IMG/VR virus record: IMGVR_UViG_3300027971_000074
Location: 1-47,312 of that record
Length of the DNA: 47,312 nucleotides
Source: a virus
Strand: one strand, 5' to 3'
The position numbers and the translations under genes are program-made. The notes under the pieces are model-generated. The model was not told the origin of the DNA, made no database searches, and saw nothing but the letters and a program-made list of their open reading frames with translations. Shown piece by piece: positions 1 to 47,312 of the stretch; the first letter of the stretch is position 1, and every line of letters starts with the position of its first letter.

Positions 1-357
1 AACTTTGACTACTGCCTTTCGGCGGCCTGGTATCGCGATGCGGCGCAGTTCTGCCGGGCGGAGATCGAGGCCCTGCTGGGGCTGCCCGAGGGGGCGCTGA
101 TCCTGGCGCCCAACGGCTACGAGTTTGAGCTCATCGCCGTGGAGAAGGCCCACCCGCGGCCCGAGTTCATCGGCCGCTATTTGCTCTCCGACGAACAGGC
201 CGAACTGGGCCGGCGCATGGCCCGCCGGGCGCTGGAGACAGCGGTGCAGGCTGAGGCCTCCGGCTGGTGGCCCGGTTACGACTCGGCCGCCACGGTCCTG
301 GAGCTCCCCGGCTACGCCTACCAGCGGATGGAGCGACTGGCGGAGGCAGCGGACTGA
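1..357 (+). CDS. Exonuclease C-terminal fragment, RecE/YqaJ-like (DUF3799 type)
   Basis: The frame is open from the first base, so the N-terminus lies outside the window and 118 residues are visible. The order 'DYCLSAAWYRDAAQFC', then a strand ending in 'VEK.HP', then 'YLLSDEQAELGRRMA' matches the C-terminal part of PD-(D/E)XK nucleases of the RecE/YqaJ/DUF3799 type. These resect double-stranded ends for phage recombination. The catalytic acidic and lysine residues would mostly be in the missing part. The stop shares its last base with the next start (TGATG), so the two genes are translationally coupled early genes. A Cas4-like nuclease is a less likely alternative. Confidence 0.7.
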   Translation, partial: NFDYCLSAAWYRDAAQFCRAEIEALLGLPEGALILAPNGYEFELIAVEKAHPRPEFIGRYLLSDEQAELGRRMARRALETAVQAEASGWWPGYDSAATVLELPGYAYQRMERLAEAAD

Positions 358-587
358 TGGCCGCCGCTCGCGTGCTGCTGACCGTTGCCGAAGCTGCCGA
401 AGCCCTCGGGGTTTCCGATCGGCACATCAAGCGCCTCATCCACGAGGCCGATGCCAACCGCCGCAGCCGGTGGCGATGGGGGCGAGAGCTGATCGATCTG
501 GCTCCCGTGGGCAGCAGCAGGCGAACCGTGCGGGTGAATGTTGCGGCGGTGGCGCCGGGGGTGGGGCAACCCTCACCCACCCCATAG
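357..587 (+). CDS. Excisionase-like small HTH protein
   Basis: A 76-aa protein whose residues 8-40 (LLTVAEAAEALGVSDRHIKR) form a MerR/excisionase-type helix-turn-helix, followed by a basic stretch and a wing-like strand (RTVRVNVAAV). The ATG at 357 overlaps the exonuclease stop and is preferred over upstream in-frame starts that would run through that gene. The 3' end overlaps the end of the convergent integrase gene by 15 bp. An HTH protein next to an integrase suggests a recombination directionality factor. A small transcriptional regulator is the alternative. Confidence 0.65.
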   Translation: MAAARVLLTVAEAAEALGVSDRHIKRLIHEADANRRSRWRWGRELIDLAPVGSSRRTVRVNVAAVAPGVGQPSPTP

Positions 588-1577
588 GGCCCGCTCCGCC
601 GCCTCCGCCACCTGATGCGGCTGAATGTGGGCGCGGTAGGTCTTGGCGTGTTGGCTGGCCGTGTGACCCATCAGGCGGGCGGCAGTGTAGAGATCAAGCC
701 GGCTGCCACCCTCTCGCCAAAGCCTGGCCGCGAAAGCGTGCCTCAGCGAGTATGGGCGCCACGGCAGCCCCTGCCGCCGCAGTTCCTTGCTCAGCCACTT
801 GCTCACCGCATCCGGCCGATCGGTGCTCCCCTCCAGCCGTGGCCGCAGCCGCCGATCCTGCAACCCGAACCGCTCAACCCACTCGCGGGGCAACGGCACC
901 ACCGTGCGAAACCCGGTCTTGGTGCCCTCCGCCACCTGGCATAGATCCCGCTCGATCAGCACCGCCCCCTCAATCTCATGGGGCCGCAGTCCGTAGCAGG
1001 CCATCATTCCCCAGTACCAGCGCACCGGATCCGGCGCCCCATTGACCCAGCCAAGGATCTCGGCATCCGTAGGCACCGCCACCAGCTCAGCCTGGCTGTA
1101 GGTGGGCAACGGCACCTCTGGGAACGGCACCGCCACCAGGCGCGACACGTGCCGGAGCAGGTAGAACAGCTCCTTGTAGGAGCACGTGCTGCGGTGGTAG
1201 CGCTCCAGCGCCTTGGCCATGCTGGCGGTGGTGCAGGCGCTGCCGGGTGGAATCTGCCGCAGGCGGCCCAGGTAGTTGACCTCCCACGTGCTCTCCCCCG
1301 TGCGGCCCAGCACCACCCGAGCCCGGTAGAGCCGGGCAATGGCCTCGCGCCACGTGATCGGCCCTGATTCCTGATCCAGCCAGTAGGCCCATTCAAAGGT
1401 GCCGTTCTCCAGTTGCTGCTTCAGGGTCTGGAGCTGCTTCGCGGCGGCCCGGCGGTTGATCGGGGTGTCGTCCATCCGCAGGGCGATGCGGGCTTGCTGC
1501 AGTCCTGGGGCCCCGTCACGTCGCGGCAGCCTGGCCAGCAGGTAGAGCCGCCCCCGCTGGGAGTTGATCGAGGCCAT
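573..1577 (-). CDS. int: Tyrosine-type site-specific integrase
   Basis: A 334-aa protein from the ATG at 1577; an in-frame GTG at 1622 would add 15 residues. The catalytic domain shows R198 (in YGLRPHE), K220 (EGTKTG), the box II motif YSLRH with R279 and H280, H305 (LMGH) and the nucleophile Y314 (KTYRAH). Box II has Tyr where His or Lys is more usual. The N-terminal ~150 residues would be the arm- and core-binding domains. It catalyses integration, and excision with the neighbouring HTH protein. It lies at the end of the late region, convergent with the early genes. A strong palindrome overlaps its start region. Confidence 0.93.
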   Translation of the reverse strand: MASINSQRGRLYLLARLPRRDGAPGLQQARIALRMDDTPINRRAAAKQLQTLKQQLENGTFEWAYWLDQESGPITWREAIARLYRARVVLGRTGESTWEVNYLGRLRQIPPGSACTTASMAKALERYHRSTCSYKELFYLLRHVSRLVAVPFPEVPLPTYSQAELVAVPTDAEILGWVNGAPDPVRWYWGMMACYGLRPHEIEGAVLIERDLCQVAEGTKTGFRTVVPLPREWVERFGLQDRRLRPRLEGSTDRPDAVSKWLSKELRRQGLPWRPYSLRHAFAARLWREGGSRLDLYTAARLMGHTASQHAKTYRAHIQPHQVAEAAERALWGG

Positions 1578-1859
1578 GGGCGAATACGACGAGTACGGGA
1601 AGCAGACCTGCGAGCGATGCACGGGCCGTGCATACGGTACGCATTTCCTGGCCCTTTCAGTCCCTTCCTGTCACTATCGTAAGGGGCGCAGCACCGCTCA
1701 AACCGCTGTCAGGGCTTGCATTTTGAGCCAAACGGCAGGCCAGCACTGCAAGATACAAATCCTCGTCAATTCCGCGGATGTCGTAGTACCTCGCCTGTCA
1801 CCGCAAGGCTTCTCAGCGGTGGTGCATCGGCCGCGCATTGCCTTTCCCTGTGGCGGGCT
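1578..1859. other. Intergenic region upstream of the integrase
   Basis: No convincing gene is seen in these 282 bp. The region holds a perfect 17-bp palindrome and an overlapping imperfect dyad near its left end, and a short hairpin (CACCGC / GCGGTG, around 1810-1835) without a T-run. By position it should contain the integrase promoter and perhaps attP. I cannot identify an att core without the host junction. Confidence 0.4.
1617..1633. promoter_or_regulatory. Perfect 17-bp palindrome at the integrase 5' end
   Basis: ATGCACGG-G-CCGTGCAT reads identically on both strands around a central base. A second, imperfect dyad (TGC.TAC.GTA.GCA) overlaps it at 1629-1643. The pair lies 40-65 bp upstream of the integrase ATG, a typical place for an operator bound by a dimeric repressor or by Xis/Int. 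Confidence 0.5.
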
Positions 1860-2108
1860 TCAGTCTCTCCCCCCGTCGCCCCGCGGTGGCCCCTCCAGCC
1901 CTTCAGGATCGCGCCTCCGGTCGCCCAGTTGGGCCAGCAGGGTTCCCCCGGTGGTGGCCGCCGCCAAGGCCCCGGCAGTGGCCCCTTTCCAGGCCTCCAG
2001 GCAGTCGCCTCCCTTGCTTTGGCAGTGGATCGCCCCGCCGAAGCCGCCAGCCGCTGCCAGGCCCAGGCACAGGGCCACGGTGCCGCAGACCAGCTCTCGG
2101 CAGTTCAC
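1860..2108 (-). CDS. Small membrane protein, possible holin component
   Basis: An 82-aa protein starting with GTG, which overlaps the stop of the upstream gene (GTGA). It has one clear hydrophobic segment (about residues 7-27, LVCGTVALCLGLAAAGGFGG) and a weaker small-residue segment (about 44-60), then a charged tail rich in Arg, Asp and Gly. Size, membrane segments and position at the distal end of the late operon suggest a holin or lysis accessory protein. No sequence signature proves this. Confidence 0.5.
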   Translation of the reverse strand: MNCRELVCGTVALCLGLAAAGGFGGAIHCQSKGGDCLEAWKGATAGALAAATTGGTLLAQLGDRRRDPEGLEGPPRGDGGRD

Positions 2109-2359
2109 TTTGCCTCCAGCCGCGTCACCCGCCGATCAATGCCGATGATTGCCGTTTCAGCTTTCTCGATTCGGCCCTCTGCCGCGAGCTGGCGACTGAG
2201 GATCGCCTTCTGGTTCTCCAGGACCAGATCCAGTTGCCGGGGGACGGTAACGCCGATGTAGCCGATTCCAGCCACCGCTAGCAGGATCAGGCCCGCCGCC
2301 ACCTGTTGCTCCACCTCGCGCCAAAACGGCGGCTTGGGGGGTTCTTGATCGTCGCGCAT
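2105..2359 (-). CDS. Small membrane protein with coiled coil (holin/XhlA-like)
   Basis: An 84-aa protein with a charged N-terminus, one transmembrane helix (about residues 19-40, VAAGLILLAVAGIGYIGV) and a C-terminal amphipathic region (about 45-84). This layout resembles haemolysin XhlA-type or holin-associated phage proteins that sit in the inner membrane. It is coupled to the next membrane protein by a GTGA overlap. The late 10-mer lies 20 nt upstream of its ATG. Function is inferred from architecture and position only. Confidence 0.5.
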   Translation of the reverse strand: MRDDQEPPKPPFWREVEQQVAAGLILLAVAGIGYIGVTVPRQLDLVLENQKAILSRQLAAEGRIEKAETAIIGIDRRVTRLEAK

Positions 2360-2377
2360 GATCTGGGTGGCTCTGCC

Positions 2378-2845
2378 TCAGTTTTCCCGAGGCGTTCCTT
2401 CCAGCGCCGCCACAAAATCCGCCGGGAGCTGGCAGGCCGTGGCCACGCCGACAAAGCCCGCAATCACCTCGGCGGGAACATCAACAGCTCGCGTGATCTT
2501 CTTCCAGGCGTCCGCAAAATCGGACACATCCCCGGATTCGGCACGCAGCAGGGCCGAAGCCAGGGCGCCAGCAGCGACCGGCACCGAGCCGTAGGCGGTG
2601 GCGATGATTCCGTTCAAGGTGTCCGAGTTGAGAGCGATGCGCTTGAAGCGTGCCCAGTCGGCGGTGGTGTCGTTGACAATTTCCAAGCACTCCAGCGGCC
2701 ACCACGCCTGCCCGCCTTCGGCGTAGTTGATGCAAATGCTGTAGTCGTCGCCATTGCGTTGCACTTCGCAGACCGTGGCCAGACCGTTAGTCGGTGGCTC
2801 AATCCGGCGCACCGTGGCGCCGATCTGTGGGGGTTGTTGTGTCAT
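2378..2845 (-). CDS. Fibre-associated hypothetical protein (possible fibre chaperone)
   Basis: A 155-aa protein. The ATG at 2845 overlaps the fibre stop (ATGA), so it is chosen over an upstream in-frame start inside the fibre gene. The N-terminal ~55 residues look beta-rich (VCEVQRNGDDYSICINY, GGQAWWPLECLEIV). The rest is helical (WARFKRIALNSDTLNGII to FVAALEG). It follows the fibre gene directly, the usual place of fibre assembly chaperones, but I do not recognise a named family. Its last codons are REN-stop and lie inside a copy of the late 10-mer. Confidence 0.55.
   Translation of the reverse strand: MTQQPPQIGATVRRIEPPTNGLATVCEVQRNGDDYSICINYAEGGQAWWPLECLEIVNDTTADWARFKRIALNSDTLNGIIATAYGSVPVAAGALASALLRAESGDVSDFADAWKKITRAVDVPAEVIAGFVGVATACQLPADFVAALEGTPREN
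2380..2389 (-). promoter_or_regulatory. Late 10-mer CGGGAAAACT, copy 1
   Basis: 20 nt upstream of the membrane protein ATG (2359). It is part of the preceding gene as codons CGG GAA AAC T (REN-stop). Followed by GAGGCAG. Confidence 0.85.
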
Positions 2846-4998
2846 AGGAAGGCAGAGGATGTCATGACACAGTTTCCAAAACCACTTTGAGACACCGCGC
2901 AAAATAGGTTCAGCGACGACGCCCATGTAACGCTATACCAACCGTTATCCGCTGCGCTTGTTCTAATAGTCCAGTTTATTCCATCTGGGGATGTCATCAC
3001 CCTGTTTCCAGAGCCGGTGAATGCAACTGCACAAAACAGACTCAGTGATGGTGCCCAAGTGACGTTATACCAATCGTTATCCGCTGCGCTTGTTCTAGTA
3101 GTCCAGTTTATTCCATCTGGAGATGTCATCACACGGTTGCCGGTGCCGCTGTATGCCACCGCGCAGAACAGGCTCAGCGATGGCGCCCAAGTGACGCTAA
3201 ACCATGCGTTATTTGCTGCGCTTGTTCTAGTAGTCCAGTTTATTCCATCTGGGGATGTCATCACTCGGTTTCCAGAGCCGGTGATTGCCACCGCACAAAA
3301 CAGACTCAGTGATGGTGCCCAAATGACGCTATACCAAAGGTTATCCGCTGCGCTTGTTCTAATAGTCCAGTTTATTCCATCTGGGGATGTCATCACCCTG
3401 TTTCCGGTGCCGGTGATTCCAACCGCGCAGAACAGACTCAGCGATGGCGCCCATGCAACGGAACGCCAGTCGTTATCCGCTGCGCTTGTTCTAGCAGTCC
3501 AGTTTATTCCATCTGGAGATGTCATCACCCTGTTTCCGGTTCCGCTATTTGCCACCGCGCAAAACAGACTTAGCGATGGCGCCCATGTAACGCTACGCCA
3601 GTTGTTATCCGCTGCGCTTGCTCTGGCCGTCCAGTTAATTCCATCTGGCGATGTCATCACTCTGTTTCCGGTGCCACTACCTGCCACGGCACAAAACAGG
3701 TCCAGCGATGGTGCCCATGTAACGCTGTTCCAAGCGTTATCCGCTGCGCTTGCCCTTGACTTCCAAAACTTGCCAGCATCACCCGAATCGTTATAGAACA
3801 CCTGCGAGCCGTTCTTGTATCCCGCATAAATAGCAGGCAGCAACGATTCAGGCGGACTGGTGTATTCCCGGCGAATCAGGTAGAGCTTGCCGGAAACGGG
3901 AGAACTGAGCGCCGCGTATTCAGCAGCGGTGAGGCAGATCGTGTCCGCGCCCAGCACGCCACCAGAGAACGACAGGCCGCCGCCCACCGTGGCCCCAGCG
4001 GCGCTGCCGCCGTTGTTGTAGACAAGCTGGCCGCTGCTGCCAGCAACAGGCCCAGCGGGGCCGGTGGCTCCGGTGGCGCCGGTTGCGCCCGCTGCCCCGG
4101 TATCGCCACGGGGGATGGTGAAATTGAAGACAGCCGCGCTGCTGGAGCCTCCGTTGCTGACGCTGGCGGAGCTACCTGCCGCGCCCGTAGTGACCGTGCC
4201 AACCGCCACCGTGGCGGCTGTGCCGTTCGTGCCGTTTGTGCCGTTGGCTCCTGCTGCGCCTGCGTCGCCGCGAGGGATGGTGAATGCCAGCACAGCGGCA
4301 GAGCTGCTGCCGGTGTTCGTAACAGCAGCGCTCGATCCAGGAGCGCTCGTGGTGACACTGCCAACGGCCACTGTGGCGGCTGTGCCGTTGCTTCCCGCCG
4401 CTCCGGCTGGCCCCTGTGGACCCGTCGCGCCGGTTGCGCCCGTGTCCCCGCGAGGGATGGTGAAGTTGAAGACTGCCGCTGAACTGGTGCCTGCGTTGCT
4501 GACGCTGGCGCTCGATCCTGCTGCGCCTGTGGTAACCGATCCGATGCCAATGGTTGCTGCCGCCCCTGGCGCTCCTGCTGTTCCAGTGGGGCCGGTGTTT
4601 CCTGTGTCACCCCTTGGGATTGAAAAATTGAGAATTGCGGCGCTGCTTGTCCCCGCATTTGAAACCGAGGCGCTCGATCCAGCGGCACCTGTAACAACGC
4701 TGCCAACACTGACGGTTGCTGCCGCTCCTGCAGCCCCTGCCGGTCCCGCTGCACCCGTCGCTCCAGGGGGTCCGCTCAAAGCGAATTGAACTGACCCCCA
4801 GCCTCCGGTTGCTTTCGGCCCATAAACATCACCATTGGCACGCAGGTAGAAGTCGCCAACCGCACCCACGCCAGAGGTCGGCACCGCCGATCCCACAAGC
4901 CACCGCGAGCCGACAGGTCCAGGAGGGCCAGGAGTGACAACCTCAGCAACAACCGGGCCAGTTGCCGCGTAAACATCAATGACAGCAGGACAACTCAT
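2842..4998 (-). CDS. Tail fibre with collagen-like repeats and a C-terminal beta-propeller
   Basis: A 718-aa protein. Its N-terminal domain is followed by about four long repeats alternating Gly-X-Y stretches (GATGATGPQGPAG) with a beta module ending in '(F/S)IPRGDTG'. A trimer-type linker comes next (LVYNNGGSAAGATVGGG). The C-terminal ~300 residues are tandem 44-residue modules with consensus W..V.WAPSLSLFCAV...GTGNRVMTSPDGINWT.R.SAADN. Seven modules are counted and the last is cut short after VMTS. The strand FWKSRASAADN before module 1 would complete it. The likely role is a virion fibre whose propeller binds the host surface. It is coupled by ATGA overlaps on both sides. Confidence 0.85.
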   Translation of the reverse strand: MSCPAVIDVYAATGPVVAEVVTPGPPGPVGSRWLVGSAVPTSGVGAVGDFYLRANGDVYGPKATGGWGSVQFALSGPPGATGAAGPAGAAGAAATVSVGSVVTGAAGSSASVSNAGTSSAAILNFSIPRGDTGNTGPTGTAGAPGAAATIGIGSVTTGAAGSSASVSNAGTSSAAVFNFTIPRGDTGATGATGPQGPAGAAGSNGTAATVAVGSVTTSAPGSSAAVTNTGSSSAAVLAFTIPRGDAGAAGANGTNGTNGTAATVAVGTVTTGAAGSSASVSNGGSSSAAVFNFTIPRGDTGAAGATGATGATGPAGPVAGSSGQLVYNNGGSAAGATVGGGLSFSGGVLGADTICLTAAEYAALSSPVSGKLYLIRREYTSPPESLLPAIYAGYKNGSQVFYNDSGDAGKFWKSRASAADNAWNSVTWAPSLDLFCAVAGSGTGNRVMTSPDGINWTARASAADNNWRSVTWAPSLSLFCAVANSGTGNRVMTSPDGINWTARTSAADNDWRSVAWAPSLSLFCAVGITGTGNRVMTSPDGINWTIRTSAADNLWYSVIWAPSLSLFCAVAITGSGNRVMTSPDGINWTTRTSAANNAWFSVTWAPSLSLFCAVAYSGTGNRVMTSPDGINWTTRTSAADNDWYNVTWAPSLSLFCAVAFTGSGNRVMTSPDGINWTIRTSAADNGWYSVTWASSLNLFCAVSQSGFGNCVMTSSAFL
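2845..3800 (-). repeat. Tandem 132-bp repeats encoding propeller blades
   Basis: The block recurs with a 132-bp period. The shared core 'ccagtttattccatctgg' (+ strand) starts at 2971, 3103, 3235, 3367 and 3499, with a variant at 3631. The copies are nearly identical in DNA, so blade gain or loss by recombination is plausible. Confidence 0.9.
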
Positions 4999-5357
4999 GC
5001 CGTCCTCCTTGCTGGCCGGAACGTTGGCACTGCAGGACCATAGGCAATGTGATGATCGTCAGCTAGATCAGAGCCTGGTGCTACTGCCAAAATGTCGTAG
5101 AACCAATCCTTCCCAACTTTCAAACTGTTTACCGTTGCTTCGGGAAGAATTGCAATAATGCTTCCCGTGCTTCCACTAGAACTACTCAAGTTCAGTGGGT
5201 AGATTTCACTGCGCTTGGCATCAGATACAAACCCATACAGCGTCCAGCCAGTAAACGTCCACGGTGTTGTCTTCCCCGTATCAGCCCACAGCTTTAACTC
5301 AAGCCTGGCATCAATGCCCTGCTCCAGCTCCCAGGTTTTGCCCTCTACCCAGGCCAT
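4995..5357 (-). CDS. Baseplate/fibre-anchor-like protein
   Basis: A 120-aa beta-rich protein, with 'GIDARLELKLWAD', 'TGWTLYGFVSD', 'LEVGKDWFYDILAV'-like strands (observed LKVGKDWFYDILAV) and a final 'YGPAVPTFRP'. This pattern matches small phage proteins of the BppU N-terminal type that precede fibre genes and link receptor-binding proteins to the baseplate. It starts 19 nt downstream of a late 10-mer, has a recognisable GGAG upstream, and overlaps the fibre start (ATGA). Confidence 0.6.
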   Translation of the reverse strand: MAWVEGKTWELEQGIDARLELKLWADTGKTTPWTFTGWTLYGFVSDAKRSEIYPLNLSSSSGSTGSIIAILPEATVNSLKVGKDWFYDILAVAPGSDLADDHHIAYGPAVPTFRPARRTA

Positions 5358-5374
5358 GGCTCATCTCCTCTGCC

Positions 5375-5641
5375 TCAGTTTTCCCGGTCAGCCTCGTAGG
5401 CCTCGTTCACCGCAGGGGTGGCCGGGTCGTCCGCTTGAAACGTGCCGCTCGCGGTGCGGGCCCTGCGCCGCGGCTTGATCGGTGCCGCCTCTGCGGGGTC
5501 GTCAGCCGGAGCCGCCTCATCCTCGGGTTCGGCGGCCAGGGGTTTGGCGACCTCCTCGGGTTGCCGCTCGCCGCTGATCAGGGACTGCTGCTGCTCGGGC
5601 GTTGTGCCCGGCGAGAAGCTGTAAAGCGCAAGGTGGGCCAT
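5375..5641 (-). CDS. Small acidic phage structural-region protein
   Basis: An 88-aa protein with an Ala/Pro/Asp/Glu-rich middle, a basic patch (KPRRRART) and the C-terminal segment SGTFQADDPATPAVNEAYE. I recall this 'G.F..DDP.TP..NEA' signature from proteins encoded near phage capsid genes, but I know no function. It ends REN-stop inside a late 10-mer, which leads directly to the next gene. A hairpin terminator separates it from the capsid genes upstream. Confidence 0.55.
   Translation of the reverse strand: MAHLALYSFSPGTTPEQQQSLISGERQPEEVAKPLAAEPEDEAAPADDPAEAAPIKPRRRARTASGTFQADDPATPAVNEAYEADREN
5377..5386 (-). promoter_or_regulatory. Late 10-mer CGGGAAAACT, copy 2
   Basis: 19 nt upstream of the ATG at 5357. 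Again encodes REN-stop of the preceding gene and is followed by GAGGCAG, like copy 1. Confidence 0.85.
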
Positions 5642-5656
5642 GGGTTGGGTTCCAAT

Positions 5657-5682
5657 GGGAAAGGGGAGGCCGGAACCTCCCC
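5657..5682 (-). terminator. Probable intrinsic terminator after the capsid genes
   Basis: On the leftward strand a 7-bp perfect stem (GGGGAGG / CCTCCCC, 6-nt loop) is followed by TTTCCC. It lies between the stop at 5701 and the start at 5641. The T-run is short, so partial termination or attenuation is more likely than a full stop. Confidence 0.5.
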
Positions 5683-5700
5683 TAGGACACAGCAGGGCGA

Positions 5701-6186
5701 TCAGCCGCGCTGAATGTGGATCGTGGCGCCGGTGGTATTGGCGGGAGCGGCCAGGTTGCCGGCACCGCCAGCGCCGGCAACAAGCCGAAGGGCCACCACG
5801 CGAGCGTCACCGGTGATCGAGGGAGAGGCCGCCGCTTTCACGATGGCTTCAATCTGAGCACCGGAGAATCCGACTTCGGTTTGATCGGTCCCGCTGAACA
5901 CGATGCTGCCGATCCGGGAATAACCGGACGGGTTCGCATCACCTACGGCACCGCCAGCAGCCACGTGGGCCACCTCAATGTGATAACCGCCAGCAGCATT
6001 GCTGAGGGCGCCCACAGCTACGATTTTGAAGAAATCGCAGGTATTGAGCTTGAACGGCAGGAGCCGGGCGGCTCCGGTGCGGGATTCGGCCGCGACACCC
6101 TCGCCAGCGCGAACGGCGCCAAAGAGGACAGAATCGCGATCGATGAAATACGCCTTGCGGGCTGCAAGGCCAGTTGCCTTAGGCAT
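5701..6186 (-). CDS. Capsid-associated hypothetical protein (possible decoration protein)
   Basis: A 161-aa Ala/Gly-rich protein with predicted beta-strands (YFIDRDSVLFGAV, CDFFKIVAVG, YHIEVAHVA, SRIGSIVFSG, ARVVALRLVAG, TGATIHIQRG). It lies 36 bp downstream of the major capsid gene, a common position for head decoration or stabilisation proteins. No specific family is recognised. Confidence 0.5.
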   Translation of the reverse strand: MPKATGLAARKAYFIDRDSVLFGAVRAGEGVAAESRTGAARLLPFKLNTCDFFKIVAVGALSNAAGGYHIEVAHVAAGGAVGDANPSGYSRIGSIVFSGTDQTEVGFSGAQIEAIVKAAASPSITGDARVVALRLVAGAGGAGNLAAPANTTGATIHIQRG

Positions 6187-6222
6187 GGGTCAAAAGGGGA
6201 ATGAAGGGCAGAAGTGAGCTGA

Positions 6223-7191
6223 TCAGGCAGTGATCGCTGCGTTGGTGATGTTGTAGAGGCGAGCGGCGGCCCGCTTGTTCTCAATCACCATGGCGGCGTG
6301 CCAGGAGATCCGGGTAATCCGGGTCGGGGTGGTGGTGCTCTCGCCCACGTCGTAGATCGTCAGGCCGGGCTGAACAGTGCCATCAGCGGTCAGGGACGGG
6401 CCCTGAACACCGGACACGAGGCCCTCACCCATCGACACGCAATAGATGCTGGTCGTGTTGGAGCTGGAGCCTTCATCAAAGCCCTGGATTGCGACGTTCT
6501 TGGCGTCCACGTCGGTGCGGATGATTTCCACGTCGCCGTAGTACATCACCGAACGGCCGAGCTCGTTGAGCTTGAAATCAACGGTGCCGGAAACGCCAGT
6601 GGCGCGGGAGGCGGCGTTGAACCGAAGGGCCATCTTCTTGCCCATCACTAGCCGTTTCATGCTGTTGGGGCCGTCCACGGCATCGATCAGGTCGTCCAGG
6701 GCGGCAAAGCTCAGGCCAGCGCCAGAGGCGTGGTTGGCGATGGCCTGGGACGATCCAGCGGTGATCTTCTTGCGGAGGCCATCCATCTGCCGGCCGTTGG
6801 ACTGGCTGGAATCACCCCGAACGAAATCACGCTCGATCGTCATGCGCAGAGCGCGGGCCGAGGCCTCGATCTGGCGAGCGTGGGCGTTGGCGCCAAACAG
6901 GGCGATCTTGCTGCTGTCCGTCTTGATGTCCTTGCCGTAGATTTTGAGGACTTCGGCTTCGGTGACGGTGCTGCCTTGGGTGTCATCGTTGGCCTCATCA
7001 AACAGGCGAGGCTGCGAGTCGGGCAATTCATCGTCCATCGCATAGACATAGGCCCCGCCCTCGGTGTTGACCCAGGGGATCACGGGGGCGAGCTCGCCGG
7101 TGTTGAGGATGGCGCGAACGCCAAGCTCCAGGCCGGAGGCGTTGGCTTGGGTGCGGAGCGCAAATTGCTCCCAAAGAGTGGTAGATGCCAC
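6223..7191 (-). CDS. Major capsid protein, HK97-fold type
   Basis: A 322-aa protein starting at GTG with no clear Shine-Dalgarno. Features in order: an N-terminal arm; an acidic region (DEANDDTQGSTVTEAEVLKIYGKDIKTDSSKIA) like the E-loop and helix of HK97-type capsids; 'ARALRMTIERDFVRGDSSQSNGRQMDGLRKKI'; a long helix 'AALDDLIDAVDGPNSMKRLVMGKKMALRFNAASR'; and late strands 'YYGDVEIIRTD' and 'ISWHAAMVIENKRAAARLYNI'. It follows a scaffold-like gene, which supports the call. Its position downstream of the tail genes is unusual. Confidence 0.85.
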   Translation of the reverse strand: MASTTLWEQFALRTQANASGLELGVRAILNTGELAPVIPWVNTEGGAYVYAMDDELPDSQPRLFDEANDDTQGSTVTEAEVLKIYGKDIKTDSSKIALFGANAHARQIEASARALRMTIERDFVRGDSSQSNGRQMDGLRKKITAGSSQAIANHASGAGLSFAALDDLIDAVDGPNSMKRLVMGKKMALRFNAASRATGVSGTVDFKLNELGRSVMYYGDVEIIRTDVDAKNVAIQGFDEGSSSNTTSIYCVSMGEGLVSGVQGPSLTADGTVQPGLTIYDVGESTTTPTRITRISWHAAMVIENKRAAARLYNITNAAITA

Positions 7192-7373
7192 GGGTCGAAA
7201 ATGCGGAGGGGTTGAAGGATGAAGCAGATCCAGGTAGGGGGCCTTGGCTTGGCATCGCGCCTTGCCTCAGTGGTCGTCCGTGCTGGTGGTGGTCAGTGCC
7301 CTGGCATCGCGCCGGTGGCGGGTGACCCGCAGGCATCGCGCCATTGGATCACCCGCAGTTTTCCCGGTTCGTC
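7192..7373 (-). promoter_or_regulatory. Long untranslated leader of the capsid gene with three 11-bp repeats
   Basis: This is the longest gap in the late leftward block. It carries GGCATCGCGCC (+ strand) at 7251-7261, 7303-7313 and 7332-7342, a 13-bp dyad GCGGGT-G-ACCCGC at 7318-7330, and a late 10-mer at 7357-7366. A 25-codon ORF (ATG at 7344 to TGA at 7267) begins 12 nt after the 10-mer and could be a leader peptide. No other gene is seen. Confidence 0.55.
7357..7366 (-). promoter_or_regulatory. Late 10-mer CGGGAAAACT, copy 3
   Basis: 7 bp after the scaffold stop and 165 nt before the capsid GTG, the only long spacing. A 25-codon leader ORF starts 12 nt downstream. Confidence 0.85.
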
Positions 7374-8183
7374 TCAGTTGCCGTAGTGCTCGGACAAGAA
7401 CGCGCTGCCGGAGGTGGCACGGGCCGCCTCCACGGAACGAGAGTGAACGCCCCGCACACCGCGAGCACCAACCAGGCCGCCGGATCCCTCGCCGCCCTTG
7501 GCGCGGAAGAAGGTGCCCACCACGGCGCTACTGTCAGCCTGCTGGTTCAGCCAGGCCACAGGATCGGTGTCCTGCCCCTCGGCCGTCTTGATTCGGTCGC
7601 CGTCGCCGTCCACCACATAGAGCTTCCCGGTGGCCTCATCCACCCGGAGGTGGCGGCGGCCTTGAAACTCCATCCACGCATCAAAGAAGGTCAGGCCGCT
7701 GGTATCGGCCCCGTCGCGGCCATCGGCGGCGCTGAACACGCTGCGGGCCAAGGTGCGCACCTGGAGGTCAATGCGGCGGGCCTTCTCCGCCTCGGCGGTG
7801 GCTGTGGCCTTCCTTACGGCCTCCTGGGCTTTGCCCTCAATCCGCTGCCGCTCGGCCGCGGTGAGTTGCTCGCGCTCCACCAGGCGCCGCTCCAGCTCAA
7901 TCGCCTTCTCCTGTGCCTGCCGGTAGGCGTCGGGATTGAGATCCTTGACCGTGCTGAGCTGCGCCTCCATCTGCGCCAAGCGCTTCTCCAGGGCCTTGCG
8001 GGTTTCCCGCTCCTGCCGCAGGGCCCGCTGGCCCGCCTCGCCCAGGCTGGGATCCTCGGGATCAATCTCTTCGGCAGGGGCTCCGCCCCCTTCGCCGCTA
8101 TCGCCAGCTTCGGTCACCATGGCCCATGGCTGCAGCCATTCATCGGCGGTTCCAAGGAGCCGATCAATCTGTTTCGTGTTCAT
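7374..8183 (-). CDS. Capsid scaffolding protein
   Basis: A 269-aa acidic, highly charged protein. Residues 45-145 form a long coiled coil (SLGEAGQRALRQERETRKALEKRL through ERQRIEGKAQEAVRKA). The N-terminus is low-complexity (GDSGEGGGAPAEEIDPEDP) and the C-terminal domain ends in SGSAFLSEHYGN. This is the usual architecture of phage head scaffolds, and it lies immediately upstream of the capsid gene. No protease motif is seen. Confidence 0.8.
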   Translation of the reverse strand: MNTKQIDRLLGTADEWLQPWAMVTEAGDSGEGGGAPAEEIDPEDPSLGEAGQRALRQERETRKALEKRLAQMEAQLSTVKDLNPDAYRQAQEKAIELERRLVEREQLTAAERQRIEGKAQEAVRKATATAEAEKARRIDLQVRTLARSVFSAADGRDGADTSGLTFFDAWMEFQGRRHLRVDEATGKLYVVDGDGDRIKTAEGQDTDPVAWLNQQADSSAVVGTFFRAKGGEGSGGLVGARGVRGVHSRSVEAARATSGSAFLSEHYGN

Positions 8184-8225
8184 GCGTTGCCGGGGAATCG
8201 CTCCGCCGGTGCAAGGTGCAACCGC

Positions 8226-8235
8226 AGTTTTCCCG
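8226..8235 (-). promoter_or_regulatory. Late 10-mer CGGGAAAACT, copy 4
   Basis: Between the 43-aa gene (stop at 8246) and the scaffold start at 8183; spacing 42 nt. Confidence 0.85.
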
Positions 8236-8245
8236 GTTTGCTATT

Positions 8246-8377
8246 TCAGCCCTTCAGGGCCTGCGCCACGGCCTTGGCGATGGCACGTTCCTCGGCCTGC
8301 CGCTGCAGCAGCCGCTGACGGTTGGCCAGGGCCACGAGCTGAGCGGCCTGGACGAGGGGAGGGGAGGGGGTGGTCAT
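8246..8377 (-). CDS. 43-aa hypothetical protein
   Basis: Its ATG overlaps the stop of the preceding tail gene (ATGA) and it ends 10 bp before a late 10-mer. The product starts MTTPSPPLVQAAQLVALANR and continues as one Arg/Gln/Ala-rich helix to the C-terminal ALKG. Coupling and a clean spacer on the 3' side favour a real gene. Function unknown. Confidence 0.6.
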   Translation of the reverse strand: MTTPSPPLVQAAQLVALANRQRLLQRQAEERAIAKAVAQALKG

Positions 8378-9240
8378 GGAAGACGTGCCGTGATGGTTGT
8401 TTCGTAGCCGTTAACCTCGCTAATCCGTGAAATGTCGTACTCAGGCGTAATCGGAATGGTGATTTGTGGCGTGTTAGGGGGTGGGTAATGGTTGACCTCT
8501 GAGTTTGGTAAGTAGCTTGGCCAGGCGTGTAGTGGATTAGTTGCTGGATTCCCAAGCTGAAACAATTCCGACTCGCTGCCTGTCGCCAGTTTTGCTTTTG
8601 TCCAAGGCAGATAATAGATAATGCTTCCGAAGTTTCCAAAATCATTGGCGCCGACTAAATACGTTCTTTCAAAGATCAAAGCAAAGAACGGTTCCGACGA
8701 GTCGCCCGTTAGAGGATCTGTAAACGTAGTTAGGTAAATCCTGCTTTTCTCGGTTCCTTCCAACAAGGAGTAAATGCCGGCGTTGGTATTGTCATACCCA
8801 AGTGTCTGATTAAAAGAAAAAACAACTTGGTAGTAGACCTGCTTTCCTTCTATGTCGTCACCTTCAACATAAATTGTCCAGGTGTCTATGGTATCAGTTT
8901 GTGGCTGAGGGCCAATGATAGCTGCTTGCGGCGGGGTACTGTCCTGCACAATGCGCCGGGATTTTTCAATGGTGTAGTTGCGGACTGTTCCCGCCGGCCT
9001 CCTCTTCCTCCAAATCCGCCACTTCAACGGATCTTCCGGCTCAAGCACTTCCACAGCAGCTTGATCGGGCGTCAGCGGTTGAGCCCTCACCAAGGCCAAG
9101 GCGGCGCGGCGGGCTTTTACCTTGGCCTTGATCTTGTCGGTCAGCGTCCTACCGCCCAGCGCCTCCCGGTTGGCATACTGCGCCGCCCTGGCGGACTCGA
9201 TCAGCCGAGGCGGCAGGCTCAGGTCAACGCGGCCGGCCAT
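8374..9240 (-). CDS. Tail-region hypothetical protein of mosaic composition
   Basis: A 288-aa protein. The first ~75 residues are basic and helical in GC-rich DNA (TDKIKAKVKARRAALALVRA). The rest is beta-rich and encoded in clearly AT-richer DNA (WTIYVEGDDIEGKQVYYQVVFSFN, PEYDISRISEVNGYETTITARLP). Start and stop overlap both neighbours (TAATG, ATGA). The position after the tail hub suggests a tail-tip or fibre accessory protein. The composition break suggests domain exchange. Confidence 0.55.
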   Translation of the reverse strand: MAGRVDLSLPPRLIESARAAQYANREALGGRTLTDKIKAKVKARRAALALVRAQPLTPDQAAVEVLEPEDPLKWRIWRKRRPAGTVRNYTIEKSRRIVQDSTPPQAAIIGPQPQTDTIDTWTIYVEGDDIEGKQVYYQVVFSFNQTLGYDNTNAGIYSLLEGTEKSRIYLTTFTDPLTGDSSEPFFALIFERTYLVGANDFGNFGSIIYYLPWTKAKLATGSESELFQLGNPATNPLHAWPSYLPNSEVNHYPPPNTPQITIPITPEYDISRISEVNGYETTITARLP

Positions 9241-9689
9241 TAGTCGGCCACCAGCAGAAAGCCATCAGTGAAGAGTGCCACGTTGTATCCGCGGCTTTGG
9301 CCGGGGCTTAGGGCAATGTTGGGGCTTTCGGTGAGGACAAAGGAAACGCCGGTGTTCCATGAGACACTGCTTCCCGAAATGGTGCCAATCACGATGTAGG
9401 CAGTGTTCCATGAAAGACCTGAGCCACCCGAGGAGGCAGTGAAACCGCAGAATTGACTCCCGGCCTCAAAGCGCTCGGTTGTGCTGTTGTAGCTTCCCGA
9501 GGGAATCGTCCATTCCGCCCTGGCGTAACCATTGCCGCTCAACTCCACGGCATCCCAGGCGGCAGTGTTGCTGCTCACCCCAAGGGATCCCGAGTTGACT
9601 GCCAGGCACAGCCGCGCCTTTTTGCCGGCGTAATTGCTGGCAAACAAGCGACCCGCCTCGTAAGGCGTCTGAATCATGGCCACGGCCAT
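9240..9689 (-). CDS. Tail-tip beta-sandwich-like hypothetical protein
   Basis: A 149-aa Ser/Gly-rich, beta-strand-rich protein (KARLCLAVNSGSLG, ARAEWTIPSGSYNS, AYIVIGTISGSSVSWNTG, GYNVALFTDGFLLVAD). It resembles small structural proteins between hub and fibre genes but carries no family signature I can name. An alternative ATG lies four codons in (MIQTPYEAG). A late 10-mer lies 25 nt upstream. Confidence 0.5.
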   Translation of the reverse strand: MAVAMIQTPYEAGRLFASNYAGKKARLCLAVNSGSLGVSSNTAAWDAVELSGNGYARAEWTIPSGSYNSTTERFEAGSQFCGFTASSGGSGLSWNTAYIVIGTISGSSVSWNTGVSFVLTESPNIALSPGQSRGYNVALFTDGFLLVAD

Positions 9690-9714
9690 TGGGCTTGATC
9701 CGTAGAACTGCCCT

Positions 9715-9724
9715 AGTTTTCCCG
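9715..9724 (-). promoter_or_regulatory. Late 10-mer CGGGAAAACT, copy 5
   Basis: 4 bp after the tail hub stop and 25 nt before the ATG at 9689. Followed by AGGGCAG. Confidence 0.85.
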
Positions 9725-9728
9725 GTGG

Positions 9729-12623
9729 TTACTCAAAGAAAATCATCGGGCCAAAGTAGGCATTGCCATCGCCTGGCACCGACACAAAAGCACTGGCATA
9801 AGCATTCAGGAGATAAGCCTGGCCAAAACTTGCACCGCTCAGCGTGGTTATCGTGGCGCCTTTAATCACGTTGTCCGAGAGGTATGTATTTTCAATTCCT
9901 GCCATCAGCAGGTAGGGAACACCAGCTTGCAGTGTCGCGCCTTGCTCAGATAAATTAACGCGGCGCCAGACCCCATCGAGCGTTGCTTGTGTTTGCCCTG
10001 ATGAGCCAGGAATGGCGATAAAGTATTGCGTTTCTGCAGCATCAAAATACACACCAGGCAAGGTGTTGTACGGATCACCTTCGGTATAATTGCTCAAGTC
10101 GTACAGATAGATGGCGTAAGGCCCATTCAGTCCATTCTGCCCATTGTCATACATTCCGACTCCTTTGATTGTTTTGGCGCTGCTTAGCGTAAAGCTCCAT
10201 CCATAGCCGTCCCTGAGTTGCTCAGGGCTTGGATGCCAAGCAACAGAGGTTCCTCCGCTGAAGCTCAAAAATGCGCCATTGGCCGGCGCGGTCGGAGGTG
10301 TTGCAAGTTCCGCAACGGCGCCCGACAGGCTGCCAATTAGAAGCTCAAACGGATTGAAACTTGCCAGATCCGCCCCGCTGCCGCTTCCAGCCAGCAAATC
10401 GGCTGGTGGCTGGTTCACCCATAGCTGCGTTGTAACCAGCGCTCCAGATCCGCTTCCTGCTGCTATGCCAATCGTTTCCTGGTACGGTCGCAGAATGGCG
10501 CCTGGCGATGTTGTGCGTGGATAGACAGGGGCTTGACTTGCAGGCAAAGATGCAAACAGATTGCTCAGATTGGGATTACCAAAGTTAAAGCCAGAGGGAA
10601 TAGCGATAGCGTTGGCCGGCTTGGGATTGGTGTTTGTGGTGACCCCGACAGGAGATGGAAGGGTTGACGCACCGGGCGGCAGTGGGAACCACGCATTCGC
10701 CACGGTGGTGCCATCAACCGCACCCCAGAACAATGCGTCGGTGGTAGCGGTGACTCCTTGGGGATCAAGGTTGTAGGTGGTGCCGTTGATTCTGAATGCG
10801 GCAGTGCAGCCGTTCAAGCGAAGGAACACCAGGCCCAGCGGTTCGGCCGGCAGCACCTCAGGCAGCACCTGGATCCCGTTGCCGTTTCGGTGACCCAGCA
10901 GGAGGCGGTTTTCAGTGGTAGCGAAATGCAGTGCCTTCTGATCGGCCTGTCCACGAATCACGCTGTAGGCGCCATTGCTGTAGACGATCCGATCGTCTGG
11001 GGCGTAGGGCGGGCTGAGTTCAATGCTGGTCTGACTGGTGGCCGATCCCACGGCCCAGGTCGCGGTGGAGGCGGTTTCAACGGTGGGGGCCTTCAGGTTG
11101 GCCGCCGCAGTTCGATCGGCTTCGCTGGGGCGCTTCTGGAGTCCGAACTCGCGAGCGGTGCTGATTCTGACCCCACCACCGGTGCTGACAAGCCGCTTTG
11201 CAATGCCAAGCAGCGAAGGTAGGCGGCCTTGGTCTAATTGATTGCCAGCGTCGCGATACCGCGACATGGTTTCCTGCCCGTCAACGGTGCTGATAAACGG
11301 GGCCAGGGATAGCGTGGCTGTTTTGGTTGTGCCCTGCGACTTGTTTCTTGCATACCTGATTTCACGGTAGCTTGACTGGTACTGATCACCATAAAGAGCG
11401 CCGCGAACAGAGAAGTAGTTACCTTGATACCCGAGCGAAGTTTTTAGCGGACCCTCGGGGGAAAACTCTATTGATTTTTCCAAAATCAACTCTCCGTCAC
11501 TGCCGTAGGTGTATGCAGTTTCGGAGTAAATGTCAGTTCCCCATTGATTTGAGGTGAAAGTTTTGCGAACGGTCACGCGGTCCTTGTTGTCGTATTCCGT
11601 TCTGGTGATCGTGCGAGGAATGTAATTTATCGTTTCCTGTAGTTGGTATGCTTTGACCTCGAAAACTTGATCCATGACAGCATCGCCCAGGATTGTCGTC
11701 TGAAAACCGTTTTCGATAGATTGACCCGCAATCCAAAACACCGGCTTTCCATTGGCATCCTTGCGTTGACGATAAGCCAAGCTGCCATTTTCATTTAAGA
11801 CCGGAACCTTGGCGTATTCTGTCCATTGATGAACGTATTGCTCTGGAGCCCCGTAATTTTCTTCAAGTTCCCAGTTGCGCTTGCTGAGCTGGTTCTCATC
11901 AAGACCAGACGGAGCGACCAGCTTTAGGCTGGTGTATTTTGCGTAGACAGCATCACCCGATAGGTCACCCGTGTTGATTGAATTAAGGTCAATCAGGTCA
12001 GCCTCGGTCAACAGCACGCCTGTGCCAATCTCAGCGGGGGCCTTGTTGATAAACTCCACCAGGCCCGCCGCGTTCATTCTCACGGCGTAACCCTCGGAAT
12101 GGGCCAACTTGCCCAGTTCCTCCACGTAGCCGGCCGTGAGGTCAAACTCCTGCCTGAAGTAGTGATTCGTCAGCGGGATGGATCCGGCCGCCGTGAGCCC
12201 CAGGGCTGCCAGGATCTGCTCCACCAGCCAGCTTGCCGGAATCGCAGGCGCCGCGGCACGCCAGACCGCCTCTGGGGTGTCCGGGTTGGCCTGGCGGGCG
12301 GAGAGGCTGTCGGGCGGTTGCTTGCGGGCCTCGAAGTAGGCCAGATCACAGCCGACGCTTACCGCTGTGGCCTTGCCGCCTAGGGGGTTGGCGAAGCTGG
12401 AGAGCACCCGCAGGCGCCGGGGGATCCGTGCGATCCAGTTCTGACCATCGGAATAAGCCAGCTCCACCACGGCGCCGGGAGATGGCCGATAGATGCCAGC
12501 CAGGTTGATCGTCCCTCGCGTGGTGATCACCCCGGACCCCTGCGCGTGCGTGTCGGCAATGCTGCTGCCCCCTTCCAGTGGGCCGAGGTTGCACCAGGCG
12601 TAGGCGCGGGAATCAATACTCAT
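9729..12623 (-). CDS. Tail hub / tail-associated protein (baseplate-type)
   Basis: A 964-aa protein. The N-terminal ~350 residues carry 'VVELAYSDGQNWIARIPRRLRVLSS', then 'YFRQEFDLTAGYVEELGKLAHSEGYAVRMNAAGLVEFINK', the pattern of gp27/late-control-D-like hub proteins that form the tail-tip ring. The C-terminal half is beta-rich with a possible carbohydrate-binding region (residues ~800-964, SGGTSVAWHPSPEQL to VSVPGDGNAYFGPMIFFE). It overlaps the distal tail gene (ATGA). DNA at about 11.35-12.0 kb is AT-richer. Confidence 0.65.
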   Translation of the reverse strand: MSIDSRAYAWCNLGPLEGGSSIADTHAQGSGVITTRGTINLAGIYRPSPGAVVELAYSDGQNWIARIPRRLRVLSSFANPLGGKATAVSVGCDLAYFEARKQPPDSLSARQANPDTPEAVWRAAAPAIPASWLVEQILAALGLTAAGSIPLTNHYFRQEFDLTAGYVEELGKLAHSEGYAVRMNAAGLVEFINKAPAEIGTGVLLTEADLIDLNSINTGDLSGDAVYAKYTSLKLVAPSGLDENQLSKRNWELEENYGAPEQYVHQWTEYAKVPVLNENGSLAYRQRKDANGKPVFWIAGQSIENGFQTTILGDAVMDQVFEVKAYQLQETINYIPRTITRTEYDNKDRVTVRKTFTSNQWGTDIYSETAYTYGSDGELILEKSIEFSPEGPLKTSLGYQGNYFSVRGALYGDQYQSSYREIRYARNKSQGTTKTATLSLAPFISTVDGQETMSRYRDAGNQLDQGRLPSLLGIAKRLVSTGGGVRISTAREFGLQKRPSEADRTAAANLKAPTVETASTATWAVGSATSQTSIELSPPYAPDDRIVYSNGAYSVIRGQADQKALHFATTENRLLLGHRNGNGIQVLPEVLPAEPLGLVFLRLNGCTAAFRINGTTYNLDPQGVTATTDALFWGAVDGTTVANAWFPLPPGASTLPSPVGVTTNTNPKPANAIAIPSGFNFGNPNLSNLFASLPASQAPVYPRTTSPGAILRPYQETIGIAAGSGSGALVTTQLWVNQPPADLLAGSGSGADLASFNPFELLIGSLSGAVAELATPPTAPANGAFLSFSGGTSVAWHPSPEQLRDGYGWSFTLSSAKTIKGVGMYDNGQNGLNGPYAIYLYDLSNYTEGDPYNTLPGVYFDAAETQYFIAIPGSSGQTQATLDGVWRRVNLSEQGATLQAGVPYLLMAGIENTYLSDNVIKGATITTLSGASFGQAYLLNAYASAFVSVPGDGNAYFGPMIFFE

Positions 12624-13375
12624 CGGATCTTGCTCACGGCAAAAGCCACGTCGTAATAGGTGCCGATCGTGCCGCCATCAGCCCGGCGCTTGGCCACTGG
12701 CTCGCTCCATTCCGTGGGGAACCACCCACCGGTGGACGGACTGGCGGCGGTGGTGGTCTTCAGCCAGGTTTCCAGGGCTGTCAGGTTGGCCGAGGTGACC
12801 CACCCCTGCACCCGCCGCGTTTCGGTCACAGCCAGCGGCCCGGTGAGGACATGCCCCCCGGCGGGAGTGAGCGCCAAAGCCGGCAGATCGGTAAAGCCGT
12901 CAGGGCGGGCGGTGAGGTTCACCACGGCGCTTCCGAAGGTGATCGTGCCCAGGTTGAGCTGCGCGGCCTGCTCTGCCTCCTCCTCCCCTTGCCGCAGCAG
13001 GATGGCCAGCGCCTGGGAGGCATCAACAAGGGTGATGCTCACCCGGCAGAACATGCCTGCCATGGCGATCGATGGCGCCGAGGCGAACCAGCAGGGCACA
13101 GCCGAGGACCATGCAAACCCAGGCGCCTCGCCGAGCAGGGCCACGGTGGCCCCCGCCACGCCCGTGCGCACCGGGTCATCCTCCAGGAGCTTCACCGCGT
13201 TCCAAGCGTCGTAGAGGCCAGTGATCGTGGCCCCGTCCTCGCGGTTCACGATGCCCGAGAGGGCCCACCGCCGGGCGGCCCTGCCGCGGCGCACGTCCAC
13301 CTCGTCGTAGCCGAACGGGTGGTCCGTGAGGTTCGGGAAGGTGTAGGTGGTGCCGCCGTAGGAGAGGCTGATCAT
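12620..13375 (-). CDS. Distal tail protein-like
   Basis: A 251-aa protein. 'FGYDEVDVRRGRAARRWALSGIVNREDGATITGLYDAW' and later 'FCRVSITLVDASQALAILL' fit distal tail or minor tail proteins that cap the tube and hold the hub. Coupled by ATGA overlaps to both the tape measure and the hub, the classic order tape measure - distal tail - hub. The N-terminus 'MISLSYGGTTYTFPNLTD' suits a tube-interacting beta domain. Confidence 0.6.
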   Translation of the reverse strand: MISLSYGGTTYTFPNLTDHPFGYDEVDVRRGRAARRWALSGIVNREDGATITGLYDAWNAVKLLEDDPVRTGVAGATVALLGEAPGFAWSSAVPCWFASAPSIAMAGMFCRVSITLVDASQALAILLRQGEEEAEQAAQLNLGTITFGSAVVNLTARPDGFTDLPALALTPAGGHVLTGPLAVTETRRVQGWVTSANLTALETWLKTTTAASPSTGGWFPTEWSEPVAKRRADGGTIGTYYDVAFAVSKIR

Positions 13376-16300
13376 CGGAGGCCCTGCAGGGTGTGAAGGA
13401 GGCCGGCATTGCCCGGCAGGTTGACGACAACCTCGGGCCGATACGACCGCATGGTGCCTTCCAGTGCATCAATCGAGCGCTGGAGGCGCCCCAGGGCCGC
13501 AGCTTGCGAGGCCGCACCGCTGACACCTCCGGCCGAGGCCACGCCCGCCAGCACGGGCGCCGGTGCGCCACCGGTGAACGCGCCCATGGAGCTCAGCCTG
13601 GCCGTCAGGCCAGCAGGGAGCACCATGCCGGCCGATGGGGGGCTCCAGGAGCCGTAGGCCGGGGCATGGATCAGGGACAGGGCGCCAGAGCGCGACAGGA
13701 AGGCCTCGGGGCCCAGCTCGTTCACTTGGTAGGTGCCACCCGGCTCCACCCCACCACCGGCCCAGCGGGCAGCGGGGGCCTTGGCCAGGCGTTCAACCGT
13801 GGTCAGCAGCTTCTGCGCATCGTCGTTGGCTTGCGCGAATCCCGTGGCCAACGCCTCGGCGGCCTTGGTGGCGTTCTGCAGGGGCTCCGGCAATCCCGAC
13901 GCTGCGGCGTAAATCTTCTCCACCGGACCATTGCCGGCCTGGATCGTGCCCACGAACACTTCACGCAGCCGATCAACACCAGCGGCAGCCTTGTCGATCT
14001 TGGCCAGTGAGCCGCTGAGGCTGTCCTCCCAGCCCTTGCCTGCGGCGGCGGCTCGTTGCTGGTTGGCGACGGTCCCCTGCTGTGCCTGCTGGGTTTGGCG
14101 CTCAAGGCCCCAGATTTCGGCCATCTGCCCCAGGCGGGTGCGCTCCTCTGCGGCTTGCTGCCGGGACAGGTTCACCGCTTGCTGCTGCAGCCCAATCCGT
14201 TCCTTCAGGCTGGCTTTCTCGATCGGATCGGTGCTCGGATCCAGGAGCTTGCCCCGCAGCTCCAGCAGTTGCTGACGCTGCTGCAGCACGTTCTGATCGG
14301 CGGCGCGGATCGCCCCTTGCTGCTCCAGGAACTGCGCACCCTGCTTCAATTCGAGCACCTTCCGCTCCATCTCAAACCGCCGCGCCGTGGCCTCGATGCT
14401 GGCCTGCATGGCGCGATACTCAATCTGTTCACCGTCTCGCTTGATTGCGGCGATCCGCTGCTCTGCCTGCTGGATCACCTGAGAGTTGGCGCCGCGCTCC
14501 CGCAGGAACTGCAGTTCCTTCTCGGCCAGGCTGAGGCGGTTGCTGTTGCGGCTGCGCTCCACGTCGAACCCTGATTGCGTGAGCGCCGCCTGGGCATTGG
14601 CGAGGTTCACGTAGGCATCGGCCACCTGTTGGATGGCCCGCAATCGTGCGGTGTCCTGCCCAGCGATCTTGTCGGCCAGGCTGGCGCGGGCTTGCTCCAC
14701 GCTGAGCTTGCCCTTCGCAAGTTCCAGCTCCTGCTTTGCCGTGAGCACGCGCTTCCCGTCTTTGGTTACTTGTTGATCCAGGGTTGCAGCTAGATCCTTG
14801 TTGATTCGGTCCCGTTCAATGTCAAGGTTTCTGATCTGGATTTGCAGCGGCAGCAGTTGGCTTCGCAGCTTGGATGGATCGGCGCCCTTGGACAAAGCAG
14901 CGGCAATGTCGCCCTGTAGGTTGCTGAGTTGCCGCACGGCTTCCTCCCGGTTAATCGCCGTCTTGATTCCAACCTTTCTAAGGTCAATCTGCCGCTGATA
15001 AATGTCCAGAGCTTTATCAATGTCTTTCTGTTCGGGTGCGTCAACTGGGAGGGCGATTTTCTTAGCCAGCAGATTCTCGACTTCCTTTTTGATTGCGGCA
15101 AGATCCTTGGCTCCCTGCTGAGCAACCGGGGAGGCGTCGGTAACGGCCTGGCCTCGATCAATCTCCTGCAGCAGCTTCAGATACCGTTCAGCGCCGTCCA
15201 CCTTGGCCTGGAGCGGCGCCTTTCTGTCGTCACCATCCTTGAGCTTGTCGTACTCATCCTTGAGGCTCTTAAGCTCAGCCTTTGCTTTATCAATACTCAA
15301 CTTGATCTCCAGTGGTCCCTCAATCTCGCGCAGCTTCATGTAAAGCTCATTCACCCGCTTCTGCGCATCGGTCGTATCAAGGCCCAGCTTTTTGCCGTCC
15401 GCAATCTCCTTCTGGAGTTGGGCGATCTGCTCTTTCAGTTCACGGGCTTTGCTGCTGAGGGCTTCGGTGTCTTCTCCGGTGGTCTTGATGTTGTTGTTAA
15501 GCACCGCATAAACACTTGCAGCGGTTACAGCGGCACCAATCAGCGCGGCAGCAAAACCTCCCTTTGCGGCTCCAGAGGCCAGGGACGTGAGCACGGCTGT
15601 TCTGCCAAGCTGAATGTTCAGAAATCCCAGTCCGGTTGCGGCGATTCCAGCGGCGGCGGCGATGCTCCGAAACACCAGAACCCCCGCCCCTAGTGCGATC
15701 GTCGTTTGAACCAACGTCTTAGTGGTCTTGTCCATCTCGTCAAACTTCCCGGTAAGCAACCCGATACCAGCCGCGGCAGCCAGAACGATCGTGAGACTCC
15801 CTCCAATCCCAGCCACTGCCACCCCGGCCGCCCTTGCCGCAACGGCCAGCCCCGCAAGCCCACCCGTCTGGGCCAGCACGAGATTGAGCGCGGTGAGGCT
15901 GATCGCGGCACCGGTGGAAGCGATTCCGAGGGCGATCAGCGCCGCCCCGGTGTCCTTGACCGGCTTGGGCAGGGCTGACACGGCGCCCACGGCAGCGTTG
16001 GCCGCTTGCACCAAGGGCCGGAGGCCTGCCGCCATCACTCCGCCGATGTTGTTGCGAAGGCTGTCCATGGTGCCGGTGAGCTGCTGCAGCTCCAGACCCA
16101 TGCCGGCCATCGCGGTGCGGGCGGTGTCGGTTGCGCCCTTGCTGTTGCGGAGGTCGCTGAACATTTTGGTGATGGCCGAGTTGCTCTGGTTAGTGACAGC
16201 CAGAAACTTGGATCCGGCTTCATCGCCAAACAAGATGTTTGCCAGTTGCACCTGATCAGCCTGGTTGAGCTTCTCCAGGCCGCCCTTAAGCCGCAGAAAC

Positions 16301-17397
16301 ACCTGTTCAAGGGGTAGCAGCTTGCCGCTGCTATCGGTCACGGTGGTTCCGAGCTTCTGCATCACCTGTTGCAGTCGCTCTTGCCCGCGCACAAGGCCCA
16401 GCACCTCGGGCGATGCGCCCCCGGCTGCTTGCTGCAGCTTCTGCAGGCCCGTCCGCAAACCGGTGCCGGCCACACTTCCCTGAATGCCTGCGTTGGCCAT
16501 CAGGCCCGCGGCGGCGGCCACGTCCTCCAGGCTGACCCCCAGCGCCTTGGCGATCGGCGCCGTGTACTCGAAGGTGTAGCCAAGGCCTTCAATGCTCGCG
16601 TTGCTGCTGTTGGCTGTGTTCGTCAGCACGTCCACCACGCGGGCGGTTTGATCCACCTCTAGACCGAAGCCCCGCAGGGTGTTGCCCACGATGTTCCCGA
16701 AGCTCTCAAAGCCGGTCCCGGTGGCCTCGGCGCCACGGACTACCCCGGCCAGGGCCCCCTCAACCTCCGACACACTGAAACCGGCCCGCACGAGGCTTGT
16801 GGCCAGCTCCGCCACCTGTTTCGTGGTGCCGGCCGCATCGATGCCCACCTGATCCACGATCTGGCTGAGGCGCTGGTATCCCCCCTGCTCCCCAGCCGCA
16901 GCAGCGGCCAAGCGAAGCTCACCGTCCAGCTCCAGGAACCCCTGAACCAGCCCTTTCACGCTGCCCAGGGCGGTCCCGGCGGCATCGGTGAGCTTGCTGG
17001 TCAGGCTGACGGCCACGCCGGTAACGGCGGCCTCCAGCAGGTTCATGGACGCGGCCGATTCCCGCCCAGTGGTGGTGATGGCGCTGCGGAACGCCTCGAC
17101 TGCCTGCTTGGCCTCGCTGAAGCCCTTGTTGACCTTGGCGATCCGGTCCAGGGTCTGCTGAGGGATCAGATCGCCGCTGACCGTCTCGAACTGGAGCTTC
17201 GTGCGGTTAAACCGCAGGCCGGCTTCCTTCGCGGCCTTCTCCGCCTCAGCTACGAGATCATCAAAGGCTTTCCGCGCCTCTGCGCTCAGCCCCCGGCCAA
17301 ACTGCTCACCCGCCTGCCCGCCGGCCCGCTCCAGCTCGCGGGCAATCTCCGCCTGGTTCTCCAGCGCCAAGGCCAGCGATACCTGAAGATCAGCCAC
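13372..17397 (-). CDS. Tail tape measure protein, TP901 family
   Basis: At 1341 aa this is the longest gene here; it starts at GTG. Residues ~150-470 carry the TP901 core (KQVAELATSLVRAGFSV, EGLGYTFEYTAPIAKALGVSLEDVAAAAGLMANAGIQGSVAGTGLRTGLQKL). Hydrophobic segments follow at ~480-640, then long coiled coils at ~650-1200 and a Gly-rich C-terminus. The protein sets tail length and helps DNA passage. The length predicts a tail of roughly 200 nm using the usual ~1.5 A per residue. A late 10-mer lies 25 nt upstream. Confidence 0.9.
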   Translation of the reverse strand: MADLQVSLALALENQAEIARELERAGGQAGEQFGRGLSAEARKAFDDLVAEAEKAAKEAGLRFNRTKLQFETVSGDLIPQQTLDRIAKVNKGFSEAKQAVEAFRSAITTTGRESAASMNLLEAAVTGVAVSLTSKLTDAAGTALGSVKGLVQGFLELDGELRLAAAAAGEQGGYQRLSQIVDQVGIDAAGTTKQVAELATSLVRAGFSVSEVEGALAGVVRGAEATGTGFESFGNIVGNTLRGFGLEVDQTARVVDVLTNTANSSNASIEGLGYTFEYTAPIAKALGVSLEDVAAAAGLMANAGIQGSVAGTGLRTGLQKLQQAAGGASPEVLGLVRGQERLQQVMQKLGTTVTDSSGKLLPLEQVFLRLKGGLEKLNQADQVQLANILFGDEAGSKFLAVTNQSNSAITKMFSDLRNSKGATDTARTAMAGMGLELQQLTGTMDSLRNNIGGVMAAGLRPLVQAANAAVGAVSALPKPVKDTGAALIALGIASTGAAISLTALNLVLAQTGGLAGLAVAARAAGVAVAGIGGSLTIVLAAAAGIGLLTGKFDEMDKTTKTLVQTTIALGAGVLVFRSIAAAAGIAATGLGFLNIQLGRTAVLTSLASGAAKGGFAAALIGAAVTAASVYAVLNNNIKTTGEDTEALSSKARELKEQIAQLQKEIADGKKLGLDTTDAQKRVNELYMKLREIEGPLEIKLSIDKAKAELKSLKDEYDKLKDGDDRKAPLQAKVDGAERYLKLLQEIDRGQAVTDASPVAQQGAKDLAAIKKEVENLLAKKIALPVDAPEQKDIDKALDIYQRQIDLRKVGIKTAINREEAVRQLSNLQGDIAAALSKGADPSKLRSQLLPLQIQIRNLDIERDRINKDLAATLDQQVTKDGKRVLTAKQELELAKGKLSVEQARASLADKIAGQDTARLRAIQQVADAYVNLANAQAALTQSGFDVERSRNSNRLSLAEKELQFLRERGANSQVIQQAEQRIAAIKRDGEQIEYRAMQASIEATARRFEMERKVLELKQGAQFLEQQGAIRAADQNVLQQRQQLLELRGKLLDPSTDPIEKASLKERIGLQQQAVNLSRQQAAEERTRLGQMAEIWGLERQTQQAQQGTVANQQRAAAAGKGWEDSLSGSLAKIDKAAAGVDRLREVFVGTIQAGNGPVEKIYAAASGLPEPLQNATKAAEALATGFAQANDDAQKLLTTVERLAKAPAARWAGGGVEPGGTYQVNELGPEAFLSRSGALSLIHAPAYGSWSPPSAGMVLPAGLTARLSSMGAFTGGAPAPVLAGVASAGGVSGAASQAAALGRLQRSIDALEGTMRSYRPEVVVNLPGNAGLLHTLQGLR

Positions 17398-17422
17398 CCG
17401 AGCCGCGCCGCGCTACTGCCGC

Positions 17423-17432
17423 AGTTTTCCCG
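17423..17432 (-). promoter_or_regulatory. Late 10-mer CGGGAAAACT, copy 6
   Basis: 3 bp after the tail terminator stop and 25 nt before the tape measure GTG. Followed by GCGGCAG. Confidence 0.85.
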
Positions 17433-17435
17433 CCG

Positions 17436-17876
17436 TCACGCCTTTTGCAACACCGCCACCGGACAGGTCCATGTGACCGTGTGCTGCTGCAGGCCCGAGG
17501 TCAGCCCATCGATGGTCACGTCCGAGGCATTGGCCCCCGGCAGGAGCTGCAGGAGGCGGTTCACCACGGCGAGTTGATTGCAGGCACCCCCGGCGGTTGG
17601 AGGCTCCCACTGGGTCACCGAAAGGCGGAAGGTGGGCCGGGTGTCCTGCTCGCCGGTTTCGCAGAGGGTGACGGCGGTTCCCACGAGGTTCCGCCAGACC
17701 ACGATTTCCACCCCTGCGGGCCGCGTGGTGGGCTCGATCGCTTCCTTTGGCCAGAAGTGGGCCAGGGCGGGGCGGGTGGCCCCGCTTTCGAGCACGTGGA
17801 CCCCCAGGAGCGCCAGCAGGGTGGCGTCGGCGGCCAAGAGGTCGTACAGGGCCAGGGTGGTGGTGGGGAGGGGCAT
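17436..17876 (-). CDS. Tail terminator / tail completion protein (DUF3168-like)
   Basis: A 146-aa protein. The N-terminal helix 'TTLALYDLLAADATLLALLGVHV' followed by 'ALAHFWPKEAIEP' and a final strand 'LQQHTVTWTCPVAVLQ' is the pattern of DUF3168/gpU-type tail terminators that cap the tube and join it to the head. It precedes the tape measure gene and starts 17 bp after basic paralog A. Confidence 0.65.
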   Translation of the reverse strand: MPLPTTTLALYDLLAADATLLALLGVHVLESGATRPALAHFWPKEAIEPTTRPAGVEIVVWRNLVGTAVTLCETGEQDTRPTFRLSVTQWEPPTAGGACNQLAVVNRLLQLLPGANASDVTIDGLTSGLQQHTVTWTCPVAVLQKA

Positions 17877-17893
17877 GGGTTAGGGGCGGCTGA

Positions 17894-20074
17894 TCACCTG
17901 TAGATTCGGGGGAATGGGCGCCGCACGGCCAACCCTCGCTGGTTATACGATTTACTAGCTTTCAAAAGCGTTTCAAAAGAGCGCCTAAGCCTATTTATTT
18001 GCGATCTAAGCTGCTGTATCCGTTTTTCATTTGCCTTGGTTGCTGGTTTGCGTGTAAGTTTAGTGTATTCGGCCTCAAGCGCTCTCCCTTGATTTGCCAC
18101 TTTGTCGGCCCTGTTGCTCACCTGTGTTTCTTTTTGGCTAAACCTGAAAATCGCGTTTTCCCTGGCATAGGGATTATTGGCTCTCTTGCCCTTTCCTTTT
18201 TCGACTGCCTGCAAGTCCGCTCTATCAACTCGCTTGGTAGCGCTTATCCTTTTTGCGCTTAAAGCCCTTTCTTTTTCCTGTGCCCGCTGCTGCCTTAGTA
18301 CGCGCATCGCGTCTTGCATGGTTTTTGCTGGCCTTCCGTTTACATCAAAGCTGCCATCTGCTTGTTTGACCGGCTTCACCAATCGCGAAACCGGAGCCTT
18401 GCCTTTACCTGTAAGCTTTGCCGCCTTCGCCCCCCTCCGCGCCGCCAGCGCCCCCGGCTTTAAGCCCCTCGGCTTGGCCACGGTCCCGGCGGGGCGGGCG
18501 GAGCGGGTGCGCTTGGGGGCGGTGGGTTTCTTGGCAGCCTTGACGGCCCCGCTCATCCGCTGCGGCTTGAACCCGTAGGGGTTCTGCGTGTAGGACTTGG
18601 CCGCCTCGGCTACCTGGAGCTTTCTGACCGCCTTGTTGTATTCGCCAACCAGTTTGCGCTCTTTCTCTTTCTGCGCTGCGGTCGGCTTTTTGCCCTCGGC
18701 TATTCGCTTCTGAGCCGCATCGCGGACCTTCTGAATCTGGGGCAGCAGGCGCCGGCTGGCCTCGGAGCTTGCAAGCCTGCCCTGCGTTTCGTTCCTGCTG
18801 ATCCGATCGTTTCGGCGCTGCCGTGGCTCCTCGGCCATCTTGCGTGTGGTGGGCAGGTTGCCCAGACGGTTGCCCGAGTCAACCAAGGCAGCGGCGCGAC
18901 GGCTGGCGCGGAGCGCACCAGCGGCTCCTTTGACCCCGATGCTGCCGCGCCTGGCATTGCCTCGTCTCCGCTGTTCGCTCTTGCGCCACATGGCCAGCCG
19001 TTCCCGAGCGGTGGCCGGTGTTTCGTTCTTGTTCCACGCAAAATCCCGGTTTCCAATGCTGCCTGCGTTCATCTGCGGCCCCTTGCCGAAGCCCGTCCTG
19101 CCCTTGCGCTTGGCAGCCGCAATGGCCTGTTTCCGCTGAAGCGGTGCTTCTCTGGCGCTCCGCGCAAACGCCCGCTGCTGAGCCCTGCTGTAGGGCGTGC
19201 CGATCCCCTTCCGCGCATCCGCTTTCACCTTGGCGCGGTCAGATCCGCGAATGACGCCGGTTGGCGTGGCCATCCGGGGGAGCTTGACCTTCGGGCCCTT
19301 GGCGGCCTTCTTGGCGGCGGGCTTGGTGGCAGCCAGCGCCCCAGGCCTGAGCCCAGAGGGCTTGCGCACCGTGCTGGCGGGCCGCTTGGCGCGGGTCTGA
19401 GGGCTGGGCTGTGACGCCTTGGCCGTCAGTCTCGGCGCCTTCGTGGTCAATGCGCTTACCCCAGCGGGGCCGGGATTCTTAACTGTGCTGTAGCGCCTTT
19501 GTTTGCCGGGATTATCAATGGCATACCGAGCGCGAATTGCTGTGGTGATTGAGTTGTACATGCGCCTGTTGATTGCCTCTTTTCTTGAGGTGCGGCGGCC
19601 ACCGCTTGCCGCAACCCGCTGCGCCTCTGCGTTGTCTCGCCTCTGCAGGACGGTTCCGGCGCCGCCAACACGCTGCATGGCCCGCTGCTCCTGCCCAGGG
19701 CGAGCACGGGAGAGGCCTACTGCTTTCCGCCCCCCAGCCGCCCGCATCGCCGCCAGGCTCCGCGCCACAGGCCCACTGATGCCCCGGCCGCCCTTGGCGA
19801 TCGTGCCCGAGCGGAACCCAGCCGGCCGCATGGAAGCGATCTGCGTTGCACGGCGGTTCCCCTTGGCCGTTCTGATCCGCCCGCCGCGCACCGTGGCCCC
19901 ATCGCGCCCGATCCCGGTGATTCGCCCGCTGTTGTCCCGGTTCAGCCGGTTCCCGGCCCTGGTGGCTGCCCGCCGCGTTGCAGGGGTGCTGCGCTTAGGC
20001 CCCCCACCACCGGGCGAACTGGCGAACCGGCCGCGATTGTCGCGGACATAACTGGAGCGGCGGCCTCGTGGCAT
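17894..20074 (-). CDS. Basic RDNRGRFAS-family paralog A
   Basis: A 726-aa, strongly Arg/Lys/Ala-rich protein. The ATG at 20074 is chosen because SYVRDNRGRFAS then falls at residues 8-19, as in the four paralogs; an upstream start would run through the 10-mer. A second motif, NRDNSGRIT, is at ~45-53, followed by GAT.RGGR.RT. The GT(V/I).KP.GL.PGALAA motif occurs twice. The C-terminal ~100 residues are in AT-richer DNA and look helical (KRIQQLRSQINRLRRSFETLL). No enzyme motif is seen. Basic composition suggests binding to DNA or RNA, or packing in the virion; function unknown. A late 10-mer lies 28 nt upstream. Confidence 0.75.
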   Translation of the reverse strand: MPRGRRSSYVRDNRGRFASSPGGGGPKRSTPATRRAATRAGNRLNRDNSGRITGIGRDGATVRGGRIRTAKGNRRATQIASMRPAGFRSGTIAKGGRGISGPVARSLAAMRAAGGRKAVGLSRARPGQEQRAMQRVGGAGTVLQRRDNAEAQRVAASGGRRTSRKEAINRRMYNSITTAIRARYAIDNPGKQRRYSTVKNPGPAGVSALTTKAPRLTAKASQPSPQTRAKRPASTVRKPSGLRPGALAATKPAAKKAAKGPKVKLPRMATPTGVIRGSDRAKVKADARKGIGTPYSRAQQRAFARSAREAPLQRKQAIAAAKRKGRTGFGKGPQMNAGSIGNRDFAWNKNETPATARERLAMWRKSEQRRRGNARRGSIGVKGAAGALRASRRAAALVDSGNRLGNLPTTRKMAEEPRQRRNDRISRNETQGRLASSEASRRLLPQIQKVRDAAQKRIAEGKKPTAAQKEKERKLVGEYNKAVRKLQVAEAAKSYTQNPYGFKPQRMSGAVKAAKKPTAPKRTRSARPAGTVAKPRGLKPGALAARRGAKAAKLTGKGKAPVSRLVKPVKQADGSFDVNGRPAKTMQDAMRVLRQQRAQEKERALSAKRISATKRVDRADLQAVEKGKGKRANNPYARENAIFRFSQKETQVSNRADKVANQGRALEAEYTKLTRKPATKANEKRIQQLRSQINRLRRSFETLLKASKSYNQRGLAVRRPFPRIYR

Positions 20075-20102
20075 GGCGGTTCGGCGGTGGATCCTCTGCG
20101 GC

Positions 20103-20112
20103 AGTTTTCCCG
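20103..20112 (-). promoter_or_regulatory. Late 10-mer CGGGAAAACT, copy 7
   Basis: 28 nt before paralog A, in the divergent gap beside the rightward lysis cassette. No leftward gene precedes it for 2.6 kb, so here it stands alone upstream of a gene that needs a promoter. Confidence 0.85.
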
Positions 20113-20180
20113 CCGGCCCGGCCACGGACTCCCGCCATTTCCCGCGTGCCTATCTGGATTGGCATGGCTAACCTCAGGCC

Positions 20181-20399
20181 ATGCCAGCCCCCGATCCTGT
20201 CGCCGGTTTCCTCCCTGCGGACCCCGCGGGGATGGAGCTCAGCACCGCGCAAGCCTTCGAGGTGGAGCGCCATAGCCGCCTGCTGGACGAGATCAGCGAC
20301 GTGCAGACGCTCCGCAACTTCGCGAAGCTCCTGCTCCAGTCCTGGTACGCCCAAAAGGCGGCCACGGCCTGGGCTATCCGTCAGGGGATGCGGCGATGA
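20181..20399 (+). CDS. 72-aa helical protein, tentatively NblA-like
   Basis: First gene of the rightward cassette. The segment MELSTAQAFEVERHSRLLDE, then a helix ending in AWAIRQ, recalls the short helix-turn-helix NblA proteins that promote phycobilisome breakdown: an LS..Q.F start, one central break, and C-terminal basic and aromatic residues. Identity is too weak for a firm call; another small cyanobacterial or phage helical family is equally possible. The next gene overlaps its stop (ATGA). Confidence 0.5.
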   Translation: MPAPDPVAGFLPADPAGMELSTAQAFEVERHSRLLDEISDVQTLRNFAKLLLQSWYAQKAATAWAIRQGMRR

Positions 20400-20560
20400 C
20401 CTGCGGTCTGATCCGCCTGATCTGCGAGGAGCCAACTGCTCCCCCGTCCGGCCAGGAGGGTCAACCGCTTGTGGTTGACGTTGCCCCCGCCGAAGTGGCC
20501 GCCGAGGTGGCCCGGCTGCAGGGCGAGGGCTGGCAAGTCGTTTCCGAATGGCCCCTCTGA
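20396..20560 (+). CDS. 54-aa hypothetical protein
   Basis: Starts MTCGLIRLICEEPT and ends VVSEWPL. It overlaps the upstream stop (ATGA) and the downstream start (TGATG). The segment AEVAAEVARLQGEGWQVVSE looks like one helix and a strand, typical of small phage accessory proteins. Function unknown. Coupling on both sides supports expression. Confidence 0.65.
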   Translation: MTCGLIRLICEEPTAPPSGQEGQPLVVDVAPAEVAAEVARLQGEGWQVVSEWPL

Positions 20561-21627
20561 TGAGCACCAATCCCCCCGATCCCCAGTGGCTCGCCTCGGC
20601 CCGGCAGATCGTCGCGCAGTTTGAGGGTTGCGTGCTCACCGCCTACCCCGATCCCGGCAGCGGCGGCGACCCGTGGACGATCGGCTACGGACATACCGGC
20701 CCCGAAGTGGTCCCCGGCGCCACGATCACCCAGGCGGTCGCCGAAGGCCTGTTAGCAGAAGACCTGCGCCTGAGTGCTGCGGACGTGTTCCGGCTCCTGC
20801 CAATGGCCGGAGGGTGGACCGCGAAGCGGCAGGCGGCCCTGATCTCGTTCGTGTTCAACATCGGCGCCCGCGGCCTGGAGTTTTCCACCCTGCGGCGGCG
20901 GTTGCTGGCCGGGGATGATCCTGATGCTGTGGTGAAGGCCGAGCTGCCCCGTTGGAGCAAGGCCGGCAGCAAGGTGATGGAGGGGCTGGTGCGGCGCCGG
21001 GCGGCAGAGGTGGCCCTGTTCCTCGCCGGTGCCCCTACCCCTGTCACGACCGCCACGCCACCACGCCCGCCCGGTGGCCCTGCGCCTGATGGCCCGCCGA
21101 TCTGGCCGCCGGGAATGGTGGGTCCAAAGATCCGCCCCAGCCTTAAGCCCGGTGATCACCACCTGATCGCCAACGACGTGAACGAGACGCTCACGGCCTG
21201 GACCCATGACGGGCGCCGGCTGTGGCGGCTGCCCTGTTTGTGCCGAGGGCAAGGCAAGGAGGCCGAATGGAACCGCACGGGCACCGACACCCCGCCGGGC
21301 CTCTACCGGATCGGCAAGGTCTACCGGGACTACGAGCAGGATCCAGCGGCCAACTTCACCCCCGATCGCCGCGCCTATGGCTGGTATTCGTTTGATCTGG
21401 AGGGCCTGGAAGGGCAGGAAGGGCCCAACAGCAAACCGTACCGGGACGGGATCATGCTTCATGGCGGAGGGTCTGCCTGCGGCTGGCCTGGGGCCTGGGG
21501 CCCGCGGCAAACCCTCTACCCGACGCTGGGCTGCATCCGCCTGGCGAATCAGGATCTGCGCGATCGGATCCTGCCGCTGCTCGATCTGGGGACCGTGTGG
21601 ATCAGCGTCCTGCAGGAGGCCGCATGA
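20560..21627 (+). CDS. Endolysin: GH24 muramidase fused to a YkuD-like domain
   Basis: A 355-aa protein from the ATG at 20560. Residues 20-155 are a T4/lambdoid-type GH24 lysozyme: E22 (FEGC), D31 (AYPDP) and T40 (PWTIGYGHT) fit the catalytic Glu-Asp-Thr, with a short Gly-rich insertion. A Pro-rich linker (about 158-192) follows. Residues ~195-350 carry 'TPPGLYRIG', H301 (MLHGGG) and C325 (LGCIRL), the HG...GC.R signature of L,D-transpeptidase/YkuD domains. The muramidase cuts glycan strands; the second domain could act on stem peptides. There is no signal or SAR helix, so a holin is needed. Confidence 0.88.
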   Translation: MSTNPPDPQWLASARQIVAQFEGCVLTAYPDPGSGGDPWTIGYGHTGPEVVPGATITQAVAEGLLAEDLRLSAADVFRLLPMAGGWTAKRQAALISFVFNIGARGLEFSTLRRRLLAGDDPDAVVKAELPRWSKAGSKVMEGLVRRRAAEVALFLAGAPTPVTTATPPRPPGGPAPDGPPIWPPGMVGPKIRPSLKPGDHHLIANDVNETLTAWTHDGRRLWRLPCLCRGQGKEAEWNRTGTDTPPGLYRIGKVYRDYEQDPAANFTPDRRAYGWYSFDLEGLEGQEGPNSKPYRDGIMLHGGGSACGWPGAWGPRQTLYPTLGCIRLANQDLRDRILPLLDLGTVWISVLQEAA

Positions 21628-21941
21628 GCGCGGCCTTGGAGCGCGTGCGAACGCAGCTTGATGCCCTGCAGCAGGAGATGGAGGCCGTGGCTGCCGTGGC
21701 GGCCGAGGTGGAGACGGTGCAACACAACTGCGCCGCGGCGATGGAAGCGGCCTATGGCGATGCCGCCCGCCGCTGCGAGGCCGGCCGAGAGGAGGCGATC
21801 CTGCAGGGCAAGGATCTGGAGCGGCAGCGGATCCTTCTGCTGCTTTCCCTCGTCTCCGAGGGGGTGCGAGAGGGCGGCAGCAATGCGCAAGCCCTGGCGA
21901 CGCTCCGGCGGATGATCGTGGGGGAGAACGATGACGGCTAA
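21624..21941 (+). CDS. 105-aa coiled-coil protein
   Basis: The ATG overlaps the endolysin stop (ATGA). Residues 2-75 are an almost continuous Glu/Gln/Ala-rich coiled coil (ALERVRTQLDALQQEMEAV), ending in a helical RILLLLSLVSEGVREGG segment. There is no transmembrane helix, so it is not a typical Rz spanin. Function unknown; lysis regulation is possible from its neighbours. Confidence 0.6.
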   Translation: MSAALERVRTQLDALQQEMEAVAAVAAEVETVQHNCAAAMEAAYGDAARRCEAGREEAILQGKDLERQRILLLLSLVSEGVREGGSNAQALATLRRMIVGENDDG

Positions 21942-22155
21942 AAGCGCTTTCACCGGAATCATCACCCCCGGCCCTGATCGGTTCCGCCCTGGGGACTTCT
22001 GGAGAGGGCCCAATGGCCGCACCTACACCGCCCGAGGACTGCGCGGCTTGCCGGGCCACGTGTGCCTGATTCCCGTTGCCGGTGGACCTCACGTCCTGAT
22101 GAGCAGAGATGCGGTGCGGGGATTCCAGCGAACCAAGTGGGGCGGGAAGGCGTGA
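21931..22155 (+). CDS. 74-aa hypothetical protein
   Basis: Overlaps the previous gene by 11 bp and ends in a GTGA overlap with the next. It is mostly beta (TGIITPGPDRFRPGDFWRGP, GHVCLIPVAGGPHVLMSRDAV), reminiscent of small SH3-like or KOW-like folds. No family recognised. Confidence 0.55.
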   Translation: MTAKSAFTGIITPGPDRFRPGDFWRGPNGRTYTARGLRGLPGHVCLIPVAGGPHVLMSRDAVRGFQRTKWGGKA

Positions 22156-22430
22156 CCGATCTCGTTCGCAGCCTGCTGGCTCGCCGCGCTTACGTGCAAC
22201 CCACCACCCTGCTCGATTGCCTTGATCTGTCGCAATGGCTCAGCCCGCGCATCCGGGCAGGCTTGACCCCGGAGGTCACCACGGCTGAGCTGATGAGCCG
22301 GTGGAGTTGCGATCAGTCCACGGTCAGCCGGCGGGTTGCGGCGTTGCGGGAGCACCAGCTGCTCGACGCCAGCCTGCACGCCGGGCCCGGTGCTTTCTGG
22401 GCCGTGCATCGCGTGGGGCCAGTGGCATGA
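22152..22430 (+). CDS. Small winged-helix DNA-binding protein
   Basis: A 92-aa protein. It starts with GTG overlapping the upstream stop (GTGA); longer in-frame starts lie inside the previous gene. Residues ~45-85 (EVTTAELMSRWSCDQSTVSRRVAALREHQLLD, then a wing) form a winged helix with a clear recognition helix, like MarR/GntR-type domains. It may regulate the cassette or host genes. Confidence 0.65.
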   Translation: MTDLVRSLLARRAYVQPTTLLDCLDLSQWLSPRIRAGLTPEVTTAELMSRWSCDQSTVSRRVAALREHQLLDASLHAGPGAFWAVHRVGPVA

Positions 22431-22645
22431 CCACTCCATCCCTCCCGCCCGACATTGAGCGCTGCCCTGGCGTGGGCGAGCAGGAAGACGGCGAGTGGTA
22501 CTGGCGTGAGGGGTGCGACGACTGCGCCCGGCGCACCTCCCCAGGCCTGCCCACCATGACCCCGCCGCCGATCGTCGTCTTTGAGTGCGAGGCGCGGTTG
22601 AGCCCCGGCGATGCCCGGCCGACTCAGCAGAGCCGCGAGGGATAG
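22427..22645 (+). CDS. 72-aa Cys-containing phage protein
   Basis: Starts MTTPSLPPDIERCPGVGEQ in an ATGA overlap. The block 'EWYWREGCDDCARRTSP' followed by 'VVFECEARL' is a signature I recall from many phage hypothetical proteins. The Cys pairs (C..C and C) could bind zinc. Last gene of the rightward cassette; a strong terminator follows 50 bp later. Confidence 0.6.
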   Translation: MTTPSLPPDIERCPGVGEQEDGEWYWREGCDDCARRTSPGLPTMTPPPIVVFECEARLSPGDARPTQQSREG

Positions 22646-22695
22646 GCATCGCCCGTGTCCTGATCTACACTTTCTGCGGAACGCGCTTTACCGAG

Positions 22696-22725
22696 GCCCA
22701 AGGGTTGAGATCCTTGGGCTTTTTT
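22696..22725 (+). terminator. Intrinsic terminator of the rightward cassette
   Basis: GCCCAAGG and CCTTGGGC form a perfect 8-bp stem with an 8-nt loop, followed directly by TTTTTT. It isolates the rightward lysis cassette from the convergent leftward genes. No T-run follows the hairpin on the other strand. Confidence 0.88.
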
Positions 22726-22731
22726 GTGTGC

Positions 22732-22902
22732 CTACTCGTCCCCAACCTCTCGCCCTTGGCTGATCAGCAGGGACCGATAGGCCTCCATCAGCCGCTGAAG
22801 GTTGCGATGCACCACGCAGGAGCCGCCGGAGCAGATGCGCCATAGGCGCTGCCCCGGTCGGCTGTCTGCGGTCACCACATGCAGGAGGCCGTCAATGTCC
22901 AC
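22732..22902 (-). CDS. 56-aa hypothetical protein after the tail tube gene
   Basis: A GTG start at 22902, 4 bp after the tube stop, gives VDIDGLLHVVTADSRPGQRL, ending SQGREVGDE. The start choice avoids overlap with the tube gene; a start at 22947 would overlap it by 41 bp. Two Cys (CSGGSC) and a C-terminal helix are visible. Function unknown; a minor tail assembly role is possible by position. Confidence 0.5.
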   Translation of the reverse strand: MDIDGLLHVVTADSRPGQRLWRICSGGSCVVHRNLQRLMEAYRSLLISQGREVGDE

Positions 22903-22906
22903 CCGA

Positions 22907-23758
22907 TCAGGCGTTGTCGAAGATGGTGTAAACGTTGCCCAGCACATTCAGGCTGGCGCCGTACTTCACCAGGGCGCCTGCATCGCCCTCCTCTTGCTTG
23001 GACGAGATCCGGCCATAGCAGAGCTTCTTCTCCGTGGTGCCGCCGGGGCCCACGCGCAGGTATTTCACGGCCAGCTTCTCGGCAACACCAAACAGGCGCA
23101 TGATTTCCATGATCTTGTGGTCAACGCTCTTGTGGACCGTCATGCCCTTAAAGGCAATCGAGGAGTCGGTGCTGATGCCAACCGAAATCGAAGCGCCGCG
23201 CACCACCTGATCGTGGGTGATCACCTTCTCGTCGCCTGCCTGGGTCTGCAGGGGGGCGCCGGTGACGTTCAGGAGTTGGATCGGCTTGCCAGTGCCATCC
23301 AAGGGGTAAACGCCCGTGGTGACCGTGCCGGTGTCAACTGCGCTGGTGATGTTGCTGCCGGTGAGGTCGTAGGTGAAGGTCGTTGTGGTGGGGGCGGCCT
23401 TCACGGTGAAGGTGCCGTTCACGGCGGTGGCCGTGGTCGCTGCGACCGTCACCCTGTCGGCAACAGCCAGGCCATGGGCGGTGCTGGTGGTGATCGTCAC
23501 CACGTTGGAGGCAAGTGCAACGTTGGTGATCGTCTTGGTGGAGCTGTTCACCAAGATTTGGAAGGTCGAGGACGATCCGGTGGTGCTCACGCTGCCAGTG
23601 CCGCTGATCGCGTTGGCGGTGTTCAGCCAGGCGCTGAGGTTGGCGCCATTGTTGGCGGCGGCGGTGGCAGCATCCTCCAGAACGACCGATGCGAACCGCA
23701 TCGGGACGAGGTAGTGCTGAACGTCCAGCGCGGCGGCGTAATCGATCGTGGAGGGCAT
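22907..23758 (-). CDS. Major tail (tube) protein with Ig-like insertion
   Basis: A 283-aa protein. The N-terminal (DVQHYLVPMRFASVVLED) and C-terminal (GASISVGISTDSSIAFKGMTVHKSVDHKIMEIMRLFG to KYGASLNVLGNVYTIFDNA) parts bracket an inserted Thr/Val-rich beta domain with 'TSTAHGLAVADRVTVAATT' and 'VNGTFTVKAAPTTTTFTYDL'. Phage tube proteins often carry such insertions. It follows the tail chaperone, as lambda tail genes are grouped, although the order is reversed. A late 10-mer lies 25 nt upstream. Confidence 0.65.
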   Translation of the reverse strand: MPSTIDYAAALDVQHYLVPMRFASVVLEDAATAAANNGANLSAWLNTANAISGTGSVSTTGSSSTFQILVNSSTKTITNVALASNVVTITTSTAHGLAVADRVTVAATTATAVNGTFTVKAAPTTTTFTYDLTGSNITSAVDTGTVTTGVYPLDGTGKPIQLLNVTGAPLQTQAGDEKVITHDQVVRGASISVGISTDSSIAFKGMTVHKSVDHKIMEIMRLFGVAEKLAVKYLRVGPGGTTEKKLCYGRISSKQEEGDAGALVKYGASLNVLGNVYTIFDNA

Positions 23759-23775
23759 GGCCTGGGGTGGGTTCT

Positions 23776-24450
23776 CTACGCGGAGTTTTCCCGGCTCGCC
23801 ATGATCAGCACCGCGCCGGCCTGCGCAGCGGCAAACGCTCGCCCCTGCACCGCATCAATCGGCACCCGCAGCGCCACCACCTCGCCGGCCTCTGACGCGA
23901 ACTCCCGCACCCTGCCCACGGCGCTGGCCTGGGCCACCAGGAACCCACCCCAGTGGCTCGCATCCACCCGGTAGGGGGCCAGCAGGATCGCATCCTCGGC
24001 CGCCCAGCACAGCCGCGGCGGTGGGGTGACGCCTCGGCCCTGGGCTTCCAGATCAGCCAGCCATGGGCCATCCAACACGAACCCCGGCAGCAGGTTCCGC
24101 TCCAGCAGCTCCAGCAGGGCGGCGCCGGCTTCGCTGGGGGGCCTGGGGGATTCCGCCACGTCAGACCAGAAGGTGAACTCCCGCAGGCTGTAGGGCTCGG
24201 GCCGGGCCTCGCGGTTGCGGTTGGCCTCGGCGAGGATCAGGGCGATCTGCGCGGTGCTCTGCTCCTCCCGGTGAAGCCGCTCCCTTTCGGCCGCATAGCC
24301 CGCCGCGAGGGCCTGGAGGACGTAGCCGCCGGGGAGCCTACCGAAGCGCTCGCGGCTGAACTCGGCGGCGCCGGGCCAGAGCCTGCGGCATTCCCAGTAG
24401 GCGCGGGACCAGTCGGGTCGGTCGCAATCGAGTCGCTGACCTCCTGCAAC
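23776..24450 (-). CDS. Minus-1 frameshift extension of the tail assembly chaperone (T-like)
   Basis: This frame has no start of its own in its first 97 codons, yet encodes protein-like sequence from just after the slippery site: RPDWSRAYWECRRLWP, FSRERFGRLPGGYVLQALA, AQIALILAEANRNRE, SLREFTFWSD, then ~127 further residues to REN-SA. A -1 shift at GGGAAAG (24450-24456) joins residues 1-188 of the upstream ORF to these 224 residues, about 412 aa in all. This is the lambda gpG/gpGT arrangement. An independent start at 24159 would make only the last 127 aa. A late 10-mer overlaps its end. Confidence 0.75.
   Translation of the reverse strand, partial: VAGGQRLDCDRPDWSRAYWECRRLWPGAAEFSRERFGRLPGGYVLQALAAGYAAERERLHREEQSTAQIALILAEANRNREARPEPYSLREFTFWSDVAESPRPPSEAGAALLELLERNLLPGFVLDGPWLADLEAQGRGVTPPPRLCWAAEDAILLAPYRVDASHWGGFLVAQASAVGRVREFASEAGEVVALRVPIDAVQGRAFAAAQAGAVLIMASRENSA
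23784..23793 (-). promoter_or_regulatory. Late 10-mer CGGGAAAACT, copy 8
   Basis: 25 nt before the tail tube ATG, overlapping the end of the frameshifted chaperone (S-R-E-N-S-A-stop). Confidence 0.85.
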
Positions 24451-25013
24451 TTTCCCAGCGCATCCTCAAGCGCCCGCATTTCGGCCGCAGGGTCGGTCTT
24501 GATGCCAGCGCCGGCCCGCTCCTCCTCCTGCTCAAAGCCGTGCAGGAGCTCCAGCAGGGGCCCCGGCAGGCGGCGGGTCTGCTCATCGCTCCACGCTGGC
24601 TTGATCCGCTGCAGGATCACGGTCACAGACCGGATCGTGACACGGTTGCGGATCGCCCTGGCCTGCTCCAGGAACGGGCCGATGATCTCGGCATGCACAA
24701 CCTGTAGCGACTCCTCCTCGGTGCTCATCCGGCCGGCATTGGCGCCCATGTCCTGCGCCAGAAGCCGGGTGAGCAGGCCATAGCACCAGTGTGCGGACCG
24801 ATCGGTTGCGGCCTGGCTCAGGGCCACAGCGGCGGCGGTGATCAGGCGATAGAGCGCGTTCTGCGGGTCGATCTCGCGGATGCTGTTCAGCTCATCCACC
24901 GTCAGGTAGCCCAGCCGGGGCAGGGTCATCTCTCCGCCGTTCCACGCGATCGTGGCGGTCGGCTGCTCAGGGGCCTGGGGCGCTGTTTCCCAGGGGAGAA
25001 GATCAAAGCTCAC
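24237..25013 (-). CDS. Tail assembly chaperone, zero-frame product (G-like)
   Basis: A 258-aa product in the unshifted frame. Residues 1-188 look like a real domain (TATIAWNGGEMTLPRLGYLTVDELNSIRE, then helices around LYRLITAAAVALSQA and IRSVTVILQRIKPAWSDEQ). After the slippery site the zero frame becomes low-complexity Ser/Pro/Ala, as expected when the functional sequence continues in the -1 frame. It helps load the tape measure before tube assembly. Starts in an ATGA overlap with the tail completion gene. Confidence 0.7.
   Translation of the reverse strand: MSFDLLPWETAPQAPEQPTATIAWNGGEMTLPRLGYLTVDELNSIREIDPQNALYRLITAAAVALSQAATDRSAHWCYGLLTRLLAQDMGANAGRMSTEEESLQVVHAEIIGPFLEQARAIRNRVTIRSVTVILQRIKPAWSDEQTRRLPGPLLELLHGFEQEEERAGAGIKTDPAAEMRALEDALGKLQEVSDSIATDPTGPAPTGNAAGSGPAPPSSAASASVGSPAATSSRPSRRAMRPKGSGFTGRSRAPRRSP
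24450..24456 (-). other. Ribosomal slippery heptamer GGGAAAG
   Basis: In the zero frame this reads ..G GGA AAG (codons 187-188 of the chaperone ORF), an X XXY YYZ site identical to the lambda G-T slippery sequence. The -1 frame has a stop upstream in the codon pair CTT GAG and is open from there to 23776. This limits the crossover to a window of about 40 nt that contains the heptamer. Confidence 0.8.
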
Positions 25014-25510
25014 TGCAGTTCGCGCCAGGCTTGGATGAATGATGCCCGGTATTGCTCGCGGTAGTCATAGGGCTCAAGGCCGGGGATTCTGATGGTCCCC
25101 AGCACCGCGTCAGTCCAGGGCCTGGCGGGCAGGTTGACGAGGGGTCGGGTCTTGTCACCCCAGGGGTGGATGTTGGCGCCGTAGTGAACGGCTGTGGCAT
25201 AGCCCACGGCCCAGCGGAAGGTGCAGAGGCTGCCGGTGATCTGGAAGCTGTTGGAAGCCCGCAGGGTGCCAAGGTCCACGATGTTGCGGGGGCTGGTGAC
25301 CTTGAACCCCTTGGTGCGGGTGCCGTCGCGCCGATAGGTGCCGCCGCGGTAGGTGGTTCGCGGCCACGGCCACACCTTGGAGCCCAGGGCATCCTGAAAA
25401 GCGCTGTTGAGCTCCGGGAACACGATCCGCGCTGCTGCCTCGGATGCCCGCTGCGCACGGCTGAGCGTGGCCGGGTTGACGCGCACGGTGGCCCTGGTCG
25501 CGAGCTTCAT
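25010..25510 (-). CDS. Tail completion / neck protein (HK97 gp10-like)
   Basis: A 166-aa protein with 'VWPWPRTTYR', 'TSPRNIVDLGTLRASNSFQI' and 'WAVGYATAVHYGANIHPWG'. The '(S)PRNIVD.G.L..S' and 'YA..VHYG' motifs are characteristic of small minor capsid or tail completion proteins that connect head and tail. Coupled to both neighbours by ATGA overlaps. Confidence 0.75.
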   Translation of the reverse strand: MKLATRATVRVNPATLSRAQRASEAAARIVFPELNSAFQDALGSKVWPWPRTTYRGGTYRRDGTRTKGFKVTSPRNIVDLGTLRASNSFQITGSLCTFRWAVGYATAVHYGANIHPWGDKTRPLVNLPARPWTDAVLGTIRIPGLEPYDYREQYRASFIQAWRELQ

Positions 25511-25977
25511 CGGCCAGCCGCCCAGGTGCCGGTGAACTCATCGCCGGCCTCAACGCGAATCAGGGCATCAATGCCGCCAATGCCCGAGAGGGTGGCGATC
25601 GTGACCCAGCCGCGCTCCGCTTCGGTGGTGGTCGGCAGGCTGGCCAGATCGCCCATGAAGGCCTCCAGCTTCTCGCCGCGGGGGAACCCCGTGGGCCGCA
25701 GGCCGGTATCGGTCCAGCTCCAGGCGGTTCCCGCGTCCAGCCAGCCGGCGCCGGAGGGCACCACAGCCCAGCGGGTGATGTTGCCTTCAATGGATCCCGA
25801 GCCGATGGAGCGCCCGCCGGAGGGTTGCTCACCGCCGGGGCCCTGCACCTCGGCGAAGGCCTCAATCACCACCAGATCGGTGGCCCGCTGCAGCCCCTCC
25901 CGCAGGCTGGTGGCCGCTGCGGTGGGGCGGCGCCAGAGCAGGCGAAGATTCGCGAAGTCGGCGAAGGGGGTGGCCAT
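25507..25977 (-). CDS. Head-tail connector-like protein
   Basis: A 156-aa protein. 'DFANLRLLWRRPTAAATSLREGLQRATDLVVIEAFAEV', then 'EGNITRWAVVPSGAGWLDAG' and 'RGEKLEAFMGDLASLP', ending in 'GGIDALIRVEAGDEFTGTW'. The beta-rich end and position directly before the gp10-like protein suggest a stopper or adaptor. It starts 3 bp after basic paralog B. No definitive family. Confidence 0.55.
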   Translation of the reverse strand: MATPFADFANLRLLWRRPTAAATSLREGLQRATDLVVIEAFAEVQGPGGEQPSGGRSIGSGSIEGNITRWAVVPSGAGWLDAGTAWSWTDTGLRPTGFPRGEKLEAFMGDLASLPTTTEAERGWVTIATLSGIGGIDALIRVEAGDEFTGTWAAGR

Positions 25978-25980
25978 GGG

Positions 25981-27219
25981 TTAGCCGTACAAGCGGCCAA
26001 TGTTGTTCCAGGCCCTTGCGTGCAGCCCGTACTTGCGATTCCTCTCCTCAAGAACGGCCTTTGCTGCGCTTCCTTTTCTCATCGGGTTGTGTTTATAGCT
26101 TGGAACAATTTTTTTGATTGCGCGATTAACTTGATCTATCCTGTCTCTGACCTGATAGATGCGTCCGCCACCCGGATTGTTTGCTCTTTGAATCTTGAGT
26201 CTATCCAGTAGCCTGTTTGCTTGCGCTACAGCTTGAGCCGCAGACTTTGGCAACTTGACTGGTTTTACCTTCGCGCCCCTCCGCGCTGCCAATGCCCCCA
26301 CCTTCAACCCCTTCGGCTTCACCACCGTCCCCGCCGGCCGTGCTCCCTTGATCCGGGGCCCGGCGCCCTTGGGGCTGGGCTTGCGGGGGGTAGGCGCGGA
26401 CTTTCCTTTTCGTGCAGCGATGGCGCCCGGCTTCAGGCCTCGGGGCTTGGCGATCGTGCCGGTGGGGCGGGCCTTCTTGCCTTGAATGTTGGCCAGACCT
26501 GGCGAGGCATCTGTAGGCATCTCCCAGGCTTTGCGCCGCTTCCCTGACGGCTGATACCTCCCGAGGATTCGCGGCCCCCTTGCGCTGGGGCTGGCCGCCC
26601 ACTTCTTGGCCTCCGTGACGTTGCGGAAGTCCTTGCGGTTCATCACCGGGTTGCCCTTGCGGTCAATGATCGTTGCGGTTGCTCCCTTTCCGCTTGTGGT
26701 GACCATGACCCTCCGGCCATTTGGCAGGCTTGCGGCCTGCCTGCCTACCGAGCCAGCGGGCTTCTCCCACTTCAGGGCCGCGGGCTTGCGTGCAGGAGTG
26801 GAGGGCTTGGCCGTCACCACCGGCTTGGCCGTGGTCACACGCCCCCGCAGTTGGGACACGGCGCCGCCCTTCCGAATCACCCCCACCCGCGCCGCCATTT
26901 GCACCGTGGAGGCCGCCCGCACCTTCCCGAGGCGGTTGGCGCCCCTGGTGACGGCCCCCTTCTGCGCTCGCAGGCTGAGCGACCCCTGCAGGCTGCGATC
27001 AGCCGGGTTCTTGCCGGCCAGCTTGGCGCGGCTGCGGCGGAGGCTTCCGCGAGCCCCCAGCGTGCCGCCGGTGACCGTGGGCCGGGCCTTCCGCATGGCC
27101 GCCCGCCTGGTGGCCGGCGTGCTGCGCTTCGGAGGACCGCCGCCGGGAGTCGAGGCAAAGCGCCCGCTGTTGTCGCGCACGTAGTTCGTGCGCCTGCCTC
27201 TACTGCCGCCGCGGGCCAT
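25981..27219 (-). CDS. Basic RDNRGRFAS-family paralog B
   Basis: A 412-aa, very basic protein, the shortest of the five. NYVRDNSGRFASTPGGG is at residues 12-28. It has two GT(V/I).KP.GLK.GA(L/I)AAR motifs in its second half. A distinct segment (about 150-230, RVMVTTSGKGATATIIDRKG) resembles a small beta hairpin. The C-terminus, in AT-richer DNA, is helical and ends NNIGRLYG. It lacks the second NSGRIT block. Preceded by a late 10-mer at 20 nt and no obvious Shine-Dalgarno. Function unknown. Confidence 0.75.
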   Translation of the reverse strand: MARGGSRGRRTNYVRDNSGRFASTPGGGPPKRSTPATRRAAMRKARPTVTGGTLGARGSLRRSRAKLAGKNPADRSLQGSLSLRAQKGAVTRGANRLGKVRAASTVQMAARVGVIRKGGAVSQLRGRVTTAKPVVTAKPSTPARKPAALKWEKPAGSVGRQAASLPNGRRVMVTTSGKGATATIIDRKGNPVMNRKDFRNVTEAKKWAASPSARGPRILGRYQPSGKRRKAWEMPTDASPGLANIQGKKARPTGTIAKPRGLKPGAIAARKGKSAPTPRKPSPKGAGPRIKGARPAGTVVKPKGLKVGALAARRGAKVKPVKLPKSAAQAVAQANRLLDRLKIQRANNPGGGRIYQVRDRIDQVNRAIKKIVPSYKHNPMRKGSAAKAVLEERNRKYGLHARAWNNIGRLYG

Positions 27220-27239
27220 GGGATCGGAGTTGCTGCCGC

Positions 27240-27249
27240 AGTTTTCCCG
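27240..27249 (-). promoter_or_regulatory. Late 10-mer CGGGAAAACT, copy 9
   Basis: Directly abuts the paralog C stop codon; 20 nt before the paralog B ATG. Followed by GCGGCAG. Confidence 0.85.
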
Positions 27250-28764
27250 TCAAGACTTGGCGGCGATGCGGCCGGCCCTCCACGGGTTGGCTGGCTTGCG
27301 CCTTCCGGCCCTCAACATGCGAGCGGCAAGCGCCGCGCCTCGTTGATCCCCGGATTGATTCACCATCTTTCTTGTATTTCGATCAAAGAAAACCTTTCCG
27401 GTGTTTGGTTGATTGAAATAAATGCGATCAAACTTATCCTTTTGCCAGCGGCTACCGCCGGCCGCAATTAGCCCTTTTGTTGATACGGGCCTAAATGCCA
27501 ACCTGCTTGGGCTTGTTTTAATCCTTATCACGCGACGGCCAGCGCTTGATTGCTGTGGCTTCCTGCTTGGCGCTCGCCGTGCTCTTGATCCAAGGATGTT
27601 GTTCAAGATCCAAGCAAACTCCTCGCTCACGTTGCGGCGATTGTTCTGCCTTGATGCCCTTTGTCCCGCGATAGCCGCTATCGCCGCCTCAAGCTGGCCG
27701 GCCCTTAAGAACTGATTACTTGTCATGCCCTTGGGTAGCAGCCCCTCTCGGCGCTGTCGGTCGTAGGCAAAGTTATCTCCGCCCCAACCCCTAAGACCTG
27801 CACGAGCTTCGGCGACCCCGTAATCGAACTCTTTTTTATTTTTTGCTGCCTTGCGCAGCCTGGCTATAGCTTTGCCCACTTCTTTGGGCGCAATGCGAGC
27901 TGCAAGCGCTGAGATTGGATTCCAAAGTCCAGTTCCTGGCATCTCTACGCGGCCGTCCTTGCCACGCTTGTACCCTGAATAGTACCCTTGGTTTCCATAG
28001 TATTTATCGACGTTTCTCGCTCCCCGCGACGAAATCTTGACGGTTGACGACCTTGCCTGGCCCGTAGGGAATAGCGGTGGAGGATCCTTCTTCTGTTGAC
28101 GGCTGCCCACAACCCGCGCCCCGCCGCCGTCCTTCCCTTGCTGCTGTTGCTGGTCCGCCCCCATCCCCTTGCCCTTGGCGCTGTCGCCGCCCTTGAACTT
28201 TCCGAGGGGCATCCATGCCCCTGCTGGGTAGAAGTGACCGTCTGGCCCGTACTCACCGCCAGCGGCAGCCCGCTTGATCTGCACGTCCACCTTCTTGCCG
28301 CCCTTCTTGGACTGGGCCTGGCCTACTGGTGATCGCTTCTGCTTGGGCCGCTTTAGCGCCTGATCAGTCGATTGTTGGCCGGGTCGCGATGGCTTCACCC
28401 TGGAGCCCGCCGCAGGCTTGGCCTTGACGCCCTTGGCCAGCACGCCAGATGGCCTGGCCGCCGGGAGCTTGCGGCGATCCGAGAGGGCTTCTGCGGTGTT
28501 CTTGGCCCTGGTCAATGCACCACGCTGCTGCGGGCGGGCGCCGGGACCGGTGCGGGCTTTGGTGGCCTTGACGCGGGCCTTGGCCGCCTTGGCTGGGGCG
28601 CCGAGGATGCCCAACTGCCCGCGCTGCTTCGCCAGCTTCACCGCCTGCCGCTGCCGGAACCCGCCAGGCTTCGGCTTGGCCTTCTTGGCGCCACCGCCGG
28701 GGGTGCTTGCAAACCTCCCGCGGCCATCGCGCACATAGTTCCTGCGGGCAGACCCTCGGGCCAT
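27250..28764 (-). CDS. Basic RDGRGRFAS-family paralog C
   Basis: A 504-aa basic protein; the ATG at 28764 follows an in-frame GTG. NYVRDGRGRFASTPGGG is at residues 9-25; only a degenerate form of the linker motif is present (RPSGVLAKGVKAKPA). The C-terminal ~270 residues are unlike the paralogs and are encoded in AT-richer DNA: VDKYYGNQGYYSGYKRGKDG, NPISALAARIAPKEVGKAI, KDKFDRIYFNQPNTGKVFFD. They may form a separate folded domain. The 10-mer lies 21 nt upstream, and paralog B follows 30 bp after the stop. Function unknown. Confidence 0.72.
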   Translation of the reverse strand: MARGSARRNYVRDGRGRFASTPGGGAKKAKPKPGGFRQRQAVKLAKQRGQLGILGAPAKAAKARVKATKARTGPGARPQQRGALTRAKNTAEALSDRRKLPAARPSGVLAKGVKAKPAAGSRVKPSRPGQQSTDQALKRPKQKRSPVGQAQSKKGGKKVDVQIKRAAAGGEYGPDGHFYPAGAWMPLGKFKGGDSAKGKGMGADQQQQQGKDGGGARVVGSRQQKKDPPPLFPTGQARSSTVKISSRGARNVDKYYGNQGYYSGYKRGKDGRVEMPGTGLWNPISALAARIAPKEVGKAIARLRKAAKNKKEFDYGVAEARAGLRGWGGDNFAYDRQRREGLLPKGMTSNQFLRAGQLEAAIAAIAGQRASRQNNRRNVSEEFAWILNNILGSRARRAPSRKPQQSSAGRRVIRIKTSPSRLAFRPVSTKGLIAAGGSRWQKDKFDRIYFNQPNTGKVFFDRNTRKMVNQSGDQRGAALAARMLRAGRRKPANPWRAGRIAAKS

Positions 28765-28785
28765 CACGACAACACGCTTTGCCGC

Positions 28786-28795
28786 AGTTTTCCCG
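28786..28795 (-). promoter_or_regulatory. Late 10-mer CGGGAAAACT, copy 10
   Basis: 21 nt before the paralog C ATG, 11 bp after the upstream stop. Followed by GCGGCAA. Confidence 0.85.
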
Positions 28796-28806
28796 CGTCT
28801 CCCTGC

Positions 28807-29322
28807 TCAGCTCCGCAGCAGCATCCCTGCGCCGCCGCCAGCGCCCTGCGGGGCCAGGCGCTGCACATTGAGGGCTTGGGCAATGCGTGCGGTCAGCAGC
28901 TCGATCCGCTCATCCCGCTGCCCCTGCGCCGTGGCCCTGGCGCCGCCGCCGAAGCGATACCGGGCCTTGAGCAGGGAGGTGTCCCACGAGAGCTTGCCGG
29001 CCTGGCTGAGCTGCTGGGCCCGCGTGGGGGAGGTGCCGGGGATCGGGCCGTCGTATTCCTCGGCATTGCCAAGGTGGGCGGTGCCGGCATCGATCTCATC
29101 GGCCTGGGTCGTCTCCAGGGTCACGATCTCGTCCACCCATCCCTGAACCTGCGTCACGGTGGAGGAGCTCAGCCCTGCAACCGCGTTCATCTGCTGGGTC
29201 AGCTCCGTCAGGCTGCCATCGGTGGCCGGCCAGCCGATGTAGGTGCGGATCAGGTCGCGATCGTTGCGGGTGCTGGTGGCAGTGGGGCGCCAGAGCGGGT
29301 CAAGGGTCGGCAGGGTGGCCAT
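28807..29322 (-). CDS. Head-tail adaptor-like hypothetical protein
   Basis: A 171-aa protein. 'DRDLIRTYIGWPATDGSLTELTQQMNAV' suggests the compact helical domain of gp6/gp15-like connectors that sit under the portal. 'TLETTQADEIDAG' and 'KLSWDTSLLKARYRFGGG' follow. The position between portal/MuF and tail completion genes agrees. Family assignment is not certain. A late 10-mer lies 27 nt upstream. Confidence 0.5.
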   Translation of the reverse strand: MATLPTLDPLWRPTATSTRNDRDLIRTYIGWPATDGSLTELTQQMNAVAGLSSSTVTQVQGWVDEIVTLETTQADEIDAGTAHLGNAEEYDGPIPGTSPTRAQQLSQAGKLSWDTSLLKARYRFGGGARATAQGQRDERIELLTARIAQALNVQRLAPQGAGGGAGMLLRS

Positions 29323-29336
29323 GGATCAGGACGCGC

Positions 29337-29585
29337 TCAGGCTGCCGTGAGTTTTCCCGCAGCCGGATCTTCCAGGCCCACGCGGGGCCCGTGGAGGCTG
29401 CCAAACCAGAACCGGCCCTGCGGGTCGAGGCTGTTGCTCAGCAGCCGCAGGATCTGCTCTCCCTCGTGGTCATCGGTGACGGTGGCAAGCATCCGCAGCC
29501 CCTGCTGAGCGGCGGCAGCATCGCGGCGGAGGGCGGCGACGGACAAGGCCTGCAGTAGGCGGAGGGTGGGGCTGCGGGTGGGCAT
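29337..29585 (-). CDS. 82-aa hypothetical protein
   Basis: The ATG at 29585 is chosen because it lies between the paralog D stop and the helical segment; longer starts would read a Pro/His-rich stretch across a homopolymer. The product has a helical N-terminus (TLRLLQALSVAALRRDAAAAQ) and 'EGEQILRLLSNSLDP'. Its last codons (AGKLTAA-stop) contain the late 10-mer. Function unknown. Confidence 0.5.
   Translation of the reverse strand: MPTRSPTLRLLQALSVAALRRDAAAAQQGLRMLATVTDDHEGEQILRLLSNSLDPQGRFWFGSLHGPRVGLEDPAAGKLTAA
29350..29359 (-). promoter_or_regulatory. Late 10-mer CGGGAAAACT, copy 11
   Basis: 27 nt before the ATG at 29322. Inside the preceding gene but in another frame (gCG GGA AAA CTc, A-G-K-L). 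Confidence 0.85.
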
Positions 29586-29594
29586 GGGTGGTTT

Positions 29595-29604
29595 GGGGGG
29601 GGGG
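29595..29604 (-). repeat. C10 homopolymer just upstream of a start codon
   Basis: Ten consecutive G on the + strand (C on the coding strand), ending 10 bp before the ATG at 29585. This junction lacks the late 10-mer. Such tracts are prone to slippage and could tune expression of the 82-aa gene. Confidence 0.7.
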
Positions 29605-29652
29605 TGATGAAACAACGGAATTAATTTCCGGTGTTTGGGGTGGCGGGGTGGA

Positions 29653-31626
29653 TCACTTGACGGGCTTGTAGCGCTTGAGCTTCTTGGGCTTGCCGACCAA
29701 GGCAAGTTGGCTCATGCCTGTGTCTACGGCGCGGATGCGGGGGTTTTTCCGCATGATGCCAATCCCGTAAACGCCGGTTCTGACCCTGTTCAACGTGATC
29801 TCCCGCCGCCGCCGCTGCGACGCCCTCGCCTGGCTGCGAGTCCTGGCCACGGTTGTGGACACCTTCGCTTCCCGCTTCGGCTTGGGAACAGTCCCCTTGA
29901 TCCTTGCAGCGCGAGCAAAACCTTTGCGTGAGGTACTGTATCCCAATTCCCGGCGACTCCAGGCACCGCCCCTTATTGCGTCCCTAGACAATTTCGGCCT
30001 CTGCGCTTTCGCTTTTGCGGCTGCTGATTGATTGCCTTCTTGAATCCTGTCGCGTGCGGTCATTGCGTCCCTGCGGGCCTTGATCCGCGCCTTGTCCTGC
30101 CCGAGGTCATTAAACCGGCCGGGCTTGTTCCTGTTCGGCTTTTGCGTGCTGTATCGCGGCGGCTTTGTCATAGCCTTGCGCACAGAAGCAAAGGCTTCGG
30201 GCTGGCTCATCTGATTAAGCATCCCTACGCTGCCCCCTTCTTTCCTTGCCAGAAAAGACTTTGCCCTTGTTCCTACTTGGATAGCATTAAGGCGCTTGAC
30301 GCCTGTTTTTTGTTCTGCGCCACGAACTACATTGTTGAGCCGGTCAATAACTCGTGACACCCTGCCATCGTCTACCCTCGCCTTTCTTTTTCCACGTGCT
30401 GGCTTTGCTGCAGTGCGGGCGGCTTTGGCCTGTTTGGGGGCGGCGAGCTTTGCGGTTGCCATCTTTCGCCGCCCACGGGAAACGGTGCCAGGGATTGCGG
30501 GGGCCTTGGCCTTGCGCGAGCTTCCACCGATTGGCGACCCAATAGCGGTTCTGGCCCTGAGTGCTTTTATTGTTTTCTTTGTCCTTGCCGTGTCGATGTA
30601 TTGAATGTCGCTTGTGCCCATCCGAAAGGCTCGCCTCATAAAGGCAAGCGTTGCAATTCTATTGTTTACTCCAAACTTTTGCTGTATGGCTTGGATACCC
30701 TCTTTATAGCCTTTTGCAATTCTCCCGTTTAGCAGCAACGTGGGATCGTTGAACGTGTCACGTGCTCGTTGCGCCGCAGATCGCTGCGACGCTGTCAACT
30801 TGACCGACTTCTGAGGCTTGGCCTTCCTCGCCGCAATTGCCCCAGGCTTCAGCCCTTGAGGCTTGCGAATGGTGCCGGAGGGGCGGGCAGCCTTGGCGGT
30901 CGCCTTGATCTGCCCCCCGCTGCCAGGGATGGCCCGGCCCATCCTCGTGCCTTTTGGAGGTGCTACAAGGCGAGACTTGCCGGACCTAAACGCTCCTGCC
31001 ACGCGCTTGACGCTGTAGGTGGCCGCAACATTGTCTCGATTCCCGGCGCGATACCTAGACCCCATGCGAAGGGTGTCAGAGTTCATGTTGCCTTTCAAGT
31101 ATTTCACGGCCTGAGATGCGGTCATTAGGCTCTTGTTGGCTTTGCCCAGCGCTTTACTTGCTTTGGGGGATTTAGCTTTTTTCAGGCGTGCTTCAGCTTG
31201 CACAACTGCATACTTTTTCTTGTCGTAATTATCCATCGCTCTTTGCAGTCTCGCCTTTGCCTGGCTCGCTCCGTTCACGGTCGCCCGTGCCGGCTTGGCT
31301 GGGGTGGCTGGCCTAGCCACGGGCTTCACCCCACCCCGAACCTTCCCACCCCTGCCCACAGTCCCCGCCATAGGCGCCCGCTTGAGCCGATCCAACACCG
31401 CCCCCCGCTGATTCCCGGCGGCGGTCCTGAGGCGGCCACCCCGAGCTGTGGCGCCGTTCTTGCCCACGCCGGTGATCCTGCCGCTGTTGTCCCTGGTGAT
31501 CCGGTTCGTGCCCCGCTGCGCTCGCCGGGCGGCGGGCTTGGCCTTGGCGGTGGTGGTGCCGGTGCTGGCGAAGCGGCCCCGGTTGTCCCTGGCGTAGGTC
31601 CGCCTGCCCCTGCTACTGCCCGCCAC
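29653..31626 (-). CDS. Basic RDNRGRFAS-family paralog D
   Basis: A 657-aa very basic protein starting at GTG. TYARDNRGRFAS is at residues 10-21 and TRDNSGRITGVG at 44-55, followed by GATARGGRLRT as in paralogs A and E. One GTIRKPQGLKPGAIAARKAK motif is present. A central helical block in AT-richer DNA (IAKGYKEGIQAIQQKFGVNN, RIATLAFMRRAFRMGTSDIQ) looks like a small folded domain. The C-terminus ends in KKLKRYKPVK. A late 10-mer lies 21 nt upstream. Function unknown; interaction with nucleic acid or the virion is inferred from charge and context. Confidence 0.75.
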   Translation of the reverse strand: MAGSSRGRRTYARDNRGRFASTGTTTAKAKPAARRAQRGTNRITRDNSGRITGVGKNGATARGGRLRTAAGNQRGAVLDRLKRAPMAGTVGRGGKVRGGVKPVARPATPAKPARATVNGASQAKARLQRAMDNYDKKKYAVVQAEARLKKAKSPKASKALGKANKSLMTASQAVKYLKGNMNSDTLRMGSRYRAGNRDNVAATYSVKRVAGAFRSGKSRLVAPPKGTRMGRAIPGSGGQIKATAKAARPSGTIRKPQGLKPGAIAARKAKPQKSVKLTASQRSAAQRARDTFNDPTLLLNGRIAKGYKEGIQAIQQKFGVNNRIATLAFMRRAFRMGTSDIQYIDTARTKKTIKALRARTAIGSPIGGSSRKAKAPAIPGTVSRGRRKMATAKLAAPKQAKAARTAAKPARGKRKARVDDGRVSRVIDRLNNVVRGAEQKTGVKRLNAIQVGTRAKSFLARKEGGSVGMLNQMSQPEAFASVRKAMTKPPRYSTQKPNRNKPGRFNDLGQDKARIKARRDAMTARDRIQEGNQSAAAKAKAQRPKLSRDAIRGGAWSRRELGYSTSRKGFARAARIKGTVPKPKREAKVSTTVARTRSQARASQRRRREITLNRVRTGVYGIGIMRKNPRIRAVDTGMSQLALVGKPKKLKRYKPVK

Positions 31627-31647
31627 TGGAAACGCTGCTACTGCAGG

Positions 31648-31657
31648 AGTTTTCCCG
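31648..31657 (-). promoter_or_regulatory. Late 10-mer CGGGAAAACT, copy 12
   Basis: 21 nt before the paralog D GTG, 11 bp after the phosphoesterase stop. Confidence 0.85.
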
Positions 31658-31668
31658 GCTTGCCCGGG

Positions 31669-32823
31669 TCAGTCCGTCAGCACCGGAAAGGCCCCAGTCC
31701 AGCCGCGCTCCGAATCCAAGAATCGCAGCAACTGTTGAGGGCGCTCCGGGGCAAAGCCCAGTTTCAGCCCGTAGGCGGTGGGCCCGATCAAGCTGCCGTT
31801 CACCGACCAGCCGGTGCCCATGGTGAGCTGGTGGAAGTGCCCGAAGAAGCTGTGGTCAGCCCTGATCCCCTGGTCCTGCCGGTGGACCCATTTCTGGAGG
31901 GGGATCGTCAGGCCACCGATGCCACCGCCGTAGCGGATCGCATCGCCATGGTGAAACCGCAAGACCTGCCCCAGCACTTCGACGTAGAGGATGTTGCCGT
32001 CGCTGATGCGCCATTCAAGGCGGGGCTCTCCCCTGTAATGCCGGCGCAGGCTCTGATACATCAGCCATTCGTAGCTGGTGGCGTGCGAATTATCGGCCTG
32101 CATCTTGGGGGTAGTTCGCCCGTGGTTGCCGTAGCTGCAGGGGATCACGATCCGCTCGAAGCCGCCATACTCCAACAGGTGATCAATCCCGGCAACAATG
32201 GCCCGCTCGCATTCAATGATCTGCTGAGTCGGTGACAACTCCTGAAGCTGCGCCTGCTCAGGATGCAGCCAATTATCTATTAAATCCCCGCCCAACCAGA
32301 GCACCATCTGCCGAATGTCGCAACTGCTGCGCACCATGCGGACCACCTTCAGGGCATTGCGAAACAGCGCCCCGGCTCGCCGGTGGAACTCGTCCACGTC
32401 GTAGGCGTTCAGGTCGTTCACCGATTCGGCCCGCACCACAGCCCCGCAGTGCCAGTCAGAGCAGAGCAGGATCGGCACCGATTCGGATCGGTCGCCGTGA
32501 TCCTCGGCAGGCGTCAGCGCGGCAGCCGGGGCGATCTCGCGAATGTCCAGGGCGGTGGTCAGGGAATCCAGCGTGGTCGCCAGCTCCGCAAGGGCTCTAT
32601 CGCGGTCGCGCTCAGCGGTTCGAGCCACCTCCCTGATCTTGCGAAGTTCCAACTGCAGCGCCAGCAGCTCCTCAGACGTGTCGCTGCGCTTGCCGTTTGG
32701 GCACATGCCAGGCAGGCAAAACGGTCGGCGCTGACCGGCCTCCTCTTGCCACTCAAACGAGCTGTCGGGAAGCCAGGCCCTGCACGCCTTAGATCGCCGG
32801 CATTGGTAGGTGCGTTCAGCCAT
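31669..32823 (-). CDS. Calcineurin-like metallophosphoesterase
   Basis: A 384-aa protein. The metal-binding motifs are in order: D123 and H125 (CSDWHCG), D180 (LGGDLIDNW), N233-H234 (YGNHGR), a His at 291-292 (FHHGD) and H329/H331 (FGHFHQ). These define the binuclear metallophosphoesterase fold. The N-terminal ~45 residues hold four Cys (8, 14, 36, 41), a possible zinc ribbon, then a coiled coil (51-95). The substrate is unknown; nuclease or phosphodiesterase activity is possible. It lies between MuF and paralog D, among head genes. A late 10-mer lies 31 nt upstream. Confidence 0.85.
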   Translation of the reverse strand: MAERTYQCRRSKACRAWLPDSSFEWQEEAGQRRPFCLPGMCPNGKRSDTSEELLALQLELRKIREVARTAERDRDRALAELATTLDSLTTALDIREIAPAAALTPAEDHGDRSESVPILLCSDWHCGAVVRAESVNDLNAYDVDEFHRRAGALFRNALKVVRMVRSSCDIRQMVLWLGGDLIDNWLHPEQAQLQELSPTQQIIECERAIVAGIDHLLEYGGFERIVIPCSYGNHGRTTPKMQADNSHATSYEWLMYQSLRRHYRGEPRLEWRISDGNILYVEVLGQVLRFHHGDAIRYGGGIGGLTIPLQKWVHRQDQGIRADHSFFGHFHQLTMGTGWSVNGSLIGPTAYGLKLGFAPERPQQLLRFLDSERGWTGAFPVLTD

Positions 32824-32854
32824 GCTTTTGGCAGCGATTCAGGCTGGTTGCCCT

Positions 32855-32864
32855 AGTTTTCCCG
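32855..32864 (-). promoter_or_regulatory. Late 10-mer CGGGAAAACT, copy 13
   Basis: 31 nt before the phosphoesterase ATG, 26 bp after the MuF stop. Followed by AGGGCAA. Confidence 0.85.
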
Positions 32865-32890
32865 TGACTGGGATTCCAGTAACGGCGCCC

Positions 32891-33958
32891 CTACCCCACC
32901 GGCACCGGCGCTCGCTCGATGTCGGGATACTGCCGCCGCTCGCTGGGGGAGGGCTTGCGCACGGCCTCCTCCAGCACCTGGGAGGCGCGGGCGAAGGGCC
33001 ACCCCTTGCCGGCGGCGAACTCTCGGGTGGTATCCTCGCGGGCCTTCTGCCAGTACGACTCGCGCAGCAGGGCGGCCCGCAGGGTGGGATCGGGCTCCTC
33101 CACGGCTTCGGTGGCCACGGGGGAGAGACTGCACCGGCAGCGAGGGTGCCCCGGCGCCACGATCTCGTCCAGCCGGTAGATCCGGCCATGCCGGCTCGCG
33201 CACACCGGGCAGGTCCGCTCATCCTTGGTGGCGATCCACCGGGCGTAGCCGAACCCGTTGCGGGCCGCTGCTGCCTTCTGTGCCCCCACGTAGGCGTTGG
33301 CCAGCTCACTGCGGGCGATCAGTTCGGCCCGCTGCTCCAGGCCCAGCCGGTTGTTCAGCCCCTGCGGATCGCGGGCCCCCTGCAGGGCGGTCCTGATCTC
33401 CCCCTCCAGCACGCGGGGCCCCTTCCCGCGCCCGATGCCATCGGTGACGATGCGGGCGATGCTGTCGCGGAAGCTCTCCACCTCGCCGCGGATGTAGGCG
33501 CTGGCGGTGCTGGCGGCGGCCTCCACGGCGGCCTTGGATGCGCCCACGAACACGCCCTGCGCAGCCGCGTCAGGGTTGGCCGTCTGCGCGAGCTGCTGGC
33601 CCAGATCACCGCCGAGGGCCACCGCTTCGGCGAAGTCCTCGCGATAGCGGTTCTCCAGCCAGGCCAACTCAAGATCCGACGCAAAGGCTTGGGCCAGCTC
33701 CAGGAGCTTGCGGAACTTGGCGGAGCCATCGGCGATTGAGTACGACCCCGGCCGGCGCGTCACCCCATCGGCGCTTTGCTGGTCGGGGAGGTTAGGGTCC
33801 ACGAACTGGCCGTAGTACCGGCGCAGATCCCGCAGGGTGCGGGCCAGGGAGCGGCGTAGGGCCGCCTGCGTGTTGGTGGTGGCCCGGTCGCCGATCGCGT
33901 CAAGGGCGGCGGCGTAGTCGTCGGCCAGCTTGAGTTGTTGGTTGCCGATGGTGGCCAT
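32891..33958 (-). CDS. Head morphogenesis protein, MuF (Mu gpF-like) domain
   Basis: A 355-aa protein. The N-terminal helical part (LADDYAAALDAIGDRATTNT) is followed by the MuF C-terminal block: ARSELANAYVGAQKAAA, WIATKDERTCPVCASRHG, and VAPGHPRCRCSLSP. The Cys/His set C-P-V-C ... H-P-R-C-R-C is typical. The protein is a minor head component attached near the portal. It starts 3 bp after paralog E, close to the portal as expected for MuF proteins. The extra C-terminal ~60 residues end ERAPVPVG. Confidence 0.88.
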   Translation of the reverse strand: MATIGNQQLKLADDYAAALDAIGDRATTNTQAALRRSLARTLRDLRRYYGQFVDPNLPDQQSADGVTRRPGSYSIADGSAKFRKLLELAQAFASDLELAWLENRYREDFAEAVALGGDLGQQLAQTANPDAAAQGVFVGASKAAVEAAASTASAYIRGEVESFRDSIARIVTDGIGRGKGPRVLEGEIRTALQGARDPQGLNNRLGLEQRAELIARSELANAYVGAQKAAAARNGFGYARWIATKDERTCPVCASRHGRIYRLDEIVAPGHPRCRCSLSPVATEAVEEPDPTLRAALLRESYWQKAREDTTREFAAGKGWPFARASQVLEEAVRKPSPSERRQYPDIERAPVPVG

Positions 33959-33961
33959 GGG

Positions 33962-36121
33962 TCAGGGCTTGCGGCGGCGGGGGCGGCTGCTGATCACTCC
34001 CTGGCGCGTCTTGGGCTGAGAGTTGAACCAGCCCGAGCGAGTGCCCATGAAATACCCAGCCATCCCGGTCATTGGGTTCACGTCTTCTCGGGCGTAGTAA
34101 CGATCGGACTCGGCCATCATCCTGCCTGAAAGCCCTAGTTTTTCGCGCCGAGATCGGGTCATCATCTTTGCGTCAATCCAGACCTGTCGTTGTTTGCCCC
34201 TAGAAAAATCAGTCACTCCCTTCAAGTTCATCACCGACTCAAAGGCCTTGTCCTGTTTAGTCGGCTTGGGAGTCCGCTTGACCTTGATGGTGATTTTCCT
34301 GCCCGGCCGCAGCCCACTGGTTGCGGCCGATCGCCTACCCGTACTGAGGCGAGCCCTATCACTCCATGCCTTATTTCCTTGGCCCAGGAAGCCAGACGCC
34401 TTTCGCGCAATCCCAAAGGACCTGTCATTCCTTCTGGTGTTTTTCCCGCGAAGCGTGCGGGGATCGTTCCGCGCCTCAATCGCCTTGACGCGGATGTAAA
34501 CGCGGTTGAGTCGTGTTCCCAAGGGCTCGGCTGCCCGCTTTGCCCTGCCTCTCGCAATTCGGGAGGCCTTCAATGCTCCCGGCTTCAGTCCGCGAGGTTT
34601 GGCAACCGTCCCAGCAAGGCGGCCGGCCGTGACGCGCTTTGGCGCGGCGGGCTTTGCCGCCCGCTTGGTCAGCAACCTCTGAGCCGCCTTTGCCCTTTCG
34701 GTGTTCGGGTCGCCTTGCGCGGCCCTGGTCAGCCTCGCAATGCGGTTCTCGGCCCTGGGTGGCTTGACCCTGCCAGCCCTGGCCAAGGCGTCATACAAAG
34801 CGCCGGCCTTTTGATCCTTTGCTCTAATCGCTGACACCTGCCTTTCGGCAGTGGCGATCATGCGCCCCTCCTGCTTTTTGCTCATTCGGGTGCGTCCGCC
34901 GGGGGAAGCTGCGGCGATGGCCTCACCCATCGAGGTGGTCCGAGAGCCCTGTCGCCCGACAAACTGCTCTCGGCCAATGGTTGCCGCTTTGCCCGTGGGC
35001 TTGCCTTTCATCACCCCAGCGCCACCGACGCGAGCCCCGCGGATCGTCCTGGCAGCGGTGCTAGGCGCGAGCTGCAAGGCCTTGGGGTTGTACTTCATGC
35101 GCCCCCTATTGCCCGTGGCCATCCCGACCTTTAGGCGCCTTGCCGATTGGCTCATGGAGCGAGTAATCGCGTCAATCTGGCCAGGCGTTAGTTTGTTTTT
35201 GCGCTTGCCTACATTGGCAATTAGTTGCATCCTTCCTTCGGAAAGATTGGTCAACTGTGCTGCCGTGTTTCCTGCAACCAGAAACTTTTGCTTGCGTGCT
35301 AAGCGCTCAATCTGTATTGCACGCCTGGCTGCCTTTGGCAGGGCCCTCAGCCTTCTTCCATGGTCTTTGCGGTGCCCCGCCATCATGGGATCGGTGCGGT
35401 CCTTCCTGGCCTCTGGTGACTGCATCCAACCGATGGGCTTCTTGGCGGCTCCCGCCTCTGCCTTGCGCTTTGCCCAAGCAGCCCGGCTTCTCGCCGCCTT
35501 GGTAGCCACCCGCGCAAAGGCCTGGTCGCTATCCTTGGCTCCAGGACCGGCAACCCTGAGGGGAACACGGGTAGGGCTCGGCACCAACTTGTATCCGGGC
35601 CCTAAAACCATTGTTCCGGCGGGCCGACTATTAAAATTATTGAGCGTCTTGCTCTGCCCGGTTGTATTGCGGATGGTGCTTTTTTGCCTGCCTGCCTTGA
35701 TCCGGCCCGGCGCCGAAGCCTTGGGCGCCTTGCGTGCTGCGATTGCGGCCATCTGCTTGGCCCGACCCTCGTTGTAGGCCTGCCGCTGGCTGATAGGGCG
35801 ATCGATCATGGTGATCTCTCGCTGCTTCCTGGTGCGGCCGATGGCGCCCTTCGGCACGCTGGACATGCGGCCATTGGACAGAACGGCCATGGTCTGCCTG
35901 GCCCTGAGGTTCCCCGCCCCGGTGCGCAGCCGCCCTCCGCGGGCTGTAGCGCCGTTGCCGCCCACGCTGGTGATGCGGCCCGAGTTGTCCCGCGTCAGGC
36001 GATTGGTGCCGCGGCTGGCTCGCTTGGCCGGCGGTCGCTTGGGGGCCCCGCCGCCTGGGGTGCTCGCGAAGCGCCCGCGGTTGTCCCGCACATAGGACGT
36101 TCGGCGGGTTCCTCGGGGCAT
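33962..36121 (-). CDS. Basic RDNRGRFAS-family paralog E
   Basis: A 719-aa very basic protein lying between portal and MuF. TSYVRDNRGRFASTPGGG is at residues 8-25 and TRDNSGRITSVG at 43-54, then GATARGGRLRT. The GTVAKPRGLKPGALKA motif appears once, plus a diverged form (SRPAGTMVLGPGYKL). Middle segments look helical (QIDAITRSMSQSARRLKVGM). The C-terminus is distinctive (MTGMAGYFMGTRSGWFNSQP) and more aromatic than in its paralogs. A late 10-mer lies 21 nt upstream, directly after the portal stop. No catalytic motif; function unknown. Confidence 0.75.
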   Translation of the reverse strand: MPRGTRRTSYVRDNRGRFASTPGGGAPKRPPAKRASRGTNRLTRDNSGRITSVGGNGATARGGRLRTGAGNLRARQTMAVLSNGRMSSVPKGAIGRTRKQREITMIDRPISQRQAYNEGRAKQMAAIAARKAPKASAPGRIKAGRQKSTIRNTTGQSKTLNNFNSRPAGTMVLGPGYKLVPSPTRVPLRVAGPGAKDSDQAFARVATKAARSRAAWAKRKAEAGAAKKPIGWMQSPEARKDRTDPMMAGHRKDHGRRLRALPKAARRAIQIERLARKQKFLVAGNTAAQLTNLSEGRMQLIANVGKRKNKLTPGQIDAITRSMSQSARRLKVGMATGNRGRMKYNPKALQLAPSTAARTIRGARVGGAGVMKGKPTGKAATIGREQFVGRQGSRTTSMGEAIAAASPGGRTRMSKKQEGRMIATAERQVSAIRAKDQKAGALYDALARAGRVKPPRAENRIARLTRAAQGDPNTERAKAAQRLLTKRAAKPAAPKRVTAGRLAGTVAKPRGLKPGALKASRIARGRAKRAAEPLGTRLNRVYIRVKAIEARNDPRTLRGKNTRRNDRSFGIARKASGFLGQGNKAWSDRARLSTGRRSAATSGLRPGRKITIKVKRTPKPTKQDKAFESVMNLKGVTDFSRGKQRQVWIDAKMMTRSRREKLGLSGRMMAESDRYYAREDVNPMTGMAGYFMGTRSGWFNSQPKTRQGVISSRPRRRKP

Positions 36122-36142
36122 GGCTACGGCAATCGCTGCCGC

Positions 36143-36152
36143 AGTTTTCCCG
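36143..36152 (-). promoter_or_regulatory. Late 10-mer CGGGAAAACT, copy 14
   Basis: Directly abuts the portal stop codon; 21 nt before the paralog E ATG. Followed by GCGGCAG. Confidence 0.85.
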
Positions 36153-37673
36153 TCAGTTCAGCGGCAACCCCTGCGCGTCCACGCCACCCCCTGCGAGGTC
36201 ATTGGGGCCCGGCACCGGCGGGTTGTTGAGGGCTTGCTGGCGGGCATCCTCGGCGGCCAGTTCGGTGGCTTCCTTCTTGCCGTCCACACCAGGCCGGAGC
36301 ATCCCGCGCTTCTGAGCCAGGTGCGTGACCGTCTCGCGAAGCAACAACCCTTTGTCGTAGAGGGTGCCGGCAAGGGTGAGCAGGGCGTCATCCACGGGCT
36401 TGTCCGTGATCCCCGGCAGCAGATCCAAGCCGGCGCCGGCCTGGGGCGGCTCCCCGGTAAACGCCCCCCAGAGCTGAAACATGGATTCCCATGCGGAGCT
36501 CTTTGCTTCGGCCATGGTGGTGATCGTGGCCTGAAGCTGGGCCCCCTCCAGTTCGGCCTGTGTGGCGGTGCGGTTGCTGCTGCCGCTGAACAGGAAGCTG
36601 AGGGTGGAGCGATCAATCAGCTTCTCGATCTCCTGCAGATGCTGCAGATGCTTGTCCAGGCTGCCGCCGGAGGGTTCGGCAAACGAGAGCGAGCCGTTGG
36701 GATCCTTGATCTCCACCAGGCTGTTGGGCCCCAGCGTCAGCGGTTGCCCCGGCGCCCGTCCGGCGTCCTTCAAGACGGTCACCGGCAAGGCGCAGCGGTG
36801 CAGGAGTTCCTTCAAGTCGGAATACTCCCTGAACCAGTCCAGGGTGAGGTTTGCCAGGCTCAGCAGGGGGATCCCGCCCTCTCCAAAACCATCGCGGGTG
36901 GCGCCGTACCAGACCACCGGCGGATACTGCAGCGGCTGGCCGTTGGTACCGGTGAAGAAGCCCTCCTGCGAGCGGCCCTGCTCATCGGTGGCTACCTCCA
37001 CCTGATAGTTGGCCGAGGCGCCCTTGCCGCCGTCGCCCTTGATCTTCAGAAGGTGCCACTCACCGCCCCGCATCACGCGATAACGCGGCTCCAGCTTCAG
37101 GCCGTAGTCGCCGTCTTCAACCTCGTGCCATTCGAGAACCGTGACGGCGATCGGCACCCGCTTCCGGCCGACGCGGGCCACCCTCCAGTTGAGGACGTTG
37201 CGGCGCTCGGCCACGCTGAACACCGGCCGGCGGCCCTGGGCCAACTCTGCGGCCCTGCTCTCGGGCACCCCCGGCGGCATGTCGGCCATCAGGAGGCAGC
37301 CGCCATCGCGGAGCACCAAGGCATCGGCGCCGAGGCCCCAGGCCTTGAGGCTGTTGCCCTCGCCGTCAATGTCCTGGGCTGCGTCCAAAAGCCCCTTCTG
37401 CACCCCTCGAAGCTGGTAGCGGCTCAGCACCCCCGCGAAGGCGCTCACGCCATCACGGAAAAACGACGGGTAGCTGCTGCGCTTCAGGCGAGCCTGGTAG
37501 GCCTCCTTGGGCTCGCCGGCCTCCTTCGGAAGGTGCCGCAGCTTCGCATCACCCCGCAGCAGCTCCCAGCAGTCCGCCACTAGGTCCAAGTCCGCCATGG
37601 ACTCCGCCAGCCTGGGGTGACGGAATGACGGCAGATCGCCCTTATCGGTTGGATGGGTGATCGCCTGCCGCAC
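36153..37673 (-). CDS. Portal protein (DUF4055 type)
   Basis: A 506-aa protein with a GTG start at 37673 that overlaps the end of the sigma-like gene by 32 bp; an ATG at 37598 is the alternative. The early block 'DCWELLRGDAKLRHLPKEAGEPKEAYQARLKRSSYPSFFRDGVSAFAGVLSR' is characteristic of DUF4055 portals. 'LSLANLTLDWFREYSDLKELLHRCALPV' and 'ATQAELEGAQLQATITTMAEAK' match the stem and later helices. Portals form the dodecameric DNA gate of the head. A late 10-mer lies 25 nt upstream. Confidence 0.87.
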   Translation of the reverse strand: MRQAITHPTDKGDLPSFRHPRLAESMADLDLVADCWELLRGDAKLRHLPKEAGEPKEAYQARLKRSSYPSFFRDGVSAFAGVLSRYQLRGVQKGLLDAAQDIDGEGNSLKAWGLGADALVLRDGGCLLMADMPPGVPESRAAELAQGRRPVFSVAERRNVLNWRVARVGRKRVPIAVTVLEWHEVEDGDYGLKLEPRYRVMRGGEWHLLKIKGDGGKGASANYQVEVATDEQGRSQEGFFTGTNGQPLQYPPVVWYGATRDGFGEGGIPLLSLANLTLDWFREYSDLKELLHRCALPVTVLKDAGRAPGQPLTLGPNSLVEIKDPNGSLSFAEPSGGSLDKHLQHLQEIEKLIDRSTLSFLFSGSSNRTATQAELEGAQLQATITTMAEAKSSAWESMFQLWGAFTGEPPQAGAGLDLLPGITDKPVDDALLTLAGTLYDKGLLLRETVTHLAQKRGMLRPGVDGKKEATELAAEDARQQALNNPPVPGPNDLAGGGVDAQGLPLN

Positions 37674-38616
37674 CGGTGCCGCCTATTCCTGCTGGCTGAG
37701 TTTTCCCGCTCTGGCCCTCGTCGTGACAGGGGCCAAACAGCACCAACTGCTCCGCCGCCTGCAGGATCTCAGCGGCCCCTGTCAGCCGCCTGCGGGGGGA
37801 GGCGCCTGCCGCCTCGGTATCGTCCGCGGGAAGCTCCAGGGCCAGTGCCTGCTGTTCAGGGGTAGGGTTCAACCGCTCGCCCCGGATGATGCCTTGCGCC
37901 ATGCGCAGGAACTGCCCGTGCGGCATTCGGGCCAGTTGCCGCCGCTTCGGGGTGTCCCACGCCGCCTCCAGTATCTGCCGATCAGCCCAGCCCAGCGCGG
38001 CATGGGCTTCATCGGCGATCCGCATGGCCTCGTTCAGCTCATCAAAGCTCTCGATCTCATCCCACGGGTCAGGCTCGCGGGTGGCGTGGAAGGCGTCAGG
38101 ATCCAGGCAGCGGGTCGCCCCCTGCGCCTCCAGGATCGCCTCAACCTCCTCACGCCCGAGCCCGGTGGCCTCCACTACGGCCAAAAGAGTGGCCCCCTCC
38201 CCGGCCAAGCGCCGCACCGTGGGCGCCTTGTCGCGCCAGCGATCGGGAAACTTCACCCCGCTGCTGTGACCTCGATCCCGCAGCCACTGGGCCATGGCGC
38301 CCCGGATGAAGGGAACCACGCACGTGCTCAGCTTGAACGGTTCACCGGTGGCTGGGTTCTTCCGCTCGGGGTCATACCGGCGGCAGCCCTTCAGCAGGCC
38401 CGCGGCGGCCACCAAAAACAGGTCATCAAATGGCATCCGGGTGGACCGAGCCATCCGGTTCGCCATGGACTGGGCCAGCAGGAGATTGTCTGCGGCCAGT
38501 TGCTCCGACCACGGCGTAGGTGCCGGGAATCGCCCCAGCTTGCCCAGGTCAGGACACGGTTCAGGCCGGATCTTGGTGCTGCGGGCGGCCCTGGGGCGCC
38601 GGGTCGTAGCAGGCAT
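37642..38616 (-). CDS. Phage-encoded sigma-70-like factor
   Basis: A 324-aa protein; the ATG at 38616 is preferred, with a TTG two codons upstream. Residues ~38-116 match sigma region 2: LAADNLLLAQSMANRMARST, DDLFLVAAAGLLKGCRRYDP and IRGAMAQWLRDRG, with a short insertion (ERKNPATGEP) before the 2.4-like helix. Residues ~128-172 resemble region 3 (TVRRLAGEGATLLAVVEATG, then LDPD). Residues ~195-250 look like a degenerate region 4. It starts 7 bp after TerL. A sigma factor in this late block suggests control of late promoters. Its 3' end contains a copy of the late 10-mer. The promoter it recognises is not known. Confidence 0.75.
   Translation of the reverse strand: MPATTRRPRAARSTKIRPEPCPDLGKLGRFPAPTPWSEQLAADNLLLAQSMANRMARSTRMPFDDLFLVAAAGLLKGCRRYDPERKNPATGEPFKLSTCVVPFIRGAMAQWLRDRGHSSGVKFPDRWRDKAPTVRRLAGEGATLLAVVEATGLGREEVEAILEAQGATRCLDPDAFHATREPDPWDEIESFDELNEAMRIADEAHAALGWADRQILEAAWDTPKRRQLARMPHGQFLRMAQGIIRGERLNPTPEQQALALELPADDTEAAGASPRRRLTGAAEILQAAEQLVLFGPCHDEGQSGKTQPAGIGGTGAAGDHPSNR
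37699..37708 (-). promoter_or_regulatory. Late 10-mer CGGGAAAACT, copy 15
   Basis: 25 nt before the portal GTG. Inside the sigma-like gene in a third frame (agC GGG AAA ACT, S-G-K-T). The copy furthest upstream. Confidence 0.85.
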
Positions 38617-38623
38617 GTTCAAT

Positions 38624-40288
38624 TCACCGGCGAATCAGGCCTGATTTCAGTGCCATTATCGCGTCATCTGACCATCCCTGCTGTCGCAAAGCGTCAGCAT
38701 CCACCGGCTGGGGTGTGGCGCCATGGCCCCAGGAAACGGTGCTGAAGCTCAGCGGGCCGGAACCGATCAGGTAGATCAGGAGCTGGCTGGTCTGATCAAC
38801 AATGTCATCAAAGGTGGCGGCAGGGAACTGGATCAACTGATCCACCACCTTGGAGCCCCAAGGGGCGGAGCGCGGCAGGAACACGCGGCCGGCGTTCACC
38901 TCCACGCTGGCGGCATTGGCGCGGCTCTCCTTGGACCCCATCGCCCCGGCGCCGGCCTCCACCACGCGGTAGCCATGGGCGGCAGCGGTGAGCGTCTTGA
39001 TCACGGCGGCACCGTTGGCCTTCTTCTCGCACAGGAGCTCCCCGAACCCATGCCGGCGGTGCATGGCCTTGATCATCGCCACGGTGGCCGGGAAGTCCAG
39101 GCGCTCATCCACCAGATCCAGCAGCCAGGCCCCTTCCACGGTCTGCCCCCACAGGCCCATGGCCACCATGTCGCTCCCTTCCGTGTTGTCGAAGGAGCAG
39201 TCCACCGAAAGGATTGTGCGCAGGAAGGCCCGCGGCAGCAGGGCATCCCCCTCGTCTCCAGGCCAGGCAGGGCAGCCGTAGAACCGCAGGCGATCCCGAA
39301 AGAAGATGGTGCCCTTGCCGGTGCTGGGGCGCTGCTGGTAGACGCTCTCCCAGTCGCGATCTGGGGTGTTGGCCCGCTTGCGTTGGATCCACCGCTCGTT
39401 GAAGCGCTCCGGGTCCAGGGCTTCGCCGGGCTGGCGCGGATCAGGCTCGCGGCTGACGGTGGCCGGGAGCGGCTTGGCCTCATGGGCGGGAACCGCCTCG
39501 ATCGGCAGGCTGACCACGTGCCACCGCTCGCAGTCGGCCTCCATGCCCTCCTTCTCCAGCTCCAGGTTCTTACCCAGCAGGTAGCCGATCAAGTCGGCCT
39601 CATGCCAGCGGGTGTGAACCACCACCACAGACGCGCCGGGTTCTTCGCGGGTGCTGAGCACCGAATCCCACCAGTTATGAACCTGCCGCCGGAACGCAGC
39701 GCTCTCGGCCTGCTCGCGGCCCTTGATCGGGTCATCGATGAACAGGCGATGGCCGGGCTTGCCGGTGCCCTTGCCGATGCCGGCGGTCCAGTTGGTGCCG
39801 ATCCCGTCCACGGTGCCCCATTCCTCCTTGCCCGAGAGGCTCGGCCGCAGGATCCCCCCGGAGGCCAGGAAGTAGCCCTTCGCGTCATCGGAGAAGCCAA
39901 CGGCGAGGTCTTGCGACTGGCAGCAAATGCCGTTGGAGCGATCGGGATAGCGCCGGAGGCAGTAGCCCGGCAGGAACCGGCTGAAGATCGTGGATTTCCA
40001 GTGGCGTGGGGGGAGCTCCACCATCAGCCGCGGCAGTTCGTCATCGGCCACGCGCTGGGCCAGATCGATCAGCCGCAGGGTGTGACGGGTGAAGGGGAAC
40101 CGCGGGAAAGACGTGGCGATGTAGGTCCGAAAGTCGGCGGTGTAGGGCTCCACAGCCGCTGGGATCGCCTCCTCTGCCGCCCTGGCCTCCTGCACCTCCC
40201 GCATCACGGGAAAGCCGCCCCAGTCGTGGGTGGCGGCGTGGTGCATGAGGTTGAGGGGTGGCATCAGCCCATGCCAATGTGGAGCCAC
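38624..40288 (-). CDS. terL: Terminase large subunit
   Basis: A 554-aa protein from a GTG at 40288; ATGs at 40264 and 40246 are alternatives. The ATPase Walker A is ELPPRHWKST (about 91-100), with Trp where Gly is usual (PPRHGKS). Walker B is LFIDDP. 'WWDSVLSTREEPGASVVVVHTRWHEADLIG' is the C-motif region. The nuclease domain starts at 'TILSVDCSFDNTEGSD'. The protein packages DNA through the portal and cuts concatemers. It is separated from the probable small subunit by several unrelated genes. Confidence 0.93.
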   Translation of the reverse strand: MAPHWHGLMPPLNLMHHAATHDWGGFPVMREVQEARAAEEAIPAAVEPYTADFRTYIATSFPRFPFTRHTLRLIDLAQRVADDELPRLMVELPPRHWKSTIFSRFLPGYCLRRYPDRSNGICCQSQDLAVGFSDDAKGYFLASGGILRPSLSGKEEWGTVDGIGTNWTAGIGKGTGKPGHRLFIDDPIKGREQAESAAFRRQVHNWWDSVLSTREEPGASVVVVHTRWHEADLIGYLLGKNLELEKEGMEADCERWHVVSLPIEAVPAHEAKPLPATVSREPDPRQPGEALDPERFNERWIQRKRANTPDRDWESVYQQRPSTGKGTIFFRDRLRFYGCPAWPGDEGDALLPRAFLRTILSVDCSFDNTEGSDMVAMGLWGQTVEGAWLLDLVDERLDFPATVAMIKAMHRRHGFGELLCEKKANGAAVIKTLTAAAHGYRVVEAGAGAMGSKESRANAASVEVNAGRVFLPRSAPWGSKVVDQLIQFPAATFDDIVDQTSQLLIYLIGSGPLSFSTVSWGHGATPQPVDADALRQQGWSDDAIMALKSGLIRR

Positions 40289-40373
40289 TGCCGGGGCTCA
40301 ATAGTCAGCGGGGCGGGATGGTGCCGGCGTCGTCGCATTGGGGTAGAGCTGAAAGAAAGTGGGGTCGTTGGCG

Positions 40374-40742
40374 TCAATCATGGGCATGCGCCACGGCCTC
40401 CGCAAACATCTCCTTAATCATGTTTCTGTATGGCTCAAAATCTCTAGCCCTTGTTGCACAGCACCTAAGCGCCATCAATACAATTCGATCATCACATAAG
40501 CCAAAGATACCACCCAGCATTTTATTTTCATTGAATCCTTTCCCGTACTCAAGCAAGCGAAACTCATTGCCATTTATCAGCCTGCCATCAGCCATCTCGT
40601 GCCTTTGCACGGGATAGAACGCAACAAAGACAAACGGCTCCGTGAATGTGTTCATTATGTACGGCTCTCCAAGATTTGCGGGAAGTCTTTCCGTGAAATC
40701 TTGCCGAAGGAGTTCGCGCCTGGCCTTAACAATGTCTCCCAT
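40374..40742 (-). CDS. Hypothetical protein in AT-richer DNA
   Basis: A 122-aa protein that starts 3 bp after the dcd stop. Segments include LGEPYIMNTFTEPFVFVAFY, EFRLLEYGKGFNENKML and CDDRIVLMALRCCATRARDF. The base composition is much lower in GC than its neighbours, suggesting recent acquisition. No family recognised. The 85 bp between it and TerL contain nothing I can identify. Confidence 0.6.
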   Translation of the reverse strand: MGDIVKARRELLRQDFTERLPANLGEPYIMNTFTEPFVFVAFYPVQRHEMADGRLINGNEFRLLEYGKGFNENKMLGGIFGLCDDRIVLMALRCCATRARDFEPYRNMIKEMFAEAVAHAHD

Positions 40743-40745
40743 CGC

Positions 40746-41420
40746 TCAAACCCGCGCCAGGGTCACACCATCCGCCTGCCCCTGATACTTCCCATCCCCG
40801 TAGGGCTGGTCACAGGGCACCCCCTCGAAAAACAGCGCCTGACAGATGCCCTCGTTGGCGTAGATGCGGCAGTCGGCGCCGCTGCTGTTGCTGATCTCCA
40901 CGGTGAGGTGGCCCTCCCAGCCGGCCTCGCCGGGGGTGGTGTTCACGATTACTCCACAGCGGGCGTAGGTGGACTTGCCGATGTAGAGGGCGGTGACGTG
41001 CGGCGGCAGGGCTTGGCGCTCGATCACCACGCCGAGGGCGTAGGTGTGGGCCGGGAGGATGAAGAACCTGCCGTAGGCGTCCTCGTGGAGCTCCGCCGGT
41101 GCCAAGCAGCGATCGTCAAAGGCTTTCGGGTTGACGATCAGGCCCGGCACGTGCCGGAACACCCGGAAGTCGTGCGGGGCCAGGGTGAGGTCATAGCCGT
41201 AGGAGGAGCAGCCGTAGGAGATCGCCGCAGCGGCAAGCTGGCTGGCCCCATCGGCTATCTCCCCGGTGATGATGCGCCGCACCTTCCCCGGTTCAAACGG
41301 GCTGATCATGCCCTCGGCGGCAAGCTCGCGGATGCGCCAATCAGGCATGGAGCCGCCGCGGTTGGCGAGGCGGATGGTGCCGGTGCCAGGCAGGAACGCC
41401 TCCCTCTCGTTGTCATTCAT
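40746..41420 (-). CDS. dcd: dCTP deaminase
   Basis: A 224-aa protein, with an alternative start at the ATG of MPDWRIREL. Recognisable blocks are SMPDWRIRELAAEGMISPFE, ISYGCSSYGYDLTLAP, 'LPAHTYALGVVIERQALP', GKSTYARCGVIVNTTPGEAG, 'WEGHLTVEISN', and 'YANEGICQALFFEG', ending 'GKYQGQADGVTLARV'. The enzyme makes dUTP from dCTP to feed dTTP synthesis during phage replication. The GKSTYARCG and W-E-G-H blocks carry the nucleotide-binding and catalytic residues. Overlaps the upstream small gene. Confidence 0.95.
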   Translation of the reverse strand: MNDNEREAFLPGTGTIRLANRGGSMPDWRIRELAAEGMISPFEPGKVRRIITGEIADGASQLAAAAISYGCSSYGYDLTLAPHDFRVFRHVPGLIVNPKAFDDRCLAPAELHEDAYGRFFILPAHTYALGVVIERQALPPHVTALYIGKSTYARCGVIVNTTPGEAGWEGHLTVEISNSSGADCRIYANEGICQALFFEGVPCDQPYGDGKYQGQADGVTLARV

Positions 41421-41584
41421 GGCCGGAACAGGCGGGCAGGACGTTGGCTGCGCTTCTGCTGGGCAGCAGCGAGGCGCTCAGCAGGGGTGGCCGGTGCCTC
41501 TGGGGTCCAGGTGGCCTTGAAACGGGCTGGCTCGCCCTCGGCCGCAGGGCGGCGGATGATGCGAGGCGGTGGAGATTGCGGCAT
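41417..41584 (-). CDS. 55-aa Pro/Arg-rich hypothetical protein
   Basis: The ATG at 41584 gives MPQSPPPRIIRRPAAEGEPA, ending QRPARLFRP; a TTG at 41641 is an alternative. It overlaps the dcd start by 4 bp, which suggests coupling. Low complexity; function unknown. Confidence 0.5.
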   Translation of the reverse strand: MPQSPPPRIIRRPAAEGEPARFKATWTPEAPATPAERLAAAQQKRSQRPARLFRP

Positions 41585-41616
41585 GGGGGTGGAGTTGGTG
41601 GGAATCGGGATAGGGG

Positions 41617-41778
41617 TCACCACTTGACGCGGTTCGCCCAATAGGCGGCGCTCATGCGGATCAGGCGGACCTTGGCGCCCTCCTTTGCCAGGACCGCATG
41701 GCTCTTGGTGGGGTGCTTCGGGGTGCGCTTGGGCTTGTTGAAGCCGGCGAAACTCTCGCCTCGAATGGTGATGGGCAT
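41617..41778 (-). CDS. 53-aa conserved phage protein (DUF6321-like)
   Basis: The ATG at 41778 gives MPITIRGESFAGFNKPKRTP, then HPTKSHAVLAKEG and a short hydrophobic/basic C-terminus. The block 'FNKPKRTP.HPTKSHAVLAKEG.KV.LIR' is one I associate with small conserved proteins of cyanophages and T7-like phages. Function unknown; it is very basic. Longer in-frame starts run into the upstream gene and are not favoured. Confidence 0.7.
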   Translation of the reverse strand: MPITIRGESFAGFNKPKRTPKHPTKSHAVLAKEGAKVRLIRMSAAYWANRVKW

Positions 41779-41782
41779 GGGA

Positions 41783-42034
41783 TCAAAGCTCCTCCATGGA
41801 AATCGTGACAGGGGCGGCCTCCTTGATGCGGCAGCGCAGTCGGCGACTCCAATGGAGTCCAGTGGCCACACCCAACAGCGGGGCAGGACCGGGGGCGGTG
41901 GGCGTGTTGATCGGCCTGCAGGTTCCTACGCCAACGACGGGATCAATGCAAACGATTGCAGTGTTGTTGGGCAGCGTGTTGAAAGGTCCCAATGAACTGG
42001 GGTCAAACAGCAGCGCAAGAGGAAGAATAAACAT
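41783..42034 (-). CDS. 83-aa hypothetical protein
   Basis: Starts MFILPLALLFDPSSLGPFNT; the first ten residues are hydrophobic. It ends VTISMEEL four bases before the next start. There are three Cys and a Pro/Gly-rich middle. It may be real because it fills the operon exactly. Function unknown. Confidence 0.45.
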   Translation of the reverse strand: MFILPLALLFDPSSLGPFNTLPNNTAIVCIDPVVGVGTCRPINTPTAPGPAPLLGVATGLHWSRRLRCRIKEAAPVTISMEEL

Positions 42035-42072
42035 GGTTGGTTTTGGGTTTTGGGGTGATGAGCCAGGTATAG

Positions 42073-42531
42073 TCAGTCATTGGACTTCTCCGGTTCAAGT
42101 GGTGTGGTCAGGTTGCGTACAGCCCAGTCGCGGACAGATCGCCAGCGGCGGCGGCGTGACGGCTCATCGTTGCTCCCGTCGCAATACTCGTTCTGACCAA
42201 CGACAGCATTGGCGAGGGTTTCGCTGATGTCGAACGGTTCGGCCAAGTCGCGCCAATCAATGTCTGGGTCCGTTGGATCGAACCGCAACGGCACAGCGTC
42301 GGCGCCTCGTTGAATCCTTACGGCGCCAAGGGCGCAGACGCAGCCGGTTTCAGGATCCTCCAGTGACCCGGCTGCCAGCTCTGGCACCGGTAGAGCGTCT
42401 AAGCCAGCGATCAGATCGCGCAGCAGTTGCTGACCACGGCGACCACGAATGGCGCTTCGCATCGCCCCGGCGGCCTGGCCCTCCATCCACGGCTCATAGT
42501 CGTAGTCGTCGGAATCGCAGTAGCGGCTCAT
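42073..42531 (-). CDS. Conserved phage hypothetical protein
   Basis: A 152-aa acidic protein. 'AMRSAIRGRRGQQLLRDLIAGLDALPVPELAAGSLE', then 'GCVCALGAVRIQRG' and 'FDISETLANAVVGQNEYCDG'. This order (RG.Q.LR.L...LDALP, CALG..., LA..V...ND or NE) recurs in many phage hypothetical proteins I recall, with unknown function. Starts in an ATGA overlap with the upstream gene. Confidence 0.65.
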   Translation of the reverse strand: MSRYCDSDDYDYEPWMEGQAAGAMRSAIRGRRGQQLLRDLIAGLDALPVPELAAGSLEDPETGCVCALGAVRIQRGADAVPLRFDPTDPDIDWRDLAEPFDISETLANAVVGQNEYCDGSNDEPSRRRRWRSVRDWAVRNLTTPLEPEKSND

Positions 42532-43178
42532 CGGCCCGCCTCCTCACGCAACCAAAGCGGGCACCCGTGCATCCCGCGCTCATCCAGCCACGCCGCCACC
42601 TCGCGGATCGCGGCGCGGTCATCGTCGTGCCACAACTCAGCAGGGCCGTCAGGGTCAGCAATGACCTTCACCACCCTCTCCACCAACCCCCCCGGCAGGC
42701 GCGACCGGCGGGGCGGGCTGGGCGGCTGCAGCGCCGTGCTGGCGGCTGCAGCGCCGTGCTGGCGGCCAAGGTCGTAGCAGGAGCGGCCAAACTCCACGAG
42801 GTCGCTGTCGAATGTGGGCCCGTGGCTTGACCACGAACGCATGGCCAGCAACTCCTCATCCGTGGCCACCGGGGCGGCCTCGGGGGTGGGGACCATTTTC
42901 GTGACCCCAGGAACATGGTCGGCGGGCTGTTGTTGTGCGACCTCGGGCCGCTCCAGCGCCTCCACCCGCTCCAGAACGTGCAGCAGCACCTGGGAGTACG
43001 TCGCTCCGTGAACGCGGGCGGACTGATGGAGCCAGGCCAAACCCTCCGCAGGGATCGGCTCGATCTCAGAAGGCGCCTGGCCTTCAACCTCAGCCAGCAG
43101 CGCTCGATGCCAGCGGGCACCTGGAGCGGCAGCGCATTGGCGCAGCCAATCAAGGGTTTCGGGGGTGGGTGCGGTCAT
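42528..43178 (-). CDS. Hypothetical phage protein with internal 20-bp duplication
   Basis: A 216-aa protein. 'PVATDEELLAMRSW', 'DLVEFGRSCYDLGRQHGA' and 'AAIREVAAWLDERG' are blocks I recall from phage accessory proteins. Between the last two, a 20-bp tandem duplication is read in two frames (RQHGAAA then ASTALQP). Function unknown. Confidence 0.6.
   Translation of the reverse strand: MTAPTPETLDWLRQCAAAPGARWHRALLAEVEGQAPSEIEPIPAEGLAWLHQSARVHGATYSQVLLHVLERVEALERPEVAQQQPADHVPGVTKMVPTPEAAPVATDEELLAMRSWSSHGPTFDSDLVEFGRSCYDLGRQHGAAAASTALQPPSPPRRSRLPGGLVERVVKVIADPDGPAELWHDDDRAAIREVAAWLDERGMHGCPLWLREEAGR
42721..42760 (-). repeat. 20-bp tandem duplication
   Basis: Two exact 20-bp copies (42721-42740 and 42741-42760), followed by five more matching bases. 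Because 20 is not a multiple of three, loss of one copy would shift the frame of the gene it lies in. Confidence 0.9.
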
Positions 43179-43341
43179 CGTTGCGAGCAGTTGTTGTTGT
43201 TTTGAAGCTGCAGGAGAATCTGATACCCAGACAGCAGATGACCAAACGCAAGTACGCTTGCAAAAATCAATGAAATCGCGATGGCCGTGCTTCCCGACTG
43301 ACTTTTACAGTCGCAGCACCGCCTATGATGATCTTCTTGCA

Positions 43342-43707
43342 TCATTGGTTTGTGCCTTTCTTTTGTGCAAAAGCGCCGCAGCCAATTCCGTAACGGCAGC
43401 CGATTTCAACCGCCTCGGGAATGCCAAGATCACAGATACCTGTGCGCCGAAACCCTTGATAGCGAAACTCTTTTGCTACCCAGTGCTCGCAGCGTGTGCA
43501 TAGCCGTTGTCCGGTGATGATGCGTGGCAGTTCGGGAAACAGGTCAGCGCATTTCTCGCCGGTGCGGATCCGCCGCACCCATTCACGCCCATAACCGGTT
43601 CGAGCGGCCACCGATTCGTGCGACTCGTCAGGCGGTGATTCCAGGACGATGCGCACGAGTTCAGTGATCTGCTCGGGTGTTCGCCTGGGGGCTGCGGTTT
43701 TCGTCAA
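43342..43707 (-). CDS. HTH protein with C-terminal Cys cluster
   Basis: A 121-aa protein from a TTG that overlaps the upstream stop (TTGA). Residues ~8-50 (RTPEQITELVRIVLESPPDE, then SVAARTGYGREWVRRIRTGE) form a helix-turn-helix. The C-terminal part has CTRCEHWV, GICDLG and C..GIGC, a probable zinc site. This mix suggests a phage regulator. Followed by 163 bp without a gene. Confidence 0.6.
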   Translation of the reverse strand: MTKTAAPRRTPEQITELVRIVLESPPDESHESVAARTGYGREWVRRIRTGEKCADLFPELPRIITGQRLCTRCEHWVAKEFRYQGFRRTGICDLGIPEAVEIGCRYGIGCGAFAQKKGTNQ

Positions 43708-43895
43708 GACTGGCGGTCCTCCTCCGCAGCACGGAACAGGCGGCGCAGTTCGACCGCGTTGGGATGGCCCCACGGCAGATGGCTGAGCTGCGAGATGGCG
43801 GCCGATCTGGCCGAGGGATCGCTGATGCCCCTCGGCGGCGGAGCGTGAACTGAGGTCTGCATCGTGGTTCGCTGGTTGGGGACCGAGATAAGCAT
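43704..43895 (-). CDS. 63-aa hypothetical protein
   Basis: The ATG at 43895 lies 2 bp after the previous stop; an internal ATG at 43862 would give 52 aa (MQTSVHAPPPRGISDPSARS). It ends FRAAEEDRQS. Its stop overlaps the TTG of the HTH gene, so coupling supports the frame. Function unknown. Confidence 0.45.
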   Translation of the reverse strand: MLISVPNQRTTMQTSVHAPPPRGISDPSARSAAISQLSHLPWGHPNAVELRRLFRAAEEDRQS

Positions 43896-43897
43896 AG

Positions 43898-44074
43898 CTA
43901 TTTGGTGCTGATCTGGATAGGGGTAGCCTCACGCAATAACCGCGCCACCTCCCGCCCGTCAATCGTCCGCCCATACCGGGCCTGCACCAACAGGGAGAGG
44001 GTGAACGGGTGCCGGCCGGGGTGCTCGCGGGCGATGGCCGCCACCATCTCGGCGGCGGTGGGCTGATCGCTCAT
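43898..44074 (-). CDS. 58-aa hypothetical protein
   Basis: Starts MSDQPTAAEMVAAIAREHPG in an ATGA overlap with the TerS-like gene. 'HPFTLSLLVQARYGRTIDGREVARLLREA' looks like a compact helical or winged-helix fragment. Function unknown. Confidence 0.55.
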   Translation of the reverse strand: MSDQPTAAEMVAAIAREHPGRHPFTLSLLVQARYGRTIDGREVARLLREATPIQISTK

Positions 44075-44757
44075 GGCTGGCCCTTCCGCACCGCAAAGGC
44101 CTCCTCCAGGAGCTTGTGAACGCCTGCGCTGTCTCCCCAATGCGTTCTGCCGCCATTGGCAAGCCCGTGCATCGTCTCGCAGAGGCGGTAATAGGCCGGG
44201 ATCAGATCCCACAGCATCCGCGCCATCACGTTGGCCCGCTCGATCTCCTGCTGCTCCAACAGGTCGCGCCAGAGCTGCCGGGCCAGCTCCAGGTCACCGC
44301 GGAACGCTCGCACCAGGGGGAACAACGCCTGCGCTTCCTCGGCCATGCCGCTGCCGATCGCGTCATAGGCCTTGCGGTAGCGGCTCAGCACCTGAAGGTG
44401 GGATTCGGCCAAGGCGGCGGTGCCCTCCGGCTGCTGGCCCAGTACCTCCGGATTGATGACCTTGACGGTGCTGGTCGGGGGGATTGACTGCGGGGCGCGT
44501 GGGGTCGGCGGAGTCTCAGGCGCCTGCCGTTTGGGAGGCTTCCTGCCCCTGGCGCGGTCGTAGGCCTCGGCTCGCTTTCGCCAGTTGAACCGCTTGGCCA
44601 TTTGCCCGAGGTTCTGAGGCGTAACCCCCAGGACTTTGGCCAAAGCGGCAAGGGTTCGGTCTGGGCCCAGTTCCATGAACTGCACAAATCGGTCGTAAGC
44701 CTCTGGGCTTTCGGTGGGCCCCTTAAAGCCCTCGCCTTGATCCCAGAGCGATGCCAA
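44071..44757 (-). CDS. Probable terminase small subunit
   Basis: A 228-aa protein. The N-terminal domain 'AYDRFVQFMELGPDRTLAALAKVLGVTPQNLGQMAKRFNWRKRAEAYD' is a helix-turn-helix of the kind found in small terminases. A Pro-rich linker and a helical region (ESHLQVLSRYRKAYDAIGSG, ELARQLWRDLLEQQEIERAN) follow, suited to oligomerisation. It would recognise the packaging site. It is first in the leftward operon and several genes away from TerL, so a general HTH regulator is the alternative. Confidence 0.65.
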   Translation of the reverse strand: MASLWDQGEGFKGPTESPEAYDRFVQFMELGPDRTLAALAKVLGVTPQNLGQMAKRFNWRKRAEAYDRARGRKPPKRQAPETPPTPRAPQSIPPTSTVKVINPEVLGQQPEGTAALAESHLQVLSRYRKAYDAIGSGMAEEAQALFPLVRAFRGDLELARQLWRDLLEQQEIERANVMARMLWDLIPAYYRLCETMHGLANGGRTHWGDSAGVHKLLEEAFAVRKGQP

Positions 44758-44804
44758 GTAAACCCCTGTTCAGACGGGCACTTTAGGGCGCCCCAGGCGG
44801 CTGA

Positions 44805-44847
44805 GCGAAAGCTCAAAGCGAAACCTGAGCGAAAGCCCGGCGAAAGC
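44805..44847. repeat. Four GCGAAAGC direct repeats (operator-like)
   Basis: GCGAAAGC at 44805, 44829 and 44840, and GCGAAACC at 44818, spaced 13, 11 and 11 bp, about one helical turn. Two copies are preceded by CTGA or TGA. They lie in the divergent promoter region, as expected for a repressor or activator array. Confidence 0.65.
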
Positions 44848-44916
44848 CCCCGCTCCACCCCGATCCAGACACGCGCTCAAAACGAGGTAGTGTGTGCCGT
44901 ACCGGAGGCCCGCCAA

Positions 44917-44941
44917 CAGAAAACCCGACCTTGCGGCCGGG
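44917..44941 (-). terminator. Leftward intrinsic terminator / attenuator
   Basis: On the leftward strand CCCGGCC-GCAA-GGTCGGG forms a 7-bp stem (one G-U pair) with a GNRA tetraloop, followed by TTTTCTGTT. It lies about 160 bp upstream of the TerS-like start. It could stop transcription entering from the right or attenuate the leftward operon. Confidence 0.65.
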
Positions 44942-45017
44942 CCCTCCGTGATCGTCTCCCCCGATGCTTTCCCGGCGAAAGGGGAGCGATCAATTATCAA
45001 CTACCCCTGGATTCTAC

Positions 45018-46148
45018 ATGACTGCCGACTACATCGGGCAGAAGCCGACATTTACGGCCCTGCCCAACTGGCTTAGGGGCCAGGCCACGCCCATGGAGGG
45101 CTGGGTGCTGTGGTGCCTGCAAAGCCATTTCCCGAACATCCATCCCAGCCTGAACCTCCTGGCCAAGGAGGCGTGCATGTCACGCCGAGCGGTCTGCACC
45201 GTGCTGGCGGGGATTGAGCGCAAGGGATGGCTTGTCCGCGAGCAGTCGTTTTCGGAGACGGGCCGCCAGACCGCAACCCGTTACCGGCTGACGATCTGGG
45301 ATCCCCATTGGGCCGTTGAGGAGGGTGCATCAGGTGCACTAGTGCAGGAGGTGCACTCTCGGAGGGGTGCAGGAGATGCACCCTCGGGAGTGCATGACGT
45401 GCACGGGGGGAGTGCAGGAGGTGCACTCAAAGAAGATCAATCTAAGAAGATCAATTCTAAGAAAACCTATGAACCCCCCTTACCCCCCACTGCGCGGGGG
45501 GAGCGCCGGCCCGAGGCCGTCGCCGCGCGCCCGTGTCGAGATCGGGATGGATTCTTGATCCCGGATCCCGAGCCGCAGCCGCAGGTCACCTCGGAACCAC
45601 CCGCAGAGCCTCCGGCGGCAGTGCAGCCGCAGCCGCAACAGCCGCACGCCCCCAAGCCACTGCCCGAGCCGGCGCCAGATCCTGAGGCGATCGTCCCGGT
45701 CAAGCCGAAGGCTCGGAAGCGAGAGGCTGGGTTTGTGCCGGCCCACGAGGATGTTCCGGCGGCGCTGCTGCCGGCGGTTCGCGAACTGCTGGCGTTCTGG
45801 CCGGCGCGGAAGGGCGCCAAGACCCTCGCGGCCTGGGAGCTGCTCTGCAGCGAGCTTCAGCGGATCCAAGACCACCCGCAGGGCGGGACTGAGATCGTGC
45901 GCGGGCAACTGAAGGCGGGCACCACGGCCGGCATTGACGGCAAGGCCTGGCAATCAATCCGTTTCGCCAACTGGCTCAGCTACGGCACCAAGGCCGGCAC
46001 GTCGATCATCGGCAGCGGGTTTGCGGGCAAGCGCTCGACGATGGACCGGGTGATGGGGGCCATCGCCCTGGTCGAGGACCGCGAGCGCAAGGCGGCAGCA
46101 GCCCAGCAGGTGGAGATCGGCGGGCTGATGCTCGCGGAGGTGGCCTGA
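45018..46148 (+). CDS. Replication initiation protein (lambda O-like role)
   Basis: A 376-aa protein from the ATG at 45018. Residues ~15-95 are a winged helix (MEGWVLWCLQSHFPNIHPSL, then LAKEACMSRRAVCTVLAGIE and a wing RQTATRYRL), like HTH_36/phage O-type initiators. The middle is low-complexity, charged and Pro-rich, and overlies the iteron array. The C-terminal domain (FVPAHEDVPAALLPAVRELL to SIRFANWLSYGTKAG) may contact the helicase loader. The iteron array inside its own gene is the strongest support. Overlaps the next gene by TGATG. Confidence 0.75.
   Translation: MTADYIGQKPTFTALPNWLRGQATPMEGWVLWCLQSHFPNIHPSLNLLAKEACMSRRAVCTVLAGIERKGWLVREQSFSETGRQTATRYRLTIWDPHWAVEEGASGALVQEVHSRRGAGDAPSGVHDVHGGSAGGALKEDQSKKINSKKTYEPPLPPTARGERRPEAVAARPCRDRDGFLIPDPEPQPQVTSEPPAEPPAAVQPQPQQPHAPKPLPEPAPDPEAIVPVKPKARKREAGFVPAHEDVPAALLPAVRELLAFWPARKGAKTLAAWELLCSELQRIQDHPQGGTEIVRGQLKAGTTAGIDGKAWQSIRFANWLSYGTKAGTSIIGSGFAGKRSTMDRVMGAIALVEDRERKAAAAQQVEIGGLMLAEVA
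45325..45475 (+). other. Putative replication origin: five iterons plus AT-rich region
   Basis: Five 15-bp dyads of the form GTGCA-N5-TGCAC lie at 45325-45339, 45342-45356, 45367-45381, 45390-45404 and 45412-45426, spaced 17, 25, 23 and 22 bp. An A-rich stretch (about 45427-45475) with repeats of AAGAAGATCAAT follows directly. Iterons then an AT-rich unwinding region inside the initiator gene is the layout of the lambda origin. Confidence 0.78.
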
Positions 46149-46909
46149 TGGCGCTCACCATGCGGGACTTTGCCCCGGCGATGGGGTTCCTGTGCGAAAT
46201 GCTGCCGATGCAGCGAGCGCTGAGCGATGAAGCGCTGGCGATGGCATGGGAGACGATGCCCGGCGCGGCAAAGGCTCACCTGACGCGGGAATCGCTGGCG
46301 TTTGCGGTGAAGCAACGGCTTGTGGATCCGGCCCCACCGAAGGACCAGGCGCTGCATGTTCAACTCCTGCGGTACGTGTTCCCGGTGGAGCGCACCGTGA
46401 GGCGCGAGCGCGGCGAGGAGGTGAACGCCGATCGAGTGCTGCTGGAGAATGGCCCGCGGGCTGATCTGGCCGAGCGCATGGCGGCGCCCGATCGGTTCCA
46501 CGATCCAGCCCCGGTGCGACATGAGCAGGCCCCACCGCAGCGGCCGAGGCTGCTCGGTGGCGGGCGGGCGTGGCATCCGAGCGAGATGACGGCGCAGCAA
46601 CACGCGGCGCATCTGGAGCGGGTTGCGGCGGCGATGCAGCACCTGCGGGAGCGAGGTGACGATGGCCGCGACTGGAAGAGCACTGATCCGCGGCTAGCCC
46701 AGGGCCGGTGGTGGTTTCAACGCTGCCTCGATGGCTTCTGGCCCCTGGAGGCCGATGACGGTGGCATTGCCGGCGCGTGGATCCTGGCCAATGGCCGCCA
46801 GGCGGATGCCCTGCTGCAGCAGGCCCAGAGCGCTCCGGGGCTGCTGCCGCCGGCCGAGGGGCTGGCTGTGGCCGGGATGAGCGTGCAGGGGGTGAACCCA
46901 TGGCGGTGA
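46148..46909 (+). CDS. Early hypothetical protein downstream of the initiator
   Basis: A 253-aa protein starting in a TGATG overlap. The N-terminal ~75 residues are helical (RDFAPAMGFLCEMLPMQRAL, HLTRESLAFAVKQRL). A central Pro/Arg-rich stretch follows. The C-terminal part contains RWWFQRCLDGFWPLE. Its position after the initiator suggests a helicase loader (lambda P-like role), but no ATPase or known loader motif is seen. Confidence 0.55.
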   Translation: MALTMRDFAPAMGFLCEMLPMQRALSDEALAMAWETMPGAAKAHLTRESLAFAVKQRLVDPAPPKDQALHVQLLRYVFPVERTVRRERGEEVNADRVLLENGPRADLAERMAAPDRFHDPAPVRHEQAPPQRPRLLGGGRAWHPSEMTAQQHAAHLERVAAAMQHLRERGDDGRDWKSTDPRLAQGRWWFQRCLDGFWPLEADDGGIAGAWILANGRQADALLQQAQSAPGLLPPAEGLAVAGMSVQGVNPWR

Positions 46910-47312
46910 CCACGCAGGGCGGCTGGCTGGTGGGCGATGCGGTGCCCGAGCCTGCCGATGGGCTCTATTGGCACCCTGATCGGGGCGCCAAGGTGCTGAT
47001 GCCGGCCAGGGCGATCGTTGACGCGGCGTTTCCCTCCCAGCCGGGCGCCCCGGAGCGGTGCCGGTTATGCCGAGCGGCGATTGCCAGCCATGCCCGCAGC
47101 CTCTGGGGGCCATCGGCAAGCGGGAAACCATGGGCGCCGAGTTCGCGGGCGTTCGATCTGGCACGCCCGGCGGTGGAGGCCGTGGTGAGCCATGGCTTCT
47201 GGCAGCGTTTTGAGGTGGTGGGCTCCCTGCTGCATGTGGCGGTGCTGCGGCAGGAGGCAGCCACGACCGTGGACCTTGCGGTGCGGTTTGATGACGGCGG
47301 CCTGGGGTTGCT
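46900..47312 (+). CDS. Early hypothetical protein, truncated by the window edge
   Basis: The ATG at 46900 overlaps the upstream gene by 10 bp. The frame stays open to the last base, giving at least 137 residues. It starts MAVTTQGGWLVGDAVPEPAD and contains a Cys pair (ERCRLCRAA) that could be half of a zinc site, then RFEVVGSLLHVAVLRQE. No family recognised. Confidence 0.6.
   Translation, partial: MAVTTQGGWLVGDAVPEPADGLYWHPDRGAKVLMPARAIVDAAFPSQPGAPERCRLCRAAIASHARSLWGPSASGKPWAPSSRAFDLARPAVEAVVSHGFWQRFEVVGSLLHVAVLRQEAATTVDLAVRFDDGGLGL

What the first reader, a model, noticed from the sequence alone, without database searches (positions are those of the whole stretch)
17894..36121. Five paralogous giant basic proteins fill 19% of the window
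Genes at 17894-20074, 25981-27219, 27250-28764, 29653-31626 and 33962-36121 (about 9.07 kb) share an N-terminal (S/T/N)Y.RD.(R/S)GRFAS motif. Three of them also share NR(L/I).RDNSGRIT...GAT.RGGR.RT. They are extremely rich in Arg, Lys, Ala and Pro, recalling histone H1-type tails, and have no visible enzyme motif. They are interspersed among portal, MuF, connector and tail genes, each with its own 10-mer. A phage spending a fifth of its visible coding capacity on one family implies an important role: DNA condensation in the head, ejected DNA- or RNA-binding effectors, or scaffold-like spacers.
Basis: partly seen in the sequence, partly recalled or inferred. Interest (0 to 1): 0.92.

Follow-up and report, generated by a model that had tools for sequence, protein, structure and literature searches.

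The report
Tagged phage cargo proteins, likely injected

Summary
Five minus-strand genes (9.07 kb, 19.2% of a 47.3-kb IMG/VR record) encode basic proteins (net charge +85 to +139) with the tag Y-x-R-D-x-x-G-R-F-A-S starting 9-13 residues from the N terminus. They match no Pfam or PHROG family, and tblastn found no INPHARED phage. IMG/VR relatives gave 227 tagged ORFs (114 non-redundant). Three things change the reading. (1) They occupy five conserved slots between portal, MuF, connector, tail and tape-measure genes; neighbours stay 95-98% identical in a close relative while slot-protein bodies are replaced (0-48% coverage). (2) Bodies are modular: relatives carry a zincin metallopeptidase (14), a PARP-like ADP-ribosyltransferase (3) or a J-domain (4). 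Relatives of the same zincin occur fused to head proteins (MuF, XkdF protease). (3) Window gene D is a visible recombinant: slot-2 start joined to slot-3 body, crossover in the tag. Best explanation: virion-packaged, ejected effectors sharing one N-terminal tag, working like T4 internal proteins (conserved targeting sequence, diverse bodies) and overlapping in domains with polyvalent proteins and MuF toxins. Virion packaging is inferred, not shown, and none of the window's five bodies has an identifiable enzyme.

The parts
33962..36121 (-). Paralog E (719 aa), slot 1 between portal and MuF; N-terminal tag, second motif, helical islands in a mostly disordered chain
29653..31626 (-). Paralog D (657 aa), slot 2/3 between phosphoesterase gene and connector; recombinant of a slot-2 start and a slot-3 body
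27250..28764 (-). Paralog C (504 aa from ATG at 28764), after connector; body beyond about residue 170 without relatives in the set
25981..27219 (-). Paralog B (412 aa), slot 4 between connector and head-tail genes; two linker repeats
17894..20074 (-). Paralog A (726 aa from ATG at 20074; a longer GTG reading from 20125 would run over the 10-mer), slot 5 between endolysin and tape measure
36062..36094 (-). Tag YVRDNRGRFAS of E
31564..31596 (-). Tag YARDNRGRFAS of D; recombination junction lies in or near it
28705..28737 (-). Tag YVRDGRGRFAS of C
27151..27183 (-). Tag YVRDNSGRFAS of B
20018..20050 (-). Tag YVRDNRGRFAS of A
34568..34621 (-). Basic linker repeat RLAGTVAKPRGLKPGALK in E; related repeats in A (about 18443-18496), D (about 30832-30885) and B (about 26416-26469 and 26287-26340)
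36143..36152 (-). 10-mer CGGGAAAACT upstream of E; the same upstream of D (31648-31657), C (28786-28795), B (27240-27249) and A (20103-20112); general late-gene element

Best explanation
The five proteins are members of a family of modular phage effector ('cargo') proteins. A constant N-terminal tag (Y-x-R-D-x-x-G-R-F-A-S followed by a Gly/Pro/Lys/Arg-rich stretch) directs them into the procapsid; the very basic chain keeps them on the packaged DNA; they leave through the portal and tail with the DNA and act in the picocyanobacterial host at the start of infection. Bodies are strings of small modules joined by basic linkers and are exchanged between slots and viruses by recombination, including at the conserved tag-coding DNA. 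Shown: shared tag, basicity, five syntenic slots among virion genes, shared upstream late element, modular exchange, enzyme or co-chaperone modules in relatives, purifying selection. Inferred: late co-expression, packaging, ejection, tag function, action against host defence or physiology. The biochemical activity of the window's own five bodies is unknown.
For: Slots conserved among portal, MuF, connector, tail and tape-measure genes. Neighbours 95-98% identical while slot bodies are replaced, N termini kept. Same-slot proteins share the first ~75 residues and then diverge; modules change order and slot. D is a slot-2/slot-3 recombinant with the junction in the tag. Tagged relatives carry zincin HExxH...E (14 members), PARP/ART (3; PARP E 8.3e-5) and J-domain (4; DnaJ 2.6e-5, PDB 3.6e-5). 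Relatives of the zincin are fused to XkdF head protease (L148) and MuF (L154), or stand beside apparent portal and protease genes behind a tag-like HPRGPGGKFASKGG (L155). Marine relative P-SS2 has MuF+Zeta_toxin, a protein found in virions by mass spectrometry (PMC2784084). T4 internal proteins have the same constant-signal, diverse-body logic (PMC3012670).
Against: No virion proteomics for this clade. No named module in the window's five. ART and DnaJ scores are below Pfam's curated cut-offs; the zincin AF2 model is weak (pLDDT 57.5) and Foldseek matches are not significant. No prohead protease was found in the window, so a T4-like tag cleavage step has no visible enzyme. Extreme basicity alone could reflect DNA packing.
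Confidence: 0.7

Rival explanations
1. DNA-condensing head proteins: the basic chains neutralise packaged DNA as histone H1 tails or protamines do, and the module differences are incidental.
For: Net charge +17 to +21 per 100 residues in all five; pI 11.5-12 in 90 complete members; mostly disordered model of E.
Against: Enzyme and J-domain modules in relatives; wholesale body replacement and empty slots with unchanged structural genes; marine relatives have no tagged ORF in the regions examined.
Confidence: 0.13
2. Late-expressed intracellular effectors or morons that are never packaged: they act in the producing cell (takeover, superinfection exclusion, lysis timing).
For: Enzyme modules and fast turnover would also fit; no packaging data exist.
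Against: Location inside the morphogenesis block in every contig examined; relatives of the zincin fused to MuF and head protease; a single shared N-terminal tag is hard to explain without a common destination (inference).
Confidence: 0.1
3. Scaffold-like spacers or assembly factors for the head-tail region.
For: They sit between morphogenesis genes and are largely disordered in the AF2 model of E.
Against: A separate scaffold-like gene exists at 7374-8183 (phrog_206 E 7e-8); slot proteins vary or vanish while their supposed partners stay 95-98% identical.
Confidence: 0.05

Closest known systems
T4 internal head proteins (IPI/II/III) and Alt with the capsid targeting sequence (PMC3012670)
   Same: Several basic, highly diverse proteins per phage sharing only a short conserved N-terminal sequence; Alt is an ART, and an ART module occurs in this family
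   Different: No sequence similarity of the tag was tested or seen; no prohead protease found in the window; siphovirus; bodies much longer, multi-module, and recombining between five slots
Polyvalent proteins of phages and conjugative elements (Iyer et al. 2017, PMC5512222)
   Same: Multi-domain phage proteins predicted to be packaged and injected; zincin MPTase and ART domains; MPTase topology as described there
   Different: No LPD or other polyvalent Pfam domain at cut-off; very basic short modules behind a constant tag; the paper's text mentions neither cyanophages nor DnaJ domains
MuF polymorphic toxins (Jamet et al. 2017, PMC5576092), including the MuF+Zeta_toxin protein of marine relative P-SS2
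   Same: Constant head-associated N-terminal part with polymorphic toxin-like C-terminal part, next to the portal gene; a distant zincin relative is MuF-fused (L154)
   Different: Here MuF is a separate short protein (355 aa) and the cargo stands alone behind its own tag, in five slots

Membership tests
T4-type CTS internal proteins | Conserved N-terminal sequence with otherwise diverse bodies | tested here: met
T4-type CTS internal proteins | Presence in the head and ejection with DNA | not testable with these tools
   No virion data for this clade; only the P-SS2 parallel
T4-type CTS internal proteins | Signal removed by a phage prohead protease | tested here: inconclusive
   No protease found among the window genes scanned; not every small ORF was scanned
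Polyvalent proteins | Two or more disparate domains in one polypeptide | tested here: inconclusive
   Two relatives (L022:9087, L094:1347) hold ART and zincin together; none of the window's five has a named domain
Polyvalent proteins | Match to polyvalent Pfam domains (LPDs, ART-PolyVal) above cut-off | tested here: not met
   ART-PolyVal only at E 0.017, 16.3 bits against a cut-off of 31.2
MuF polymorphic toxins | MuF domain in the same protein | tested here: not met
   MuF is a separate gene, 32891-33958; no MuF match in 110 family members
Histone H1-like or protamine-like nucleoid proteins | Match to a known family of basic DNA-packing proteins | tested here: not met
   No such family at E<=0.1 among matches of 110 members in Pfam, PHROGs or NCBIfam; only the composition resembles them
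Zincin-like metallopeptidases (for the module in relatives) | HExxH plus downstream Glu in a helix, with helix and three strands before it | tested here: met
   Invariant H96, E97, H100, E154 and E158 in 14 sequences; topology in a low-confidence model; fold match not significant

The most novel reading that the evidence does not exclude
The tag Y-x-R-D-x-x-G-R-F-A-S is a portable head-loading and ejection signal, unrelated to the T4 targeting sequence and working without tag cleavage. The morphogenesis operon of these cyanophages contains five cargo docks in which tagged effector genes are shuffled by recombination at the tag-coding DNA, forming a rapidly re-armed multi-effector injection system.
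Probability: 0.4. Interest if true: 0.85.

Novelty: new variant of a known kind. Interest (0 to 1): 0.72.

Why it matters
Picocyanobacteria are major primary producers, and what their phages inject in the first minutes of infection is almost unknown. If the tag is a loading signal, effectors of a whole phage group can be listed from sequence alone, host targets become testable one module at a time, and a short peptide could be tried as a way of putting proteins into siphovirus heads. A hypervariable body at a fixed slot beside near-identical structural genes is also what arms-race selection would leave, and would point to host defences that remain to be found.

Tried and rejected
The plus-strand reading of the five intervals is broken by stops and was rejected; all genes are on the minus strand. 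Direct Pfam/PHROG annotation of the window's five gave only chance-level hits. INPHARED tblastn with D, the E N terminus and two zincin proteins: no match. PDB searches with the C, D and A bodies and the E profile: nothing credible. AF2 of full-length E with 20 sequences: pLDDT 53, helical islands only; Foldseek against BFVD uninformative. The 10-mer as a family-specific signal: rejected, it precedes late genes in general. A shared origin with the marine relatives: the P-SS2, S-CBS2 and S-CRES3 regions examined have no tagged ORF. Host genomes: 2 of 400 genomes in the family of the REEB417 MAG have a match, one being that MAG itself, so members are mostly seen in virus contigs. My first regular expression for linker counts was wrong (zero everywhere) and was replaced. 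The ART profile reached no named head protein. Literature searches for the tag motif found nothing relevant.

Full report
WHAT IS THERE. The window is a whole 47,312-base virus record, 64% GC. Terminase, portal (phrog_145, 8e-68), MuF (PF04233, 2e-14), major capsid, a scaffold-like protein and tape-measure genes all run on the minus strand. The nearest named phages by portal protein are the marine cyanosiphoviruses S-CBS2, P-SS2 and S-CRES1-3 at about 35% identity. A MAG titled Cyanobacteria bacterium REEB417 contains a contig with an 83% identical portal and three tagged ORFs. The host is therefore most likely a freshwater picocyanobacterium (inference).

OBSERVATION. The five genes, the tag, the second motif in three of them, the composition and the 19% share are all confirmed. 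The genes evolve as real proteins (dN/dS 0.19-0.40). The 10-mer CGGGAAAACT is a general late-gene element (15 exact copies, minus strand only), so the paralogs carry the same upstream signal as virion genes; co-expression with them is inferred from that.

FAMILY. Scans with E, D, B, A and the portal recovered loci with 227 tagged ORFs, 114 non-redundant of at least 100 aa. M1 and six tag residues (Y, R, D, G, R, F) are invariant over 110 members; the tag residues were part of the search pattern, so their invariance is partly by construction, but residues outside the pattern (A/S after F, the Gly-rich stretch) are also conserved. Complete members range from 61 to 812 aa with estimated pI 11.5-12. 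In L017-L020 the tag runs directly into GATARGGRLKT, so the second motif of A, D and E looks like an internal repeat of the tag region.

SLOTS. The gene order is constant: portal, slot 1, MuF, (phosphoesterase), slots 2 and 3, connector, slot 4, head-tail genes, tube, endolysin on the other strand, slot 5, tape measure. Slots may be empty, single or double. Against contig 3300032237_001108, TerL, portal, MuF, connector and tube are 95-98% identical, but the window bodies from residue 76 on are covered only 37% (E), 4% (D), 0% (C) and 48% (B), while the first 40 residues stay 60-100% identical.

MODULAR EXCHANGE. Slot-1 relatives have nearly identical first 75 residues and then different bodies. 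Modules change order (E versus L011) and change slot (window D residues 250-657 are 93% identical to a slot-3 protein of L015). The DNA profile of D shows 150 nt upstream and the first ~50 nt of the gene matching slot 2 (82-98%) and the following stretch matching slot 3 of L024 and L022 (mostly 86-100%): a recombination through the tag-coding sequence that fused two neighbouring genes in frame. A basic linker, R(P)xGT(V/I)xKPxGLKPGA, occurs 23 times in 21 members, often between blocks of different ancestry.

WHAT THE MODULES ARE. In the window: unknown. In relatives carrying the same tag: (i) a zincin-like metallopeptidase, HExxH with a downstream EFxAE, in 14 non-redundant members, in slots 1 and 2. 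The AF2 model is weak (pLDDT 57.5) but gives helix, three strands, HExxH helix and Glu helix, the topology described for polyvalent-protein MPTases (PMC5512222); top Foldseek PDB matches include IrrE/PprI and minigluzincins, without significance. (ii) A PARP/ART-like module in three members (PARP 8.3e-5; PDB PARP10 0.04). (iii) A J-domain with HPD in four slot-4 members. Scanning IMG/VR with the zincin profile reached other phages in which a relative of the module is fused to an XkdF-type head protease (L148, PF14550 1.1e-14), fused to a MuF C-terminus (L154, weak PF04233 0.011), or free-standing beside apparent portal and prohead-protease genes behind a tag-like HPRGPGGKFASKGG (L155) (the L155 neighbours were assigned by eye). 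This ties the zincin module to phage heads independently of the cyanophage clade.

MECHANISM. The most economical account is a head-loading tag plus polymorphic effector bodies, ejected with DNA. [quoted passage not shown] P-SS2 offers a parallel: its MuF protein carries a Zeta_toxin domain (9.8e-22) and was detected in virions by mass spectrometry (PMC2784084, ORF 030). Whether the tag is the loading signal, and whether basicity holds cargo on DNA, is inferred. Confidence in virion-packaged, ejected effectors as the family function: 0.7. Confidence that each of the five window proteins individually is an effector is lower, about 0.55, because no module in them is named.

MEMBERSHIP. It is not a MuF toxin (no MuF domain in the protein) and not a demonstrated polyvalent protein (no polyvalent Pfam domain above cut-off; two relatives appear multi-domain). 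It is not shown to depend on a T4-type targeting sequence. It works like all three. I file it as a new variant of the known kind 'virion-carried phage effectors'.

LIMITS. IMG/VR contigs are partial and partly redundant (L001 matches part of the window at 100%). ART and J-domain scores are below the Pfam cut-offs but supported by conserved motifs. Slot labels rest on synteny and N-terminal likeness. No experiment bears on packaging in this clade.

Noticed in passing
window, 15 sites on the minus strand (for example 37699-37708, 17423-17432): CGGGAAAACT precedes late genes in general and is followed in several family members by CTGCGGCAG-like sequence with dyad symmetry; it may be a phage-specific late promoter or operator and recurs in most related loci.
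   Followed up: partly
window 37642-38622 (-): The gene between terminase and portal reads by eye like a sigma-70-type factor; P-SS2 and S-CBS2 also have a sigma-factor gene beside terL. It is a candidate reader of the 10-mer.
   Followed up: no
window 20548-21627 (+): Endolysin-like gene on the opposite strand joining Phage_lysozyme (PF00959, 3e-33) and an L,D-transpeptidase domain (YkuD, PF03734, 1e-9).
   Followed up: no
window 31669-32823 (-): Metallophosphoesterase/exonuclease-like gene (phrog_284, 6e-47) with its own 10-mer, detected between MuF and slot 2 in only some relatives; it may itself be cargo or a moron.
   Followed up: partly
window 2842-4998 (-): Putative tail fibre with collagen-like Gly-x-y stretches and repeated VTWAPSLSLFCAV...MTSPDGINWT units.
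   Followed up: no
L079:17648-22147 (P-SS2 ORF 030): The marine relative's 'head morphogenesis' protein is a 1,499-aa MuF + Zeta_toxin fusion found in virions; the published text, under the terms searched, does not call it a toxin.
   Followed up: yes

Follow-up and report, generated by a model that had tools for sequence, protein, structure and literature searches.

Which promoters are read by the sigma-like protein encoded in the late block of this cyanobacterial virus, and how would it be brought to them? The window, the whole stretch of 47,312 nucleotides analysed here, carries on its minus strand a gene of 324 codons, P0002 (37642..38616; codons 38616..37645, plus the stop to 37642). Its neighbours are the terminase large subunit TerL on the upstream side (38624..40288, minus) and the portal on the other (36153..37673, minus). 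The earlier note had taken P0002 for a sigma-70-like factor with a clear region 2 and a degenerate region 4. It had proposed that this factor reads a conserved 10-mer, found 20-40 nt before late starts, as a single -10-like box, the two forming a self-contained late transcription system.

The profile searches then suggested do return sigma factors. P0002 matches PHROG 36098, "RNA polymerase sigma factor" (E 2e-18), and PHROG 351 (E 1.9e-16), and the PHROG matches of the sigma are limited to families 36098, 351 and 21612. It also matches PRK07408, the cyanobacterial SigF model (2.4e-10), and the SigBFG model TIGR02980 (2e-9), but below all the NCBIfam cut-offs, making it a divergent relative and not a full SigB/F/G member. 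These two models match 24 of 24 relatives. The Pfam Sigma70_r2 score of P0002 taken singly is 17.3 bits, under the cut-off of 24, so that the sigma assignment rests on the family. Across the 24 relatives, Pfam detects region 2 in 15, a weak region 3 in five, and region 4 in none, and the profile alignments end short of region 4. The profile-profile alignment with host SigF-like sigmas (99.4%, E 4.6e-21) covers columns 25-166, which is regions 2-3 only. Matches to PDB profiles include the sigma factor in 8x6g, SigF (1l0o) and FliA, while a match to the repeat-protein profile 8vd6 was set aside as five weak copies on one short helix-turn-helix-like stretch. The three region 2 peptides quoted in the earlier note are all found in the ORF, and its description of the two regions is borne out. 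By its profile matches, the gene product is thus classed as a sigma descended from SigF-type (group 3, SigB/F/G) sigmas. Region 4 may have been lost or have changed beyond recognition, and a diverged region 4 fold is possible.

Within the protein, region 2 spans residues ~38-115 and is followed by region 2.4/3.0, GHSSGVKFPDRWRDKA (residues 116-131), and by a region 3-like part up to residue ~167. A conserved block without a helix-turn-helix match (residues 190-245) precedes a hypervariable linker (residues ~245-288), after which comes QLVLF, a predicted beta-clamp (DnaN) binding pentapeptide (residues 290-294; codons 37735..37749, minus). The remaining tail (residues 295-324) overlaps the promoter motif of the portal gene. 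As the tail of the main-clade ORFs past QLVLF crosses this next promoter, the conserved SGKTQPAG found there (AGC GGG AAA ACT CAG CCA GCA GGA) is a side effect of the DNA motif. Relatives of the sigma are encoded in 62 viral contigs. The gene lies downstream of TerL in 25 of 28 additional TerL loci, the remainder being cut off or distant. In one contig (L163:63-1070, in G013) an adenine methyltransferase gene lies between the sigma tail and the portal, and ends near a clamp-motif-like QPDLF. The isolated phages S-CBS2, S-CRES1 and PSS2 have the same terS-terL-sigma order as the window, and their sigmas are 32-40% identical over regions 2-3. The SigF gene annotated in S-CBS2 (L078, ~12579) is shorter than that of S-CRES1; its remainder, ending in LQGSLF, is in another frame, so that a frameshift or an error of sequencing must be present in the record.

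On the DNA side, GGGAAAACT is the most enriched non-tandem 9-mer of the window. It has 15 copies on the minus strand, which encodes the late genes, and one on the plus strand; 1499 permuted 9-mers with the same letters give a mean of 0.14 and a maximum of 9 copies on the minus strand. All 15 minus-strand copies are preceded by C, yielding the 10-mer CGGGAAAACT, for which chance would give about 0.1 copies, and a start codon follows 18-42 nt after the end of each, much as described in the earlier note. The portal is the first motif-bearing late gene, and its copy (37699..37707, gene start 37673) is within the 3' end of the sigma ORF. The others, likewise on the minus strand, are at 36143..36151 (gene start 36121), 32855..32863 (32823), 31648..31656 (31626), 29350..29358 (29322), 28786..28794 (28767), 27240..27248 (27219), 23784..23792 before a tail protein (23758), 20103..20111 (20074), 17423..17431 before the tape measure (17397), 9715..9723 (9689), 8226..8234 before the scaffold (8183), 7357..7365 upstream of the major head protein (7336), 5377..5385 (5357) and 2380..2388 (2359). 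Exact copies are absent upstream of the portal site, so the small terminase subunit TerS (44071..44757, minus), TerL and the sigma gene are without the motif. A separate feature of this strand is an array of 6.5 copies of a 132-bp (44-aa) repeat at 2893-3752, in a gene (2842-4884) for a probable tail fibre, a protein that contains collagen-like GxY stretches as well.

In relatives there are 242 motif sites, 71 of them non-redundant, with the consensus C GGGAAAACT g c G G C A g. Upstream conservation is limited to the C in front, and the 71 sites have no -35 element. The whole records of close relatives tested (at least 29 kb) have 7-17 copies each, nearly all on one strand (16:0, 15:0 and 17:0), with the late half enriched where the early half is present. 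A called start lies 10-50 nt beyond 79 of 106 sites, against 3.2% of random positions, and outside the window the distance to the start is 9-51 nt. A search for exact GGGAAAACT in S-CBS2, S-CRES1 and PSS2 gave next to nothing. Their diverged box surfaced only through EM motif discovery upstream of late genes, as TaGGcAtcCTAg, TaGGaAncCTAg and aGGAAncCTaa, respectively. The pattern GGNANNCT[AG] is found before their late genes in 20 of 46, 18 of 36 and 13 of 26 cases, with about 1, 0.7 and 0.3 expected. Late genes of all three phages are thus preceded by the same core, GG(a/c)A-NN-CT(A/G).

The core that remains invariant across all variants is GG-A--CT. In sigma-70 promoters, two bases are flipped out of the -10 element by sigma, and an extended -10 dinucleotide can be present. 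If the final T of the box is set at -7, the box would be an extended -10, with GG at -14/-13 as the dinucleotide, and A at -11 and T at -7 as the two flipped bases. A purine is found 7 nt after this T, at what would be +1, with a frequency of 0.91 (main clade), 1.0 (PSS2) and 0.86 (S-CRES1), and less strongly in S-CBS2 (0.62), and leaders in the window would be ~12-36 nt long. The single -10-like box originally proposed is in this way refined to an extended -10 with a purine ~7 nt past the T. The box was also considered as a -35, a reading prompted by the TAGGC at -32 of Synechocystis SigF promoters, and this was rejected: there is no conserved -10 at a fixed distance, and the spacing to the start varies.

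The other end of the sigma bears on how it would reach these promoters. Past residue 245 the sigmas are hypervariable, and conservation resumes at Q290-L-x-L-F294. Bacterial clamp-binding proteins have the consensus QL(S/D)LF (PMC9690074), and the host Pol III alpha has QGNLF. A QxxLF-type motif occurs within the last 90 residues of 20 of the 24 relatives (shuffles: mean 0.6, maximum 4). Near the C-end it is found in 13 of the 1018 predicted proteins of 16 records, ten of the 13 being the sigma, and apart from the sigma there is no recurrent protein in these phages that ends in a clamp motif. The pentapeptide is the exact C-terminus of the sigma in a low-GC clade (QLDLF; L037, L038, L040, L041) and in the marine phages S-CRES1/3 and S-CBS2 (QGSLF); QLGLF, QADLF, QCDLF and QFDMF are further forms among relatives. 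Short linear motifs may arise by chance in one protein, which is implausible with such conservation. The sigma is therefore probably tethered to the sliding clamp by its C-terminal pentapeptide. The tether is not universal, since the sigmas of PSS2 and L141/L142 lack the pentapeptide though the motif is present, and those of L034/L036 have a weak form, EQAALL/EQLALL. The motif-bearing phages without it would suit a simpler arrangement, where the protein acts on the motif like any alternative sigma, independently of a clamp, and QxxLF has another function or is a relic. We consider this unlikely, however, as the pentapeptide is kept behind a hypervariable linker and is all but restricted to the sigma, its substitutions (QLDLF, QADLF, QCDLF, QFDMF, QGSLF) obey the clamp consensus, and the clade with its cleanest form carries DnaN as well.

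The DnaN of this low-GC clade (G030-G032) is full-length (TIGR00663, E 9.6e-81, above the cut-off), as at G032:66218-67345 in L151. In these siphovirus-like genomes, the DnaN genes belong to a small island within the late block and run opposite to the late genes. The same genomes have dense 6-nt-periodic CCATAGCCAT/CCATCGCCAT repeats in called genes (G030 4779-5440 and 74531-75383, G031 7972-8170, G032 57944-58166). The window encodes an O-like replication initiation protein (45018..46148, plus), which suggests that the virus relies on the replisome of its host, clamp included. None of the records tested has a family A DNA polymerase, and together these observations are consistent with host replisome use.

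The comparison across phages shows that gene and motif go together. All motif-rich contigs either have the sigma or end before the TerL-portal junction, so that no phage with the motif and without the gene was found, the case that the earlier note had raised against its own proposal. The 17-mer occurs in 32 stretches, and in contigs without the sigma these are fragments or single chance matches. Apparent counter-examples were rejected: TerL and portal are missing as well from G002 and G019, G013 begins next to what is left of the sigma ORF (its final 29 residues), behind the methylase, and G001, G006 and G011 are either chance cases or unrelated. G043 is a MAG holding the sigma locus L089, and its contigs C30 and C53 carry most core copies. 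Sigma and motif also vary together, with counts that overstate the number of independent events because the sequences are related. GGGAAAACT goes with an insert, GH(S/T)SGV, in sigma region 2.4/3.0, and CGGAAAACT is found where this insert is absent (G033, L142). Other subclades have GGAACCCTGA (L219/L138), GGGAAACCTG (L225) and GGAAACCTGAGG (L228). In the cyanosiphoviruses S-LBS1 and S-CBS1, which have an RpoD-like sigma and lack the present one, GGNANNCT[AG] precedes 0 of 28 and 0 of 25 late genes. The pairing of sigma and motif is thus strongly supported by comparative evidence. Binding itself is still something we infer, and it is very likely that the phage sigma recognises the late promoter motif.

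Could another sigma, either the host SigF or a second, RpoD-like sigma of the phage, read the motif instead? The GGTAA at -12 of Synechocystis SigF (PMC2758279) does resemble GGGAA, and RpoD-like sigmas are present in S-CBS2, S-CRES1, PSS2, G020 and G008. This is nevertheless very improbable: G022, G024, G025 and G033 have the motif and no RpoD-like sigma, S-CBS1 and S-LBS1 show the reverse, the TAGGC at -32 needed by host SigF promoters is absent here, and the phage sigma subclade matches the motif variant. The second sigma of G020 (36991-37782) and G008 (7616-8305), as in S-CBS2 and PSS2, is possibly a middle-gene sigma. An element acting in the RNA, such as a translation enhancer, a leader or a processing site, would also be strand-specific and near start codons, but this can scarcely be the answer when the distance to the start varies and only the 7-nt spacing to the downstream purine stays fixed, when one copy is within the 3' end of the sigma ORF, and when the motif co-varies with the sigma and is missing from phages without it.

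A model of late transcription by the phage sigma can now be proposed. Region 2 of the sigma would bind the host core RNA polymerase and direct the holoenzyme to the extended -10 promoter GG(a/c)A-NN-CT(A/G), here CGGGAAAACTG, ahead of each late sub-operon. As region 4 has been lost or can no longer be recognised, no -35 contact would be made. Past the flexible linker, the C-terminal pentapeptide (QLVLF here) would attach the holoenzyme to the sliding clamp on DNA. The host DnaN would serve as this clamp in the majority of these phages, and one clade would use the DnaN that it encodes. Late transcription would in this way be triggered or strengthened where phage DNA is replicating; its late timing, like the coupling to replication, we infer. 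We give this model as a whole, with its single -10-type box and its clamp-tethered, replication-coupled SigF-type sigma, a probability of roughly 0.72. As to the self-contained system of the earlier note, the dedicated promoter and sigma are supported. Self-containment probably does not hold, because the system needs the host core polymerase and, judging by the C-terminal clamp motif, probably also a sliding clamp that replication has loaded.

The sigma resembles the cyanobacterial group 3 SigF, and SigB/SigF/SigG more generally, in that regions 2-3 align, and the promoter core resembles the GGTAA at -12 of Synechocystis. It differs in having no detectable region 4 and an extra C-terminal linker with a clamp motif, and the window system has no TAGGC-like -32 element. 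A "type III sigma" of cyanosiphoviruses was reportedly noticed in P-SS2 in 2009. This sigma (ORF003) and the SigF of the Synechococcus siphoviruses S-CBS2 and S-CRES1 share the terS-terL-sigma order and the core of the late motif with the window, although the marine variant is TaGG(c/a)A-NN-CTA and P-SS2 is without the clamp motif. In the paper on this Prochlorococcus siphovirus, the target of the sigma was left open and only sigma-70 promoters were predicted (PMC2784084). The present analysis proposes a target for it, and provides a ready promoter candidate for many environmental phages of picocyanobacteria. In open full texts we found no earlier report of the motif, nor of the clamp motif in these sigmas. 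What is new here is the predicted beta-clamp-binding pentapeptide behind a hypervariable linker, with a full DnaN in one clade of relatives.

The closest known parallel is the late transcription of phage T4, with its gp55 sigma, gp33 coactivator and gp45 sliding clamp (PMC2988020, PMC7892883). The window sigma shares with gp55 its region 2 homology and a long variable linker (PMC2988020, PMC7892883), as well as a C-terminal clamp-binding epitope, which in the window is predicted from sequence only. In both systems, a single -10-like box without a -35 precedes late virion genes. However, the window sigma is of the SigB/F/G type with a region 3 and has no profile match to gp55, the box GG-A--CT differs from that of T4, and no gp33 counterpart is seen in these phages, a role that the block at residues 190-245 might fill. 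The genomes, moreover, are those of siphoviruses, and most of them carry no clamp gene and would use the host DnaN. The window system is thus predicted to work like T4 gp55/gp45 while not belonging to the gp55 family. To our knowledge, a promoter-reading sigma hooked to the replication clamp has so far been described only for T4 and its relatives. The evidence leans towards replication-coupled, clamp-tethered late transcription having evolved separately outside the T4 family, in siphoviruses of cyanobacteria and from a SigF-type sigma, mostly with the host DnaN as transcription activator and in one clade with its own. If so, T4 would cease to be a special case: with this second origin, which has a different sigma and box and probably employs the host clamp, tying the timing of late genes to replication would become a general solution.
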